Assembly (NCBI RefSeq): GCF_007752135.1
Contig: NZ_CP036298.1
Span: forward strand, 1,054,001-1,118,000
Origin: Aureliella helgolandensis
GTDB lineage: Bacteria; Planctomycetota; Planctomycetia; Pirellulales; Pirellulaceae
DNA: 64,000 nucleotides
Reading direction: 5' to 3'
In this document: one piece after another, positions 1 to 64,000 of the stretch
Layout: the number at the start of each line of letters is the position of its first letter
How positions within the stretch are numbered: the stretch's first letter is position 1
The notes under the pieces: model-generated
Database searches by the model: none
Seen by the model: the letters and a program-made list of their open reading frames with translations, nothing else
Told to the model about the DNA's origin: nothing
Program-made: the position numbers and the translations under genes

Positions 1-323
1 CCCTCGATCATGACTGAGCAATGCGCTGTACACAGTGTGAGCCCTGTGACTTGACGCATTGCACCGGTTCCTCAATCGGTCTTTGTCCAGAATTCGGTAG
101 AGGCGTCTGCCCATACGGTGCCCTAGATTACGCGAGTTATGCAACACAGCCAACTGGCAGGAATGAATCTCCTGCGTTGAGTTCGGTTGTGGATCGATGG
201 CGGTAGAATCAAGCTGGTAATCTCCTTGAGTGATAACTTGCCGCCGAAACAACGTGGTCCTGAGGGGCAACCCGCGGACGGGATGCCCAAAATGTCAAAA
301 AGCAGTAGGCGAGACAGGCCACG
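1..323. other. 3' flank without a recognisable gene
   Basis: No reading frame here looks like a known protein. The region lies downstream of the stop codon of the large minus-strand gene that ends at 324. I see no repeat or clear terminator. Confidence 0.5.
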
Positions 324-3300
324 TCATTTGCTCATTAAGTACTTGAGTAATTCAAGTTGTTGTTGGTCGTTCAAAGTGCCCAGTAGACCTTGCGGCATGA
401 ACGACGTCTTGGAAATCACGATCTCCTCGATGTCATCCCGCGCGATCGTCTGAGTTGCGTTCGCCGTGCGGACAGTCACCGCAGAATCTGTTTCCTTAAT
501 AATGACTCCGGTCACGATAAGTCCATCGATGGTGAGAATCTGGCGCGCCTGGAAATCCTTCCCGATAACCGCATTCGGATCGAGAATGTTCTCAACGATA
601 TAGTGGATCCCTTTAGAGCCGGACCCCTCGAGTTTCGGGCCGATTCTCTGTGAGAGATCTGATTTGACATGGCAACTTGCGCAGAGTGTTTTGAAGTGAC
701 CTTCGCCAGCAGACCTACTATATGCCCACAAGGGAGCCTCACTGTATTGAGCGACCAAATTTTCGATAGCGGATTTTGTCTCTGCTGAAGATTCGCCAAG
801 CTTGCCCCAAAGTTTGGTCAATTGGCTAACGATCTGTTCGTCTCCAAGGTTCGACATTTGACGCGCGTAGAAGGCGGTTAGCTTGCCTTTATCGATTCTC
901 TTTGACTCGAAAGCAGCGAGCAATTGTTTGGCCCAAGGAACACGGCTGCATAAGGTTTCCATCGCAATTTCGCTGGTTTCTCCCTGCCAAACTGGCAATC
1001 GAGAAATGAGCTCAGAAGCGACGCGCGGATCGTTGTAAGATTTGAGCTGTCGGATCGCCGCGACGGCCAGTTCGGGAGTATCGAGCGCTGACATTAACAA
1101 TAAGGCGTTTTGATGCGAAACATTCTTGATTTCGGCTGCTTCCGCCCGAAGTGCTGCTGAGCTGCTTGCCCGCGATCCATCCGCTGTCGTGTTGTCCGCG
1201 ACTGCTGGAAGCTTGGCCCAAGTTCCAGCCGGCAAGTCACTCGCCAGGATAGATAACGCGTGAGCTTTTGATTCTGTCGTCGAATCTTCGGCCGCGAGAG
1301 TGATGCGCATCTGATCGAAGAGTGCTTCATCGCCAAACGTTGCTCCCAAATTTTGAGCCGCCTGACGCGTACTTGCATCTTTCGAATCATAGAGCGCATT
1401 CGCGATCGCCGTCCATGCTGCGGGTTGCTGCAAGCCTCGCATACCCTGCAGTCCTACCGAAAAAAGGGACAAGAGTTGAACGCGCTCATTACCCCTTGAA
1501 CTAGCCAATCGTTCGGCCACTGCATCTCGCCCAGCTGCAGAGAGTTGCGGTGCATACCACAGGATGTAGTTCTTGAGTACAGGAATCTTCGTAGAGTCCG
1601 CGAGTGCAATCGCACGCGGCAAATTATCAGCCATTCGCTCGGCCAGTTGCTGCCAAATGAGTAAAGGCAGGTTTCGGTCGACAGCATTGTCGGGCTGAGT
1701 TGCCAACTGTTCAAGGATCGTCCAAGCAGTAGGTTGGCTGAGGCGACTGGTTGCTGAAGCGAGGTATTGCCGAACAAACAGTGAGTGTTCGCGGGAGGCG
1801 AGATCGATGAGCAAGTCTTCGAATTCAAGGTTGCCAGGCAACGTTGCATCCTCAGCCAGCAGTTGCACTACCCAAGCTCGTAGATACTCGCTTTGATCGT
1901 TGATCAGCTCCCTCGCGATCTCAAGATCGATTTCTGCAATTGCATGCAGACACCACAACGCTCGCAGACGTCGTGTCTCGTCAGCATGCGAGGTGGCCAT
2001 TTTCCGTAGTTCCTGAATCGCGGACTGATCTACATTGCCAGTAACAGCTCGTTCGGTAAGCACCAGCCGTGCCATTCGTACATGCCATTCATTGGAATGC
2101 AATTGAGCGGCAATCAGTTCGCTATCCGCCACTTGAGTGTAATCGACCTTCGCTGGAGTGTACGTGGCATTGTACTTCATTCGGTATATTCGACCGTTTC
2201 CTCGATCCCACTGTTCATTGTTGGGGCTGTGGCAGTGCCGCGGGTCGTACCAGTCGCTGGTGTAAACGGCGCCATCAGGGCCGTACTGTAAATCGACGGC
2301 CACGTATTGTGGGTCTCCACAAAGCAATACGTCTGTGCCAGCGTGGACCGTGTTGTACCCACTGCCCTCACGCCGGTTTTCCTGACGGTTGATCCGGTGT
2401 CCGTGTAAGTTATGGGTAAACAGTTGATTGCGATATTCAGCAGGCCAGTTGTCTCCCAGGTAAATCATCGTGCCGACATGCGAATGCCCGCCGTAGACGG
2501 CTCGCGTCCCCCGCTTCCCAGCACCGCCCTCTCCATGCCCATAGCGCGCTGATGCAAGTAAGAAGTTTCTCATCTCAGGCATGTCCGCAATCGGATTCGG
2601 CGAAATGAACGATGCGTATCCACCGTTAATCTGATTCCAATAGTGCCCACCCTGAATCACATGTGTCGTCGGGCCGCCGCCCCAATAGCTGCGGCAATGA
2701 GTCATGAACAGTTGCCCATATTCATTAAAGTCGAGTCCCCATTGATTGCTTCCGCCGTGTGCAAAAACCTCGAACTCCTTGCGCGTCGGATGGTACCGCC
2801 AGATTCCTGCCGCCAAGTGGTTGCGCTGCTTGTCGGTAGAACCTGGTTTGCCCACCAGCGACTGATTGAACACACCTTGATTCCCATATAGCCATCCGTC
2901 GGGCCCCCACATGAAACTGTTTAGCGTTTCGTGGGTGTCGGCATATCCAAATCCATCCAGCAGTACTTCAGGAGGACCGTCAGGCTGGTCATCGCCATTG
3001 CGATCGGGAATGAACAGCAGCTCCGGCGCTGCACCAATCCACACGCCGCCAAACCCAACTTGCATTCCGCTGACCAAATTCAAACCTTCGTAAAACACTT
3101 TGCGTGTTTCAAAAGTACCGTTTGCGTCCTGATCCGAAAAAATCAGTACACGATCGAGGCCTTCGCCCTCCGGGCGTTTATTCGGATACGAGTGGCCTTC
3201 GACCACCCACAACCGCCCCTTGGCGTCGAATGTGAAGGCGATTGGCTGGTGCAAAAGCGGCTCGGCTGCAATTAGATCGACGGAAAACCCCTCGGGGACC

Positions 3301-4829
3301 CGCATTTGACGGATCGTGCCGTTCGCTTGCTCGCTGACGGGATTGGGGATGAGGTGCTGCAATAGCGGATTGCCCACTGTTTGCTCGGGAGCAGGCTGGC
3401 TATCGGCAAACGCCGTCGGCGCGTGACCGTGGTTATCAGACGCCAACTCACTTGTCAAAAGATTCTGGCTGTCTGGCGCAGCCACGTTTGCGCCGGGAAT
3501 ATTCCAGCCGCGCTCCTTCAAATCACTTTCTTGATGAAAGCGAAAGTCGTCAAAGTTCAAATGGCCCCAACCGCCCGTCGACTCATCGACCAGTCGAATC
3601 GCAATCTTGGCATTTTGATAAGCTCGCAAGTCAACCAATACACGCTGCATTTGCTCGCGTTGATTGCCGGCATGTTCCGAAATTACTTCTTCCTCACCAT
3701 CTGCGTTGACGGGTAGTACCAACTCCACACGAGTCGATCTACTTTTCCCACCCCCAACAAGATAACTTGCAAATGGCGAGGTCACTTCAAAGGTGGTCGA
3801 CGTCAGCGTGCCGGTTCCAGCGTCGCGAATATTCTCAAAACCCGCAATGAAAAACTCTCCTCGTTTGTTGCTGATCTGCTGAGGCCAGCGCGATGCAATC
3901 CCATCGTCGCGAATCGGTTGCCCCTGAAAGGCGTCTCCTACGACGCTCCAATCTGAAAGGTCACCTGATTCAAAATCGAAATTCATTGAAGTGCCGTCCG
4001 CCGCAAGCGGCGTGATTCCGCCGTCGTTGAGAGTGTTTGACTTGGCTGATTTAACGGTGAAGTTGCCCAGACGCGTGTCCTCTGCTTCCAACTGCTCGAG
4101 TTCTATGTTGCGAAACTCGACGCGAGTTTCAGGTCCGCTGTGTAGTTGAAAAGCCAGTGAACCCGCCAAGTCTCGCTGGTCTATTTCCTGATCAACCAAG
4201 TCAGCAAAGAGTGTTCCGTTGACGAAAATGGAGATCCTCTCGCCTATTGCGACAATGCGGTAATCGTTCCATTCGCGATCACGAAATAGCACCGAATATG
4301 CTTCAGCGGGGGCGAGGACTTGTACGTTTCTCGTGCCGTCTGGGGCAATGTGAACTCGTTGGCCCCGTTCGACGATCAATCCGCGTCCGTGTTCATCATA
4401 AATGCGGCCAAGCCACGTCTGGCCTTGATCAAGGTCGGCCTGATAGCCCGAAACGTGATCGATCTCATCAACCTGACACCGAATCTGAATTCCCGAGTTC
4501 GCGGAAGCTGCGCCAGTCAGTTTTACCTGCAAACGCAAATCGAAATCCTGAAGCTCGCCGCCACGCCAGACAATCCACGTATTCTTCTTGAGCGACTGCC
4601 CCTTGGGGATTTCTCCAACAATCGCACCGTTTTCTACTCGCCAATGATCTGCGTCATGCTCCCAGCCATTTAGCGACCGCCCGTCAAACAGGCTGGTTGC
4701 CTGCGCGAAGGCGGGACAACAAAGACATACGCTCGCTAACAGCACAGCAAGACCGTGGCTTGCGGCCGCTGTACAGAATTGAAGGACTGCTCCAGGCACT
4801 GTGGTTGAATGCAGGCGGCTATTATCCAT
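324..4829 (-). CDS. Secreted DUF1080 / PVC-type dehydrogenase / HEAT / cytochrome c fusion protein
   Basis: A 1,501-aa exported protein. An N-terminal signal peptide ends near AFAQ. A DUF1080 (3-keto-disaccharide hydrolase, LamG-like) domain follows at about residues 45-250 (LFDGRSLNGWEHD...). A beta-sandwich segment covers about 285-450. A PVC-type membrane-bound-dehydrogenase propeller covers about 510-900 (MRVPEGFSVDLIAAEPLL). A HEAT-like helical region follows. The C-terminal cytochrome c domain has the heme motif CASCH and a probable axial Met in SFMPQG. The family is typical of Planctomycetes and probably oxidises sugars or polyols in the periplasm; the substrate is unknown. I chose the ATG at 4829, which has AGGA about 9 bases upstream. 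An in-frame TTG at 4853 is possible. Fusion of DUF1080 to the dehydrogenase suggests coupled glycan cleavage and oxidation (inference). Confidence 0.9.
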   Translation of the reverse strand: MDNSRLHSTTVPGAVLQFCTAAASHGLAVLLASVCLCCPAFAQATSLFDGRSLNGWEHDADHWRVENGAIVGEIPKGQSLKKNTWIVWRGGELQDFDLRLQVKLTGAASANSGIQIRCQVDEIDHVSGYQADLDQGQTWLGRIYDEHGRGLIVERGQRVHIAPDGTRNVQVLAPAEAYSVLFRDREWNDYRIVAIGERISIFVNGTLFADLVDQEIDQRDLAGSLAFQLHSGPETRVEFRNIELEQLEAEDTRLGNFTVKSAKSNTLNDGGITPLAADGTSMNFDFESGDLSDWSVVGDAFQGQPIRDDGIASRWPQQISNKRGEFFIAGFENIRDAGTGTLTSTTFEVTSPFASYLVGGGKSRSTRVELVLPVNADGEEEVISEHAGNQREQMQRVLVDLRAYQNAKIAIRLVDESTGGWGHLNFDDFRFHQESDLKERGWNIPGANVAAPDSQNLLTSELASDNHGHAPTAFADSQPAPEQTVGNPLLQHLIPNPVSEQANGTIRQMRVPEGFSVDLIAAEPLLHQPIAFTFDAKGRLWVVEGHSYPNKRPEGEGLDRVLIFSDQDANGTFETRKVFYEGLNLVSGMQVGFGGVWIGAAPELLFIPDRNGDDQPDGPPEVLLDGFGYADTHETLNSFMWGPDGWLYGNQGVFNQSLVGKPGSTDKQRNHLAAGIWRYHPTRKEFEVFAHGGSNQWGLDFNEYGQLFMTHCRSYWGGGPTTHVIQGGHYWNQINGGYASFISPNPIADMPEMRNFLLASARYGHGEGGAGKRGTRAVYGGHSHVGTMIYLGDNWPAEYRNQLFTHNLHGHRINRQENRREGSGYNTVHAGTDVLLCGDPQYVAVDLQYGPDGAVYTSDWYDPRHCHSPNNEQWDRGNGRIYRMKYNATYTPAKVDYTQVADSELIAAQLHSNEWHVRMARLVLTERAVTGNVDQSAIQELRKMATSHADETRRLRALWCLHAIAEIDLEIARELINDQSEYLRAWVVQLLAEDATLPGNLEFEDLLIDLASREHSLFVRQYLASATSRLSQPTAWTILEQLATQPDNAVDRNLPLLIWQQLAERMADNLPRAIALADSTKIPVLKNYILWYAPQLSAAGRDAVAERLASSRGNERVQLLSLFSVGLQGMRGLQQPAAWTAIANALYDSKDASTRQAAQNLGATFGDEALFDQMRITLAAEDSTTESKAHALSILASDLPAGTWAKLPAVADNTTADGSRASSSAALRAEAAEIKNVSHQNALLLMSALDTPELAVAAIRQLKSYNDPRVASELISRLPVWQGETSEIAMETLCSRVPWAKQLLAAFESKRIDKGKLTAFYARQMSNLGDEQIVSQLTKLWGKLGESSAETKSAIENLVAQYSEAPLWAYSRSAGEGHFKTLCASCHVKSDLSQRIGPKLEGSGSKGIHYIVENILDPNAVIGKDFQARQILTIDGLIVTGVIIKETDSAVTVRTANATQTIARDDIEEIVISKTSFMPQGLLGTLNDQQQLELLKYLMSK

Positions 4830-5719
4830 GCTTTGATTCCTATGATTTACCAAAATTGAGGTGCTCCCAAGTTTTCTTCGACGGCTCGAACGCTTACGCC
4901 ACGTCCCAACAGTACATCTGCCGGTACGAGTCGCGTCGCATCACCTTAGCGTTCGTAGCATGACGTCGCCTAGCTGGCTCACGGTCTGATTCCGCATCAT
5001 TTACCGCAGCACATGCTTCGTTCTGTGTAAGGACGGATATCCCAATAACGTTCGATGTAGTTTTGACGTTAAAATATTAGGTGAGCGGATATAGACGATT
5101 CTCTCTCTATCAGCAGTACCGTGCTTAGCGGCGCCATCAAAGTGCTCTTCCGGTACCTCGATATTTGCACGTTGGGACACCGTAAGAACTTGCAGATATC
5201 CATTCGCAGTGAGTCCTCATCGACGATGCTGATTGGGACCGCCGAGCGATCCAATTTGTTTTCCGGGCGATGTTTTCATGCCCCAGTTGAGTTCCGTACC
5301 TTGGAAATTGTTTAGACGGGGCGCCAGTGCTGCGCCATCGTCCTACTTGTCGGTCGAACCATTCCTGGAGCAAGAATTGTTGGCTGCTTCGATAGTGCAG
5401 TTCGTATAGCGAGAGTGCACGACTAAGCTTGCCACGTGCGGTCAGCCGCTTAGCAGAGGCTGAAGTCCACAGGTTGCTGCGGTATGGTCCGGTACTCTCC
5501 GAGATCAGGGGACTGGTAATGCAAATCCTCGGCTCGTCGACCAGCGGCGCGAGAGACCGACCGCTCGGGCAAGTTGGCCCAGCAAGGCAAGTCCGATAAT
5601 GGCATTGGTGACAACTCATCTGCGCATAAATGGCCCTCATTGCTGGTCGCGGCTGGTTGTCACAGCACTCCGATTAAGACTCGGTGGCATGCAACCCCAG
5701 GAACGCAACTATTGAGTTA
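4830..5719. other. Intergenic, no supported gene
   Basis: About 890 bases between the start of the dehydrogenase gene and the repeat at 5720. A minus-strand frame of 167 codons (5137-5640) contains one CHQCH string but no recognisable domain and a composition unlike its neighbours. I do not call it a gene. The promoter of the dehydrogenase gene should lie near 4830-5050, but no convincing -35/-10 pair was found. Confidence 0.4.
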
Positions 5720-5831
5720 AGGACCTACGGAACAATTAATGGCGGATAGTCGTCGAACCGCTCCACCGGTTCGTTCGGGAAAATGCCGATGGGCGGAGCG
5801 ACCTAGCTGCACTTATTGTTCCGACGGTCCT
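5720..5831 (-). repeat. 112-bp palindromic dispersed repeat, copy A
   Basis: The outer ends are inverted: AGGACC(T/G)(A/T)CGGAACAAT at the left and ATTGTTCCGACGGTCCT at the right. An inner inverted pair is built on CCGCTCC.CCGG and GGCGGAGCG. The orientation is opposite to copies C and D. The right end overlaps the last codons and the stop of the oxidoreductase gene at 5813, so the repeat supplies its C-terminus (LGPSEQ). Other copies: 10573-10685, 34940-35051 and 60113-60224. Confidence 0.85.
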
Positions 5832-6943
5832 AAGGTGAAATCCGGTAGTCTTACGACTTCGCCGCCTTTCATTGCGGACTCGTGTGCACAAATTCCAACG
5901 CAAGTCCAGTTGGCGCTGATGACAGCATTGGGCCAAGGATCTCGCCCTTGCTGCAACGCACTCACGAACTCATTGACAATGTGAGGATGCGAGCCGCCAT
6001 GACCACCTCCCTGGATAAACGATAGATGATCCGCGTCATGAATTTCTGCGGGCATCGTGAATCTCCGAATGGACTCGGGGAGCAAATGCGCAAAGTCGGG
6101 GACTTCAACCCTTGCGGGAATTTCAGGTTCACTTTTCTTGGCCGTATGAATCACATGCGGTTCGTTTTCGATCAACGTCCACTCGAAACTTTTTTTCGTC
6201 CCATAAACATCAAAGCTTTCTCGGTATTGTCGAGCCACGTCATAGAGGCTTCTCCATACATGTGCTACGACGTCTGAGTGCTGTACCTTGATGTGGCAGG
6301 ATTGGACTGCAAAACGGCTCCCTGACTTTTGGGCTATTTCATCTCGAACCTTGCCGGAACCAAAACAGCTTACCGACTCAGCCAGGCCATCGATCAGTCC
6401 AAGGCAGGGGCTGACGACGTGAGTCGCATAGTGCATCGGAATCATCTCTTTCCAATACTCCGGCCATCCATCCATGTCTTGCGGGTGCGAAGCCGCCAGA
6501 TGCTGGATGACGCCCAGTTCACCAGCCTCGTAAAGCTGCTTGATAAAAAGGAATTCGCGACTGTAGACGACCGTCTCGGCCATCATGTACTTCAGGCCGG
6601 TCTCGTTTACCTTTTTGACGATTTGGCGACATTCCTCGATCGATGTCGCCATCGGTACGGTACATATCACGTGTTTACCGGTATCCAGCGCCCGCAACGA
6701 CATCCACGCATGGTCAACAATTGGACTATTGATGTGAACGAAATCGACTTCAGGATCCGCAAGTACGTCGTCGTAGTTCGTGTAGCGACGCTCGATGCCA
6801 AATTCATCACAAACCTTGTTCAGCTCTGTCGCGTTTCGGCGACACGCTGCCAATACGTTCGTGCCCTCGTGAGCCTGGTAAATCGGAATGAACTCGGAGC
6901 CAAATCCAAGCCCCACCATTGCAACGTTGTTGAGTCCTGCCAT
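5813..6943 (-). CDS. Gfo/Idh/MocA family oxidoreductase
   Basis: A 376-aa NAD(P)-dependent sugar or inositol dehydrogenase-type protein, probably cytoplasmic. The start at 6943 gives MAGLNNVAMVGLGFGSEF, a Rossmann-fold nucleotide-binding segment (GxGxxG-like), and is preceded by GGAAAGGGAA. The middle part (DFVHINSPIVDHAWMSLRAL, GKHVICTVPMATSIEEC) is the family's conserved cofactor-domain end with the Lys-containing loop. The C-terminal half is the alpha/beta substrate domain. The gene is divergent from a XylR-type regulator at 7264, which probably controls it (inference). The last six residues (LGPSEQ) and the stop codon come from palindromic repeat copy A, so the native C-terminus may have been replaced or extended. 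Substrate unknown. Confidence 0.9.
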   Translation of the reverse strand: MAGLNNVAMVGLGFGSEFIPIYQAHEGTNVLAACRRNATELNKVCDEFGIERRYTNYDDVLADPEVDFVHINSPIVDHAWMSLRALDTGKHVICTVPMATSIEECRQIVKKVNETGLKYMMAETVVYSREFLFIKQLYEAGELGVIQHLAASHPQDMDGWPEYWKEMIPMHYATHVVSPCLGLIDGLAESVSCFGSGKVRDEIAQKSGSRFAVQSCHIKVQHSDVVAHVWRSLYDVARQYRESFDVYGTKKSFEWTLIENEPHVIHTAKKSEPEIPARVEVPDFAHLLPESIRRFTMPAEIHDADHLSFIQGGGHGGSHPHIVNEFVSALQQGRDPWPNAVISANWTCVGICAHESAMKGGEVVRLPDFTLGPSEQ

Positions 6944-7263
6944 CGGATTCCCTTTCCGGCTATTTAACGGGGGTGAGTCTGCTCGGCTGCCTTGCGCACA
7001 AGGAGCAGTGGTGTTGTCATGTCTTGTGTCGAGTGCTTCCCCATTATCATGCGTCCAGTTGAATCGCAAATGAGGTTTTGCGAATACGGGATGCGTTTTT
7101 TCACCGGCGAGAAGTAGGCAAGACTATAGTGTTCATGGATAACGCAACCCATTAGGATACGATATTTCCACCACAGTCATTGAGGTCTTGGACGTTCACA
7201 GCGGATGCTTCGCTGGTCCGGAAAACTTGGATGAACCAATTCTTCTAGCTACTTGCCATTACT
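6944..7263. promoter_or_regulatory. Divergent promoter region
   Basis: This 320-base gap separates the oxidoreductase (-) from the regulator (+). It should hold both promoters and the operator of the regulator. I found no clear operator palindrome, so this call rests on gene arrangement only. Confidence 0.35.
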
Positions 7264-8409
7264 ATGCACCGCCGAAGCGTCGCCTTGCTTGTCGAGACAT
7301 CAAATGCTTACGCCAGAGGTCTTCTCGAAGGTGTTGTCGATTATGTGCGCCAGCATGATGCGTGGTCGATTTATCTACCTGAGCAGGAGCGCGGCGCGGC
7401 GCCTCCAGCATGGCTTTCACGGTGGAGTGGTGATGGAATCATTGCACGTATTGAAACGGATGCCATCGCCACTGCAATTCAAGAGACTAGTCTACCGGTA
7501 GTCGACGTAAGCGCCGCGCGCCGCTTGCCCAACATACCTTGGGTTGAAACAGACGATAAATCAATTGCAGAGCTTGCATTCAAGCATCTCGCTGATCGAG
7601 GATTTCAGCGCTTCGCCTACTGCGGAGATCCCATTTTTAATTGGTCAATCTGGCGAGAGAAACGTTTTGTGGATTTCGTAATCGAGGCTGGATACGAATG
7701 CGACGTGTACCAGTCGAAGGATCGTAGTGCTCCTCAATTCTCCTGGACGAGTGAACGCGATAGATTGATGAAGTGGATGGAGCAACTCCCCAAGCCAATT
7801 GGCATAATGGCCTGCTATGACATTATGGCTCAGCGTCTGCTTGACGTATGTCACGAACAGAATATCGCCGTTCCTGAAGAGGCGGCAATCATTGGAGTGG
7901 ACAATGATCATCTACTTTGCAATCTATCCAATCCACCACTTACTAGTATCGAGTGCGATTCTCGAAAAACGGGCTACGAGGCAGCCTCGTTACTCGATCG
8001 ATTGATGTCTGGCGAAGCAATCGGTGAAAAGGCCATTCGCGTGGAACCTGTATGCATTGAAACGAGACTCTCCACAGACACCCTCGCGATTGATGATCCG
8101 ATCGTGGCAAAGGTTGTTCGCTATATCCGCGAGCATGCGAGTGCAGGAATCAACGTTAGCGATTTGTTACCGCTTGTGCCCTGGTCTCGCCGAGTCCTGG
8201 AAAGCCGGTTTCAAAAAATCCTTGGCCGGACACCTCACGAAGAGATCACGCGAATTCGGCTGGACCGCGTCAAACATCTTCTCCGAAATACTGACTTGAC
8301 ACTCTCGTCGATCGCTAGACAAGTTGGTTATGAGCACGAAGAGTACCTCTCAGCCATGTTTAAGAAACAAACTGGAATGACTGCCAGTGACTATCGCAGT
8401 TCCTTCTAG
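7264..8409 (+). CDS. XylR-type transcriptional regulator (LacI-like sensor + AraC HTH)
   Basis: A 381-aa cytoplasmic DNA-binding protein. Residues 1-270 resemble a periplasmic-binding-protein-like sugar sensor (SVALLVETSNAYARGLLEGV, then GIMACYDIMAQRLLDVC and VIGVDNDHLLCN-type segments). The C-terminal ~100 residues form an AraC/XylS double helix-turn-helix (VLESRFQKILGRTPHEEI, then SSIARQVGYEHEEYLSAMFK). This architecture is that of XylR (D-xylose activator) and is common in Planctomycetes next to sugar-use genes. The gene is divergent from the Gfo/Idh/MocA oxidoreductase, and the secreted GH16 gene follows in the same direction about 550 bases on. Both are plausible targets. The inducer cannot be read from sequence. 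Confidence 0.9.
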   Translation: MHRRSVALLVETSNAYARGLLEGVVDYVRQHDAWSIYLPEQERGAAPPAWLSRWSGDGIIARIETDAIATAIQETSLPVVDVSAARRLPNIPWVETDDKSIAELAFKHLADRGFQRFAYCGDPIFNWSIWREKRFVDFVIEAGYECDVYQSKDRSAPQFSWTSERDRLMKWMEQLPKPIGIMACYDIMAQRLLDVCHEQNIAVPEEAAIIGVDNDHLLCNLSNPPLTSIECDSRKTGYEAASLLDRLMSGEAIGEKAIRVEPVCIETRLSTDTLAIDDPIVAKVVRYIREHASAGINVSDLLPLVPWSRRVLESRFQKILGRTPHEEITRIRLDRVKHLLRNTDLTLSSIARQVGYEHEEYLSAMFKKQTGMTASDYRSSF

Positions 8410-8965
8410 TGGCACGCGTAAGCCACTGACTCGGATCGTCCGAATCATGTCTGGTGACTTCGATTCCTGGTCCCATCGAATTGAACGAACCAGCCTGGGA
8501 GTGCGCGTCGTCTAGTCACCGGTGCAAATTGACCGGTTCAACATCTGCGGTCGGTTAATGCAACCGTTGTCACGAAGCTAATGTCGTAAGTCGCGTCGGG
8601 CTCAGTCACCGCCTTTCAATTGGAGCCGGAGGCAAGCACTCGAATGGATCTTCGACGCTCGCTGGCGGAGGTCTTCGCGAGGCGAATGTTCCCTAGCCGC
8701 TTGATCGCATTATCTGGGGGGCGGTGCACGCGGCCAGTCGCACTCTCGTGCTTTGGACGCGGGGGGCGACGCATAGTGCGCTGCCGGAAGCAAATTCCGA
8801 GCAACGGAGAATCAATAGAATCGTCCCTTAATTGAGCCCACTTTGCCCCCGAAACGCGAGTCTGAACCTCGCGAAGCGTTCCGTAGCCAGAAGTCCTCGT
8901 TGTGCGCTTGGTTGGATATAGTACACTCATCCTGCTTCAAAACTCTTTTGTCATAGTTGTCAACG
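8410..8965. other. Intergenic, no supported gene
   Basis: About 555 bases between the regulator and the GH16 gene. No frame resembles a protein. The last ~60 bases before 8966 are relatively AT-rich and probably include the GH16 promoter, but no motif is strong enough to place it. Confidence 0.4.
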
Positions 8966-10468
8966 ATGAAACCCAATTTATTGCTTGCGTTCTTCCTGCT
9001 CCTATTCGCTATGAATTGGACGGCTTCTACCAGCTGTGCAGCATCTGAGTCGGATGACCTTAGTGCAGAGTGCCTTCCTCATACTGATCCCGCAAACATC
9101 GGGGAGTGGCAGTTGCAGGATGCGTTCAGCGATGAGTTCAATGACGATACACTTTCAAGTATTTGGCATGTGCAGGGCAAGGATGATGGGGAAGGCGCAT
9201 ACTACAACGCAAACCAAGGAAGAAACTCGCAGTTCATTCCAGAAGCGATCTCCCAAAGCGAGGGGATACTCAGGATCAAGTCCCACTGGAATCCGAGCTT
9301 CCCATTCGCCAAGGGATATGGCGTTCCTCCGATTACCACCGGCGCGCTGATCAGTAAGAAACTTCTAAAATACGGCTATATGGAAATCAGATGTCGTGTC
9401 GGAAAGAGTCCGATGTCCGGTGCCTTCTGGGCCGTAGGCAATGGCGTTAATGATGGCAATCGTGGAGAGCTGGATATATTTGAACACGTCGGACAGGGTT
9501 GGGATGCTCAGAAGGACAATACGGATATCTCAACGACCATGCAAATGTCGATTCATAATTGGAATCGAGCAATCAATGAAAATCTCGGCAATCGAAGGCA
9601 CTGGACCCAGAAACACTCCCTCGGATTTGACGTCACGGATGGAATGCATGTCTACGCAGCCGACTGGACGGAAGACTACATTAAATTCTATGTCGATGGC
9701 GCTTTGGTCCGTACGCTGAGCAAAGAGGAAGCTGACGACGTTAAACTTAACGGGCATGGTGCATGGGTTATCGACAATGAACAGCGAGTGTGGATTGATT
9801 GTGAGCTATTCGATTGGGAGGGCCGTGTGTCAGAGCTGAAGGCTGACATGTTTGGCGAAGAGGCCGTCTTTGAAGTGGACTATGTTCGTGTTTGGAAACG
9901 GGGGGCGGGAGGCAATCATAAGCATGACGAACATGGAGCAAATCTGGTTGCCAACGGTAACTTTGCGACGAATCTAGATGGTTGGAATACACAGGGACTG
10001 GTTGCCATTCAAGATGTTTCCAATTGGAAGTATTGGAAAGACAACAATCCTTCCCTGGACCCCAACGCAATGCAAATAGGTGCGGGTGGTACCGGAGCAG
10101 CCAACCAAGTGATTTCGGTAGAACCGAATTCCAAATACATCCTAACGGCGTACCTCCGGACTCCAGGGACTACAGGAACATTAGAACCATCCAACCTTAG
10201 AATCAAGCCAGTCGTCTTTCACGAAGGATGGTTCGGCGTTGAGGACTATGGGGGCTCCAGACTCACTCGCAAGCTATTTCACAATTGGTTTCAGTCCTAC
10301 AGCATCGAATTCACGACTGGCAGCAGCGATAGGACGGCAACCATATTTTTTAACAATACAGAGTCGCAGCGAGGCGGGCTGATGCATGTTGACGGGGTAA
10401 CCGTTGTGAAGGTGCAAGACCTTCGGAGAATACGTGACCCCGCTCTACCGAATGGAAAGACCGAATAA
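8966..10468 (+). CDS. Secreted GH16 family glycoside hydrolase with C-terminal carbohydrate-binding-like domain
   Basis: A 500-aa exported endo-glycanase. The signal peptide covers about 1-27 (LLLAFFLLLFAMNWTAS...). The GH16 jelly roll spans about 40-300 and carries the catalytic signature GELDIFEH, with Glu168 as nucleophile, Asp170 and Glu173 as acid/base. The GH16 family cleaves beta-1,3 or beta-1,4 bonds in laminarin, agar, porphyran or carrageenan. The long N-terminal loops (GKDDGEGAYYNANQGRNSQF) are closer to agarase/carrageenase-type members than to laminarinases, but this is a guess. Residues ~320-490 (NLVANGNFATNLDGWNT ... MHVDGVTVV) form a CBM4/9-like sandwich. I chose the ATG at 8966 over a TTG at 8957. 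Repeat copy B follows the gene. Confidence 0.92.
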   Translation: MKPNLLLAFFLLLFAMNWTASTSCAASESDDLSAECLPHTDPANIGEWQLQDAFSDEFNDDTLSSIWHVQGKDDGEGAYYNANQGRNSQFIPEAISQSEGILRIKSHWNPSFPFAKGYGVPPITTGALISKKLLKYGYMEIRCRVGKSPMSGAFWAVGNGVNDGNRGELDIFEHVGQGWDAQKDNTDISTTMQMSIHNWNRAINENLGNRRHWTQKHSLGFDVTDGMHVYAADWTEDYIKFYVDGALVRTLSKEEADDVKLNGHGAWVIDNEQRVWIDCELFDWEGRVSELKADMFGEEAVFEVDYVRVWKRGAGGNHKHDEHGANLVANGNFATNLDGWNTQGLVAIQDVSNWKYWKDNNPSLDPNAMQIGAGGTGAANQVISVEPNSKYILTAYLRTPGTTGTLEPSNLRIKPVVFHEGWFGVEDYGGSRLTRKLFHNWFQSYSIEFTTGSSDRTATIFFNNTESQRGGLMHVDGVTVVKVQDLRRIRDPALPNGKTE

Positions 10469-10572
10469 TCCAGTTGATCAGCAAGAATGAGTTTGAGGAA
10501 CAAAGCAACCCGCTGGTTCGTCGCTTAGAAAATGGCAGCCTCTATGCATATTGGAATTGTTGCGAGATCACT

Positions 10573-10685
10573 AGGGACCGAGGGAATCATAAGTGTCGGA
10601 TAGTCGCCGAACCGCTCCGCCGGTTCGTTCGAGGAAATGCCGATCGGCGGAGCGATCTGGCGACAACTATTGTTCCGACGGTCCT
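10573..10685 (-). repeat. 112-bp palindromic dispersed repeat, copy B
   Basis: Same orientation as copy A and the same inner hairpin (ACCGCTCCGCCGGTTCGTTC ... CGGCGGAGCG). The left outer arm is degraded; the right arm ATTGTTCCGACGGTCCTAAG is intact. The last CTAAG is the target duplicated by the adjoining insertion sequence. It lies ~100 bases after the GH16 stop codon. Confidence 0.82.
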
Positions 10686-10688
10686 AAG

Positions 10689-10710
10689 TTCGACTTTCGC
10701 ACTTTTAAGC
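10689..10710 (+). repeat. Left terminal inverted repeat of the insertion sequence
   Basis: It begins TTCGACTTTCGCACTTTT and matches the reverse complement of 12106-12127 over all 22 bases. The transposase stop codon (TAA, 10705-10707) lies inside this repeat. Confidence 0.93.
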
Positions 10711-12015
10711 TGCGAGTGACAGCAGAACTTCCAGGGGCTTGATTAATTTCTGAGCCGCTGGCGGTAAACGACCGGCTGAGAAAATAGATTGTCGTGTTTC
10801 CTCGACTGAATCGCGACGCAGCGTCGCGAGCATATCCGCGAACGATGCATGGCGTTTGCCACGCCACATTCGTATGAATGGACCAGGCTCTGGCCGGACG
10901 TGTTCGTGCCACAACACAATCAGACCATACAGATAGAACATTGATGGCGTCGTGCGGCGAACCGCTGCGCGGACTCGGTTCTGCGGTTCGCCCAGACCGA
11001 GGTGACCCTTGGCTTCTTGGAACGTCGTCTCGACCGGCCAACGAAAAGAGAACCGCTGCAAGATTTCTTCTTCGCTCAAGTTGACATTGGTGCTGTAGAA
11101 AACTTCGATTCCCCGCCCGCCGCGAAGGTGCTCCACCGCGACCACTTTGACTTCTCGTTCAGGGGCAAGGTACAACCGGCAGACCACCGACGTGATCCGA
11201 ACATGAAAGCTCGATTGGCTGTACAGGTTGATCGTGGTACGACGAAGTCCCTTGGTCGCTAACATCTCGGTCGGCTTGGGCAGCACCGGTCCACGTCGTG
11301 GTGGACGGCCTCGCCCGGGTTTCTTGGGTCGTGGACCTTCACAGAGTCTGGCGTCTTTGCCAATGCGACCGGTGACATGCATGCCGCTGGGGATTTGCTC
11401 CAGCATGCGACCACCGGTGTAAGCCGAGTCACCCAGGAAATGCAGGGATTTCTCGCCCGCATGCTGGGTCAACAGTTGGATCATCTCGAGCATTAAGTCG
11501 GTCTTCTTGCGATGCTTGCGACGTAGCTTTTTGTTGGTCTTGGTGTTCAGATAGAGCCTCATCAAAACCGGGATCGCGTACTTTCGCGTCGGATCTTTTC
11601 GTGAAGGGACTAAGACACACAGTACGACCCAGCAGTGGCCCCAGCGAAACGACGTGAAGCCACTGGAACTTTGGCTGGCATCCCGGTGCATCCCTGTGCC
11701 GTAGATTTTCAAGCCTGTCTTGTGAATCAGGGTATCGTCGCCGACAAGATAGCAATGTTGCTGATCGGTGAGCTTGACGACGAGATCGAACATTGCCAGT
11801 CCCACTTGGTCGATTGACCACCTCGCTCCGGCAAAGATACGGTGATAGGCGCTGTGATGTTTGGTGGGATCAATCGCTCGAAGCGCCCCAGTGATATTCC
11901 TGCGAGGTGCGAAGATCCATCCTGCGACGAATTGCTTGAAGGACTGTGCGGTTGGCTCAGTCATCGCGGCAGTAAAGACTTGCAGAAGTGGCATGAAAGA
12001 TGTTGCAATGTCCAT
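10705..12015 (-). CDS. DDE transposase, IS4/IS701 superfamily
   Basis: A 436-aa transposase. The first catalytic Asp is in LVGDDTLIHKTG, the second in LHFLGDSAYTGG. The Glu is in FSFRWPVETTFQEAKGHLG, which keeps the R(3)E(6)K spacing of the IS4-type C1 region, with Phe in place of the usual Tyr. A basic, Pro-rich loop (PRPKKPGRGRPPRR) sits before the last domain. The start ATG at 12015 has AAGGAGG about 9 bases upstream. The gene is full length and fills the element. It cuts and pastes its own element by acting on the 22-bp ends. Confidence 0.92.
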   Translation of the reverse strand: MDIATSFMPLLQVFTAAMTEPTAQSFKQFVAGWIFAPRRNITGALRAIDPTKHHSAYHRIFAGARWSIDQVGLAMFDLVVKLTDQQHCYLVGDDTLIHKTGLKIYGTGMHRDASQSSSGFTSFRWGHCWVVLCVLVPSRKDPTRKYAIPVLMRLYLNTKTNKKLRRKHRKKTDLMLEMIQLLTQHAGEKSLHFLGDSAYTGGRMLEQIPSGMHVTGRIGKDARLCEGPRPKKPGRGRPPRRGPVLPKPTEMLATKGLRRTTINLYSQSSFHVRITSVVCRLYLAPEREVKVVAVEHLRGGRGIEVFYSTNVNLSEEEILQRFSFRWPVETTFQEAKGHLGLGEPQNRVRAAVRRTTPSMFYLYGLIVLWHEHVRPEPGPFIRMWRGKRHASFADMLATLRRDSVEETRQSIFSAGRLPPAAQKLIKPLEVLLSLAA

Positions 12016-12105
12016 TGAAAGTGGCCTCCTTGTTTGGGTTAGTTAACACAGGCGAAAGCCTGCAACCCGGGGGCCAGTTTCTTCACAACCATTTGCTAGC
12101 AAAGG

Positions 12106-12127
12106 GCTTAAAAGTGCGAAAGTCGAA
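12106..12127 (-). repeat. Right terminal inverted repeat of the insertion sequence
   Basis: It ends in GTGCGAAAGTCGAA, the exact reverse complement of the left end, and is followed by the duplicated CTAAG. Confidence 0.93.
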
Positions 12128-12132
12128 CTAAG

Positions 12133-12755
12133 TGCCCAGGCACATAACAAACCTCAGCGGCAGAAGAGCCGCGTTAATTCATGTCGGTGTGGCTCAACTG
12201 TTTACGACCGGAGTGATGACATCTACCTGCAATTTAGCCCAAAGCACTTTGAAGGTGTCTTCGTTTTGACAAGCTGTTGGCTTAGGAGCCCAGCCCGCCC
12301 GCGACTGTCGTTGCGCGCTTAGGTCCACCTTCCTGTGAGTCTTCAGTGCGTAGAGGTCCGCTGCGGGTACGCCATTCGTAGTGACTTGGCAAAGTCGTGG
12401 GCAATTTCAATGCTTTATTTTCATCGGTGCGATTTCCGCTTAGTTACCGATGCAATGACTGTTTTGTCGCGTGCCGCCGAAGCCACTTCGGTGACTCAAA
12501 AAAGCGGTCACATCAATTGCGAAGATGTTCGTTGCTTGCGGGCTACGGAAGTATCGGTGGATTCGAGGGGACATGCCTGTATTCCTATTTCGAAGACACT
12601 CGCCGCGGCAGACCAATTTGTCCGCGTGTCGTGCGCAACTGGATGCACCGAATTCTCAAGCTTTGCCAAAAGCGAATTTGATATGGCCCCCCGATTTGCA
12701 GTTCATGTCGCGCAGTAGGCAGAAAATAAGATCACACTTGATGTCTGGAATTGCA
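12133..12755. other. Intergenic, no supported gene
   Basis: About 620 bases between the insertion sequence and the end of the kinase gene. Three overlapping plus-strand frames (about 80-127 codons) occur, but they show no domain, signal peptide or good ribosome site. I treat them as chance frames. Confidence 0.4.
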
Positions 12756-15700
12756 TCAATGCGGAACCGTTGACGAAGTCGCCGCAAGGTCGACCACCAA
12801 TTCTGCGGTGTGCAACTCTCCGCCGTTGAAGTCGCTGACGACGTATTCCAGGAAAACCCTTTGCCCGTCTTCCACGGTCAGGTAAGTGTAATGCGGGCTC
12901 AGACTGTCGTATTGCGGGTCGGGAGTGATGTATCCCAGTTCGAGCGGTTTACCATGCTTGCGGGTTGGAGTCTCTCCAATTTGCGTTTCCATAGCACCAC
13001 CAACGGTCTTGTCTCGAACTTCGACGATGTCCAAGTCGTTGCCTTGTGCATCGCGAGCGATCAATTTGCGATGTGAAAAGATGTTCGGAAGGCTTGCCGG
13101 AATCGCCTTGCCCGAGATGCTGCGATAGAAGAACTCTGTCTCGATGGACTGCCCCACTTGGTAAGCACGCTGACCGGGGATTAGACGGAATCCGGCTTGC
13201 AATCCATCGTCGTTGGGCTGGCCCCAGTGGATCATGGTATCCAAGGCGGAGTTGACCGAAAGGTACTGCTCTCGAATCGTAAACGCAGTTGTCGACATTG
13301 GCGTTGTGGCATGCGGTAACACGATCCGAATCGACCAAATTTTGAAGGTATCTCCCGCGGCAGTTTGAAAAGTAGGAAGCACTTCGAATTTGGCGTCTGC
13401 TGGCAATCGATGTGTCTTCGCAATCTCTTGGAATGTCACATCGGTCTCATTGTCCACTGAGGTTCCACTGCGTCGAGTCCACCCATCCGCGATCGCAGCG
13501 AGCACTTCTTCTAGCGTGAGCGGTGGTTGACGTTTGCCATCGATTTGGTTGTGCAGGGCGTTGAACTCGGTAATCGCCTCCGACAGCGGTGTCGCTGTCA
13601 CCTCCGGTGCAACCGTGGCGGATACAAGGTACTCAGCAGGCGGCGAAAGATACCGTTCACGTACGACAATCTTCGTACCCGAAATACGATTAGCAAGCTG
13701 AATGCGATAAACGCGTATTGCGCCGTCAGTTGTCTCCATTGACGACTCACCCCCTTCGATGGACCATTCTGCAGGCAGCCAACGGCCGATGCCGACAGCC
13801 GTGAGCAAGCTCCTTTTTTCGACGGAACTCGGATCATCGGTTTCTAGCTTCCACTGGGCAAAGCATAGTAGCTCATCGATTGTCAGCGGCGGCTGTGCGT
13901 CGTCACCCTCCACCGCATGAGTCCTGCGATTAAACCACTGCACATGATCCGCTAACGTACGGACGGGAGTCGGTAGAGCGACGCCAGCGCCTTGAGGAGA
14001 TGACGCATAGGCAGGATAGAGTTGCGTTGGTGCGCTCGCTTGGGCCAGAGGTGTTTCCCCAATCGAATTGCGGATTCGTTCAAAGCGAGTCGTTACTCCC
14101 TCTCGGGTTAGGACGAGTGCATCACCGTCGAGCTCGTAGTCAAATCGCAATTGCTTCATGCGATAGTCAAAGCTCGTCTCGGGTTCGTAGTTATACTGCA
14201 GGATAAGCTCAGGCCCTTCAACGTAGTAAGTGATACTGACGGGAAGCGTCATGGCCGTCTTGTACCATTGTCCCGATGCGCCGCCGGTAAAAATCAAAGT
14301 TTGGTTGAATGCTTCGCCTTCTTCTTGATTCAATTCTCGCCATCGCCCGTGGAGGGCGGCTAGCACTGTTGGAGTGTTAAACCGTTTGCTACTTCCTGTT
14401 TCCGTAGTCGCTTCGTGTGCACGCAGCTTATCCATCTGAGTAGTTTTTTCAAGAGCTTCGTTGCTTTGAACGAGGTGCTGCAATGACTGTTTGGCATCGT
14501 TCGGTTTCCAAAGGTCAACATCGTCAATGCGCCACTCATCCCCTTCGCGAATCAACTTTAGGCAGAGGCAACCAACGTCTCCAATGTCGGCGTGGGCTGA
14601 TTGAATTGGCATTGCGTCAAACACGGCGATTCCGGTATCGCCTCGGGTCGCAACTTTCGGATCGTGTGGTTTTGCTACAGAAACAAGATTGCGGACTTCA
14701 TTGAACCACTTGTGCTGCGAGCAATGGGGCCTGGCTTCCGATGCCAACAGCGACTTTGCATCGACTTCCCGCCCATGATAAAGGTGATCGTAGTAGGTTC
14801 TTGCCATTTGCCGAGCCGATTGTCCTGCTTCCGAGGTGTGACTTGCTTGTACAATCCGTACAGCCTTCGTTTCACGACGGCCAAGAGTCACAGCCTCAGA
14901 CTCAACATGCAGGTCGCTGAATTCTCCATCGATCAAAACGACATACTTGCCCGACGCCACGCGGACCGACGTGCCCGTTCTCGTCACCGTCAACTGCTTG
15001 ACCACTTCGTCACCCTGCATGATCTGGATCGGCACATCATCTGCCTCCGACTCGATGGTCAACGTGCCTTTGTCCAATTCAAGAACGATGAAGACTCCAG
15101 CAAAGGCCAGGAAGCCAGCCGCGGCCGTGGCGATCAGCCACTTCGCCAATCCACCTTGCGATCGGTCTGCATGCGCAACCGATGCCAACTTTCGGTCAGT
15201 TTTCTGAGGCGGATCGACAATATCGGGCTGTTGCAGATGTGCATGCCAACGCTGCATCAACTCAGCGACTTCTGCCGCAGTTTGAAAACGATCTTCGCGA
15301 GGTTTCGCAAGCAGCTTCATCACGATCTGCTCCAACCAATCTGGTATATCAGCGTTGATGCTGCGAAGGCTACGCGGTTGTTCGTTGCAGATACGGTTCA
15401 GGACGCCCATTGTGGTTTCGGCCCGGAACGGCGAATGACCGGTGAGCATGAAGTAGATCAAGCTGCCGAGGCTAAACAGGTCACTGCGGTGATCGATGGA
15501 ATCGCCATGAGCTTGCTCGGGCGACATGTATTGAGGTGTTCCAGCGATGATGCCGCTGCGCGTCATGCTGGCGTCGTCTATGGCGCGGGCGAGCCCGAAG
15601 TCGGTGATTTGCACGCGTTCGACTCCGTTCTCCAGTAGCACGTTGGCTGGTTTGATATCGCGATGAACCAATCCCTGTGCGTGTGCTGCGGCCAGTCCAT

Positions 15701-16325
15701 CGGCAATTTGCGACGCGATGCGAATGGCTTCCATGACTGACAGTGGACCCGAGTTGCGAACGCGCGCGTCCACGCTTTGACCTTCGACGACGGGCATCAC
15801 CAAGTATGGCAAGCCATTGTGTTCGTCGACGGTTTGAATCGGCACCACATGCGGATGCACGACCGCGGCGGCACTCTTCGCTTCACGCGAAAATCGCTTG
15901 CGTGCCGCCGCACTGGTTGCCAATTCGGGGGCTAACACCTTCACCGCGGAGTGCCGGTTCAGTGACGTGTCATAGCCTCGCATCACGATGCCCATCCCAC
16001 CTCGGCCGAGGAACTCCATGATTTCAAAGCGTGCGAAACGACCGAGCGATTCCGGGTGCTCCGAAGGCTCGAGGAACGTTGAGTGAGCGAGTTCGGTCGG
16101 TTGTTGTGTGTGCGGTTGATCGCACGCCAACTGTTCGGCTGCTTCGCCGCGCAGCAGATCACCAGCAGCTTCCATCGTCAGCCCCTCGCTCAACAGCGAC
16201 TCAAGCGTCGCCTGGCACTGGTTGCACTGCTCGAGGTGAACGGCGATGTCGGAATCGCTTTCCGGCCCAGCTTCGTCCAAGAAACGAGCTAGAGTTTCTC
16301 GGTCATAATGAAAACGGGTGATCAT
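12756..16325 (-). CDS. Membrane Ser/Thr protein kinase with large extracytoplasmic region
   Basis: A 1,189-aa protein. The N-terminus has a short zinc-finger-like motif (HLEQCNQC). The kinase domain at about 95-365 has the Gly loop GRGGMG, the Lys in HSAVKVL, the catalytic loop HRDIKPANVLL, DFGLARA and the APE-equivalent MSPEQ. A transmembrane helix follows (WLIATAAAGFLAFAGVFIVLEL). The outside part starts with a PEGA-like stretch and ends with two related modules (QPPLTIDELL... and QPPLTLEEVL...), an internal duplication. The ATG at 16325 has AAGAGGT upstream and overlaps the ECF sigma gene by 23 bases, so the two are probably translated together. Planctomycetes often pair such kinases with ECF factors in one signalling unit. 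The signal sensed is unknown. Confidence 0.9.
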   Translation of the reverse strand: MITRFHYDRETLARFLDEAGPESDSDIAVHLEQCNQCQATLESLLSEGLTMEAAGDLLRGEAAEQLACDQPHTQQPTELAHSTFLEPSEHPESLGRFARFEIMEFLGRGGMGIVMRGYDTSLNRHSAVKVLAPELATSAAARKRFSREAKSAAAVVHPHVVPIQTVDEHNGLPYLVMPVVEGQSVDARVRNSGPLSVMEAIRIASQIADGLAAAHAQGLVHRDIKPANVLLENGVERVQITDFGLARAIDDASMTRSGIIAGTPQYMSPEQAHGDSIDHRSDLFSLGSLIYFMLTGHSPFRAETTMGVLNRICNEQPRSLRSINADIPDWLEQIVMKLLAKPREDRFQTAAEVAELMQRWHAHLQQPDIVDPPQKTDRKLASVAHADRSQGGLAKWLIATAAAGFLAFAGVFIVLELDKGTLTIESEADDVPIQIMQGDEVVKQLTVTRTGTSVRVASGKYVVLIDGEFSDLHVESEAVTLGRRETKAVRIVQASHTSEAGQSARQMARTYYDHLYHGREVDAKSLLASEARPHCSQHKWFNEVRNLVSVAKPHDPKVATRGDTGIAVFDAMPIQSAHADIGDVGCLCLKLIREGDEWRIDDVDLWKPNDAKQSLQHLVQSNEALEKTTQMDKLRAHEATTETGSSKRFNTPTVLAALHGRWRELNQEEGEAFNQTLIFTGGASGQWYKTAMTLPVSITYYVEGPELILQYNYEPETSFDYRMKQLRFDYELDGDALVLTREGVTTRFERIRNSIGETPLAQASAPTQLYPAYASSPQGAGVALPTPVRTLADHVQWFNRRTHAVEGDDAQPPLTIDELLCFAQWKLETDDPSSVEKRSLLTAVGIGRWLPAEWSIEGGESSMETTDGAIRVYRIQLANRISGTKIVVRERYLSPPAEYLVSATVAPEVTATPLSEAITEFNALHNQIDGKRQPPLTLEEVLAAIADGWTRRSGTSVDNETDVTFQEIAKTHRLPADAKFEVLPTFQTAAGDTFKIWSIRIVLPHATTPMSTTAFTIREQYLSVNSALDTMIHWGQPNDDGLQAGFRLIPGQRAYQVGQSIETEFFYRSISGKAIPASLPNIFSHRKLIARDAQGNDLDIVEVRDKTVGGAMETQIGETPTRKHGKPLELGYITPDPQYDSLSPHYTYLTVEDGQRVFLEYVVSDFNGGELHTAELVVDLAATSSTVPH

Positions 16326-16902
16326 CGGCCTGTACCTCTTTTCTAAGTTGTGCCAAGACACGGCATCGGGCGACCCGGATAGCTCCTTCGGATTTATCCA
16401 GCTGCTTTGCTACGTCTGCGATCGATTGGCCTTCAACGGCAGTCAGCCAAAAGGCATTCCAGATTGAAGGACTGATCTTGCATCGCAACCGCTCCGACGC
16501 TTGTGAGAGCATCAAGCGTTGATGTTCGAATCTCAGCAGCGTCTCGGTTTCTTCGCGCTGCGGATGCTCGTTCAGCCTGTGGCGCGTCTCCGAATCGCCT
16601 GTGCCCACTTCACGAGGGCCACGCGTCAGTTTGTTCACGACCAGATCGCGAGTAATCTTCAGCAACCAGCCGCGGAACGATCCACTCAGCTCAAGATCAA
16701 AATCCGCCACTTTTCGTCCCACGGTGGCAAAGACATCCTGAGTCAGGTCCTCCGCATCGGCATGCTGCAAACCGCGACGGACAGCGACGCGATAGACGAT
16801 TGGCTGGTACAAATGCACGAACTCCGCCCAAGCTTCCGCAGCAGCCGGGTCGTGCAGCTTTCCAATCAGCGACGGTCGTGTTTCTGGTCCCTGCAAAATC
16901 AT
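16303..16902 (-). CDS. ECF RNA polymerase sigma factor
   Basis: A 199-aa sigma-70 family protein with region 2 (VYRVAVRRGLQHADAEDLTQDVFATV, then FRGWLLKITRDLVVNK) and region 4 (SPSIWNAFWLTAVEGQSIADVAKQLDKSEGAIRVARCRVL). It directs RNA polymerase to a set of promoters. It overlaps the downstream kinase gene by 23 bases; kinase-linked ECF factors are well known in Planctomycetes, where phosphorylation may replace an anti-sigma factor. The start is uncertain: the ATG at 16902 fits family alignments (GPETRPSLI near the N-terminus), but GGAGG abuts it; a GTG at 16920 is the alternative. Confidence 0.9.
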   Translation of the reverse strand: MILQGPETRPSLIGKLHDPAAAEAWAEFVHLYQPIVYRVAVRRGLQHADAEDLTQDVFATVGRKVADFDLELSGSFRGWLLKITRDLVVNKLTRGPREVGTGDSETRHRLNEHPQREETETLLRFEHQRLMLSQASERLRCKISPSIWNAFWLTAVEGQSIADVAKQLDKSEGAIRVARCRVLAQLRKEVQADDHPFSL

Positions 16903-17321
16903 CCTCCAAGAGTTACCCACAACTGGGAGACTATTGTTACAGGATTTGTACAGAAAATCTCATTAGCGATCCGACTGCTGCGAAACGCCGGTGGTCTCCC
17001 TGCGGCGCTCACCGCACTAGGGACGACTGTTCTTCCGTAGGGTTGCAACCAGCCAGCGATCTTGCGAAATAGTTGCCTTGCGTACTCAAACCGCTCGAGT
17101 CAACCGTGATGATTTAGGTATAGTCTCTAGCTGTATCTGGTATCGGGGAGGAGGTGGTCGGAGTTGATTTAAGCACCAAAACCAGTAACTGAATTCTCTA
17201 CCAGATGTACCTTTCATTGATACAATTCAATTACCCCTTTCTGCGTAGCCCGAGCAAGCGTCAAACCAACATCTCACCCACCCATTCCGTGGGATAGCCA
17301 ATTAGATAAAGCATCGAGACC
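16903..17321. other. Divergent intergenic region
   Basis: About 420 bases between the sigma factor (-) and the first propeller gene (+), presumably holding both promoters. No gene or repeat was seen. Confidence 0.4.
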
Positions 17322-19409
17322 ATGATTCATCCTGTCGGGCAGAACGTGAAATATGCAGTAATCGCCGTTTCGGCCGCACTCATGTCTGTATCGACGTCGG
17401 CTGCCGATCGTATTGAAGGTTGGGTCGAAGCTGGCGGTGCTCCGATTTCCGGGGCAGAGGTGACCCTGTTTCTGGCTGGGGCAGGATCGCCACAGAAGCT
17501 CTCCGAGGCAAAGTCGGATGACGATGGTAGTTATGAACTGGAGCTTCCGGACGGGAATGAAGATGCCGGCGTGCTTTACCTGATCGCTGCGGGCGGTAAG
17601 TCGAAGCTAAGCTTCGGAAAGGGGCCGAATCCCGCAACCACTTTGATGGCCACGTTGGGAGCTGAATCTCCCAAACGCGTGACTATTAACGAACTCACCA
17701 CCGTGGCCTCCGCATGGACCGGAGCGCAGTTTCTGAACGGCACCGAGTTGAGTGGCAATGCATTAGGACTGCAAATCGCAGCTGGAAACGTGCCGAACTT
17801 GGTGGATCTCGAAACCGGCGGATGGGGACCGGTCATCCAAGATCCACTGAACAGTTCTGAGACCACGACCTTAGCCAAGTTCAATACGCTGGGGATTCTA
17901 CTGACGGCCTGCGTCGCCGAGCTACCGGACGCGTGCACCAAATTGTTCGAAGCGGCCACGCCGCCGGGTGGTGTCTCGCCGACCAACACGCTGATGGCGG
18001 CACAGAACATCGCCCGGAATCCATCGCATCATGCGGCCAAAATTTTTGCATTGCTAGACGAATTGTACCCCGTTCCTGTCGGAAAGCGGTGGCGCGAGGT
18101 GTCTCTCATCCCCTACCTCAATTTCGCTCCCAGCTCATGGACACTGTCGCTGGTTTACTCAGGCGGAGGCTACAACGGAGTGGGCGGGATCGCAATCGAC
18201 GGCGAAGGCAACATGTGGTCATCCAACAACTTCCTTGTGGGAGGACAAACAACGATTTTTGATTGGGTTGGCGGGGGGATCTCGAAATTTGCGCCCAATG
18301 GTAAGCCGCTTTCGCCGATGATCAAGGGCTTTCGCGGCGGCGGTGTTGATAGTGCTGGCTGGGGCATCGCGGTTTCCCGCGATGACAAGGTCTGGGTGAC
18401 TAGCATTATCGGCAGCACCATTTCCGTATTCGACAGCCAGACCGGTAAGCCGCTTTCGCCAGAGGCCGGCTATGATTTCGATGGGAAATTGGGTGCGATG
18501 CAGGGCATCATGGTTGCGCCAAATGGCGACATTTGGACGCTCGACAATGACCAAAGTCACATCGTTCATCTGCCTCAGGGCGACCCTTCGAAAGGCCGCA
18601 TTTGGGGGCAAAGCGTGGATGGCAAACCGGTGGATGGCACGTTCCAGCTGAAAAAACCCTTTGGCTTGGCGATTGACCAGCGGGATCGGATCTGGGTCAC
18701 GAATAGCGGCTCCAACACGGTGACCCGCTTTCCTGCCAGTGAACCGGGCAATGCCGTAGAGTTTAGGGTCGGATTCAGTCCTCACGACATTGCCATCGAC
18801 AGTCAGGGCAATGCCTGGGTCGCGAATTCGATCGGACACCCTGGGACAAGGGAGAAACTGGCATTCGTCGAGGAAAAGATCAGAGCGAGGCTGGGGGGCC
18901 TCGAAGGTTCGATGCCAGCTGCAGAGCGCGCGGCCAAGGAATGGATCGATCTGTGGGAAATCAGCGACAAGTATCCCGGGGGCGATGTGTCGATGATCCG
19001 CCCTGACGGTACCGTTCTTGGCCCCTTTGACGCTGGCAAGACAATGAACGGCGCCTGGGGAATCTCTATTGATGGCAACGATAATGTTTGGGTCTCGAAT
19101 TCCATGAGTCACAACATTTCCCATTTGTGTGGTGTGCGCACCGAGACCTGCCCGCCGGGACTCAAAACAGGCGATGCGATTTCGCCGCCGGGCGGCTATA
19201 TCGGCGGTCTGCAAACGATCACGGGCATCGCTGCGGATCCCGCCGGTAACGTCTGGGTAGCCAACAGTTGGGACCAGACACTTGCCGGCTTCCAGCAAGT
19301 GCCCGATGAGGCGTTGTCTACCCGCTTTGCCTCCAACACAACAGTGGTCTTCTTCGGGGTGGCCAAACCTGTGCGTACGCCGTTAATCGGGCCGGCGGAA
19401 TCGCATTAG
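17322..19409 (+). CDS. Secreted Vgb/NHL-type beta-propeller protein, cassette copy 1
   Basis: A 695-aa exported protein. The signal peptide is about 1-28 (VIAVSAALMSVSTSAA). A small carboxypeptidase-regulatory-like beta domain covers about 30-85 (GWVEAGGAPISGAEVTLFLAG). A region of unknown type follows to ~270. The NHL/virginiamycin-lyase-like propeller covers ~270-690, with blade strands such as GIAIDGEGNMWSSNN, GIAVSRDDKVWVTS, GLAIDQRDRIWVTNSG, DIAIDSQGNAWVANS, GISIDGNDNVWVSNS and GIAADPAGNVWVANS. A helical insert (REKLAFVEEKIRARLGG..., ERAAKEWIDLWEI) interrupts the propeller. It is very similar to the protein at 28060-30153. Function unknown; propellers of this kind bind ligands or act as lyases. 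Confidence 0.85.
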   Translation: MIHPVGQNVKYAVIAVSAALMSVSTSAADRIEGWVEAGGAPISGAEVTLFLAGAGSPQKLSEAKSDDDGSYELELPDGNEDAGVLYLIAAGGKSKLSFGKGPNPATTLMATLGAESPKRVTINELTTVASAWTGAQFLNGTELSGNALGLQIAAGNVPNLVDLETGGWGPVIQDPLNSSETTTLAKFNTLGILLTACVAELPDACTKLFEAATPPGGVSPTNTLMAAQNIARNPSHHAAKIFALLDELYPVPVGKRWREVSLIPYLNFAPSSWTLSLVYSGGGYNGVGGIAIDGEGNMWSSNNFLVGGQTTIFDWVGGGISKFAPNGKPLSPMIKGFRGGGVDSAGWGIAVSRDDKVWVTSIIGSTISVFDSQTGKPLSPEAGYDFDGKLGAMQGIMVAPNGDIWTLDNDQSHIVHLPQGDPSKGRIWGQSVDGKPVDGTFQLKKPFGLAIDQRDRIWVTNSGSNTVTRFPASEPGNAVEFRVGFSPHDIAIDSQGNAWVANSIGHPGTREKLAFVEEKIRARLGGLEGSMPAAERAAKEWIDLWEISDKYPGGDVSMIRPDGTVLGPFDAGKTMNGAWGISIDGNDNVWVSNSMSHNISHLCGVRTETCPPGLKTGDAISPPGGYIGGLQTITGIAADPAGNVWVANSWDQTLAGFQQVPDEALSTRFASNTTVVFFGVAKPVRTPLIGPAESH

Positions 19410-20410
19410 CTCGTCAGGCCGCCGCAGCGTTCCAACGTTCCTCTTTTCCGTCTCCTGGGAGATCACAACCATCTATCGTAGCCCGTTGCGCCGCCCTCAT
19501 TGCTCTTGCCGCGACGTTTTACCGGAGGCGCTATTCAGTTCGTCGCAGCAAAATCGACAACGTAGCGGGGGCAAGCTGTTGCCCAATCGGTGACCCCGTT
19601 GACGCCCAATGGCAAATCATCATTTCGCCCTCCATTTGAAGAACAATGTCACGCCCACCTGAGTCGCGGAGTTGGAACTCAGACGGTCGGTTACGATGGC
19701 TGTTCTTAATTCGATCGCGGCGCTTCAGCGGTCCCGCTCATCGTTTGCATTCAACGGAAATGCTGAGTCAAGTCGAGTTGTCTAACTTACTGCAATTTAG
19801 AATGACCGAGCGGAATTGGTTGATGGCAACTCAATCGTCCGTGACCAGGGCATGCAACTCTGCAATTGAATCGGTGGTGGTGTGTCCGGCTCAATTGATA
19901 TACTGCCTACCGGCTGGGCCCAAAACGAGCCTAGCTTGGTCGACCTTGCGAAGTGCAAAATCGAGTGTGTGGAAGAATTGGGCTAGCATCTGTAGTCATA
20001 GCGGGCAGCCGTCCGAGGTTGACACACCAATCTCCAGCGGTTTCTTGATTACTGATTGCCGTTGTCCGCAGCTCATGTGCCGTCAATCCTCTCATTGCGT
20101 CCCGCGTTCAATCGTGTATCGCTCCCATAAATAGGGAAAAGAGCGAAACGGCGCCTGGCGCGGCCTCAAATGTACTGGATAATTGATAGCCTGTGGATTC
20201 CGAGTCCGAATCGTTTTTTAGACCGATCCTACCACTTCGGGCAATGTAGTTTGTGTTAAGTAAAGCCAGGCGTTTTTCGTCTTTATTCTCCGCCCTAGGA
20301 ATTCAAGTTCGCTAAACTCTATATTATCGACGTTGCCCAGCTGGTCAGTCCATTCACTGTGAAACCACCCAAACTTCTCGCTCCGTGGCAAATTCCCAAG
20401 CCGTCATCCA
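19410..20410. other. 1-kb gap inside the cassette
   Basis: No credible gene. A 162-codon plus-strand frame (19646-20134) has no domain or signal peptide. Around 19610-19660 the sequence AATGTCACGCCCAC resembles the tail of the 37-bp repeat. By comparison with the second cassette this is where the short DUF1254/DUF1214 gene would stand, but I could not recognise a relic of it. Confidence 0.4.
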
Positions 20411-21943
20411 ATGAAAATGAACTCAATGAAGTACTTACCCGAGCAAGGGCTTCGGACATCTGCCATCATCGGCGTAATGTTCTTCGCCGGCAGCGGTTCA
20501 GTGTTCGCCCAAGTCTCTCAGGAAACCCTGAAATCGATCGGCATCCCCGACAAGGTCGAAACACCGATTGGAAAGCTGGAGTTCTTCGACGGCGTGCCGA
20601 CTCAGGCTACCGTCGAAACTCTTTATGACAATCTCGACCGGATGCGAGCAGTTGAGGTCTATCTCAACAACCAGGGCGCCGCATCGCTTAATGCCATGCG
20701 GAAGGGCAACGCAGGCATTGGCGCGGATGCGTCCAACAAGGTCACGATCACCGAGCAACTCCTTAAACCCGAGTCACTCTACCTCACGGGCAACACGTCG
20801 ACCTTGTATGCCCTCACTTACCTCGATCTGAAAACGGAAGGGCCGCTGGTCGTCGAGCTTCCGCCGGGCATGTTGGGATTCCTCGATGACGCCTGGTTTC
20901 GCTTCATCGACAACCTTGGCGTGATCGGCCCGGACAAGGGCAAGGGTGGCAAATATCTGTTGCTTCCTCCGGACTACAGTGGAGACGAACCCGAAGGCTA
21001 TTTCATCGTCAAGCTACCCACCTACAACAACCTGATGTTCCTGCGCGGCTCGATCGCGAAGGGACTTCCACCAGCCGTGGAGAACATCAAGTCAAAGCTT
21101 CGGATCTACCCGCTTGCCAAGGCGGCAAACCCACCTGCCACCGAGTTCATCAACATATCCGGCAAGAGCTATAGCACCATCGTCACTCGCGACTTCAGTT
21201 TCTTCGAGGACCTCAACGAGCTGGTACAGGTCGAACCCATCGATGCCATCGGCCCTGAGATGCGCGGCCAACTGGCGGCAATCGGCATCGTCAAAGGGAA
21301 GCTGTTCAATCCCGATACCCGCATGAAGCAGCTGCTAAGTGAAGCGGCGAATATTGGAAACGCCACCGCCCGCGCCATCACTTATCAGCCACGGATCGAC
21401 GGTGTCTTCATCTACCCCGACACCAACAGCGCTTGGACGACGGCCTATGCCAACAAGAACACTTCTTTCGAGGCGGATGGCACGATGAATCTAGACGCGC
21501 GACCGCTGTTTTACTTCAACGCGACCGGCGTCACGCCCGCCATGGCAACAAGCCACGCGGGGGCAGGATCCGACTACGCCCTGGCATATCTGGATGCGGA
21601 CAAGAATGCGTTCGACGGCTCGAAAACCTACAAGCTGCACCTGCCGCCCAACGTTCCCATCAACAACTTCTGGGCGGTCACGCTGTACGACACGCAAACG
21701 CGTTCCCTTCTCCAAACCAGTCAGACCTTTCCGACCGTCGGCAGCCAGAGCGAAGGCTTCCAGAAAAACGAAGACGGCTCCTACGATGTCTACTTTGGCC
21801 CGAAAGCTCCGGAAGGCAAAGAGAGTAACTGGTTGGAAACCATCCCCGGCAAAAGCTGGTTCACCATCTTGCGGCTCTACGGCCCGTTGGAGCCATGGAT
21901 TAGCAAGACTTGGCGTCCGAGCGAGATCGAGCCAGTCAAATAA
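20411..21943 (+). CDS. Secreted DUF1254/DUF1214 protein, cassette copy 1
   Basis: A 510-aa exported protein with a signal peptide (IIGVMFFAGSGSVFAQ). The N-terminal half matches DUF1254 (LEFFDGVPTQATVETLYDNL ... TLYALTYLDLKTEGPLVVELPPG ... DKGKGGKYLLLPPDY). The C-terminal half matches DUF1214 (YANKNTSFEADG, YKLHLPPNVPINNFWAVTLYDTQTR, NEDGSYDVYFGPKAPEGKESNWL, then WFTILRLYGP). The family has a jelly-roll-like fold and, to my knowledge, no established reaction. Close paralogue at 31398-32915. It is followed by another DUF1254 gene and two sulfatases, which suggests a shared periplasmic or outer-surface role. An alternative start lies at 20417. Confidence 0.88.
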   Translation: MKMNSMKYLPEQGLRTSAIIGVMFFAGSGSVFAQVSQETLKSIGIPDKVETPIGKLEFFDGVPTQATVETLYDNLDRMRAVEVYLNNQGAASLNAMRKGNAGIGADASNKVTITEQLLKPESLYLTGNTSTLYALTYLDLKTEGPLVVELPPGMLGFLDDAWFRFIDNLGVIGPDKGKGGKYLLLPPDYSGDEPEGYFIVKLPTYNNLMFLRGSIAKGLPPAVENIKSKLRIYPLAKAANPPATEFINISGKSYSTIVTRDFSFFEDLNELVQVEPIDAIGPEMRGQLAAIGIVKGKLFNPDTRMKQLLSEAANIGNATARAITYQPRIDGVFIYPDTNSAWTTAYANKNTSFEADGTMNLDARPLFYFNATGVTPAMATSHAGAGSDYALAYLDADKNAFDGSKTYKLHLPPNVPINNFWAVTLYDTQTRSLLQTSQTFPTVGSQSEGFQKNEDGSYDVYFGPKAPEGKESNWLETIPGKSWFTILRLYGPLEPWISKTWRPSEIEPVK

Positions 21944-22047
21944 TCCGATCATTCGATTTTAGATGGTGCGGGCCCTTCCCTCTCTGGAGCGGCCAGCGGA
22001 TTCAGTTTCGAAAGCACCACATTCATCCATTCCAAAAACGAAATACC

Positions 22048-23505
22048 ATGAAACCAAACGTCTTCGCTTGCGCTGCTCTCGCGACTGTCATGCTCACGTT
22101 CACTGCGTGTGAGCAAAAGAGCATTGAGGTCGCCGACGTATCGACGGCAACCTCCCCGGGGGAAATTCAAGAACTCGCTGAGGAGGGCTTCATCTACGGC
22201 TTACCGATCGTGATGAACTATGCCGTGATGTATGAATATGCTGTCGACAAGGGTGGCAGTCAGTTCAAGGCCCCGTTCAACCAGCTCAAGAACGAGCCGC
22301 GTGTTTACACCTACAAGGACACGGCGGTCATCACACCGAATAGTGACACGCCCTATTCCTTCACTTGGCTTGACTTGCGTGCTGAGCCGATCGTCTTGAC
22401 CGTGCCTGCGGTGGAAAAGGAACGCTACTACGCCGTCATGTTGTGCGACGGGAATACTTACAACTACGGCTACATTGGCAGCCGCGCCACCGGCAACGAT
22501 CCCGGAAGCTACATGGTCGTCGGTCCCGATTGGAAAGGCGAGAAGCCCGACGGAATCAAAGAAGTCTTCACTTCGACCACGCCCTTTTCCTTGGTCGCTT
22601 ACCGCACCCAGCTCTTCAATCCGGATGACATGTCCAGCGTGATCAAGGTTCAGGATGGCTACAAGGTCGAGCCGCTTTCCGCCTTCCTCAAGCAACCCGC
22701 ACCTGTCGCCGCCCCGACGATCGACTTCATGCCGGCGACCACCGAAGGCATCAAGGAGAACTTCTGGAGCTACCTCGACGCCGCGCTTCAGTACGTTCCC
22801 GAAACGGACATGGATAAGGACATCCGCGCCAAGCTGGGGACCATCGGCATCGGCCCTGACAAGACCGTTGACCTCAAAGACCTTTCATCAGCGCACCAAA
22901 AAGCCCTCGTCGAAGGAATGAAGGCCGGTGGCGAAAAAATCAGCGCCTACTTGGCCTCGGGGCTGACCGACGTCAATGGCTGGCAGATTGGATCTCTGCC
23001 GGGGGACGAAGCTCACTACAACGGCGACTGGCTGATGCGCTCCGGCACCGCCAAAGCGGGCCTTTATGGCAACAGCGCCGCCGAAGCCGTTTACCCGCTG
23101 ACCCGCGTGGACGGTAATGGCGAGACACTCGATTGCAGCAAGAACAATTACACCATCACCTTCCCTGCGGGCCAGTACCCGCCAGTGAACGCCTTCTGGT
23201 CGGTCACCATGTACGACGGCAAGTCGCAGTATTTAATCGAAAACCCGATCAACCGCTACCTCATCAACTCACCGATGATTCCGAATATGAAGAAGGGCGA
23301 AGACGGATCTCTCACCCTTTACATCCAGAAAGACAACCCCGGCGGGGACCTGGAGGCCAACTGGCTCCCGGCGCCAAACGACACTGTCTATCTGGTCATG
23401 CGTCTCTACTGGCCGAAGACCGAAGCACCGTCCGTGCTGCCGCCGGGCAAAGGCAGTTGGAAGCCACCGGGCATCGTGATGGCCAAGTCCGCTTTCCAGA
23501 AATAA
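22048..23505 (+). CDS. DUF1254/DUF1214 lipoprotein
   Basis: A 485-aa protein. The signal sequence ends in LTFTACEQ, so Cys21 or so is a likely lipidation site. DUF1254 begins at about 45 (EGFIYGLPIVMNYAVMYEYA, then TPNSDTPYSFTWLDLRAEPIVL, then YMVVGPDWKGEKPDGI), and DUF1214 ends the chain (NNYTITFPAGQYPPVNAFWSV, NWLPAP, YLVMRLYWP). The start at 22048 gives the signal peptide; the longer frame from 21910 would overlap the preceding gene. Fragments very like this gene lie at 30168 and 33040, so more copies once existed. Function unknown; same operon-like run as the sulfatases. Confidence 0.88.
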   Translation: MKPNVFACAALATVMLTFTACEQKSIEVADVSTATSPGEIQELAEEGFIYGLPIVMNYAVMYEYAVDKGGSQFKAPFNQLKNEPRVYTYKDTAVITPNSDTPYSFTWLDLRAEPIVLTVPAVEKERYYAVMLCDGNTYNYGYIGSRATGNDPGSYMVVGPDWKGEKPDGIKEVFTSTTPFSLVAYRTQLFNPDDMSSVIKVQDGYKVEPLSAFLKQPAPVAAPTIDFMPATTEGIKENFWSYLDAALQYVPETDMDKDIRAKLGTIGIGPDKTVDLKDLSSAHQKALVEGMKAGGEKISAYLASGLTDVNGWQIGSLPGDEAHYNGDWLMRSGTAKAGLYGNSAAEAVYPLTRVDGNGETLDCSKNNYTITFPAGQYPPVNAFWSVTMYDGKSQYLIENPINRYLINSPMIPNMKKGEDGSLTLYIQKDNPGGDLEANWLPAPNDTVYLVMRLYWPKTEAPSVLPPGKGSWKPPGIVMAKSAFQK

Positions 23506-23507
23506 TC

Positions 23508-23567
23508 GTAGCCGTTCACGCGATAGTTGCTGATCAGCGACTATCATGCAAATCCGTGAACGGTTAC
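23508..23567. repeat. Nested inverted repeat between DUF1254 lipoprotein and sulfatase genes
   Basis: The outer arms (GTAGCCGTTCACG at 23508-23520, CGTGAACGGTTAC at 23555-23567) pair with one wobble. They enclose a 24-base near-palindrome (23522-23545, GATAGTTGCTG/ATCAGCGACTATC halves). It follows the stop codon at 23505 by 2 bases and precedes the sulfatase start by 80. It could act as a terminator, an mRNA stabiliser or an attenuator. There is no T-tract directly after it. Confidence 0.75.
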
Positions 23568-23647
23568 AAAAATTTGAATATTCCGCCCCATTTCCGCTCG
23601 TACTGGATAGCAACATTGACAGAAAACCCAACCCAGAAAGTACAAAA

Positions 23648-25297
23648 ATGAACAAAATTAAACACCTCGCCCTCGCCCTCGGGCTTGTCATGGGCTTCGT
23701 CACTTCAGCGCAAGCCGCTGACAAAGCACCTAACATCCTGTTCCTCGTTTCCGATGACACCGGTTTCGGTGACCTCGGTCCCTATGGCGGCGGAGTCGGA
23801 CGCGGCATGCCAACACCGAGCATCGATAAAATGGCGCGGGACGGCATGACGTTCTTCTCCTTCTATGCTCAGCCAAGCTGCACGCCCGGACGCGCAGCAA
23901 TGCAGACTGGCCGGATTCCCAATCGCAGCGGCATGACCACCGTCGCCTTCCAGGGCCAGGGCGGCGGACTTCCTGCGGCGGAGTGGACTCTGGCCTCCGT
24001 TCTTAAAACCGGCGGCTACAAAACCTACTTTACGGGTAAGTGGCACCTCGGCGAATCCGACTACGCGCTGCCCAATGCCCAGGGCTACGACGTCATGAAA
24101 TACTGCGGGCTGTATCACCTCAACGCCTACACCTACGCCGACCCGACATGGTTCCCCGGCATGGACCCGGAACTCCGCGAGTTCTTCAAGAAGGTTACCA
24201 AAGGTTCGATGTCCGGCCTGGCTGGAGAAGCCGCCAAAGAGGATTTCAAAATCAACGGCCAGTATGTCGATACTCCCGTGATCGATGGTAAGGAGGGCGT
24301 CGTCGGAATTCCGTACTTTGATGGTTATGTCGAAAAGGCGGCTATCGAGTTCCTGGAGGAAGCGGCGAAGGCTCCCGACACCCCATTCTTCATCAGCGTG
24401 AACTTCATGAAGGTCCACCAGCCGAACATGCCGGCGCCTGAGTTCAAACACAAGTCGCTGTCCAAGAGCAAGTATGCCGACTCTGTCGTCGAGCTTGACA
24501 CCCGTATTGGTCGCATCATGAACAAGCTGAACGAGCTTGGCCTCGGTAAGGATACGCTGGTTGTGTATACCACCGACAACGGTGCGTGGCAGGACGTTTA
24601 TCCGGATGCCGGTTACACCCCGTTCCGCGGCACCAAGGGGACTGTTCGTGAGGGTGGAAGCCGAGTGCCTGCCATCGCCGTCTGGCCTGGCAAGATCGAA
24701 GCCGCATCGAAGAACCACGACATCGTCGGAGGCCTTGACCTCATGGCGACATTTGCTTCCGTCGCAGGTGTGAAGCTGCCTGAGAATGATCGCGAAGGGA
24801 AGCCGATCATCTTCGACAGCTACGACCTTACACCGGTCCTCCTGGGCACCGGCCCGTCACCGCGCAAGGAATGGTTCTACTTTACGGAAAACGAACTCTC
24901 CCCAGGGGCGGTTCGCGTGGGCAACTACAAGGCTTGCTTTAACATCCGGGGTGACAATGGCCAGGAAACCGGCGGTCTCTCAGTCGATACCAACCTCGGT
25001 TGGAAGGGGGCGGAAAAGTACGTCGCCACCGTTCCTCAAATCTTCGACCTGTGGGCCGATCCGCAGGAACGCTACGACCTGTTCATGAACAACTTCACCG
25101 AACGTACGTGGACCTTGGTCACCATCGAACCGGCAATTAAAGAGCTCATGAAGACCTACGTAAAGTACCCGCCTCGCAAACTTCAGAGCGCGGGCTACGA
25201 CGGCCCAATCACCATTTCGGACTACCAAAAGTTTGACTGGCTGCGTAAGTCGCTGGCCGAAGACGGAATTAATCTTCCTCTTCCCACCGGCAACTAG
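23648..25297 (+). CDS. Secreted sulfatase (formylglycine type)
   Basis: A 549-aa exported sulfatase (family S1). The signal peptide ends near TSAQA. NILFLVSDDTGFGDLG supplies the metal-binding Asp pair. The signature CTPGRAAMQTGR at Cys78 is the residue converted to formylglycine. FTGKWHLGE gives the Lys/His of the active site, and VVYTTDNGAW the later Asp-Asn metal ligands. It hydrolyses a sulfate ester; the substrate is unknown. It needs a maturase (FGE or anSME) not present in this window. The start at 23648 gives the signal peptide; an earlier in-frame ATG at 23546 would put a non-signal tail in front and run through the palindrome. Confidence 0.92.
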   Translation: MNKIKHLALALGLVMGFVTSAQAADKAPNILFLVSDDTGFGDLGPYGGGVGRGMPTPSIDKMARDGMTFFSFYAQPSCTPGRAAMQTGRIPNRSGMTTVAFQGQGGGLPAAEWTLASVLKTGGYKTYFTGKWHLGESDYALPNAQGYDVMKYCGLYHLNAYTYADPTWFPGMDPELREFFKKVTKGSMSGLAGEAAKEDFKINGQYVDTPVIDGKEGVVGIPYFDGYVEKAAIEFLEEAAKAPDTPFFISVNFMKVHQPNMPAPEFKHKSLSKSKYADSVVELDTRIGRIMNKLNELGLGKDTLVVYTTDNGAWQDVYPDAGYTPFRGTKGTVREGGSRVPAIAVWPGKIEAASKNHDIVGGLDLMATFASVAGVKLPENDREGKPIIFDSYDLTPVLLGTGPSPRKEWFYFTENELSPGAVRVGNYKACFNIRGDNGQETGGLSVDTNLGWKGAEKYVATVPQIFDLWADPQERYDLFMNNFTERTWTLVTIEPAIKELMKTYVKYPPRKLQSAGYDGPITISDYQKFDWLRKSLAEDGINLPLPTGN

Positions 25298-25320
25298 CTG
25301 ATTGATTCGATCGGGAAACT

Positions 25321-25350
25321 CGCGGGCCGTCTCTCATGAGGCGGCTCGCG
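25321..25350 (+). terminator. Strong hairpin after sulfatase gene
   Basis: A 13-bp stem (25321-25333 with 25338-25350, two G-T wobbles) around the loop TCAT, starting 24 bases after the sulfatase stop. No T-run follows, so it may be an mRNA-stabilising hairpin or a factor-aided terminator. Confidence 0.6.
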
Positions 25351-25491
25351 ACTTCACCAGTGAATCCCAATTCAACTGATTTCGCGAAAACTTGCGTTTT
25401 GAGTTTGAGTTCACGACTCTCTCATGGGGCAAAACTCATGCGGACAACCCAACTGTAAAGAGATCACCCCCATACCGCCTCACGCAAATTC

Positions 25492-27954
25492 ATGAATCAT
25501 CGATTATCCGAATTCTCAAGGGCCCTATTGTTCTTGACGCTACTTCTCAGCAGTTCCGCGGCCCACGGACAAGTTCAAACCACCGGCACACCGGGAGCCG
25601 CGGATGCGACCACGACCATCAGCGGCAAACAACTACCGGCGCCGCAACCGCCGAACGACGGCAAAATCGGACCAACCGTCGCCGACTCAAAAACCTGGTG
25701 GCCACCCCGCGTCGTGCCTGGAAAAGGAGCACCGAACGTCTTGTTGATCATGACGGATGACGCCGGTTTCGGTGTCAGCGGAACTTTTGGAGGCGTGATT
25801 CCAACGCCAGCCCTGGACCGTGTGGCTAACAACGGATTGCGTTACACGCAGTTCAACTCCACCTCATTGTGTTCGCCCACCCGTGCGGCATTGCTCACGG
25901 GTCGCAATCACCATTCGGTTGGCTTTGGCGTGATCACCGAACTTTCCACCGGATATCCGGGTTACGACTCGATCATCGGTTTGGACAACGGAACCATTGG
26001 TCAAATCCTAAAAGGAAATGGATATGCCACTTCCTGGTTCGGGAAAAACCACAATACACCATCGTTTGCCTACAGTGTGGCGGGGCCGTTTGATCAATGG
26101 CCCTCTGGAATGGGATTTGATTATTTCTACGGCTTCCAGGGTGGCGAAACCGATCAGTACACACCCTACCTATTTCAGGACCATACCCAGATTTTCCCGT
26201 GGAGAGGAAAACCCGATTACAACTTGTCCACCGATCTGGCCGATGAGGCGATTGCCAGGATGAAAGCGCTCCAGGCGGCGAATCCCGGCCAACCCTTCTT
26301 TATCTATTACGCACCGGGTGGCACCCATTCGCCCCATCAACCACCGACGGAATGGATTGAAAAGTTCAAGGGGAAATTCGACATGGGTTGGAACGAAATG
26401 CGGGAGCAGATCTTTGCGAATCAAAAGCGTTTGGGTGTGATCCCCACCAACACGCAACTGACACCTTGGCCGGATGACCTTCCGGAATGGGAATCGCTTT
26501 CAGCCGACGAGAAGAAATTGTTCGCGCGACAGGCCGAAGTATTCGCAGCTTTTGCCGCCTATACCGATGATGAGATCGGCCGCGTGATCCAACAGGTCGA
26601 GGACTTGGGCGAATTGGACAATACCCTGATCATCTACATTTGTGGTGACAACGGAACCAGCCCGGAAGGCACCCTCTTGGGAACGCCCAACCAATATGCG
26701 TCGTTCAACGGTATTCTCGATATTCCCGTGGCAGACCAATTGAAGCTCTATGATGTCTGGGGATCACGGGAAACCTATCCACACATGGCGGTCGGCTGGG
26801 CGTGGGCATTTGACACGCCCTTCAAATACACCAAGCAGGTCGCCTCCCATTTCGGTGGAACCCGTCAGGGCATGGCCATTTCCTGGCCGGGTCATATTGA
26901 CGATATCGGCGGCATCCGCACCCAGTTTCACCACATGATCGATATCATGCCCACGATCATGGACGCTGCCGGAGTATCGCAACCGGAGGAAATCAACGGC
27001 ATCCCGCAGAAGCCCATTCAAGGCACCAGCATGGCATACACCTTTAAGAAGGAGAATGCCAACGCGCCATCCGCCCGCAAAGTTCAATACTTCGAGATGA
27101 TTGCAAATCGTGGCATATACAGTGAAGGCTGGTATGCCAATACGGTGCCTCCTCACGGACCATGGATTTTGAATGCGTCATTCCCTCCGATCGACGAATA
27201 CAAATGGGAATTGTACTACCTGAATGACGATTTCTCCCAAAATAACGACCTCGCTGCACAAAACCCGAAAAAGCTGAAGGAAATGCAGGCACTATTCGAC
27301 CAAGAGGCCAAAAAACACAATGTATACCCACTGGACAACCGTCAGTTCGCTCGTTCCATGGAGCCAAGACCGAGTACAACCGTTGGTAAATCCGAGTTCA
27401 ATTACACAGGTGTGAATCCCGGGATGTCGGACTCAAACGCAGCAAATATCCTGGGGCGGTCTTACACGATTACAGCCGAAGTAACGGTGCCGGACGACGG
27501 GGGCAACGGCATGATCGTTACTGCCGGAGGCCGTTTTGGCGGATGGGGATTTTACATTCTAAAAGGTGTGCCTGTCTTCGGTTACAACATGTTGGGACTC
27601 GCGCAATACAGGTGGGCTGCAAAAGAGCCGCTTACCGCGGGGAAACACACCCTTGTATATGACTATGTCTATGATGGTCCGGGAATCGCGAAGGGTGGAA
27701 CCGGAACCCTGAAGGTGGACGGCGTGGCTGTGGATTCGCACAAACAACCCAATTCAATCGCGTTCATCCAGGTGATGGATGAAACATTTGATGTGGGAGT
27801 GGATACCCGCACCGAGATCAATTCGAAGGATTATATCCTGCCGTTTGATTTCACCGGTTCCATCGACGCTCTTAATATTAAACTCGGGCCCACCCAGTTC
27901 ACTCCAGCCGAACAGAAGAAGATCCATGAGGCTCACGACAAGGCGAACGACTGA
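25492..27954 (+). CDS. Large secreted arylsulfatase with C-terminal beta-sandwich
   Basis: An 820-aa exported sulfatase. The signal peptide is about 1-27 (ALLFLTLLLSSSAAHG). VLLIMTDDAGFGVSG supplies metal ligands; CSPTRAALLTGR places the formylglycine residue at Cys127; WFGKNHNTP is the variant active-site loop of the large arylsulfatases, and IIYICGDNGTS gives the Asp-Asn ligands. After about 600 residues a laminin-G-like sandwich follows (ILGRSYTITAEVTV ... GGWGFYILKGVPVFGYN ... GTLKVDGVAV). This size and layout match the ~780-aa AtsD-like arylsulfatases. It stands after a hairpin, so it may have its own promoter. Substrate unknown. Confidence 0.92.
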   Translation: MNHRLSEFSRALLFLTLLLSSSAAHGQVQTTGTPGAADATTTISGKQLPAPQPPNDGKIGPTVADSKTWWPPRVVPGKGAPNVLLIMTDDAGFGVSGTFGGVIPTPALDRVANNGLRYTQFNSTSLCSPTRAALLTGRNHHSVGFGVITELSTGYPGYDSIIGLDNGTIGQILKGNGYATSWFGKNHNTPSFAYSVAGPFDQWPSGMGFDYFYGFQGGETDQYTPYLFQDHTQIFPWRGKPDYNLSTDLADEAIARMKALQAANPGQPFFIYYAPGGTHSPHQPPTEWIEKFKGKFDMGWNEMREQIFANQKRLGVIPTNTQLTPWPDDLPEWESLSADEKKLFARQAEVFAAFAAYTDDEIGRVIQQVEDLGELDNTLIIYICGDNGTSPEGTLLGTPNQYASFNGILDIPVADQLKLYDVWGSRETYPHMAVGWAWAFDTPFKYTKQVASHFGGTRQGMAISWPGHIDDIGGIRTQFHHMIDIMPTIMDAAGVSQPEEINGIPQKPIQGTSMAYTFKKENANAPSARKVQYFEMIANRGIYSEGWYANTVPPHGPWILNASFPPIDEYKWELYYLNDDFSQNNDLAAQNPKKLKEMQALFDQEAKKHNVYPLDNRQFARSMEPRPSTTVGKSEFNYTGVNPGMSDSNAANILGRSYTITAEVTVPDDGGNGMIVTAGGRFGGWGFYILKGVPVFGYNMLGLAQYRWAAKEPLTAGKHTLVYDYVYDGPGIAKGGTGTLKVDGVAVDSHKQPNSIAFIQVMDETFDVGVDTRTEINSKDYILPFDFTGSIDALNIKLGPTQFTPAEQKKIHEAHDKAND

Positions 27955-28059
27955 TTCTCTTTAATCGCCTATTGCTTTAAAAACATAGCCTCATTCCGGA
28001 AGAGTGTCGCGTATAGCGCGAACCGATTCCTGGGCGGCAACAAACGAAAAGATCAGACC

Positions 28060-30153
28060 ATGAAACAACCTAAACTACTTGCCGCGAAATGCGCCGCACT
28101 TGCCTTATCGGCCGCACTCATATCCGTCCCGGCCTTCGCTGCAGAGAGCATTAAAGGACGTGTCGAGGCCGGCGGCGCTCCGATTTCCGGGGCTGACGTG
28201 ACCCTTTGGCTGGCGGGGCCGGGCGCTCCCGAAAAGCTCGCCGAGACGAAGACGAAGGACGATGGCAGCTATGACCTGGCGCTTGCCGACGGCAAGGACT
28301 ACGGGAAGGACGACGCCGGCGTGATGTATCTCATCGCGGCGGGCGGGATGTCGCAGGTGTCCTCCGGAAACGGACCGAATCCGGCGACTACCTTGATGGC
28401 CACCTTGGGGACCAAGGCCCCGGAGCGCGTGACGATCAACGAGCTCACCACAGTGGCTTCCGCATGGACCGGAGCGCAGTTTCTCGACGGCACAACGATG
28501 AGTGGTAATGCACTCGGCTTGAGGATCGCAGCCGGAAACGTGCCGAACCTGGTCAATCTCGAAACAGGTGGTCTGGGGCCGGTCATCGAGGATCCGCTCA
28601 ACAGTTCGGAGACCACAACATTAGCCAAGTTCAATACGCTTGGTATTCTGCTGACGGCTTGCGTTACCGAGATACCGGACGCGTGCAACAAGTTCTTCGA
28701 AGCGGCCACACCGCCGGGCGGCGTCACGCCGACCAACACGCTGGCCGCGGCGCAAAACGTTGCCCGCTACCCCTCTCATCACGCGAACGAGATTTTTGGG
28801 TTGCTGAACGAATTTTATCCCGTGCCCGCTGGCACGCGATGGCGTGAGGTGGATCTCATCCCTTATCTCAATTTCGCGCCCAGCTCATGGACTCTGTCGC
28901 TGGTCTACTCAGGCGGTGGCTACAACGGAGTGGGCGGCATCGCCATCGACGGCGAGGGCAACATGTGGTCGTCCAACAACTTCCTGGTCGGCGGCCAAAC
29001 CACGATTTTTGATTGGGTCGGCGGCGGAATCTCGAAGTTCGCACCGAACGGCAAGCCGCTTTCCCCGATGATCAAGGGCTTCCGGGGCGGCGGCGTGGAC
29101 AGCGCCGGCTGGGGCATCGCGGTTTCCGGCGATGACAAGGTCTGGGTCACCAGCATTATCGGAAGCACCATTTCCACGTTCGACAGTAAGACCGGGAAGC
29201 CCCTTTCACCGGAGACCGGCTACAACTTCGACGGAAAACTGGGTGCGATGCAGGGCGTCATGGTCGCCCCGAATAGCGACATCTGGACCCTCGACAATGA
29301 CCACAGCCTGCTCGTCCACCTACCCAAGGGCGACGCCTCGAAAGGCCGCATCTACGGTCAGGTCGTGGACGGCAAGCCCGTCGATGGCACCCTCCAGCTC
29401 AAAAAGCCCTTCGCCTTGGCCATCGACCAAAATGATTATATCTGGGTCACCAACAGCGGCTCCAACACCGTGACCCGCTTTCCGGCCAGCGATCCGGGCA
29501 TGGCCGTGGAATTCGAGGTCGGATACAGCCCACACGGGATTGCCATCGACAGCCAGGGCAATGCTTGGGTCGCCAACTCCATCGGCCACATCGGCATCCG
29601 GGAGAAACTGGCCTTCGTCGAGGAGAAGTTCAAAGCGAGGTTTGAGCGTCACGATGGTTCGGCCAGTGAGCGCGCGGCCAAGGAGTGGATCGATCTGTGG
29701 GAAATCAGCGACAAGTTTCCCGGAGGTGATGTGTCGATGATCAGACCTGATTGCACGGTTCTCGGCCCCTTCAACGCCGGCAAGACCATGAACGGCGCCT
29801 GGGGCATTTCCATCGACGGCAATGACAACATCTGGGTCTCGAATTCCATGAGCCACAACCTCTCCCAGTTGTGTGGTGTGCGGACCGAGACCTTCCCGTC
29901 GGGACTTCAAACCGGCGATGCGATTTCGCCCGAGGGGGGCTACATCGGCGGTCTGCAAACCATTACGGGCGTCGCAGCCGATCCCGCCGGCAACGTCTGG
30001 GTGGCCAACAGTTGGGACCAGACACTGGCCGGCTTCAAGCAAGTGCCGGACGAAGCGCTTTCCACCCGCTTCGCCTCCAACACCACGGTGGTCTTCTTCG
30101 GCTTGGCCAAACCCGTGCGGACGCCCTTGATCGGTCCGGCCAGAGCGGAATAA
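28060..30153 (+). CDS. Secreted Vgb/NHL-type beta-propeller protein, cassette copy 2
   Basis: A 697-aa exported protein, paralogue of 17322-19409. The signal peptide is about 1-28 (LALSAALISVPAFAAE). Then come the regulatory-like beta domain (GRVEAGGAPISGADVTLWLAG), the middle region (TTVASAWTGAQFLDGT) and the propeller. Long stretches of the propeller are identical to copy 1, including its helical insert (ERAAKEWIDLWEISDK). The N-terminal third is more diverged. High similarity over the whole length supports a duplication, not independent acquisition. A relic of DUF1254 sequence starts 15 bases after its stop. Confidence 0.86.
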   Translation: MKQPKLLAAKCAALALSAALISVPAFAAESIKGRVEAGGAPISGADVTLWLAGPGAPEKLAETKTKDDGSYDLALADGKDYGKDDAGVMYLIAAGGMSQVSSGNGPNPATTLMATLGTKAPERVTINELTTVASAWTGAQFLDGTTMSGNALGLRIAAGNVPNLVNLETGGLGPVIEDPLNSSETTTLAKFNTLGILLTACVTEIPDACNKFFEAATPPGGVTPTNTLAAAQNVARYPSHHANEIFGLLNEFYPVPAGTRWREVDLIPYLNFAPSSWTLSLVYSGGGYNGVGGIAIDGEGNMWSSNNFLVGGQTTIFDWVGGGISKFAPNGKPLSPMIKGFRGGGVDSAGWGIAVSGDDKVWVTSIIGSTISTFDSKTGKPLSPETGYNFDGKLGAMQGVMVAPNSDIWTLDNDHSLLVHLPKGDASKGRIYGQVVDGKPVDGTLQLKKPFALAIDQNDYIWVTNSGSNTVTRFPASDPGMAVEFEVGYSPHGIAIDSQGNAWVANSIGHIGIREKLAFVEEKFKARFERHDGSASERAAKEWIDLWEISDKFPGGDVSMIRPDCTVLGPFNAGKTMNGAWGISIDGNDNIWVSNSMSHNLSQLCGVRTETFPSGLQTGDAISPEGGYIGGLQTITGVAADPAGNVWVANSWDQTLAGFKQVPDEALSTRFASNTTVVFFGLAKPVRTPLIGPARAE

Positions 30154-30167
30154 ATCATGCATGCGGC

Positions 30168-30224
30168 GAGCAGAATTGGAAGGGTGATAAACCCGCAGGC
30201 ATCGTATAATTCGAGCCAGTTAAG
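30168..30224 (+). pseudogene. Relic of a DUF1254/DUF1214 gene
   Basis: In one frame this stretch reads EQNWKGDKPAGIV, stop, FEPVKK. The first part resembles DWKGEKPDGIKEV of the DUF1254 lipoprotein (22048 gene). The second resembles the extreme C-terminus IEPVK of the 20411 gene. It looks like a scar left by deletion of one or two genes between the propeller and the next DUF1254 gene. The match is short, so confidence is moderate. Confidence 0.5.
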
Positions 30225-30297
30225 AAAACGACCTAGAAGCCGCCCGCAAATTCAGACTTGAAGACACCCCATTCATAATTAACAGAAACCAGGCATC

Positions 30298-31335
30298 ATG
30301 AAAACAAACATCATCACACTAATATTGACGGGCGCGCTCACTCTCTCGAGCGCCAATGCACAAACAGATCCGACCAAAGAATCCAATGCGCCCATTGTTG
30401 TTAATGTCGACAATTTCAATAAAGCACAGACCGACTTTGAGTTCGCAGGAATCATTAAATTGTCAGGCATCAACCAGGTTCACAGCAACCGGACGCCCAC
30501 GCCGATCGACAAGCAGAATGTTATCCGAATGAACCGGGATACGCTTTATAGCCTCGGTGTGATTGACATTTCCCAAGGCGCGACCGTCACCTTGCCGAAT
30601 AGCGGCAAGCGATACATGTCATTGATGGTGATCAATAACGAAGGGTACGTGAATGATGTTTACTACGGCGCTGGTGCGTACGAATTGACGATGGAGAAAT
30701 TTGAAACTCCCTACGTCGGCGTGGTCATTCGCACACTTGCGAATCCAGAAGATGCCGCAGATTTGGCGATCGCCCACAAACTGCAAGACCAGATTCAAAT
30801 TTCTGCCGGGTCGGATCAACCGTTCGTTGTGCCGAATTACGACAAAGCCAGCTACAAGGCAACGCTTGATGCGATTCTTGAATTAGCCAAGGGCCTGAAA
30901 CGCTTCACCCAGACCTTCGGCTCCAAAGCCGACGTCGATCCAGTGCACTTTCTGATTGGCAACGCCTCTGCGTGGGGCGGACTGCCGGATAAGGACGCTC
31001 AGTATGTGAATGTGCAACCGAATCTGCCCGTCGGCGAATACGAGATCACGGTCAAGGATGTCCCGGTCAAGGGATTTTGGTCCATCAGCCTCTACAACGA
31101 AGAGGGATACTTCCAGGAAAACAAGTACGGCGCCTACAGTCTCAATAGCCTGATTGCCAAGCCAAATAGCGATGGCTCTTACACCATTCGCTTCGGAGGA
31201 GATCCGGACACCACTGAGAACTGCCTACCGATCATGAAAGGTTGGAACTACGCCATTCGAATGTATCAACCAAGCCAGGCGATCATCGACGGGAACTGGA
31301 CCTTCCCGGGCCCACCGAGGAAAAGAAGTAAGTAA
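30298..31335 (+). CDS. Secreted short DUF1254/DUF1214 protein
   Basis: A 345-aa exported protein. The signal peptide covers 1-21 (LILTGALTLSSANAQ). It keeps both domains in compact form: a DUF1254 part (NFNKAQTDFEFAGIIK, VIRMNRDTLYSLGVIDISQGATVTLP, MSLMVINNEGYVNDVYYGAG) and a DUF1214 part (YEITVKDVPVKGFWSISLYNEEGYF, SDGSYTIRFGGDPDTTENCLPIMKGWNYAIRMYQP). Length is typical of the stand-alone small members. Same direction as, and 62 bases before, the next DUF1254 gene, so probably co-transcribed. No counterpart was seen in the first cassette. Confidence 0.87.
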   Translation: MKTNIITLILTGALTLSSANAQTDPTKESNAPIVVNVDNFNKAQTDFEFAGIIKLSGINQVHSNRTPTPIDKQNVIRMNRDTLYSLGVIDISQGATVTLPNSGKRYMSLMVINNEGYVNDVYYGAGAYELTMEKFETPYVGVVIRTLANPEDAADLAIAHKLQDQIQISAGSDQPFVVPNYDKASYKATLDAILELAKGLKRFTQTFGSKADVDPVHFLIGNASAWGGLPDKDAQYVNVQPNLPVGEYEITVKDVPVKGFWSISLYNEEGYFQENKYGAYSLNSLIAKPNSDGSYTIRFGGDPDTTENCLPIMKGWNYAIRMYQPSQAIIDGNWTFPGPPRKRSK

Positions 31336-31397
31336 GCCATCGTGATGCTACTAAGACTGAACCGATTCAATTTGTACAGAATTCTTCCCTGCGAATC

Positions 31398-32915
31398 ATG
31401 AAACCAATGAAACCATACATCACCACAATTGCACTCACCTGCGCGCTCACCATGGCGACAGCCTACGGACAGGACGACCCAGCCCGGGAAGCTGCGAAAA
31501 CGAAGGCGGCATCCATCTCGGAGAAAGTCCAGACGGTCGCAGGCGAGCTGGAATTCTTCGATGGCGTGCCGATCGGCGACACCAACGATCTCGTCTACGA
31601 CTATTTGACCCGCTCACGCGCGCTCGGGGTTTATCTCGACAACGTTGGTGCGGTTTCCATCTACAGTGTTCTCGCCGGGATGGCCGAGCAAGGAGCCGAT
31701 GCTCCGAACAAAATCGCCCTATGGGAACAGATGATGGATTCCCGGACGCCGGTTATCACCTCCAACACCTCCACGATGTATGCCTACGCTCCGACGGATC
31801 TGGCAAAGGATGGCCCGACCGTCATCGAGATCCCACCCGGCATGCTCGGCTTCCTCGACGATGCCTGGCAGCGTTTCGTCGGCGATATGGGGGTGACCGG
31901 TCCGGACAAGGGCAAGGGGGGCAAATACCTGGTCATTCCTCCCGGCTATGAGGGCGAAATCCCGGACGGATACTTTCTCCTGAAGCCACCCACCAACCGG
32001 AACTTCCTCTTCCTCCGCGGCTCCGTGAAGGATGGTCTGGAAGCAGCTGTCGAAAATTTCCGGTCCGGGCTCAAAGTTTATCCGCTGAAGGATGCCGCCA
32101 ATCCGCCGCCGACCGAGCTTGTCAACATGTCCGGCCGTTCATTTAGCACTATCTTCCCGAGTACCTTGGAATACTATGAGATCCTGAACAACATCGTCCA
32201 GGCCGAGCCGATCGACGCGGTGAATCCGGAAGTTCGCGGTTACATGGCCAGCATCGGCATCGTCAAAGGACAGCCCTTCAATCCCGACGAGCGGATGAAA
32301 AAGCTGCTCACCGAGGCGGCCTTGCTCGGGAATGCTGCCGGGCGTTCCATCACTTACGACACACGAATCTCCGGGGTGAAGATCTATCCGGATACGAATA
32401 GCAACTGGGTGACCGCCTACGCGAACAAGAATACCTCCTTCGAAGCGGACGGGACGATCAATCTCGATGCCCGGGTGCTTTTCTACTACAACGCTGGCGG
32501 TGTGACTCCTGCGATGGCGACACCTCATGTCGGACAAGGCTCCGACTATGCTTTGGGTGTGTTGGACAAGAACGATCTGCCATTCGATGGATCGAAGACC
32601 TACAAGCTGCATCTGCCGCCGAACGTGCCGGTCGCCAACTTCTGGGCGGTCACGATGTATGACACCCAGACCCGTTGCCAACTCCAGACCAGCCAGCTCT
32701 TCCCGACTGTCGGCAGCCTGACCAAGGGAATGGAAAAGAATGAGGACGGCTCCTACGACGTCTACTTCGGACCAAAAGCGCCGGAGGGCAAGGAGGGCAA
32801 TTGGCTGGCCACCAACCCCGGCAAAAGCTGGTTCTGTATCCTTCGCATGTACGGCCCGCTTGAGCCATGGATCGAAAAGACCTGGCGTCCCGGCGAGATT
32901 GAGTTGGTGAACTAG
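31398..32915 (+). CDS. Secreted DUF1254/DUF1214 protein, cassette copy 2
   Basis: A 505-aa exported protein, paralogue of 20411-21943 (for example LEFFDGVPIGDTNDLVYDYL, DKGKGGKYLVIPPGYEG, YANKNTSFEADGTINLDARV, KLHLPPNVPVANFWAVTMYD, NEDGSYDVYFGPKAPEGKE and the ending WRPGEIELVN). The signal peptide ends near TAYGQD. The two proteins align over their full lengths without large gaps. As in the first cassette, a DUF1254-lipoprotein-like sequence follows, but here only as a relic. Function unknown. Confidence 0.88.
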   Translation: MKPMKPYITTIALTCALTMATAYGQDDPAREAAKTKAASISEKVQTVAGELEFFDGVPIGDTNDLVYDYLTRSRALGVYLDNVGAVSIYSVLAGMAEQGADAPNKIALWEQMMDSRTPVITSNTSTMYAYAPTDLAKDGPTVIEIPPGMLGFLDDAWQRFVGDMGVTGPDKGKGGKYLVIPPGYEGEIPDGYFLLKPPTNRNFLFLRGSVKDGLEAAVENFRSGLKVYPLKDAANPPPTELVNMSGRSFSTIFPSTLEYYEILNNIVQAEPIDAVNPEVRGYMASIGIVKGQPFNPDERMKKLLTEAALLGNAAGRSITYDTRISGVKIYPDTNSNWVTAYANKNTSFEADGTINLDARVLFYYNAGGVTPAMATPHVGQGSDYALGVLDKNDLPFDGSKTYKLHLPPNVPVANFWAVTMYDTQTRCQLQTSQLFPTVGSLTKGMEKNEDGSYDVYFGPKAPEGKEGNWLATNPGKSWFCILRMYGPLEPWIEKTWRPGEIELVN

Positions 32916-33039
32916 CCGAACGGAGACGACCGCCTTATCGAGGAGCTGGAAGAGAAGTTCGAGAAGGCCAGCAAACAGACCCAAGCGGAGCGAAGATCAA
33001 TAAGATCGGAGACCGCAGCGAATTTTGAAGCAATCCTGA

Positions 33040-33087
33040 AGCAGCTTCCTACACGGCCTGCCGATCGTCATGAACTACGCTAGCGAG
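33040..33087 (+). pseudogene. Relic of DUF1254 lipoprotein gene
   Basis: One frame reads SSFLHGLPIVMNYASE and matches EGFIYGLPIVMNYAVM near the N-terminus of the 22048 gene. It sits right after the DUF1254 gene, the same position that gene has in the first cassette. Stop codons lie on both sides, so it is a fragment. Confidence 0.65.
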
Positions 33088-33433
33088 ATTTCCAACCCCT
33101 TGCCTCAGTTGCATCGACCACAGGCTAGAACAACAAGCTCATCGCGGCGTCGGTCCAATCCACCGACTGCGGCTTCTGGTGGCAGAAGCGAAGTCGAACT
33201 GGCTGCATTCAACGTTTTGCGAATGCCTCCATTCGGACGCAATGACAAACCGTCTTGAGCCACGGACGATTCTGCTACAGTGATTAACAAGATCGTCAGT
33301 ACGCAAGGCTTTGCAGCATACCCTGGGTATTAACTTCGCCTGGCGTCTGTTCTGCATTGGTCGGGGCGGGTAGTTGCCATGCGGAGCGATGAGTATTATT
33401 CGGACTTATGTACGCACTCTCGAGGGGCTGAAT

Positions 33434-34846
33434 ATGGTCAGATGTAGTTGGCTGGCACGATTGAATCGCGGGCGGATTGTAGCGGTCGGCATGGCCTGGG
33501 GGCTGCTTCTGCTGACTACGTCTCTAGTCAATGCGCAGGTTGTGCCAAGCCAGACCACCGATGCGTCTGCGACTCCTAACCTAATCTATATCATGGTGGA
33601 TGATTTGGGATACGGCGATCTGGGCTGTTTCGGTCAAACAGAAATCAAGACCCCGAACTTGGATCGTATGGCGTCGGAAGGTATGAAGTTGACCAGCTAC
33701 TACGCCGGTTGTACCGTGTGTCGCCCGTCGCGTTTGTCACTATGGACTGGGAAACACATGGGACATACGCCCATCGATTCCAATGCCGCATACGTCTTTC
33801 GTCCGGAAGACGTGACCGTGGCGGAATTGTTGCAACAATCCGGGTACGCTACCGGCGGTGTTGGCAAGTGGGCCATGGGGGGCATCGAAACGACAGGCCA
33901 CCCGAATCGCAATGGGTTCGACTTCTGGATGGGCTATCTCGACCAGGGCGATGCCCACAATTACTATCCCACTCATTTGTGGAAAAACGACCAGAAAATT
34001 CCATTGGCGGGCAATGTCATTGGCGATTATGCCGAAGGCCGGGGACGGGTTGCGTCTCAACGCACTACCTATTCCCATGATGTCATGACCGAGCAGGCGT
34101 TTGAATTTGTACGCAGGCATGCTCACGATCCGTTTTTACTGCACGTGCATTGGACCATTCCGCATGCCAACAACGAAGGCGGGCGGGTTACAGGCAACGG
34201 CATGGAAGTGCCAACTTACGGAATCTATGCCCAGAAAGACTGGCCGGATGTCGAGAAGGGGCAAGCCGCCATGATTACCCGCATGGATGCCGATGTGGGT
34301 AGGCTGCTGGGGCTGCTGCGAGAGTTAGGGATTGCGGATCATACGTTAGTCATCTTTACCTCGGACAACGGACCGCATCACGAGGGAGGACACAATCATG
34401 AGTATTTTGACGCCAACGGCCCGCTCCGGGGTTACAAGCGAGATTTGTATGACGGTGGAATTCGTGCCCCGACCATTGCTTGGTGGCCCGACCATGTGCA
34501 AGCCGGTTCGGTGAATGATATTCCGCTAGCGGCCTATGATTGGCTGCCCACCGCTTGCCAGTTCGCAGGAGTCACGCCACCGGAGCAAATCGACGGTATT
34601 TCCTATCTGCCAACGCTACTGGGAATGCCCCAGCCTGCGCACGACTATCTATTCTGGAGTTACGAAGACAAGCGGGCAGTTCGGCAGGGCAAATGGAAGG
34701 CGCTGATTCCAGGCAAAGGCAAGCCGCTGGAGCTCTACGATTTGCAAGTCGATATTGGCGAGCAGCATGACTTAGCGGCTGATTTTCCGGAAGTGGTTCG
34801 TCGCATGCAGGACATCATCGCGGAGGCATACGTTCCCAAAAAGTGA
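33434..34846 (+). CDS. Secreted sulfatase (formylglycine type)
   Basis: A 470-aa exported sulfatase. The start at 33434 has GAGGGG about 7 bases upstream and gives a signal peptide (VAVGMAWGLLLLTTSLVNAQ). IYIMVDDLGYGDLGCFGQ supplies metal ligands; CRPSRLSLWTGKHMGH places the formylglycine at Cys96; GGVGKWAMGG has the active-site Lys, and VIFTSDNGPHHEGGH the Asp-Asn pair. It belongs to the N-acetylgalactosamine-6-sulfatase/arylsulfatase A-like branch by overall motifs (inference). It closes the sulfatase/DUF1254 block, and palindromic repeat copy C follows about 90 bases later. Confidence 0.92.
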   Translation: MVRCSWLARLNRGRIVAVGMAWGLLLLTTSLVNAQVVPSQTTDASATPNLIYIMVDDLGYGDLGCFGQTEIKTPNLDRMASEGMKLTSYYAGCTVCRPSRLSLWTGKHMGHTPIDSNAAYVFRPEDVTVAELLQQSGYATGGVGKWAMGGIETTGHPNRNGFDFWMGYLDQGDAHNYYPTHLWKNDQKIPLAGNVIGDYAEGRGRVASQRTTYSHDVMTEQAFEFVRRHAHDPFLLHVHWTIPHANNEGGRVTGNGMEVPTYGIYAQKDWPDVEKGQAAMITRMDADVGRLLGLLRELGIADHTLVIFTSDNGPHHEGGHNHEYFDANGPLRGYKRDLYDGGIRAPTIAWWPDHVQAGSVNDIPLAAYDWLPTACQFAGVTPPEQIDGISYLPTLLGMPQPAHDYLFWSYEDKRAVRQGKWKALIPGKGKPLELYDLQVDIGEQHDLAADFPEVVRRMQDIIAEAYVPKK

Positions 34847-34939
34847 ACACACGGCCGTTCCTGCCTTGTTTCATACCGAAGGGGATTTGCGCATCAAAGG
34901 ACCGTTTCTTGGTTTACAGTCTCTAGCGATAGACTGCTT

Positions 34940-35051
34940 AGGACCGTCGGAACAATATGTGTCGCCAGATCGCTCCGGCGATCGGCATTTTCCCGAACGA
35001 ACCGGCGGAGCGGTTCGGCGACTAACCGCCAATAATTGTTTCGACGGTCCA
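34940..35051 (+). repeat. 112-bp palindromic dispersed repeat, copy C
   Basis: It starts AGGACCGTCGGAACAATATG and ends in TTTCGACGGTCCA. The inner arms are GATCGCTCCGGCGATCGGC and CGGCGGAGCGGTTCGGCGAC. Orientation is opposite to A and B. It lies downstream of the sulfatase gene. The 5' flank CTTAGGACC shows that the full outer arm includes CTTA. Confidence 0.85.
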
Positions 35052-35611
35052 GAGCCGCTCGATGCCCGTTCCCAGACAGCGGCAAGTTGCGGCTGCTCGC
35101 TTTTGAGGAACCGAAACTTCGCGCTCCATTTCAAGACCAATGACATGCCCGTAGGTGCACGATTGCCAGGCTGAGGCCAGCCATTACCAACCTGCCGCCT
35201 GGAGATGATTGCGAAGATGTCGATACCGCCATTCAGTATTGCGCGTTATGGTGGTGCCGAAAGTCATCGACATCTCAAGGGAGGTTAGGGAGCCGCTTCA
35301 AACTGGACCCATTCAAAATCTTTCTCACCAGAAGGAACATCCAACACCCAATACATTCTTCGGCGAATCAACGACTCAACATCCCTGATGAACCAGCTAA
35401 CAAGTCGGTGAAGGGGATGGCTCGGCGCAGTCCGGCTTGAAGTTGACGTCTTCTCCTCGCCTCCCGTTACCTTTACCGTTCTTGCTGTCCGTCGTTGCGC
35501 GGTCGATTGTCAGGTTTCGTGTCACGCATGGGCGTTTTTCCGAAGCCACGAAGTGGCGGCATGTGCTAGCCCCGAACGCGAGTCCGGGGAATGAAAACCA
35601 GGGACGCACCA

Positions 35612-35695
35612 AGTCGCGAAGCGACGCCAGGTGGACTGCGCATCGAACTATGCAGACTATGCAGACGTGACACACCTGCCGTCGCTTCGCGACTG
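35612..35695. repeat. Long inverted repeat with tandem 9-mer in its loop
   Basis: The left arm AGTCGCGAAGCGACGCCAGG (35612 onward) pairs with CACCTGCCGTCGCTTCGCGACT-like sequence ending at 35694, about 22 bases with one mismatch. The loop contains TATGCAGAC twice in tandem (about 35649-35667). It may fold as a stable RNA or cruciform. Confidence 0.7.
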
Positions 35696-35716
35696 ACGGC
35701 CTGTTCGCTACATTTA

Positions 35717-35736
35717 CCAAGGACTGGCGTCCTTGG
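35717..35736. repeat. Perfect 8-bp hairpin
   Basis: CCAAGGAC, loop TGGC, GTCCTTGG. No T-tract follows. A perfect 10-base tandem repeat (CACCTACCAT twice) lies just downstream at 35741-35760. Confidence 0.7.
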
Positions 35737-36231
35737 CTAGCACCTACCATCACCTACCATCGCTTTGCGATTCCGGAAACGGCTATTCCCGTTCGCAACG
35801 TAATGCCATTTCTAGCGAACGACACGGATTACATCGCCAATGTGTCGCCCTCCGCCTCCGGGCTATGTCGCGGCACACGGTCCGCTATAGTTCGCTGTTG
35901 TTGGTAAATCTTCTCACTCGCCCCTGGGTGCGAGTAGGTACAATTGCTCGGTCGCTTGCCTATCCACCGAAGCCTGTGAGGGTACAGGTTTCGATCGGTC
36001 AATTGTTGCCCGGCCTCTCTATCACCACTATACTAAGGCCTGCGGAACCAGACCGATGGGCGAGTCGTCCGCAACACAGGCACAACGTAAGAACTAAGTG
36101 GTGCACACAAGCGGCAGTAATGCCTTTTCGTCACCACAAAGTCTTGGGGCGCCGCCGTGTAACCGTCAACGTTCGTCGGTGAAAACTTTCGGTGAACCGG
36201 CAAGAAATCTCGTCACGTAGGAAACGATTCA

Positions 36232-36684
36232 GTGAGACGCCCTACTATCATCGCTGCCGCGACATTTTTCGTGGTTGTTTTCGCGATTATGTCAACTGCC
36301 TGCGTTATTGAGCCCGTTAAGGCGGACGATCAAAAACTGGACAAAGTTGCACCCGACGAGCTCTATGTGATGCTTTTTCGAGGAGCCCCACTCGAGGAAT
36401 CCGCCGTCCCAGCTCGGGATCACGTTTTGACATTACGAGTACACGGCGAGAAAAGCTTCTCTGCCTGGCTAGGCGACGGTTACCCGAAGCTTGATGGAGT
36501 TATCACTGTCAAGGACACTAAGCTGCATGCAAAACTCAGCGCAGACTTCAATGCTACTGCAGGAACATTTGTTGAGCCGATCCAGAAAGACACACCCATC
36601 AAGCCCAGCCAATCAGGATTCGAGTCTGGGATTCAGCCCTTCTACTTCATTGTCACGAGCGATCCGCTAAGCAATATGAAATAG
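36232..36684 (+). CDS. Hypothetical exported lipoprotein
   Basis: A 150-aa protein with GTG start and AGGA about 10 bases before it. The N-terminus has a hydrophobic stretch followed by MSTACVIEP, a plausible lipobox, so it is probably anchored to a membrane. The remainder is a compact mixed alpha/beta chain (LDKVAPDELYVMLFRGAPL, VLTLRVHGEKSFSAWLGDGYPKLDG) with no family I recognise. The next gene in the same direction is also an exported protein of unknown role. Confidence 0.65.
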   Translation: MRRPTIIAAATFFVVVFAIMSTACVIEPVKADDQKLDKVAPDELYVMLFRGAPLEESAVPARDHVLTLRVHGEKSFSAWLGDGYPKLDGVITVKDTKLHAKLSADFNATAGTFVEPIQKDTPIKPSQSGFESGIQPFYFIVTSDPLSNMK

Positions 36685-36853
36685 AAAAAGGCGGGAGACT
36701 TGTAGTGGCTGCACGCGGCGGTCTACGAACCGACTCACGACGAACCATGGGTTGGACACGGAGCGACCGAAAACGTGTTGCAATAAGTTTGGCCGGTCGA
36801 CTGCCGTCCGGTCAACGCCGTTCGGCGACCCAAACAGGTTACAGGAGATTGTG

Positions 36854-37552
36854 ATGCGAGCCGTGTGGTTGAGGCCCCTATTTATTTTCGCCATTTCCGT
36901 GCTAGCCTCGGGGGACCTATTCGCTCAGCCTTTGTTTCCCAAAACCGAAAGCATCGACAGCTTGGTCGCCAATTCCGATTATATTCTCGTTGCGACACTC
37001 GTGGACTTCCGGACTGGGGCAGAGGCCGACGACCACAGCGGATATGACGTAACCATTGTCATCGATGAATCTCTGAAACAACCGGTCTTGACGGAAGTAC
37101 ACCCGCGGATGTCATTTCACTTCCCCCATCTTGCGTCGGTTCTCAACGACTGGAAAGAGCGTTCGTCTCGTCTGCTGGTGGCGTACGATGAATTCGCTCC
37201 GACGGAGACGAAAGTGATCGAACTAGCACCGGGCAAAGTGGAAGTAATGACGGCGGATTTCGTACTCCTGCGCCAGCCGGATGCCATAATCAAGGCCGCG
37301 AGGCAAATGGCTCGCGGTCTGCCGGTCGGAGTGAAGCGAGTACAAACCTTCAATCTCCATGTTCCGCGCGCGATCGTTGCTGGAACGAAGTGGGAACCGT
37401 ATTACGACATAGGCGGGCATCTCGTTCTGAGCGTCCCCGTTGACGAGCAGCTGAAGAAAAGGGCGCGGGAGTATCTCCGCTCCAAGGAGAACCGACTCAA
37501 GCATTCTGAGGGCGAGCAAGCCCTGCGGTACTTCAAAGCGGACCAGAATTGA
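36854..37552 (+). CDS. Hypothetical secreted protein
   Basis: A 232-aa protein. The start ATG at 36854 has CAGGAG 6-9 bases upstream and gives a signal peptide (FIFAISVLASGDLFAQ). The mature part begins IDSLVANSDYILVATLVDF..., a pattern seen in proteins that carry a beta-barrel of the kind found in 'DUF' secreted proteins with an early 'SDYIVVGTV' motif, but I cannot name a family. The C-terminus is charged (KKRAREYLRSKENRLKHSEG). It is followed by an ISL3 element 112 bases on. Confidence 0.7.
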   Translation: MRAVWLRPLFIFAISVLASGDLFAQPLFPKTESIDSLVANSDYILVATLVDFRTGAEADDHSGYDVTIVIDESLKQPVLTEVHPRMSFHFPHLASVLNDWKERSSRLLVAYDEFAPTETKVIELAPGKVEVMTADFVLLRQPDAIIKAARQMARGLPVGVKRVQTFNLHVPRAIVAGTKWEPYYDIGGHLVLSVPVDEQLKKRAREYLRSKENRLKHSEGEQALRYFKADQN

Positions 37553-37664
37553 AATTGCCGCGATGAACAATGGGATGCAACGGCGTGGCGGTGGTGCGTT
37601 CTTTCCTGATATCAACATAAACTCCCGCCACCCGCTGATCACCAACGTTCGTAAATCAAACAAG

Positions 37665-38970
37665 AGGTTCTTCGGGACTTTTAGGGGTTGAGTTGTAGCT
37701 TTCCACAGTAGAAGAGGATGCAGGTGCGGTAGTTTGCAAAGTTGCGGAAGCCGCGAGCGGCCGACTTGATGGATTGGATTCGGCTGTTGAAACCCTCTGT
37801 GGTGGCGTTGGTAACGCGGTGGCGAAAATAGCTTAGCAAACCGGCCAGATGACGCTTTAGAGTAGCAGCAACTCTCTTGACTGGATCCAATTGACTTCGG
37901 CGTGCCCATCCAAACCAGCGATCAAAGAACTTTTTAGCATTGCCAGCATAGGTGTAGTCCCAGAACCAACGAAAGTGCTCTTTGATGGCCCTTGCCCTGG
38001 ACGTCCTCAGGTCTTGCTCTTGCAATAAGGCTAGGCGTGCGTGGCGATCTTCGTCTAGGTTCTCTGCGTTGTAAAGACAGAGTTGCCTGTTGCCTGCTGC
38101 CTAAGAGGGGTTCGTCCCCTTCCTTCTTCAAGGCTCTGTGTTCGCTTCGCCGCACTTTGTCAACAGCCTCGCCGAGATACTTGGCAAGGTGGAATTTATC
38201 GTGCACAATCTCTGCGTTGGGAGCGTTCTTGTCGGCGCTGGTCATAAACGCCGCCCACATGTCCATCGAAACCGATGCAATTTTGCTGCGTTGCGATTGA
38301 GTCAATGTTTTCCAAAGCGAATCGGCTGCTGTGGTAGTCCTGTCAGGCACCACTTCGAGAACGCGCCGGTTATCGCTGTCGGTCATCGCTGACACATGGT
38401 TGTGCCCTTTACCAAAACTCTTTTCATCCAGCCCAACGTGCTTAATGTCGTCCAGTTTGCGTCGACTGAGGCCTCGGTCTACGGCACGCTTTATGATCGT
38501 ATGCACGGCATCCCAGCTAAGCCCCAGCAAGCAGGACGCGCGACTAAGATTGGCACACGCCTGGAGAACTTCGACAGCGAACGCTTCGAACAAAAGAGTA
38601 GATCGCGAATGCTTGCCCGACCAAGGGACCGCGATGGCCTTCACGCCACACTTTGCGCAGTGAGAACGAGGCACGCGTGCCCGCAACTCTGTCTTGAACT
38701 GCAGCGTGTCTAATTGCCTCCATGTCCATTCAGGAGCAAAGTCCGCTTGGGAGCAAGCAGCCTCGCAATCCGGACAAGTTAGACTGCCCCCCACGTGAGA
38801 AAGCCGAATCGCAATCTGATTGCCAAGCAAGTCTAAGTCTACGTCTTCCACCCGCCATGAATCATCAAGGCCCAATAATGCGCTATAGGGTTCGGTGAGA
38901 TCTTTCATCCCAAAAGAATTACCCAAAACCCATCATTTTTCGACTAGCCACTAAAAGTCCCGAAGAACCT
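37665..38970. mobile_element. ISL3-family insertion sequence, transposase frameshifted
   Basis: The inverted ends match: AGGTTCTTCGGGACTTTTAG at 37665 and its reverse complement ending at 38970. The element is about 1.3 kb and carries one broken transposase gene. ISL3 elements usually make 8-bp duplications; none is clear here, so the insertion may be old or one flank rearranged. Confidence 0.88.
37681..38908 (-). pseudogene. ISL3-family transposase, broken by a 7-bp duplication
   Basis: The N-terminal part has the Zn-finger (CPDCEAACSQ ... HCAKCG), the helix-turn-helix (ANLSRASCLLGLSWDAVHTI), then the DDE Asp residues in HVGLDEKSFGKGH and SVSMDMWAAFM. The frame changes after PLLGSRQQ. The C-terminal part in another frame has the catalytic Glu in TTEGFNSRIQSIKSAARGFRN. 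The cause is visible: TTGCCTG is repeated in tandem at 38083-38096. Removing one copy restores LGSRQLCLYNAENLDEDRH and one continuous protein. The element is therefore inactive on its own unless a full-length copy exists elsewhere. Confidence 0.9.
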
Positions 38971-39070
38971 TAAACGTTAACCGCACGTCGCTTGGGTTCA
39001 GCAACGACAATGCTCAGCGGCTATAATCCGTGGATTCCCTCCATTACGTCACCGTCCGAGGAAACGACGC

Positions 39071-40402
39071 ATGAACTCTATTCTGTCTGTCGCCACAGTC
39101 TGTTTACTCATCCTTTGTCCGCAGTTGAGACTCTCCGCCGACGAGTCACCGGGCGAAAGCGATCCTCGGCCCCAAGAGCGCCAGTTGCCATTCGAGATGC
39201 ACGCGAAAATGACGCAGCTGCCGATTGTTCATGTCGGGCCCGCCGATGCCGATCTAGTGGGCACCGACAATCGGGTGCTTCAAGCCGCCGTCGATTACAT
39301 TGCATCATTGGGCGGCGGAACGGTTGAGATCCTTCCCGGTGAGTATCTGATGCGCGACTCCTTGCATCTGCGATCCAACGTGACGGTCCGCGGGACGAAG
39401 GGCGAAACGATTCTAAGAAAATCGGATGGTGTCGTATCCCCATTGAGTGTCGACGGTGACTTCGGCGAGCAGCAATTTACGGTAGCGGATGCGACGGGTT
39501 TTCAAGTCGGCTTTGGGGTCGCGATTTGGGATCAGAATGCCGGCGGTTTCCATACCTCCGTTGCAAGAATCACAGGGCGAAGCGACAACACCTTCTCGAT
39601 CGATAAGCCTCTGATGGCGGACTGCATGGTCCACAACAAGGCACGAGCGGCCACGGTGTTCCCAGTCGTCAGCGGCTACGACCTGCGCAACGTCCGTGTC
39701 GAAAATCTGGTCATCGAGGGAAACAAGGACGCCAACGTTGAATTGAATGGCTGTCGTGGCGGCGGCATCTTCCTGTATCGCGGTTTTGGAACCGTGATTC
39801 AGAACTGCGAGGTGCGAAACTACAATGGCGACGGGATCAGTTTTCAACAATCCAACGACGTGACAATCGTTGGTTGCCGTAGCGAAAGCAACACGCAACT
39901 CGGTTTTCACCCAGGCAGTGGTTCGCAACGCCCCGTCGTTCAGAACTGCATCGCTCGGCACAACGGGACCGATGGGCTCTTCCTGTGCTGGAGAGTCAAG
40001 CATGGATTTTTTGAGAACAATCTGCTGGAGGCAAACGGACGCTTCGGCATTTCGATCGGACACAAAGACACGGACAACCTGCTGCAGAGTAATCGAGTAC
40101 TCCGCAACGGAGAGGACGGGGTCAACTTTCGAAATGAGACGTTAGGCATGGCCGCGCACCGCAACCGGTTGCGAGACAATGTGATCGAAGACAACGGAAC
40201 GAACGGATCCGCAGCAGGTATTCGGATTCGCGGTGAGACTGACGGATTGGTATTTGAGAACAACGTGATCCGCGATACGCGGCCGAGCGAGAAGCAGTCT
40301 CAAAAAGTTGGAGTGCTGATTGAGAATCAAGTAGGCACGTTGACGTTGCTGGATAACCAAATCGAAGCGGAAAATCCCGTTGAAGACAAACGCGAGAAGT
40401 AG
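39071..40402 (+). CDS. Secreted right-handed beta-helix (pectate-lyase-like) protein
   Basis: A 443-aa exported protein. The signal peptide covers about 1-23 (ILSVATVCLLILCPQLRLSA). LQAAVDYIASLGGGTVEILPGEYLM is the start typical of pectate-lyase-superfamily and Glycoside-hydrolase-28-like helices. Parallel beta-helix coils follow (VRVENLVIEGNKDANVEL, TVIQNCEVRNYNGDGISFQQ, VVQNCIARHNGTDGLFL, LLQSNRVLRNGEDGVNF, LRDNVIEDNGTNGSAAGI). GAGGAAA lies 6 bases before the ATG. It could be a polysaccharide lyase or a binding protein; no catalytic set is clear. It starts 100 bases after the ISL3 element. Confidence 0.88.
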   Translation: MNSILSVATVCLLILCPQLRLSADESPGESDPRPQERQLPFEMHAKMTQLPIVHVGPADADLVGTDNRVLQAAVDYIASLGGGTVEILPGEYLMRDSLHLRSNVTVRGTKGETILRKSDGVVSPLSVDGDFGEQQFTVADATGFQVGFGVAIWDQNAGGFHTSVARITGRSDNTFSIDKPLMADCMVHNKARAATVFPVVSGYDLRNVRVENLVIEGNKDANVELNGCRGGGIFLYRGFGTVIQNCEVRNYNGDGISFQQSNDVTIVGCRSESNTQLGFHPGSGSQRPVVQNCIARHNGTDGLFLCWRVKHGFFENNLLEANGRFGISIGHKDTDNLLQSNRVLRNGEDGVNFRNETLGMAAHRNRLRDNVIEDNGTNGSAAGIRIRGETDGLVFENNVIRDTRPSEKQSQKVGVLIENQVGTLTLLDNQIEAENPVEDKREK

Positions 40403-40475
40403 TAATACGACCCGGGCGATGCCGTGCTACGCTATCCCCGACGCTGGGATCGATCCTACCGGGGACTCGCAGAAT

Positions 40476-41125
40476 ATGTCAGCAATCTCGGATCCAAAAG
40501 GTCACTTCATAACCACTTTGACGCAGATGCTCGTTGCGGGAGGCGCAAAACGGAGAACTTGCGATGTGCGGAAGCGGCGATTGCCATGGCTGCCAGCGAG
40601 GGCACACTGCTGATGCAACTAGCTGAAACGCTGGACTTGGTGTGGCCTCATCCTTCAGCAGGCCAACTCGCAGAGGTGATTCCCTGCGGAGATCCGCATC
40701 AACGGCTGAGCAATGCTTCTGGTCAGTATGGCGTTTTCGTTGTTGCTGGTCTCACGGAGCGTGATCATGACAAGGTATTCGATTCGGCCATTCTGATTGA
40801 CGATTCGCGACAGTGCCTTCGGAGGCATCGCATGTTGAACGAGTGGGAAATCGGCCAACGATGGTACGGTCAAGGCGACTGCCTGAGTGTCGCGCACACG
40901 TCCCTGGGAACGAGTGGTGTCATGATTTGCGACGCTGGTTCGCCTCGGCAAGTTGCGTTGGACCGATGACGGCAGGTCTTTAGAGCGGCAGAACTTGCAT
41001 CGGCTGTTCGATGGTGGTGGCTGCCGATGGCCACGTAGTCCTGCAAGGGCCGTATAGGCCGACGCCGAAACGATTCTGTACTCCGACATCCTAATTGAGC
41101 CACTTCCTGCCCGAGGGACTCTTTG
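40476..41125 (+). pseudogene. Nitrilase / carbon-nitrogen hydrolase pseudogene
   Basis: Pieces of one gene appear in order but in different frames. ITTLTQMLVAGGAK (near 40510) is the N-terminus. After loss of one A in an A-run near 40555, TENLRCAEAAIAMAASEG continues to LTERDHDKVFDSAILIDDSRQ, RHRMLNEWEIG and TSLGTSGVMICDAG. Then a gap follows where about 70 residues are missing. GCSMVVAADGHVVLQGPY resumes near 41005, and ADAETILYSDILIEPLPARG near 41060 in yet another frame. The catalytic Glu (LAETLDL) and Cys (MICDAG) remain; the Lys position (normally KHRK) reads RHRM. It is clearly non-functional. Confidence 0.85.
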
Positions 41126-41130
41126 GCAGT

Positions 41131-41160
41131 CGAGGATTAGGCAGACGAGGATTAGGCAGA
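41131..41160 (+). repeat. Perfect 15-bp tandem duplication
   Basis: CGAGGATTAGGCAGA occurs twice head to tail, right after the end of the nitrilase relic. It looks like a replication-slippage product. Confidence 0.9.
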
Positions 41161-41644
41161 CGTAGGCGCTCGGCTGAGTGGAAGCTGGTGGAGTAGCGTA
41201 TGCATTCGGATGCCGAGTTCGAAGTCGTTTAGGAAACTGCGTTCCGACTCTCAAGACACGCCCTCCTTGGGCAGTTGCCCAACGGAAGAGTTCCTGCAAG
41301 GGGCCCCTTGTAACTCCGCCACCTTCACAGAGCAAGACAAACCACATGCTACTTGTCGGACGGTGGGTTTAGCGGTCGTATCACGCAATTTGGAAAGCCA
41401 CTTCGGCACGCTCGCAACTTAGAGTTCCTGTGGGACGGACCGGCCTCTCTGCTCGCCGACCAACGACGGTTGTGCCCGTCGAAACTCTCATGAGGTCGAG
41501 TGGTTAACGCCAATCAATTACAATATTCAACTCACCTTGGTCTGCCAGCTGGTCCTTTGCGCCTGAAACAATGAAACTCAAACTTCCAGTAGTCCACGCT
41601 GCAGACATAATTGCACAAGATTTTCCACCAACATAGGAGAAGGC
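41161..41644. other. Intergenic, no supported gene
   Basis: About 480 bases. Overlapping frames of 64-70 codons on the plus strand and a longer minus-strand frame crossing the nitrilase relic have no recognisable features. The last 100 bases are AT-richer and probably hold the promoter of the Sel1 gene. Confidence 0.4.
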
Positions 41645-42481
41645 ATGAACAACCTTTTTATAGGAATCACCTGCATCTTAGTATCGGCTGTCGCTGGGTG
41701 TACCCAAACATCCGAGCAAGACCTAGCAGTCAACGAGAGTCGCTCCCGTGAACGTAGCGGCCGGGCAGAGGAAGCCGATACGCCAGATGCCAACTCTCCT
41801 GCACATGATGCTACCGCCCCGGCCGCCTCCACGGCGTCCAGCGTCTCCGCTACTGGCACATCTCCTGACGATTCGTACCAGAACATAGCATCCGAAGAAT
41901 CCACACCAACCATTGACGCTCAGAAGAATTCTGAAGCGGGCATCGCCGCCTACCAAGCCAACAACTTGCCGCTCGCTTTCCAAGAATTTCAAATCGCTGC
42001 ACTGAAAGGACACGCGGATTCACAATTCAACTTAGGGTTAATGTACGAGCAAGGCATCGGTGTTGGTCGAGACGAGACGCAAGCAGTTCTCTGGTACGAC
42101 AAAGCGGCCACGCAAGGGAGCTCGGCTGCACAATTCAATCTAGGAGTGCTTCACGAGAACGGTCGTGGCACTAAGGTTGACTTTGCAGAAGCCAACAAGT
42201 GGTATCGCAGGGCTTCGGTGCAAGGAGATCCACTTGCAATTGGAAACCTGGGCATGCTCTACATCCGCGGAGATGGCGTGCCGGTAAACAAGATTGCGGG
42301 ATTGGCCTTGCTTTTCATGTCTGCAACGATAGATCCATCATCAGACAATCACGCTCGGCGAAACATCACTGGCACTCGCGGTCTATCGGCAGAAATGATC
42401 ACGGCTGCACAGAAACTCTCTGGAGAGCTTAGCACTGCTGAAAACATGCTCGCTTCCCTTGATCAATTCTTAAAGCAGTAG
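41645..42481 (+). CDS. Sel1-repeat lipoprotein
   Basis: A 278-aa exported protein. The signal sequence ends in SAVAGC, a lipobox, so it is probably membrane-anchored. A Ser/Ala/Thr/Pro-rich linker covers about 25-95. Sel1-like (TPR-type) repeats follow: AAYQANNLPLAFQEFQIAAL, HADSQFNLGLMYEQGIGV...QAVLWYDKAATQG, SAAQFNLGVLHENGRGT...EANKWYRRASVQG and PLAIGNLGMLYIRGDGV. Such repeats mediate protein contacts. AGGAGA lies a few bases before the ATG. It has no obvious operon partner. Confidence 0.88.
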   Translation: MNNLFIGITCILVSAVAGCTQTSEQDLAVNESRSRERSGRAEEADTPDANSPAHDATAPAASTASSVSATGTSPDDSYQNIASEESTPTIDAQKNSEAGIAAYQANNLPLAFQEFQIAALKGHADSQFNLGLMYEQGIGVGRDETQAVLWYDKAATQGSSAAQFNLGVLHENGRGTKVDFAEANKWYRRASVQGDPLAIGNLGMLYIRGDGVPVNKIAGLALLFMSATIDPSSDNHARRNITGTRGLSAEMITAAQKLSGELSTAENMLASLDQFLKQ

Positions 42482-43463
42482 GCAGTAGTGGGAAGAAAAA
42501 ACGCTCCGGCTCGCTGCCGATGGCGCGGAGCTTTCCATTCACGACTATCCCTTTGTTGCAGTTTGGGTGTGGCGGGTATAGCGTCCGGCAACGGTAGTGA
42601 TAAGCGGTCTGATACACCGACCGCAATCGCTAGCAAAGGAACCGTAAGCTAATTGACAGCGACTCGGTCTGTACCGGGCTTTCGTTCGCACATAGTGACG
42701 AACCGTCATTCACTGAAAGCCCATGTCACGCCCACCTTACGCAATTTGGGAACCAAAGGTCCGGCCTTCGTTGGAGGGCCACGGATGTCGTCGAGGTGAT
42801 CCTCTAGGCGCGGAGGTCTCCCACATCTGAGGCGGCAAGACCTGAGGTTCTGGTCCACAACCAGAACGTCATAGACTCGACTCCGACGCTCAAGTGTCGT
42901 GGGTTCCTACGCATCACGGTCCGACGAAACGAACACAGCTCCTATGCGAAGCACGTTGCCCCAACCAGTGTGGCTGTGATCAGTCCTTCAGTTTGCGCAG
43001 CGAAGCCAATCCACCGACCAAGAACACCGTGGGAAGAATAGTCGCGCAATGGTCGTGGGAATGTCTCAGATGCTGCGTTCGCCAATACTGACAGCCGCAA
43101 TCGCTGAGACGACGAACAAAACTAGGCGGCCGGGGGGCGCGGAAGCCTTGGGTTTGCTGGCTCTCACTCCATTCGGAGGTGGTGGGGCCCAAGTGCCACG
43201 CATCCGCCAGCGTCTAATCGACCGGGCCGGGGAATCGTCTGAGAGCGATGGCAGGTTCAACTCCAAGCACGGCGAAGACAGCCATCGCATTGCCGACACC
43301 CGCACGAGCCCGGTGTCGGCCCTATCGTTGAAAAAGCGGGCAAGAAAACTCTGAATCTGGCGGGATTGGAACAACAAGTGCAGCGAGTTGAGTAGGGCTC
43401 AGTTTGCGTGTATCCTCGACTGGGCATTGCCTATAACGAGACATTGTCTTAGGAGATTTCGCC
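42482..43463. other. Gene-free 1-kb region with a 37-bp repeat
   Basis: It contains the first exact copy of the 37-bp repeat (42699-42735). Frames at 43049-43377 on both strands give Pro/Arg-rich translations without domains and are rejected. A GC-rich inverted pair (GCTCCG ... CGGAGC, about 42503-42532) might terminate the Sel1 transcript. Confidence 0.4.
42699..42735 (+). repeat. 37-bp dispersed repeat, exact copy 1
   Basis: CGAACCGTCATTCACTGAAA ... ATGTCACGCCCAC, identical over 37 bases to 44085-44121. The copies flank the small Tyr-rich gene at 43464. Confidence 0.85.
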
Positions 43464-43859
43464 ATGATTCGATCCGTCGGACTTACATCTATATTGCTAT
43501 TTACCGCACTCTCGGCGGTGGCCTATGGGCAACAAACCACCTCACCGCGGGATTCGAACGCAGCAGTTGGCTCTGGAGCAACTGGGTTCTACCAGTCGCA
43601 GGTTTACTCGGGAATGAGCGGTACCGGCCAAGCAGGCGTCTCGCAAGGTATTCCGTACTACGTAGAGCCCTCGAGGTTCTACTACAACCGGCCCGCCAAT
43701 TCCGGCTTGCGTTTCGGGCGTCGAAACTATTACGGCTACTACCCGCTGTGGAATGGGCGACCCGCCTATCGCTATGGACCTTACATTTACTATCCCCAGG
43801 TACGCTATCTGGCCCCAGGCGTCACAGAGCACGTTGGCCCATTCATTCCGGTTCGCTAA
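43464..43859 (+). CDS. Small secreted Tyr/Gly/Pro-rich protein
   Basis: A 131-aa protein with AGGAG 8-9 bases before the ATG. The signal peptide covers about 1-22 (ILLFTALSAVAYGQ). The mature chain is rich in Tyr, Arg, Pro and Gly (FGRRNYYGYYPLWNGRPAYR, YGPYIYYPQVRYLAPG). This composition suggests a surface or envelope protein, but I do not recognise a family. It is flanked by the two exact copies of the 37-bp repeat. Confidence 0.7.
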   Translation: MIRSVGLTSILLFTALSAVAYGQQTTSPRDSNAAVGSGATGFYQSQVYSGMSGTGQAGVSQGIPYYVEPSRFYYNRPANSGLRFGRRNYYGYYPLWNGRPAYRYGPYIYYPQVRYLAPGVTEHVGPFIPVR

Positions 43860-44084
43860 ACCAGCCGTATGCCTGGCCGAAAACCGCAGTGACCGTGAGG
43901 CAGCTGAGGCAACCGCGCAGCCAAGGGAGCCGATCAGCCGGGGCAGTTGGTCAGTAGAGTAGCTGGCCCGGCCAGAGGCCGATACAACCATTGCCGCTGG
44001 CGTCAGCCACCTGTTAGCTGACCTATGCGCCGCCAAGCCCGGATGGCGACACAAAACAGTAGTCACGCGTTTCGTGCTAAATGT

Positions 44085-44121
44085 CGAACCGTCATTCACT
44101 GAAAGCCCATGTCACGCCCAC
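44085..44121 (+). repeat. 37-bp dispersed repeat, exact copy 2
   Basis: Identical to 42699-42735 over 37 bases. Outside the 37 bases the flanks differ (TTACGC versus ATGAGCGC after CCCAC). Confidence 0.85.
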
Positions 44122-44597
44122 ATGAGCGCGCAAGTGTAATCACTTTTATTGTCAGATTGACCGCTAAACCGCATGGCGGGCTCTAGTTGAACTTAGGTCG
44201 GGTTGTCCAGTTGAACGCAGTTCGACCGTGCAAGAACTGGTATCGGTCGATGAAGCCGGCGCACTTCGAGTTTGTTCGTCCCAGGCGGCTGTGGAGGCCT
44301 TCCATTGGAGCATCAGGTGCTAGTTCCAATGCTCCAAACACTATCCGAGTGCCGAGGGCTCAATGGGTATCGTCAGAGTGGCTACATGTCCGCTGAGCAA
44401 AACCCGCGAGAAACAAAAGACGGAATTTAGGAGCCGACCTATTGTTTTACATCACCATATGACCCACAATTTCTACCACCGAAATGACTATTTTCTCGCC
44501 AGGGTTTGCCTGTGCCTCTTCCTCTCCGCCTGACATTGGCCATCAGCCGTCATTCACCCGCTCATATCATCAGCTTTACTCCAACGAAGGTTTTACA
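44122..44597. other. Intergenic with a 9-bp hairpin
   Basis: No gene is supported. TTGGAGCAT (44305-44313) and ATGCTCCAA (44329-44337) form a perfect 9-bp stem with a 15-base loop. An in-frame upstream extension of the PEP-CTERM gene exists from 44484 but lacks a signal peptide. Confidence 0.45.
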
Positions 44598-45245
44598 ATG
44601 TTCCGAAATATACTCGCGGTGTATGTTGTCGTTGTCAGCCTGTCCACTTCAGCGTCCGCGGGGGTCATGTCGGCAGACCATGCTACTTTCGGCATCGCCT
44701 CCCTAACACGCGATACGGTACAGGGATTGGATTTTCTCGATTTGACTCTCTCAGTTAACCGCTCATTTAATAATGTTTCAAGCCAGTTTGGAACGGGCGG
44801 TGATTTCGAGGGGTTTCGGTATGCGACTGAAGTTGAAGTGATTAATCTCATTAATAATTATGGATTTACTCCGGGTGCTGTCGTGGGGCAGAACATAACT
44901 GGCTGGGCGTTGTCCGGTGGTTTGGGTGGTTTGACGAACCTTTTGGGTGTCACAAATCTGGATGGACTACCTGAACTTAAGCAAACCATTGGGATTACGG
45001 GCACCTCTGTTCATATTTCCTCCCATAAGTATGTTGAATTGGTCTTCTACTCGGGCCTTATTTCCACGGTATATAATGAACCCGCACTGTATCGCCCCGA
45101 TGGTTATTTCAGTCCAAATTACGGATCATTCTTAGTACAATCGTCATCTGTTGTGCCGGAGCCCGGGAGCATCACCACGTTCGCAGGCTTGCTTGGAATT
45201 GGATTGATTGTACGTCGAAGAAGGCAACGTCTTTCAGACCGCTAA
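44598..45245 (+). CDS. PEP-CTERM sorted exported protein
   Basis: A 215-aa protein. The signal peptide covers about 1-22 (ILAVYVVVVSLSTSASAG). The mature domain is beta-rich (DHATFGIASLTRDTVQGLDFLDLTLSVNRSF...). The C-terminus is the sorting tag: VPEPGS, a hydrophobic stretch (ITTFAGLLGIGLIV) and an Arg cluster (RRRRQR). Such proteins are cut by exosortase and placed at the surface, often with extracellular polysaccharide. GAAGG lies before the ATG at 44598. The 3' end just touches the end of the reverse-transcriptase relic on the other strand. Confidence 0.9.
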   Translation: MFRNILAVYVVVVSLSTSASAGVMSADHATFGIASLTRDTVQGLDFLDLTLSVNRSFNNVSSQFGTGGDFEGFRYATEVEVINLINNYGFTPGAVVGQNITGWALSGGLGGLTNLLGVTNLDGLPELKQTIGITGTSVHISSHKYVELVFYSGLISTVYNEPALYRPDGYFSPNYGSFLVQSSSVVPEPGSITTFAGLLGIGLIVRRRRQRLSDR

Positions 45246-46183
45246 CAACCCAAACCATCCAACGTCGCACGTAATCACCAATGCACCGCGCCGATGCACC
45301 TTGCTCATAAAGCCGGTTCACACGTTCGACAAACCGCTCAATTGTTGGCGGGGCGACACCTATTAGCCCCGCCGCATTCATTGGTAACCCAGAAACGCGA
45401 ACTCGCGTTCTGTTTGACCAATGAATGTTTGTCAGGATGCTGCTCAACATCGAGCTCAGCCAGTGTCCGATTAACCAAGGCAATGGCCTTTCGTAGCTTC
45501 CACCGCGACGGTGCCAACACGACCCAGTCGTCCATGAAGCGAACGTAGAACACCGCCATCGCTTCCATCCGCTTGTCGAGCACGTCGAGGAACAAAGCTC
45601 CCATCAGTGGCGAGAGTGGGCAGCCCAGCGAAATGCCTTTGTCGATGTCTTCGTAGAGTCCGTCGTCGTAAACAGACCTGCGCATATACAGCCACAGTAA
45701 ATCGAGTAACCTTGCGTCATCGAGGTGTTCTGCCAACTGTGCGTACAAAATGTCATGTTTGATATTGGCGTAGTAGCTCTTCACATCAGTGCGAAAGATA
45801 AATTGATTTTTCGGCAGACTTGCGACGATCTCGCGTATCGCCGCCTTCGCTCCTCCGTTTCCGGCCAAATGAAAGCAACGTGATGACAGGCTAGGCGCCA
45901 ATTGACGGGTCAGCACAATCGCGATCGCCTTGAGTACCAGCGAGTCGACCGCCGACCAGATTTCCAAGTCGTCATTCGTTCGGTGGATTCGCCTCAGCGG
46001 AGAGAAGCGGTATTGCCCGGCAATAAGCTCGCACTGAAGCCTGGATTTGATTTCTACCCAGCGAAAGCGAACTTCCCACACTTCGTCATTGTGCGAATAG
46101 TTCTTACGTCGTCTGCACAGCCAGGCGTAGGCTTCTTCCAACACTACGTCCGACGCGATTTCTTCCATCAAGCAATTGGACAT
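45235..46183 (-). pseudogene. Reverse transcriptase pseudogene (retroelement)
   Basis: The intact part is about 260 aa with RT motifs: FRTDVKSYYANIKHDIL, the loop GISLGCPLSPLMGALFLDVLD, the catalytic FYVRFMDDWVVLAPSRWKLRKA and VEQHPDK. After that the frame breaks. One missing A near 45428 hides TFIGQTEREFAFLGYQ, and one missing base near 45380 hides NAAGLIGVAPPTIERFVERVNRLYEQ ... DYVRRWMVWVVSGL. Both pieces are plain in the other frames, so a full-length gene of about 315 codons decayed by two single-base losses. It resembles a family of free-standing bacterial RTs; I see no group II intron RNA, no retron msr/msd and no DGR repeats nearby. Confidence 0.85.
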
Positions 46184-46729
46184 AGCACTATTCTACATTG
46201 TCGAAACGCTCTCTGGTTTGTCCCGAAAAAGAAAAAAACGTACCGTGCCTGATTACAAATAACTGGCGTCGGCGTGAAACTCAGACGCGGATTGGCGACT
46301 TCCCCAAGTCGCTGAAGTTGCATCGACCATGCATGTCGCGAGTGACGGAGCATGTATCGCTGCTGTCATTCTGACTGCGTGCGCGGGCGTTTGGTTCTAG
46401 ATCCGACTGCGGTGGCTATTGGTGACTCAGGACGAACCGTCCGATGCTCTCAACCCTGCAAACCAATGGCACGTCCGCCTGGGGGGCAAACCGCTACCTG
46501 GGAGCATTGGGAATAACTGGGAAAGTCCTGTTTTCGAATTGATGACGCAACTGCTGCGGTCTGCTACCTCGCTTGTAGATTTGGCGGAGTCTTCGAGACC
46601 GCGGCTCGTCCCATCTTCGGCAAGATCGAACGGAGTTCAATATTTCGTTGTTTTCTTGAGACCCGCGGGAGAAAGGCTTACGGGATATAACTAAGGCCTC
46701 TTTTTCGTTCTTGCAAGCAGCAGCAAACT
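46184..46729. other. Intergenic with a degraded 37-bp repeat
   Basis: No supported gene. Around 46432-46480, ACGAACCGTC ... ATGGCACGTCCGCCT resembles the 37-bp repeat. A 91-codon frame at 46419 is rejected for lack of any feature. Confidence 0.4.
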
Positions 46730-47132
46730 ATGGACTCGAGCGACCAAAATAGCTGTGACGATTCCGATTCCGCGTTACTAAGGCGGTACCTAGGTGGCGA
46801 CCATGGTGCGCTTGCAAGTCTGTGCGTTCGCTATGCTCAGCCGCTTAATAGAATCGTTAGTTCGTACCTAGACCCACTCGTTGCTAGGCGGGTTAGCGAA
46901 TCGGATCTGGTACAGGAAACCTGGATGGTCGCGGTCAAGAAGCTTAAAAATAAGCCGGAAACACCGGAGATCGCACTCTTTCCTTGGTTGGATTGCACGT
47001 TAGCGTGTTATCGACGCGCACCGGATGCATCGTGGAGCTGAGAAGCGAAACGTATACCAGAACTTTTCGATATCAAACGTTGCGTTAAGCAAAATATCGC
47101 TATCTCCTAAATTGGGATTCACCCGAATATGA
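46730..47132 (+). pseudogene. ECF sigma factor relic (region 2 only, frameshifted)
   Basis: The first ~90 codons read as ECF region 2 of the planctomycete type (LLRRYLGGDHGALASLCVRYAQPL, SYLDPLVARRVSESDLVQETWMVAV, FPWLDCTL). One extra base near 47003 shifts the frame; the other frame continues RVIDAHRMHRGAEKRNVYQN and FSISNVALS. Region 4 is missing. That second frame ends in TGA overlapping the ATG of the giant downstream gene (ATGA at 47129-47132). The overlap may be chance. Confidence 0.8.
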
Positions 47133-50100
47133 CTGTTTTCTTTGGAAAGTTGAATTCTCTTTGCAGACCTAATATCACGATTCACAAGTCGCCACATCGC
47201 AGTCCGCTTCGTGCTCGGGTAAATCGTTTTGAACATCTCGAAGCACGAGAATTGTTAACCACTTTATATCCAGCGACCGGTGCATACTACAGCAGTGGTA
47301 GCTATCTCAATCACCACGTAACCGTAATGGGGAAAGATGTCCAATCGGGGCACAATGGAATATCGGGAGTTGTAGAAGTCTATGTTGGAAATAACAAAAG
47401 TGCTGCTGTTGAGTCCGTCAAACTCAATCTCAAGGCTGTAGCACCCGGCACGGACAATTCAGTCAACCTATATGGTTACGCGGCCGATGGTTCAATCACA
47501 GTCGATGACCTCCATCGGGCAGCCGAACTTGTCCGTTCTTTCACGGTTAGCGACGGAGGTGTCTACGAAATTGATGTAACTGGGTTCACCAAGCAAGTGC
47601 TTCAAGAGGGAAGCCAATATCTTGGGTTTCGATTTGAAGCTGGAACTGATTCGACTTGGATAGGATTCGGTACTAGTGCACTTAGGCATAAGTCGCCGAC
47701 CTTTGATTTGGTAATCGAAGAACCAGACCTTGAGGCGGAATCACTTGGTTGGCAAGAGTTTGCTGGCGAGCCGAGTGACTCAGGGTGGAAACAGCACGAC
47801 TTTCCGATTGAATACAGACTTAACGTCGACCAGCAATATGACACGGGTGCTGCAATTGATTTCTATTGGGCGTCATCTACTACGGAAGACGCTATTCTTG
47901 GGGAGGCAATCCACAGCGTGCCGATCGAATCGCATGGCGATGCCAAACATCAAGGGATTATCGCTAGAGAAGTCATTGGCCGTTGGGGAGCACCGCCTGC
48001 GGATGCAACTCACCTTCTGATGGTTATAGACCCAGGAGAGAACGCCGATGCCGACCCAAACAACAATGTTGCTGCAATGGAAATTGCGACTGACATCGTG
48101 TTCGAGGGTATGGATTGGCTCAGCTTTGGCGGCGTGAGCGGAGGATATTCGGTGCGCGGATTTGTAGTGAATGAAACGTCCATCGACCTGGGATTCTACT
48201 GGAGCACGGACGGGAATTGGGATGAAAATGTAGATCCAGCTGCAAATAGAATCGTCGAAAGGCCTGCTACCCTTGGTAACCATCTATTCGAAGTAGAGAA
48301 TACCTCGTTCCTTGCAGTTCTGGACCATCCTTATCTGATCGCCTTGGTGGATGCACCAGCACCACTAGAACGGATTTGGGAATCAGATGAGACCAACAAC
48401 GACTTTGCACTTTATGCGCCTGATGCGGTAGACATTGATGTCGTGGTGAAGCCGTCAACTGAACAAGCGTTAAAAGGCGAAACAATAACCTTCGAAACGA
48501 CCATCACGAATCGTAGCCCCTTTGCAGTCGACCTGAAATTAAGAAGTGTTCCAACATTCTCCGGCCGCAATTCTGCGCCTGCAATTGATCCTACGGTTAG
48601 ACACGAAACACTCGCGACGTCTCGCACGTATTCGTTCGTTGAATCGGTTGAACCAAAGTGGGACTGGATTCCCCCCGATTTTCCGCTGAAGGAAACGGGG
48701 AGAGTTGATTTTTGGGAAAATACGATCAAGGCGACCCTCGCTGACGCTTTGTCGACAATCGGGATTGTGGGGACGGCTGCTTCCGCAGCGATTACGACAG
48801 GGGAATTAGCAGCTGCCTTCCAAATAACTGCTGGCTTACTCTACGAATACCAGGAAGCAGAGACGAGCGGCTCATTCAGCTTAATTGTTGAACCGCAACT
48901 ATTTTCTGATGAAAGCAAGAATCCAGATTTGACGGAATTGAAAGAGTTTGTTGCGAGAGTGGACCAAGAAAAGATCACCGCCTTTGATCAATTTGTCATC
49001 GACTGGAAGAGCATGCAGTATCACCTGGCAACACTAAATCTAAGTTTAAGTGCTGCTAAACTACCAAGCAGTCTTATAGCTTTAGAAATGCAGCGTCTTG
49101 TTAGTCGTCTGGGCATCCTAGATGATGCCTGGGAGCGAGCACTGGACCCTCCAGACGCTCAATTTCGAGAATTTTCGCTGGCAGCTGTACAGATACCAAA
49201 TATTGTCTCTAACTTGGAAAGCTCACCGCTGAAAAAACAACAGGTATTGGATTACGCTGCGGACAGTTTGAATGAAGCTCTCAATGCTTCGATCGACAAA
49301 AAAGACGGAGCTATTGTTGGAAGCAGTTTGCAGTGGAGGATGGAACAGATGCAGGCGGCATCCAATCAGGCACATCGTAAGTTTCTGTTGAAAGCAAAAT
49401 CAATCGCGTTGTCGACTGTGCTCGAACCGTATCTGAACACATTACTGCCACAAGATCAAGCATCAGCTGCCCGATTCCGGGAACAAGGATTGGCGCCGGA
49501 GCTTCAACAGACGCTTCAAGATGCAGGTTGGTCTGAGGAAGTGATTGCGGCTATTGACCAGGATTTCAAAACAACCGCGATTGGCGATATCCAATCGCTA
49601 TCTTCAGAGCTGCATGTTGCATCTGCGTATTCACTAGGCTTTTCTGCGGCCTTTGACTCGATGACTCTCTTGAAAGAATCCATATTCATTCAAACTGAGC
49701 TTGAGCAAGAAACGCGAGGCTTGTCGGCGGCAGAACAATCTGAACTGAAATACCTGAAAGACCGCCTGGCCGAACTGGCCGGCAGTCCATCCGCGCCTGT
49801 ATCAACACCGACTGATGGAGTTTTCGAACGAGCGACTGAATTGGCTGCGGCCTCGCGGCGGATCGCGTTAGAAACAGGAAACTATTCCGCCGTTTCCCCG
49901 TACTTAGATACCGCATACAGTGCGATGATTAGCGGTTCAGTCTATTTTGCAAGCCTGTCTGATCTTAGCGAGACGATTCAGGCATTTGTATCGGATGGAA
50001 ATATTGCCGCGAATTATGCGGTTGAACTTCACGGCTTAGTTGATAACGCTCAGTCCGCCATAGCCGGCGGTGAATGGACACAGGTAGAGACGCGAGTAAA

Positions 50101-51289
50101 TGCAATCCGTCAGTCACTGGTCGGTGCAGTGCCAACGGACATGGACGCGGAATCCAAGCGAACACTGATCAACTACCTTGAGTATATTGCCGAAACGCTG
50201 GCCCACTCAACAGAGATCCGAGGACCTGAAATTCAGAGTGCCATCCAAAGCGTCGAAGTTGGAAGGTTGGAAAAGATCGTGCTTCAGGAACCGTGGACCA
50301 TCCTCGAAGCTCAATTGGGGAACCTGGGCGGAGGATTGCTCCGAGTTTCAGTAGACGCTGACGCAGGCCAAATTTCTATCGGCGAAACTGACGATCTTAC
50401 AATCAACGAGAATTCCGAGATTCTGATTGACGGTCTCAGCGTGGCAAGTTTCCGGCCAGCCGCTGCAGGGCAACTTTTGCTTGCACTGCACGTGAGCGCA
50501 ACAACCGAGCGTGTGGCGACAATCCTGGAAGCATTGACCTTGACGAGCGCAGCGCGGCACAGCGGAACCCCCAAAACGCTCAAGGTAGAAATAGCAGATG
50601 CGGCAGCCGGGAGCGGAGAATTCGAATTGCAAATTGTTGAAACCATAAAGTTCCCCAAATGGAATGCCCCCCAGCCATTGGATACCAATGATGATGGAAC
50701 CGTCTCCCCTTTGGACGCTCTCATCATCATTAATCTTCTGAATTCCGGGCAAGCCCCCTCTGTCATCAGCTCGGAGTTTGAAGCTCCCTTTATTGACTCG
50801 AGTAGAGACAACTTTGTTTCGCCCATTGATGTGCTCTTGATTATTAACCACCTCAACGGACAAGCAGGTGGCGAAGGTGAACGCATCAGCGATCTTGAAA
50901 CGAATGGCCAAGCAGTCTCTCCTGGACTCGCTACTCCCGACATCGGGCTATCGACACGCGAGAGGGCGTTACAGAGTTATGGTTTTTCCGCACTGCAACC
51001 AAAACTGCATGGTGCCAATGCTAGGAACCTAGGTAGCTTCGCCGACAGTGTCCTTCGAAATACATACGCCCGTACACCAATCGAACCCCTCCCTCCAAGT
51101 GAGTCAGGGAGTTCCAGGATATCTCTTGCCCGGAGAAATGCTCACGTAGCAAGTCGCGTTCAGATTGTGGAGTCACTGAGCTGCGTTGATGATCTCGTGA
51201 GTTCTGATTGGTTAAAGGGCTGGTTCAAGGATTTGTCGCTCCAGAGCATAAGCAATTTGGGTTCTGATAACACTTTGAAGCCCGCTTGA
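47129..51289 (+). CDS. Giant secreted LEPR-xLL / CARDB-like / dockerin protein
   Basis: A 1,386-aa exported protein. Near the N-terminus, RFEHLEARELLT (about 31-43) matches the planctomycete LEPR-xLL-type signal motif. A beta domain follows. Two or three CARDB-like modules lie at about 195-520 (DSGWKQHDFPIEYRLNVDQQ, DPNNNVAAMEI, WESDETNNDFAL, KGETITFETTITNRSPFAVDL). A long helical stretch covers about 570-1060. Two dockerin type I-like repeats lie at about 1183-1250 (DTNDDGTVSPLDALIIINLL and DSSRDNFVSPIDVLLIINHL), with calcium-loop Asp/Asn residues. Such proteins attach to the cell surface or a cohesin-like partner. The function is unknown. Possible upstream start codons were not better. A degraded sigma factor gene abuts it. 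Confidence 0.88.
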   Translation: MTVFFGKLNSLCRPNITIHKSPHRSPLRARVNRFEHLEARELLTTLYPATGAYYSSGSYLNHHVTVMGKDVQSGHNGISGVVEVYVGNNKSAAVESVKLNLKAVAPGTDNSVNLYGYAADGSITVDDLHRAAELVRSFTVSDGGVYEIDVTGFTKQVLQEGSQYLGFRFEAGTDSTWIGFGTSALRHKSPTFDLVIEEPDLEAESLGWQEFAGEPSDSGWKQHDFPIEYRLNVDQQYDTGAAIDFYWASSTTEDAILGEAIHSVPIESHGDAKHQGIIAREVIGRWGAPPADATHLLMVIDPGENADADPNNNVAAMEIATDIVFEGMDWLSFGGVSGGYSVRGFVVNETSIDLGFYWSTDGNWDENVDPAANRIVERPATLGNHLFEVENTSFLAVLDHPYLIALVDAPAPLERIWESDETNNDFALYAPDAVDIDVVVKPSTEQALKGETITFETTITNRSPFAVDLKLRSVPTFSGRNSAPAIDPTVRHETLATSRTYSFVESVEPKWDWIPPDFPLKETGRVDFWENTIKATLADALSTIGIVGTAASAAITTGELAAAFQITAGLLYEYQEAETSGSFSLIVEPQLFSDESKNPDLTELKEFVARVDQEKITAFDQFVIDWKSMQYHLATLNLSLSAAKLPSSLIALEMQRLVSRLGILDDAWERALDPPDAQFREFSLAAVQIPNIVSNLESSPLKKQQVLDYAADSLNEALNASIDKKDGAIVGSSLQWRMEQMQAASNQAHRKFLLKAKSIALSTVLEPYLNTLLPQDQASAARFREQGLAPELQQTLQDAGWSEEVIAAIDQDFKTTAIGDIQSLSSELHVASAYSLGFSAAFDSMTLLKESIFIQTELEQETRGLSAAEQSELKYLKDRLAELAGSPSAPVSTPTDGVFERATELAAASRRIALETGNYSAVSPYLDTAYSAMISGSVYFASLSDLSETIQAFVSDGNIAANYAVELHGLVDNAQSAIAGGEWTQVETRVNAIRQSLVGAVPTDMDAESKRTLINYLEYIAETLAHSTEIRGPEIQSAIQSVEVGRLEKIVLQEPWTILEAQLGNLGGGLLRVSVDADAGQISIGETDDLTINENSEILIDGLSVASFRPAAAGQLLLALHVSATTERVATILEALTLTSAARHSGTPKTLKVEIADAAAGSGEFELQIVETIKFPKWNAPQPLDTNDDGTVSPLDALIIINLLNSGQAPSVISSEFEAPFIDSSRDNFVSPIDVLLIINHLNGQAGGEGERISDLETNGQAVSPGLATPDIGLSTRERALQSYGFSALQPKLHGANARNLGSFADSVLRNTYARTPIEPLPPSESGSSRISLARRNAHVASRVQIVESLSCVDDLVSSDWLKGWFKDLSLQSISNLGSDNTLKPA

Positions 51290-52228
51290 GAACTGTTAAA
51301 TTCGTTTGAGTCGTTGGTTCGCGCAAGGCGCCTCAGAGATAGTCCAATGGAACAGCAGAAATGAGAATCCGGCCATTCAAGACTTTGCTGCAACATTTGA
51401 GCTCCTCTAGGATCGCCGGTTGCTGTCTTCAAGTCAGAATTCGTATCAACCGCTGGACGTGAACTTGGATCTCGTCGTTTCTCCGACTGACGGGTTATTC
51501 TGAGCAACTAACTCAATAGCGGCACAACGCATGCGATAAGTTTTTGCTCTCTGGATACAGAGAGAGCCCTACAGCTGTTATCGCATCCCTCAATGCAACT
51601 ATGCGTTCCAGTCTCGAACCCATTTCAGTCGACTTTGGTACGGCACTATCTGATTCAAGTTTAAAATGAGACCACTACTTCCTGCGTTCGCAACATCGCA
51701 TTGGTTACCTTTGATGGAAATGACATCATCGCCACCAATCAGGTCGATCCGCAGGATCTTGGCCAGAGAACCGATCCTGCGAAGGAGGCACTCGTCACGC
51801 TCGTCACGCAAAGCACTGCCACCGGATTGCCCGCAATCAGCGAAAGCAGCTTTGTGGTGAACTGGTGCGAAGGCGATTCCAATGGCTCCGGCATCCGCTC
51901 GCTCGATATATTTTTAACGGTTGACAAGGCAGCAGCGATCCGAATCAGCCAACAGGCTCGCTAACGTTTGAATGAGACCTGGACGGCGATGGCATCTTTA
52001 GTGAGTCTGGCGTCATTGGGCTGGCTTCCGTGATTTGGAACACATTCAAACTAGCATCAGTTGGCACTCACAAATCCTCGACCGATTTCCTTCTTTTCCC
52101 ATCTGGGGAATTCCCTATCTGGTAGCTCCGAAGTCAAACTGATATCGTTTGAAAGCCAGCGATAGGCCCCATATGTGCGCAATGACGAACCGTCAGTGCC
52201 CATCCTTGGGCACATAGCACTTCGCTGC
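51290..52228. other. Intergenic with protein debris
   Basis: Apart from the fragment at 51690-51964 no coding signal is clear. Near 52181 the sequence ATGACGAACCGTCAGTGCCC resembles the head of the 37-bp repeat. Confidence 0.4.
51690..51964 (+). pseudogene. Fragment of a large planctomycete surface protein
   Basis: About 90 codons read VTFDGNDIIATNQVDPQDLG ... FVVNWCEGDSNGSGIRSLDIFLTVDKAAA. The part WCEGDSNGSGIRSLDIFLTVD resembles the repeated 'SW-G-D-GSGI-YDIYVS-DGG' modules of giant planctomycete surface proteins. No start and no continuation were found; it is probably the leftover of a deleted gene. Confidence 0.55.
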
Positions 52229-53277
52229 TCAAGAATTCGCTTCCTCGAATTTTCTTCTGCAACATGGGCATTGTCCTTCGAACCCCCGAGCGAGCGTCTT
52301 GAACGATGACGGCTGCGGTAGGCTCAATATCGCCCGGAATGCGAGTGGAGCTCGATGTGCATAATGGCGGTAGGTAATTCCACCTGCCGAGTGCCCTAGG
52401 ATCTCGACCGATGATTCGGGCACATGCTCGTCATAGTAGGTCGCGCATGTTTTTCTGAGGTCTTTCAAAACCCAGAGACGCTCGTCGCCGGATTCAATAT
52501 CGCGTTTTGGAGATATGCCGGCCAACTTACAGAGTTGGCGGAATCGAATATTCGGACGAGTACCGCCACCGAGAAAGACTGGGGCATCGGGATCTGGCTC
52601 GTCGGGGCAAAGGCTCTTCAAGTGGAGCCTAACTGTGCGATTCATCGGACGCCAGAAGGCCTTTCCTGTTTTCACGCGTCGATAATAGAGCCATCCCCAA
52701 GGTGATGACTCTTTGAGCTCCCGGTCAGGCGACTGCCGTCCCCATGAAATATGGCGCCAGCGGATCGGCTCATGGAACGGCAATGTCTTCCAGACCGTTC
52801 CTGTATCAACTCCGTAATTGAAGAATACAACCAAAGCTGCTCGCCAATATCTCCCCACAGGCCACGCTTCGTTCCAACCTCGAGGGCTCCTCATCTGATG
52901 TGTTGCCAAGTAGAGAGCATTGATCTCGGATTTCGTTAAATAGTGTTTGCCAGCGACGTCTCGTTGTGGCTTGTGTCTGGGAAATCGCGGTAGTGCGTCT
53001 AAAATGTCGTTTTCCCATGCCCAAGATAGAGCTGCTCGCAAATGCGAGCGGACCTTATTCGTAGTGCGTCCCGGATTGGTTCCCGCACGCGATGCAGCGT
53101 CTTCGTGAACCCAATCAAGAAATCTCGGATCTCTTTCCTGCCAAGACGTTCAAGCGGCACCACTCCGCTCCACCGTGACCACTTACGGAGGGTCGTGCTG
53201 TATTCCTCGCGGGTTCGTTGTGCCGGGCTACCCGTGCGAAGGTACTTCGTTACTACAGATTCAAGTGTCGTCGGCAT
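52229..53277 (-). pseudogene. Tyrosine recombinase/integrase, frameshifted
   Basis: The N-terminal core-binding part (TTLESVVTKYLRTGSPAQRT ... KEIRDFL) and the C-terminal part (AALSWAWENDILDALPRFPR ... ILGHSAGGITYRHYAHR) are in two frames. Loss of one G near 53116 separates them; restoring it gives DFLDWVHEDAASRAGTNPGR. The catalytic domain keeps LKDLRKT (the HxxR box with Lys for His), LGHS and the Tyr in RHYAH. The first Arg box reads YGVDTGTVW, not the usual TGLRxGE. It is probably a relic of a genomic island integrase of a planctomycete type. Confidence 0.82.
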
Positions 53278-54106
53278 CGTTGGTCTCCAACACCGCTGGC
53301 GATCGCTTTATTGATGAATCCGTTCTGACCGGCAGCTCGGTTATGCGTCCTGCCAGTTGAGTGAAATTGCGGCCACTTGTCAGCTCGGTTGCTTATAGGC
53401 CAACACTCATAATAGTTCGCGCGCCCGCCCAATGCTTAACTCTTCGTCGCTCAGGACGTCCTCGGACACGCCCACATGAGTGGGTTGGTGAAAGCGCGTA
53501 AGTCATTAAAATCACGACTCAGTTGGACTCGCGAACGACATGACCGGTCGCCTCCCTCGGCAAGCTCTGGCCGCACCGACGTGGCCGCATTCCGCGGTAA
53601 GCAGACTGTTGCTAGGAGCAACGCCAACCGACACATTGGGCGTCGAATCCGTTTTGGATCTGAATTCTACCTTCGCCCGAGCATCTGCTTCTTCAATCGG
53701 CACATCGGTTTCCGGCAATTACCTGCGTTGGCATCCCACCCCTGTGCCGCGAAGCAAATTAAAACAACTCGCGCTGAACGCCCGTGGTCAAAACCACCTC
53801 TGGAACTTGCGCCGAGTGCGTACAGACCAGCGGGTGGTCCAACCTCCGCACCGAGAGCGAAACTATGGAAGTGGCCAATAACGGCTTGGATACCGGCGTT
53901 TTAGGGCGACACCAATAGGCAATGGTCTATCGAATTTACTCTCTGTGACTGGCTGTTGTTCGACTCGGAAGCCAGTCGAAGACTGCGAACCGCAAAGGAT
54001 CCCATCCCACGACAACCGCCCGCGTGATGACCCGGGCTGGGTAAAATGGATTGCGCTCGCAACAGAGCGATGTGTTTTGGGTCGATGACTACTCGGTTCG
54101 CTTGAC
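53278..54106. other. Intergenic, no supported gene
   Basis: About 830 bases. Three overlapping plus-strand frames (53476-53904) have no domain or signal peptide. CACGCCCACATGAG near 53467 resembles the end of the 37-bp repeat. Confidence 0.4.
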
Positions 54107-55840
54107 CTACTCCATAAAGCGAATCACTTGCAGTGTTCTCGATCCCGCGTCGCCATCCATAGCGACAAACGCCAGCTCTCCGAAAATGTCCACCTCGTTT
54201 GAACGCCCCTTCGTTCGGAAATAACCGACGCGCCGTACGTTCTGAGGTTCCGAAACATCAAGCACTATTATGCCCGCCGCGCGATCAGCAAGTACCGCCA
54301 AGTCGCCGCAGACGGAGACGTCCTGAGCTCCACCCGTCGATCTGTAGAGTCCAGTCTGAACGGCAGTCATTGGGTCCGAAGCATCGATGATCTGCAACCA
54401 GGAGGCACCACCATGCATCGAAGTTGCGATGTAAGCCGTTGACCCGACAACGTCGACCCCTCTTACCCAACGGCCCCGGCCTACGAAATTGCTTCGCATT
54501 ACAAGCGTTTGCGGATTCGTCGCGTCAGCAATGCGGAGCCCCCCCGCGTTTGCAAGATAGATTGTCGATCCCGAGACAGCGAGGTCGTAGTTGCTTAAGC
54601 CCTTTGGCGTACTGTGCGACGCAAGCAGCATCGGACTGCTTGGATCAGACACGTCGATCACGTGCAATTGCTGTGTATCCGCGTGGCCGTTCCAGTTCGC
54701 GGCGAACACCAGTTGTCCCGAACGGTGGACAAGCTCTGGTGGGTTACCCGGCAACTTGCAACTTCCGAGTGCCAAAGGTGTCTGGGAATTGCGGATATCC
54801 CAACTATCAATTGTCGCGCCGGTGACGGACCACGCTGTATCTGTTTCGACTGCGATCAAACGCGACCCTTCGGGAAGACGGAACCATTCAAAAAGTACAA
54901 GTAATGGATCGTCCTTAAACATCCGTGATACGACTTCACGCTGTTGAATGATGATCCTGTCACTATCGACCTCGACCACTCGGGCATCGCCACCGATAAC
55001 GCCAACCAGTTCGGTACCCGGCTTCTGGACTAATTGTTCCCAATCAACTCCAACATCACTTGCCTTGGGCTTGCGGATTGCTGTTCCCACTAGAAATGCC
55101 TCTTGATCCGAGCCGCTGACCTTAACACGGAGCTTTTCACTTTCCGAAACCAAATCGACGTTCAGCAGTCCGAACATGCCGCCGTCAAGGATCCAACGGA
55201 GTCCTTCATGCGTGCTTTGAACCTGGTCGACCCTTTTCTGCGGTCCTTTCATTTCGAATTCGCTGTGGCCCACGATAAGATCCTCATCTGATTCCGTCAC
55301 GACCATTCCCAGACGAATAGCCTTGGTCGGCTCGGCATTCGCTCGCTGCAACGAGAGCTCCCATGCACCGAAGAACTCACGAGCTTGCTCGACCGTCTTG
55401 TTCGATTCAACCACCTGCTTCGGCGCGGGGGTTGCATCGAACTCGGGGACTCGGTGAGCCGTGATGGATTGCCGACGTAGCGTATCGCCCTCACCGGTTA
55501 CAACAGACCCACTCATGGATTTGCCAAGTACCCTTAGCTCGACTCGGACGTCTAGAGGCTTGACTCCGTATCGAATGCTCAGGACATCTTCTTCTAGGTT
55601 CACACGATCGGTCGTGACTGCGCCCGCACCGCTTCGCAGTGTCACCTTCCAGACGTCTGGTTGATGATCAATCTCGAGATCGACGGACTCGGGCGACAGG
55701 CGTGAGTCGACAGACATCACCCACGCTCCAACTATTTCCGAAGGCCCCAGCGCACTGAGAGAATCGGGTAACAGCGCGATCATCGCGACTGCCAGAAAGC
55801 TAATGAGCGTCGAGCGAAGCGGAAGAGAAGCAACCATCAT
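54107..55840 (-). CDS. Secreted LVIVD-repeat beta-propeller protein
   Basis: A 577-aa exported protein. The signal peptide covers about 1-32 (LISFLAVAMIALLPDSLSAL). Two related beta-rich modules follow (GAWVMSVDSRLSPESVDLEI and GAWELSLQRANAEPTKAIRL). From about 360 the LVIVD repeats form a propeller: LHVIDVSDPSSPMLLASHST, GLRIADATNPQTLVMRSNF, LQIIDASDPMTAVQTGLYRS and IIVLDVSEPQNVRRVGYFRT. LVIVD repeats occur in choice-of-anchor surface proteins. Two ATGs stand in tandem at the start (MMVAS), and no clear ribosome site precedes them. Function unknown. Confidence 0.85.
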   Translation of the reverse strand: MMVASLPLRSTLISFLAVAMIALLPDSLSALGPSEIVGAWVMSVDSRLSPESVDLEIDHQPDVWKVTLRSGAGAVTTDRVNLEEDVLSIRYGVKPLDVRVELRVLGKSMSGSVVTGEGDTLRRQSITAHRVPEFDATPAPKQVVESNKTVEQAREFFGAWELSLQRANAEPTKAIRLGMVVTESDEDLIVGHSEFEMKGPQKRVDQVQSTHEGLRWILDGGMFGLLNVDLVSESEKLRVKVSGSDQEAFLVGTAIRKPKASDVGVDWEQLVQKPGTELVGVIGGDARVVEVDSDRIIIQQREVVSRMFKDDPLLVLFEWFRLPEGSRLIAVETDTAWSVTGATIDSWDIRNSQTPLALGSCKLPGNPPELVHRSGQLVFAANWNGHADTQQLHVIDVSDPSSPMLLASHSTPKGLSNYDLAVSGSTIYLANAGGLRIADATNPQTLVMRSNFVGRGRWVRGVDVVGSTAYIATSMHGGASWLQIIDASDPMTAVQTGLYRSTGGAQDVSVCGDLAVLADRAAGIIVLDVSEPQNVRRVGYFRTKGRSNEVDIFGELAFVAMDGDAGSRTLQVIRFME

Positions 55841-56218
55841 TCGAATATCAATCTAGAGGTGATGCGGGCAAGATCAGCTCATTATAACGATTCAAGAGTC
55901 AAGCACGACGCGCTGGCTAATCTCAATTTCAGTGTCCACCCGTACTGGTATACTGCAAACCTGCATAGGTCTTTGATACGAAGTGTGCTTGCTGCGGCCG
56001 CCAACTGCGTAATGACACGCCTATCTTGGTCACGAAATGCGTTCGGTACTCGCCCGTTGCGAGATCATAACGGCTAAGCCACATGCGCCATGCGATCCGT
56101 CCCTGAAGGTAAAATCTGTTTGTGTTCCTCCCTCCGCACAACGTGCTGACCGATCAAAGACGTGTACGCCAACTTTTTCGCTACGCGTTGAACGGATAAA
56201 CGGGAAGGGGGAACATGG
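55841..56218. other. Divergent intergenic region
   Basis: About 380 bases between the LVIVD gene (-) and the 732-aa gene (+). Promoters are expected here. A purine-rich stretch (AACGGGAAGGGGGAAC) directly precedes 56215 and may be the ribosome site of the plus-strand gene. Confidence 0.4.
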
Positions 56219-58417
56219 ATGTATTTGACAGTAGTACAAAAGGCGAAGATGGCGATGAACGAAACTGAATCTGGCTTAGATCCCAAAGGTGATTGGCCAG
56301 GCAAGAAAGTCGATTGGACATCGGAAGTTGTTCCTGCCCGGATTCATGTCGAGTTGCCATTTTGGATTGCAGCGCCCGACGGAAAAGTTCGGATCAAGAT
56401 CGGTAATTGCCCGCTGGACATCGATTACCGCAACTGCGTGGTCGGTGTCTACCGGAACGGACTCGTCTACCGAGACGAACGTTACCTAATGCAAATCACG
56501 GCAGAAGGTTATCCGTTTTTTGAACAGCAGAAACGAGACCTTAAAGCCGTTGACCACTTTGGCGAGCGGCATCTGCGCACTTTCCTCACAATGCCGGTTC
56601 AAGTTCACGGGAGTGTCATTGATCTCTTCAAGTCTGGCGATGCGAGAGAGATTCAAGATGCACAGGCCTACGTGAAATCACTGGCGCACGCGTCTATTCG
56701 CTTTATCAACGAGTTCATAAGTGCGTATCGTGCTGCTTCATTCGATCCATTTGTTGCTCATGTTTCTCACTGGGACTTACCCGTATGGCACATTTCCGAT
56801 GCAGAGGGTAATGTTTGGCATGTTCCGATGGCGCTATATCCTGTCGCCGATGAACTTCCATCTGCTGACCCGGCTGGAAGATATCGATACCGAACAACTG
56901 AAGGACGAATTCGAGAAGCAGCAATCGAACCGCTCGGCACAAGCACTGAAGAACTACTAGATGCGTGGACGTTTTTCTATCGCGGGCAATTTGCCGAAGC
57001 AATTCGGAAAGTAGTGACAGCAATTGAAGTTACCGTTGCCGACCTTCTGTCAGAGCTTCCGACGTTCAGGCAGAACAGGACTGATGAAGAATCGCAAGCT
57101 CACTTGGCCAAAATGAGATTCAGTGATCAATTCTCGTTCTACCTTCGAGAGACGAAACGGGAGCTACCTGGGCCCTTGACTCACATTGCCCCTGAGGTGA
57201 ATGGCATCTATCTACAGCGCGAGTTGGACGCAGCAAGAGAACGCCGACACAAAATAGTCCACGAGTCCGAAAAGGTAGATTACGAACACCCAGGGCCAAT
57301 CTTGCGAGTCATGGAAACCATGTCATGGCTCCACGGATGGCTCAGAGAAGATCCCCATGCTGCCGATCCTACTCAAACACCTTGGCACTCCGCGAACGAG
57401 CGCCTGCGCGGTGTTTTCCCATTTGAGCCAAGGATGGACGAGCGAGGGCTTGGCGTTATTCCACCGGAACCGTGGGATTCAAATGGGCCAATCAGGTTAG
57501 TGCAACACGTCTACACCGAACAACTTCTAGCCCGCGCCTCCAGAAAGTCTCTCGACATGGCGTATTGTATCGCATGGGCATTTCAGACGATACGCGAACC
57601 TTTGATTGATGGTCGGATACGAATTCAGGATCGCGAAAGTTATGTTGAGCGCTATTGGTTTAGGCATGGCGAAATGAAACGTCCCGTTTTTCTCGTCAGC
57701 AAAACCACGATCATTGAGCGTTCAGACATCGAAGCAATTGCCTGCAGATCGCTGGCGCTACGTCGGAGAAATCCAGAGACGGGAAACCCATTGGTTGTGG
57801 TGAACCATCTTTCCGACTGTGAAGATCGCGATCGAGAAAATGTTTCATGCGCAAACGACGTCGTCGCCGATTTGGTTAGCGATCTTGGATTCACCGTGAT
57901 CAGCCTTATTGACTGGGTCGCCTACGTTTGTTTGATGACTCAGCATACGATGCGGGACTTTGGGTTTAGAAAACACATTAGCCAAGTCGGTCGAGTTCCG
58001 TTTTCACCAGTTGGATCATTCAAGGTTGGATATGTAAGGCGTGTATTTCAAGTTAAAGAAGTAGTATCTATCGTCGTCGAATCAGGTCATATCGCAATCG
58101 GCGACGAAATCTGCTTTCGATGTGGCAGTGAAGCATTTACCGGAAGAATCGAGACTCTTGAGATCAATCGAATACCTTGCGCAATAGCTTTCCGTGATTC
58201 AGTGGTTGGCGTGAAGCTAGATATTGGAGTGCGCGGAATAAAGAACGGCGCGAGCGTTTTTCGACTCGATCGTCGTCTTCTTGGTCTGGATGAATCCGTC
58301 GAGCAAAAGATACCGCTTAAAGAACGCGACTATTCCGAATTGTTAAATGCCATGAAAAGCTTTCCTGTCTTCACGACGGGATTTGGGACTTATGGTGGCG
58401 ACCAAGATCTCGGCTAA
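56219..58417 (+). CDS. 732-aa protein with HEPN-like motif and EF-Tu-domain-II-like barrel
   Basis: No signal peptide or membrane segment, so it is cytoplasmic. Residues ~1-240 are beta/alpha and unrecognised. A helical segment at ~245-400 contains RRHKIVHE: Arg343-His344-x3-His348, the R-H/N-x3-H pattern of HEPN ribonucleases. Residues ~475-590 (RPVFLVSKTTIIERSDIEAI, NPLVVVNHLSDCEDRDREN, GFTVISLIDWVAYV) recall the 'N-H....R' end of restriction-endonuclease-like domains, without a clear E-x-K. Residues ~600-685 (KVGYVRRVFQVKEVVSIVVE, GHIAIGDEICFRCG, DSVVGVKLDIGVRGIKNGASV) look like EF-Tu domain II as in U32-peptidase tails. The start is uncertain (56219, 56249 or 56255). It may be a defence or RNA-targeting protein (inference). 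Confidence 0.75.
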   Translation: MYLTVVQKAKMAMNETESGLDPKGDWPGKKVDWTSEVVPARIHVELPFWIAAPDGKVRIKIGNCPLDIDYRNCVVGVYRNGLVYRDERYLMQITAEGYPFFEQQKRDLKAVDHFGERHLRTFLTMPVQVHGSVIDLFKSGDAREIQDAQAYVKSLAHASIRFINEFISAYRAASFDPFVAHVSHWDLPVWHISDAEGNVWHVPMALYPVADELPSADPAGRYRYRTTEGRIREAAIEPLGTSTEELLDAWTFFYRGQFAEAIRKVVTAIEVTVADLLSELPTFRQNRTDEESQAHLAKMRFSDQFSFYLRETKRELPGPLTHIAPEVNGIYLQRELDAARERRHKIVHESEKVDYEHPGPILRVMETMSWLHGWLREDPHAADPTQTPWHSANERLRGVFPFEPRMDERGLGVIPPEPWDSNGPIRLVQHVYTEQLLARASRKSLDMAYCIAWAFQTIREPLIDGRIRIQDRESYVERYWFRHGEMKRPVFLVSKTTIIERSDIEAIACRSLALRRRNPETGNPLVVVNHLSDCEDRDRENVSCANDVVADLVSDLGFTVISLIDWVAYVCLMTQHTMRDFGFRKHISQVGRVPFSPVGSFKVGYVRRVFQVKEVVSIVVESGHIAIGDEICFRCGSEAFTGRIETLEINRIPCAIAFRDSVVGVKLDIGVRGIKNGASVFRLDRRLLGLDESVEQKIPLKERDYSELLNAMKSFPVFTTGFGTYGGDQDLG

Positions 58418-58805
58418 GCGCATCGAAAATACCCTCCCATTCTTTCCTGAAGCAGGTTTGCAACTTATCTGCTTCTATTAGGTTGCATTGACCGGTGGAA
58501 CTTTGGGTTAAAATGCGGAACATATGCGGCAACGTCGCACCTGCCCCAAGTCGAACCGTCATTTCCGATTCCTTCGATGCCAACGTCACGCCCTTATGAT
58601 CGCACCGGCGCAAAGTGGTAATTGGCGAATTGACTGCGCTGTCGGATTCGTTCGCTCATTGCGGGTGACCTCAGGTCAAACTCACATTGGTTCATCTAAT
58701 CTCGACAATTCGTGATGAGACCTGCACCCATTCGGGATCGGGTGGCTGTTATCATTAGAGCGACAATTTTCACGAATCGACACTTTTCAATTGCGCATAT
58801 CTACC
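58418..58805. other. Intergenic with a degraded 37-bp repeat
   Basis: CGAACCGTCATTTCCGATTC ... AACGTCACGCCC (58552-58593) shares its head and tail with the 37-bp repeat. No gene. Confidence 0.5.
58552..58593 (+). repeat. Degraded member of the 37-bp repeat family
   Basis: The head CGAACCGTCATT and tail ACGTCACGCCC match the exact copies; the middle differs and is about 5 bases longer. Confidence 0.6.
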
Positions 58806-59912
58806 ATGTTTTTAATGCTCAGACCTTACCGCTCACTACTACTGGTGTTGCCTGCAGTTCTCGCTGTGATATCGTCCGCGATGGCGCAATCTTTGGAGAA
58901 AGGGTTCCAGATTGTGGAGCAGGCGGTCTCGGATGGCAGCATTCCGGGAGCGTCCTTGCTTATCATGCATAAGGGCAAGGTGATCGATCAGCGAGCCTAC
59001 GGTGTTTGCGAAATCGATCCCGCTCGACCTTTCCAAACGGATACGATCTGCTGGATTGCTTCGTTGACAAAACCATTTACGGCAACCGCAGCAATGAAGC
59101 TTGTGGAACAAGGTAAATTGCAACTGGATGAACCCATCGAGAAATACCTCCCGCAATTCTCACAACTTTCCACTGTCGCTGGAACGCGGCATTCGGTTAC
59201 GGTGCGGCAGCTGATGTCCCACTCGTCTGGAATCCCCGCAGCGGTGCCTCTGCGGGAATCGTTCTTTTTTACACAACGATGGTACGATCGCAGTCTGGCC
59301 GAAGTCGTCGACGCAATTGCGGAACGTCCGCTGGATTTTGCACCCGGCACGGAAGTCCATTACTCAAATGCAGCGCCCTACGTTTTGGGACGCATCATTG
59401 AAGTGACATCCGGCAAACCGTTTGACGAGTTCCTCCGGGAAGAGATTTTCGAGCCGCTACATCTGACCGATACAGGATTCTTTTTACCAGCAGAAAAAGT
59501 GAACCGAAGTGCGGTCGTCTATCGCCGCCAGTCTAACACTCTGTCCGTGTTTTGCCGCTGCGATCCCCAATGGAAAGTTCGAATGACCATGCCGGACGGC
59601 GGTTTGTTCTCGACTCCGGCCGATATTGCTCAATTTGCGAATTCGTTTCTCGCACACGGTCCGGGAGTGTTGAGCCAAGATTCTGTTGCAGCCATGTTGA
59701 CTGCGCAGAACGCAGACTACGGACTGAGTTGGATTCTAGACAAGGAGAATCAGTTCAGTCACTGGGGATCCAGCGGAACGTTCGTATGGGCCGATCAAAA
59801 AACTGAAGTGGTGGGTGTCTTCTTTTCGCAAATCCAAGACTACGACCTGCTTGCCAAACTCCGCAATCGGGTTCGAGATGCCGTCGATGAGGCGTTCGTT
59901 GTACCACGTTAG
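58806..59912 (+). CDS. Exported beta-lactamase-fold serine hydrolase
   Basis: A 368-aa protein of the class C beta-lactamase/esterase/D-aminopeptidase family. The signal peptide covers about 1-28 (LLLVLPAVLAVISSAMAQ). Catalytic motifs: SLTK (Ser86, Lys89), YSN (Tyr186) in VHYSNAAPYVLG, and HWG (His319-Trp-Gly) replacing the KTG box, as in many esterase-like members. The ATG at 58806 is preferred over a TTG at 58791. The gene is convergent with the secreted protein at 60237-61679, and repeat copy D lies between them. The likely role is hydrolysis of an ester or peptide in the periplasm; antibiotic resistance is not implied. Confidence 0.9.
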   Translation: MFLMLRPYRSLLLVLPAVLAVISSAMAQSLEKGFQIVEQAVSDGSIPGASLLIMHKGKVIDQRAYGVCEIDPARPFQTDTICWIASLTKPFTATAAMKLVEQGKLQLDEPIEKYLPQFSQLSTVAGTRHSVTVRQLMSHSSGIPAAVPLRESFFFTQRWYDRSLAEVVDAIAERPLDFAPGTEVHYSNAAPYVLGRIIEVTSGKPFDEFLREEIFEPLHLTDTGFFLPAEKVNRSAVVYRRQSNTLSVFCRCDPQWKVRMTMPDGGLFSTPADIAQFANSFLAHGPGVLSQDSVAAMLTAQNADYGLSWILDKENQFSHWGSSGTFVWADQKTEVVGVFFSQIQDYDLLAKLRNRVRDAVDEAFVVPR

Positions 59913-60112
59913 GCAAACGGCGCCGATTGTCCTGCCGAACACGTGCGCGTCGCTTCGGTCGGTCGCAGCCTCCGTTGGCTCTCACCGTATTGAAGTGCCA
60001 GACTTCCGCATTCAACAGATCACCATGCCGAGCGACTTTTCCCAGCCAAGGATGAGATGCTCCAGCCACGCCATCCGCCCACAGAAGGATGCCGAGTAGC
60101 CGTCAGACGCGA

Positions 60113-60224
60113 AGGACCGTCGGAACAATCAGTGTCGCCAGATCGCTCCGCCGATCGGCATTTTCCGGAAGGTACCAGCGGAGCGGTTCGGCGACTATCC
60201 GCCAATAATTGTCCCGACGGTCCT
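60113..60224 (+). repeat. 112-bp palindromic dispersed repeat, copy D
   Basis: It starts AGGACCGTCGGAACAATCAG and ends TTGTCCCGACGGTCCT. The inner arms are GATCGCTCCGCCGATCGGCA and CAGCGGAGCGGTTCGGCGAC. Same orientation as copy C. It stands between two convergent gene ends (59912 and 60237), where a bidirectional terminator would be useful. Confidence 0.86.
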
Positions 60225-60236
60225 TACCCGCCTGAG

Positions 60237-61679
60237 TTAGTCGTTAATGGGTTCGACGGTAACCGCCAAGGAAACCTTTTCGCCCTTGTCGACGTTCACG
60301 GTGATCTGAGGAGAAAGGCGATTCTCGTTTTCCGTCTCAGTGACCAATTTGAATTGGTCGCTGCCCACATAAAGCTCCCAGCTTCCTAGAGGCAAATCGT
60401 ATAGCACAGCTTGCCCTTCTGCATCGGTTTCTTGCATGTAACGCGTCTTGCGCTCTTGCTGCCAATAGTTGGGTGGGGCAGTGCCGTCAATTTGCGACCG
60501 GATGCGGACAATGGACGAGTAGGCTTCTCCGAGTAGCTGGGTTCCCGTGTCCTCCAGCTTCTGATTGGGCGAGGTTCCCACTCGAATACCGGACGCAGGG
60601 CTACCGTCTAGATGCTTTACCGTTACTTCTATGGCCCCCGCCTCTTCCATCGGAAGTTCGATGTCCGCAAGCACGTTATCTGCGATGTGGGCAGCCTCAA
60701 GATCAATTAAAACACCTGTCTTGATCTGGCCAACCGGTGGTTGCCCGTCTCGTGGTTGATCTTCGATCACCCATCCTCGGCAGATGGCAAAGAGTTGCAA
60801 GCGTCCGTCACGCGGGAGGGAAGCGAATTCGAAAGTACCGTCTGCTCGGATCACGGCGAAGTCCGACCAACCAATTGCCTCGCGATTGTCAATCGCTTTT
60901 TTGGTTGGTTTTGGCTGACACCAAGCTACCACCACACCGTCCGATATGGGACGTGGAACATTGCCAGCCAGTCTTCCCTGAACACGCAATCCTGGACGTA
61001 GCGTGACATTACTAATTTTCATCTCGCTGCCACTCTTGTAGCGTGCTGGCAGTACGCCGCTGAACAATGTGATACCATCATTCTGTGGCGCTACCAACAT
61101 CGTTTGCCACGCACCATCCGGCACGGCCATCGATTGAATCGTTCCGTCGGCCAGCGTCCATTTTGCATCGTAGCCGGGGCCCGAAATATAGGCGGCGAAC
61201 TCTTCAATGGCTTTACCGGAATCGTCGACCGCGCTGTAGGTTACACGACATCCTGGCCTGAGTACCTGTTCCGGTTTTTCTACGTCAACGGCGAATTCTG
61301 CGCGTTCCGAAATATAGTTCGCGTGCCGGAAGTTCATGGTTAGGGTAGTAATGGTAAAGTACTCGACCGCCGAGCCCAACTTCGATGGGTATTTGAATCT
61401 CGCCACACCGTCTTGATCGGTCGGCACGATAGGCATCGGGCCACCATTGGCGGCTGGCCATGCATACCAACTACCGGGATCTTCTTGGCATCGCACTCCC
61501 TGCACCACAACTTCGGCACCTTCGATCGGCTTGCCTGCACCGTCCATCACCGAGAGTTTGAAGTCCCTCATTTCAACGGGAAAACGGATGGGGCTTTCTC
61601 TATCCCCTTCTTGTGCTGGACAAACGGCATTGGGAGACAAGCACAAGACGAACAGTGCGCAATAGACTTGCAATCGCAT
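60237..61679 (-). CDS. Secreted protein with carboxypeptidase-regulatory-like beta-sandwich modules
   Basis: A 480-aa exported protein. The start ATG at 61679 has GGAG upstream and gives a signal peptide (VYCALFVLCLSPNAVCPAQ); a longer frame to 61862 adds a tail with no signal. The mature part holds several transthyretin/CarboxypepD-reg-like modules: FKLSVMDGAGKPIEGAEVVV, VTYSAVDDSGKAIEEFAAYI, LRVQGRLAGNVPRPISDGVV, IEVTVKHLDGSPASGIRV and AEGQAVLYDLPLGSWELYVG. Such proteins are common in Planctomycetes, often beside proteases or sigma/TonB systems, and have no known activity. The stop codon is 12 bases from repeat copy D. Confidence 0.8.
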   Translation of the reverse strand: MRLQVYCALFVLCLSPNAVCPAQEGDRESPIRFPVEMRDFKLSVMDGAGKPIEGAEVVVQGVRCQEDPGSWYAWPAANGGPMPIVPTDQDGVARFKYPSKLGSAVEYFTITTLTMNFRHANYISERAEFAVDVEKPEQVLRPGCRVTYSAVDDSGKAIEEFAAYISGPGYDAKWTLADGTIQSMAVPDGAWQTMLVAPQNDGITLFSGVLPARYKSGSEMKISNVTLRPGLRVQGRLAGNVPRPISDGVVVAWCQPKPTKKAIDNREAIGWSDFAVIRADGTFEFASLPRDGRLQLFAICRGWVIEDQPRDGQPPVGQIKTGVLIDLEAAHIADNVLADIELPMEEAGAIEVTVKHLDGSPASGIRVGTSPNQKLEDTGTQLLGEAYSSIVRIRSQIDGTAPPNYWQQERKTRYMQETDAEGQAVLYDLPLGSWELYVGSDQFKLVTETENENRLSPQITVNVDKGEKVSLAVTVEPIND

Positions 61680-62198
61680 CGAAATTCTCCACCGATGTTG
61701 GCATTTAGACCGCATTTTCCAGCGTCCAAGCAGGCGACATCCTACCGATGCGGCGACACATTTGCTTTGAAATTGTATCATTTGATTCGATGGGCAGAGT
61801 GGCGATAGTGCAGTCGCAATACTCGATTCGTGAACAGTTACCACCAGTGACTGGGTACGCAAGCATCGTCAGGCAGAATGCTACTCACCGCATGTCGCAC
61901 AGAATCCGCTTGTCCTCTTGGGAGTCGTCGTGCTGGCCACGCTTTAACTAACTCTATGGCTTCAGCGAGTGTCATGGCGGGGTTCTCTTGTGATGGAGGA
62001 CTGGGGGGACTCGAGTCCTGTGTGGAGTAAGGCGCTGGCTGGGGAATTTCTTGCGTCGATGTTTCAACTTCAGAAGTTGACTTGCGAAGTCAGCAAGCTC
62101 GCTGGAGAATGCCAGTCGTGAAACTGTTTACAACCAGGCACCCACCAGACGGCAAAATCTGCCTGCCGGATCGTGCGCCTACTTCTTGGATTTGCCCA
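61680..62198. other. Intergenic, no supported gene
   Basis: About 520 bases between the secreted protein and the sulfatase end. Frames of 60-67 codons lack features. Confidence 0.4.
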
Positions 62199-63644
62199 TT
62201 ACGGCTTGCCGACAATGGCTGCATGATTCTGCTTGAAGCCTGCTGCGTCCCGTTTAGCGATTAGTTGCGTTTGTAGCATGTTTACCACTGTGGCATACTC
62301 TGGATTTCCTGCCTGGTTGGTGAATTCGTCTGGGTCCCGTTTCAGATCGTACAGCTCTAAGCCCTTTTCCCCAAAGCCCCACTGCGTGAAACGCCAGTCC
62401 GCCGTGCGAATCGATTCTCCTCCGCTGCGGCTGATTGTGAATGCCTGTTCCTTCTTCCAGGACGGAGATTCGGTATCGGCCAGCAGCGGTTGCAGACTTA
62501 TTCCCTGGAGAGAGTCTGGAGCGGCCAGGCCAGCCAGTTCGGCCAGGGTGGGGTAAAGATCGACCAGTTCCGTGATCTTGGTGGTGCCACGGCCGTGCTG
62601 ATCTGTGAGCCACGGCACGCTGATGATAAACGGTACTCGCGTGGCCTCTTCGAACAGGTGCTGCTTCTGGTATTTGTGGTGATGCCCCAAAAGGTAGCCG
62701 TGATCACTAGTGAATACGACAATCGTATTGTTCGCCAACCCCTTTTCCTGCAGAGCATCCAAGACGCGTCCGACCTGCGCGTCCATATACGAAACGCTGG
62801 CGTAATAGGCCTGTAACAGCCCTTGATGCAGCTCAGGCGTCACGCCGTAAGTTGTGCTGTTTCGTTTGTAGTCGCGGATGATTCCGGGCACGTCGTCCAG
62901 GTCATTCTCCGGCACTACCGGTGCGACCATTTCCGCTCGATTGTATTTGTCGAAATACTTTTTCGGGGCGACAAGTGGTACATGCGGTCTCACGAATCCT
63001 ACGGCCAGAAAGAACGGTTTGTCCTTGACCTTGTCAAGAATCTCGATGGCACGATCTGCTGCCATTCCATCGGCGTGCTCACCGTCTCCGCCGGATGCAA
63101 TCACACCGGCAAAGGTCTGTGACCCGTTGTTTTTCGGCGACCAGTTCGTCAGCTCACCGGCAGCGTTTTGTTCCGGAGCCGTGATGTTGATCGCTTCGTC
63201 CCATGAGAAGGGATCATCGCTTTCCGCTGTTCCGGCGATGATCTCAAAGGGGATCCCCATGTGATAAATCTTGCTGACTCGGCCCGCGTAGTAGCCGTTG
63301 TTGCGAAAAGTCTGCGGCAGCGTTACGACGTCAGGCATGCTGCCTCGCAAGGTGCCTTCATTGCCCAACGTTAGATTCGAATACGGATACAAGCCAGACA
63401 TAATCGACGCCCGCGACGCACCACAAACCGGATACTGACAGTGCATGTTCTCAAATTTGACACCGTGGTGTGCTAAGCGATCGAGGTTGGGTGTCTTGCA
63501 CTGCTTGTGCCCAAAGCCACTCAGAGCGGTATTCAGGTCATCTGCGATCAGGAACAGGACGTTCGGCTTCTCAGCGCGTGCCGGTACATTCGGAATCAGC
63601 GTCGTTCCGACCATTGCAAAAACTATCAGACAAGTCGTTTTCAT
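62199..63644 (-). CDS. Secreted sulfatase, iduronate-2-sulfatase-like
   Basis: A 481-aa exported sulfatase. The signal peptide covers about 1-24 (LIVFAMVGTTLIPNVPARAE). NVLFLIADDLNTALSGFG supplies the metal Asp pair. The signature is CGASRASIMSG at Cys74, with Ala where most sulfatases have Pro (CxPSR). Asp/His ligands are in VVFTSDHGYLLGHHHKYQK. DDLN and PYSNLTLGNEGTLRGSMPDV are typical of the iduronate-2-sulfatase-like branch. A second sulfatase gene lies upstream in the same direction, about 95 bases away, so the two are probably one operon. Substrate unknown. Confidence 0.9.
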   Translation of the reverse strand: MKTTCLIVFAMVGTTLIPNVPARAEKPNVLFLIADDLNTALSGFGHKQCKTPNLDRLAHHGVKFENMHCQYPVCGASRASIMSGLYPYSNLTLGNEGTLRGSMPDVVTLPQTFRNNGYYAGRVSKIYHMGIPFEIIAGTAESDDPFSWDEAINITAPEQNAAGELTNWSPKNNGSQTFAGVIASGGDGEHADGMAADRAIEILDKVKDKPFFLAVGFVRPHVPLVAPKKYFDKYNRAEMVAPVVPENDLDDVPGIIRDYKRNSTTYGVTPELHQGLLQAYYASVSYMDAQVGRVLDALQEKGLANNTIVVFTSDHGYLLGHHHKYQKQHLFEEATRVPFIISVPWLTDQHGRGTTKITELVDLYPTLAELAGLAAPDSLQGISLQPLLADTESPSWKKEQAFTISRSGGESIRTADWRFTQWGFGEKGLELYDLKRDPDEFTNQAGNPEYATVVNMLQTQLIAKRDAAGFKQNHAAIVGKP

Positions 63645-63738
63645 CGTTCGATTCTCATATTCCGGTTCGGAGGCTGATTGAGTTCATCCTGGAAGATCTT
63701 GCAGCCTACTGTTAAGCCTTAGATCGGGCAGTGCCGCT

Positions 63739-64000
63739 CTACGGTATTTCTGGCAATGCAAAATCTCTTAGCAAGCGCGGTGGTCCGCTGAGCGCCTGAT
63801 CGTCATCGACTTCTTGCATCTGCTGGACAACCAACTCACGCAGTTTCGTTAGTGTGCGAGCTTGATGGGAGGGTGTGGCCAAGTTGTTTTTCTCGAACGG
63901 ATCGCTTTCTAGATCGTAGAGTTCTTCAGCTGGATTGCTGTGATAGTCATGCAAGAAAGCTGCTGCCTTCGGGGCGGTTTTCGCTGCATCGATGTACGAT
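63739..64000 (-). CDS. C-terminal part of another sulfatase (cut by window edge)
   Basis: About 87 codons are visible. AEELYDLESDPFEKNNLA is the conserved C-terminal strand of S1 sulfatases, which reports the sulfate-group region. The gene continues beyond 64000, so its signature is not visible. It stands upstream of the sulfatase at 62199-63644 and points the same way. Confidence 0.85.
   Translation of the reverse strand, partial: SYIDAAKTAPKAAAFLHDYHSNPAEELYDLESDPFEKNNLATPSHQARTLTKLRELVVQQMQEVDDDQALSGPPRLLRDFALPEIP

Follow-up and report, generated by a model that had tools for sequence, protein, structure and literature searches.

A horizontally mobile set of exported DUF1254/DUF1214, sulfatase and β-propeller genes in Aureliella helgolandensis, with a tentative role in handling a small organic sulfate ester

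The window, a stretch of 64,000 nucleotides from Aureliella helgolandensis, contains a block of genes that encodes nine exported proteins: 2 propellers, 4 DUF1254 proteins, and 3 sulfatases (Table 1). The genes listed in the earlier note are all open frames on the + strand, and the families assigned to them there (NHL/Vgb-like propellers, DUF1254+DUF1214 proteins, and sulfatases) were borne out; the list was incomplete in that it lacked a third sulfatase, which we designate sulfatase 2. Export signals had been claimed for all products, and the nine N-termini do resemble signal peptides when judged by eye, that of B1 including a lipobox-like LTFTAC by the same judgment. Transposase genes are located nearby (10705–12015 and 37934–38926). 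Scans for promoters and terminators gave fewer matches than in shuffled sequences and were uninformative.

Table 1. Genes and gene relics of the block, in window coordinates.
Feature	Coordinates	Strand	Length	Basis or mark
Propeller 1	17322..19409	+	695 aa	AlphaFold model, Foldseek
A1, long DUF1254+DUF1214 protein	20411..21943	+	510 aa	Pfam PF06863 and PF06742
B1, DUF1254+DUF1214 protein, lipobox-like N-terminus	22048..23505	+	485 aa	Pfam
Sulfatase 1, arylsulfatase-A-like	23648..25297	+	549 aa	CTPGR formylglycine motif
Sulfatase 2, Pseudomonas-type arylsulfatase	25492..27954	+	820 aa	CSPTR motif
Propeller 2	28060..30153	+	697 aa	
Possible DUF1254 lipoprotein gene relic (tentative)	30174..30203	+	10 codons	Match to G020 protein
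S, short DUF1254+DUF1214 protein	30298..31335	+	345 aa	Pfam
A2, long DUF1254+DUF1214 protein	31398..32915	+	505 aa	Pfam
DUF1254 lipoprotein gene relic	33013..33081	+		tblastn
Sulfatase 3	33434..34846	+	470 aa	CRPSR motif

Propeller 1 comprises a signal peptide, an Ig-like/carboxypeptidase-regulatory-like domain, a helical domain, and a Vgb/NHL β-propeller. The AlphaFold model (pLDDT 90) and its Foldseek matches to NHL and Vgb propellers indicate the fold of virginiamycin B lyase and the NHL propellers. Members of the virginiamycin B lyase family have conserved catalytic His and Glu residues in the propeller. Comparison with these proteins revealed that (i) the window propellers scored 36.0 and 32.7 bits against a Pfam Vgb_lyase gathering score of 50; (ii) they had extra N-terminal and helical domains, which distinguish them from virginiamycin B lyase and NHL propellers alike; and (iii) the propeller part contained no invariant His or Glu in a sequence-level alignment of 24 proteins. 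The literature search returned nothing joining arylsulfatase with virginiamycin B lyase.

All three sulfatases exceed the PF00884 gathering score (153–202 bits) and carry the C-x-P-x-R activation motif; by family and motif, they are predicted to be type I (formylglycine) sulfatases. Sulfatase 2 matches the Pseudomonas aeruginosa arylsulfatase (1hdh) over residues 80–598 (E 1e-54), carries C-S-P-T-R as its activation motif, and matches 7all slightly better. It differs from 1hdh by a C-terminal extension of ~220 residues and by its setting among DUF1254 and propeller genes. When sulfatases 1 and 2 were compared with solved structures, the best relatives of both were arylsulfatases, and sulfatase 1 had a lower-scoring likeness to carrageenan and glycosaminoglycan sulfatases. 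That likeness, the abundance of sulfatases in the genome (106 in 8.44 Mb), and an OprB porin in the sister clusters described below would fit a sulfated polysaccharide utilisation locus, in which the sulfate of an algal polymer is cleaved off at the cell surface. However, Pfam analysis, which covered the nine cluster proteins and the frame 36232–36684, found no glycoside hydrolase, lyase, SusC/SusD, or carbohydrate-binding module in the nine cluster proteins. Because none of them belongs to a polysaccharide-degrading family, a sulfated polysaccharide is not favoured, and the arylsulfatase relatives also speak against it; we regard such a locus as very unlikely.

Both the DUF1254 and DUF1214 domains are above the Pfam cut-off in A1, B1, and A2, where they are complete, and in S, in which the best DUF1254 stretch covers only positions 2–57. 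A1 matches VPA0735 of Vibrio parahaemolyticus (2p3y, 3vb9) over residues 49–510 (E 2e-71). The VPA0735 entries are named only as uncharacterized or hypothetical, and the homology therefore tells the fold of A1 and no more. The structure model of A1 itself is poor (pLDDT 47.5), and its fold assignment therefore rests on the VPA0735 homology. Literature searches found nothing joining DUF1254 with sulfatase or DUF1214 with arylsulfatase.

The gene order had been read as a cassette that occurs twice. This holds for the propellers, which are alike nearly throughout as claimed (83% identity over 693 columns) and are sister genes in the tree (SH-aLRT 99). The long DUF1254 proteins A1 and A2 can indeed be aligned (65% identity over 469 residues), but they are older paralogues, their sisterhood being rejected by the AU test (p 3.5e-6). 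Sulfatases 1 and 3, taken to be paired copies, are just 28% identical and hence not copies of each other. The second lipoprotein persists only as the relic near 33040, which is real (tblastn E about 1e-4 to 5e-4) and small (83% identity over 12 codons, 52% over 23 codons). With the propellers being sisters and A1/A2 sisterhood rejected, the repeat did not arise by a single tandem duplication of the cassette; the unequal ages of the genes rule this out. A decayed short DUF1254 gene in 19410–20410 was likewise rejected, as tblastn gave no match there at E 0.01. Directly 3′ of propeller 2, the possible relic is identical at 10 of 10 residues to a DUF1254 protein of genome G020 that follows a propeller remnant. 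Local doubling of the propeller and loss of lipoprotein copies may together have produced the look of a duplicated cassette.

The gene set is horizontally mobile and has been transferred between phyla. In the tree, each of the four window DUF1254 genes has its nearest row in Methylomonas lenta, not in the window's own genus; A2 groups with an M. lenta gene (L104_805) and not with A1, and B1 is 83% identical to another (L103). S falls in a clade of window, M. lenta, and Pseudoruegeria genes (support 100), and the nearest rows of the propellers outside the window are also from M. lenta and Pseudoruegeria. Sulfatase 2 and the propeller are colinear with M. lenta over 4.6 kb (82% DNA identity). 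At the protein level, sulfatase 2 is 90–91% identical to the product of the gene that lies immediately upstream of the M. lenta propeller, which shows that a sulfatase has passed between a methanotroph genus and a planctomycete-like genome. Sulfatase 1 has a relative in M. lenta at 73% identity, and relatives at 71–81%, one per genome, in 8 of 14 searched genomes, all of them propeller-bearing. An initial scan of M. lenta with either sulfatase query gave only 4 sulfatase candidates. Among 41 searched genomes on the M. lenta side, the full propeller occurs only in M. lenta, with short repeat matches in 3 others, and DUF1254 matches number 8 in M. lenta against 1 each in 5 genomes and 0 in 35. 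As for carriers, scanning IMG/VR for the propeller gave just 2 weak loci and 72,556 plasmids gave one weak match; virus and plasmid were accordingly set aside.

Alternatively, the block could be a mobile island that has picked up secreted-protein genes with no relation to one another, in a genome rich in sulfatases, so that its members are neighbours rather than partners. The transposase genes, the sulfatase content of the genome, and the propellers elsewhere, which stand mostly alone, are consistent with hitch-hiking of this kind. So is the GC3 of 0.73–0.77 in A1, B1, A2, and propeller 2, against 0.625 ± 0.054 in 71 host frames; the host range includes propeller 1, sulfatase 2, and S. By contrast, M. 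lenta retains orthologues of every compared component (all but sulfatase 3), and these are distributed over four or more contigs; unless the contigs join, linkage by itself accounts poorly for their retention. Six window genes are under purifying selection relative to their M. lenta counterparts, with dN/dS (NG86) of 0.05–0.16, values that are rough because some dS exceed 1.6. Moreover, the spans of the four DUF1254 places of this genome, extended by 3 kb, take in five sulfatases, with P 0.004 against random placement among the 106. On balance, we consider hitch-hiking unlikely.

The link between DUF1254 and sulfatases proposed in the earlier note narrowed to one type. In relatives, sulfatases of any kind were found in 14 of 45 DUF1254 regions and 12 of 65 control regions (p 0.17, not significant), whereas large (≥740 aa), Pseudomonas-type arylsulfatases were found in 8/45 and 0/65 (p 0.0005), and the p values for this type are exploratory because the 740-aa cut was picked after the lengths were seen. 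The large arylsulfatase is ≤320 bp from a DUF1254 gene in 7 of the 8 positive regions. These regions are spread over 4 genomes, four of them being from one genome (G034); with G034 and the own-genome controls removed, the count became 4/41 versus 0/34 (p 0.12, not significant). The first 40 controls included 6 from the window's own genome and none from G034, G007, and G023, the source of 6 of the 8 positives; the 25 added controls were from G034 (20) and from G007, G023, and G057 (5), many of them <20 kb. One control sulfatase (L247; 727 aa) ends at a contig end and could be of the large type. The sulfatase profile had two large arylsulfatases among its four seeds, and an independent motif count gave 10/45 DUF1254 regions and 7/40 controls. 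On the DUF1254 tree, the 15 rows with the adjacency are dispersed, implying at least 15 changes. In the plasmid regions examined, the link is weak: a sulfatase was present in 1 of 9 DUF1254 regions, and DUF1254 in none of 8 large-arylsulfatase regions.

The propeller fared differently. Under the neighbourhood rule set beforehand as a refuting test, a DUF1254 or sulfatase gene was present in the flank of only 4 of 33 propeller loci (loci with fetched flanks; of 57 loci found, 27 weaker ones are outside this count), and DUF1254 is absent from 2 of 14 propeller-bearing genomes. The propeller link thus holds only among close relatives and at the genome level.

Other clusters share the pairing of DUF1254 with a large arylsulfatase. 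DUF1254, a HAD hydrolase, a large arylsulfatase, and an OprB porin occur together in this genome at 3.19 Mb, in G034, and in Synechococcus RedBA-s; these clusters differ from the window in carrying HAD and OprB genes and in having no propeller in the stretch. On a Rhizobium rhizogenes plasmid, the order is DUF1254, short DUF1254, alpha/beta hydrolase, arylsulfatase. Neighbours recurring among 66 loci and in 0 of 40 controls were a HAD hydrolase (5), OprB porin (4), AraC regulator (6), FGE-type activating enzyme (3), and sulfate permease (3), as raw counts with Pfam confirmation for a single member of each. In 2 clusters, from this genome and a same-family relative, DUF1254 and a pentameric ligand-gated channel form a fusion next to sulfatase, HAD, and porin genes, which suggests that the DUF1254 fold perhaps recognises a small ligand.

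In another alternative, DUF1254 could be part of a wider periplasmic guild that is not centred on sulfur (cyclase, alpha/beta hydrolase, DUF2092, mechanosensitive channel, and RND transport parts), with the sulfatase as one optional member. Rhizobial plasmid DUF1254 loci have cyclases, DUF2092, and channels as neighbours and no sulfatase, and R. leguminosarum 248 has an FGE and an arylsulfatase inside such a guild, where the stretch shown contains no DUF1254. RND permease genes lie near 5 DUF1254 loci and in 0 of 40 controls. The tables of three papers (PMC6710368, PMC3751524, and PMC2744874) name a DUF1254 gene or a VPA0735-like fold; single DUF1254 genes appear in the tables of NnrR-dependent genes in Bradyrhizobium (PMC6710368) and of iron-responsive genes in Caulobacter (PMC3751524), also in line with a guild. 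Such a guild leaves unexplained the large-arylsulfatase adjacency and the presence in M. lenta of DUF1254 genes together with relatives of sulfatases 2 and 1 (91% and 73%), and we consider it somewhat unlikely.

We tentatively favour, as possible rather than probable, a horizontally mobile set of exported genes for the handling, within the cell envelope, of a small organic sulfate ester. The grounds for this reading are the protein families, the formylglycine motifs, the phylum-level transfer, the co-presence in M. lenta, the selection, and the repeated large-arylsulfatase adjacency. The compound would enter the periplasm, an OprB porin being encoded nearby in the sister clusters, and the arylsulfatase would strip its sulfate there. 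The DUF1254/DUF1214 proteins may bind the compound or convert it, either ahead of desulfation or following it, in two types: the long A with the short S, and the lipoprotein B, presumably held at the membrane. The propeller may be an optional accessory or binding protein and is probably not a lyase. Of the earlier proposal that DUF1254 carriers or enzymes handle a sulfated compound, a narrower link to large arylsulfatases is supported; the propeller link fails as a neighbourhood rule, and a sulfated polysaccharide is not favoured. It is doubtful, in our estimate, that the genes spread jointly across phyla as an envelope pathway not yet described, acting on a small sulfated metabolite, with the DUF1254/DUF1214 proteins as its dedicated binding proteins or enzymes. 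The DUF1254/DUF1214 family is widespread and has a solved structure, with no assigned reaction in the literature searched; should its link to a single type of arylsulfatase prove functional, the role of DUF1254 would become testable through the binding or conversion of organosulfates.

The genes that the earlier note named are all present as plus-strand open frames of the families it stated; its list lacked sulfatase 2, an 820-aa protein encoded between sulfatase 1 and propeller 2. The host genome (8.44 Mb, one contig), probably that of a planctomycete to judge from its genes, carries approximately 106 sulfatase genes, split pieces merged. Two minus-strand transposase genes flank the cluster at some distance; they belong to different families, so the cluster is not a simple composite transposon.

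Genes and gene remnants of the cluster, with the flanking transposase genes
Feature	Window position	Strand	Description
Transposase	10705-12015	-	DDE_5
Propeller 1	17322-19409	+	
A1	20411-21943	+	long DUF1254+DUF1214 protein
B1	22048-23505	+	DUF1254+DUF1214 protein, lipobox-like N-terminus
Sulfatase 1	23648-25297	+	
Sulfatase 2	25492-27954	+	
Propeller 2	28060-30153	+	
B-like scrap	30174-30203		tentative; 10 codons, after propeller 2
S	30298-31335	+	short DUF1254 protein
A2	31398-32915	+	long DUF1254+DUF1214 protein
B relic	33013-33081	+	
Sulfatase 3	33434-34846	+	
Transposase	37934-38926	-	ISL3, apparently cut short

The motif C-x-P-x-R is present in all 3 sulfatases. The nearest solved structures are 7all and the P. 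aeruginosa arylsulfatase for sulfatase 2, and 7aj0, human arylsulfatase A and steryl sulfatase for sulfatase 1. The propeller model (pLDDT 90.2) comprises a strand-rich domain at the N-terminus, a helical one and a propeller; the propeller gives matches to structures of NHL proteins and of virginiamycin B lyase. A lyase role is unsupported because the protein scores under the Pfam lyase cut-off and no invariant His or Glu was found in the propeller part of the aligned propellers. A1 is a homologue of VPA0735, whose fold is listed under its own name in PMC2744874.

The cassette had been described as duplicated, which holds for the propellers: they share 83% identity and are sisters in a tree of 35 propellers (SH-aLRT 99). 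By contrast, (i) A1 and A2 (62-65% identity) are not sisters, since A2 pairs with a Methylomonas lenta gene (96/93) within a clade including Pseudoruegeria (100/99), and a tree constrained to join A1 with A2 is 49 log units worse (AU p 3.5e-6); (ii) sulfatases 1 and 3 share just 28% identity; and (iii) the second B is a relic of 12-23 codons. A single cassette duplication is thus ruled out. M. lenta also has 2 adjoining long DUF1254 genes, which, together with the grouping of A2, suggests that the A pair predates its divergence from the M. lenta genes and that the propeller pair is younger or was homogenised by conversion.

A propeller of this kind was absent from all 14 same-genus genomes searched, one of which has a weak 130-residue match (E 2e-4). 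Among genomes of the family, G032 carries two, at 64% and 34% identity, and G027 carries one at 41%. In a third family member, G020, a propeller C-terminus remnant of 57 codons (L101:9109-9287; 87-89% to the window's) directly precedes an intact DUF1254 gene. A scan of bacterial genomes gave at least 57 loci. Among the matches listed, that of M. lenta was the closest (78%), followed by Pseudoruegeria (72%), a MAG from the Alphaproteobacteria (68%) and a genome of the Pontiellaceae (64%). M. lenta is the sole genome with a complete propeller among the 41 searched on its side, three more of which show short repeat matches. Its propeller is immediately preceded by a sulfatase 2 orthologue, and the two genes are colinear with the window's over 4.6 kb (82% identical at the DNA level); the other genes on this contig appear, by eye, ordinarily proteobacterial. 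Further contigs carry S and B adjoining, two A genes, sulfatase 1 (73%) and another sulfatase-2-like gene (56%), respectively. Six window genes gave dN/dS of 0.05-0.16 against their M. lenta counterparts, with several dS values near saturation.

The proposed association of the propeller with DUF1254 and sulfatase genes was rarely seen in other genomes: either gene occurred in the fetched flank of just 4 of 33 propeller loci (L042, L043, L048 and L053), many of whose contigs end early. At the genome level, DUF1254 was found in 12 of 14 propeller-bearing genomes (from the best 11 of at least 57 loci, plus G020, G027 and G032) versus 23/60 relatives and 10/78 phylum members, both sets including the window's genome, and 6/41 M. 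lenta-side genomes (M. lenta with 8 hits, five others with one each), a comparison that is a guide only because the propeller bearers are taxonomically mixed. Counted in the propeller bearers alone, 8 of the 14 have a sulfatase 1 relative (71-81%) and 11 have a sulfatase-2-like gene (E <= 1e-100).

Co-occurrence of DUF1254 with sulfatases, also claimed earlier, was significant for large arylsulfatases when all regions were pooled and not for sulfatases as a whole. In 45 DUF1254 regions of up to 20 kb from 22 genomes outside the window's, any sulfatase was present in 14, versus 7 of 40 first controls, 6 of them from the window's own genome (p 0.21); those 740 aa or longer, a cut picked after the data were seen, were present in 8 versus 0 (p 0.006). 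These 8 regions came from 5 genomes, 4 from the relative G034, which the first controls had not sampled; 20 G034 control regions and 5 from G007, G023 and G057 were therefore added. Large sulfatases then stood at 8/45 versus 0/65 (p 0.0005), and any sulfatase, at 14/45 versus 12/65, showed no significant enrichment (p 0.17). Within G034 the large-sulfatase counts were 4/4 and 0/20, although one control has a sulfatase that is truncated at 727 aa by a contig end and could be large; leaving out G034 and own-genome controls gave 4/41 versus 0/34 (p 0.12). No more than 320 bp separate the large arylsulfatase from the DUF1254 gene in 7 of the 8 positive regions (G020, G023, G057 and four in G034). 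In the window's genome, 5 sulfatases fall inside the spans, plus 3 kb, of 4 DUF1254 places (P 0.004). In a phylogeny of 86 DUF1254 proteins, a large arylsulfatase within 3 kb marks 15 rows and requires at least 15 changes, that is to say, the trait is scattered. Other neighbours in 66 DUF1254 loci, each seen in 0/40 controls, were (raw counts) AraC regulator, 6; HAD hydrolase, 5; RND permease, 5; OprB porin, 4; formylglycine-generating-type enzyme (FGE), 3; and SulP sulfate permease, 3; one member per family was confirmed with Pfam.

Plasmid regions, chosen from 84, 245 and 516 matching records, run counter to this association. A sulfatase occurred in 1 of 9 opened DUF1254 regions (Rhizobium rhizogenes; order DUF1254, short DUF1254, alpha/beta hydrolase, arylsulfatase), and DUF1254 in none of 8 opened large-arylsulfatase regions. 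Rhizobial DUF1254 neighbours, taken together, include cyclases, DUF2092, DUF2147 and mechanosensitive channels. In one case this guild includes an arylsulfatase and an FGE-type gene and no DUF1254.

Long and short DUF1254 genes adjoin in rhizobial, Cupriavidus, Pseudoruegeria and same-family loci (L212, L215, L108, L110), an adjacency that suggests a two-protein unit. Two frames, L039:4697-7132 (window's genome, approximately 3.19 Mb) and L129:6934-9351, join DUF1254+DUF1214 to a pentameric ligand-gated ion channel with both channel domains, in loci that also encode a large arylsulfatase, a HAD hydrolase and an OprB porin; such a frame occurs in 2 of 10 channel-bearing genomes (60 searched, window's genome included). 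In the second DUF1254 cluster of the window's genome, a sulfatase split over two frames (L039:9679-11230) has the large arylsulfatase on one side and the porin on the other. The DUF1254-DUF1214 pair occurs twice in tandem in a 911-residue protein (L114:8048-10780) from a Synechococcus genome, where it is encoded in a cluster with HAD, OprB, arylsulfatase and FGE genes.

The cluster is unlikely to be a locus for polymer use, since it lacks polysaccharide-degrading families. We favour the reading that the set handles a small organic sulfate in the periplasm, and infer substrate, step order and DUF1254 role from the gene facts. The compound would enter via a porin, as encoded in the sister clusters, the formylglycine sulfatases would desulfate it, and the DUF1254 proteins may be binding or converting partners.
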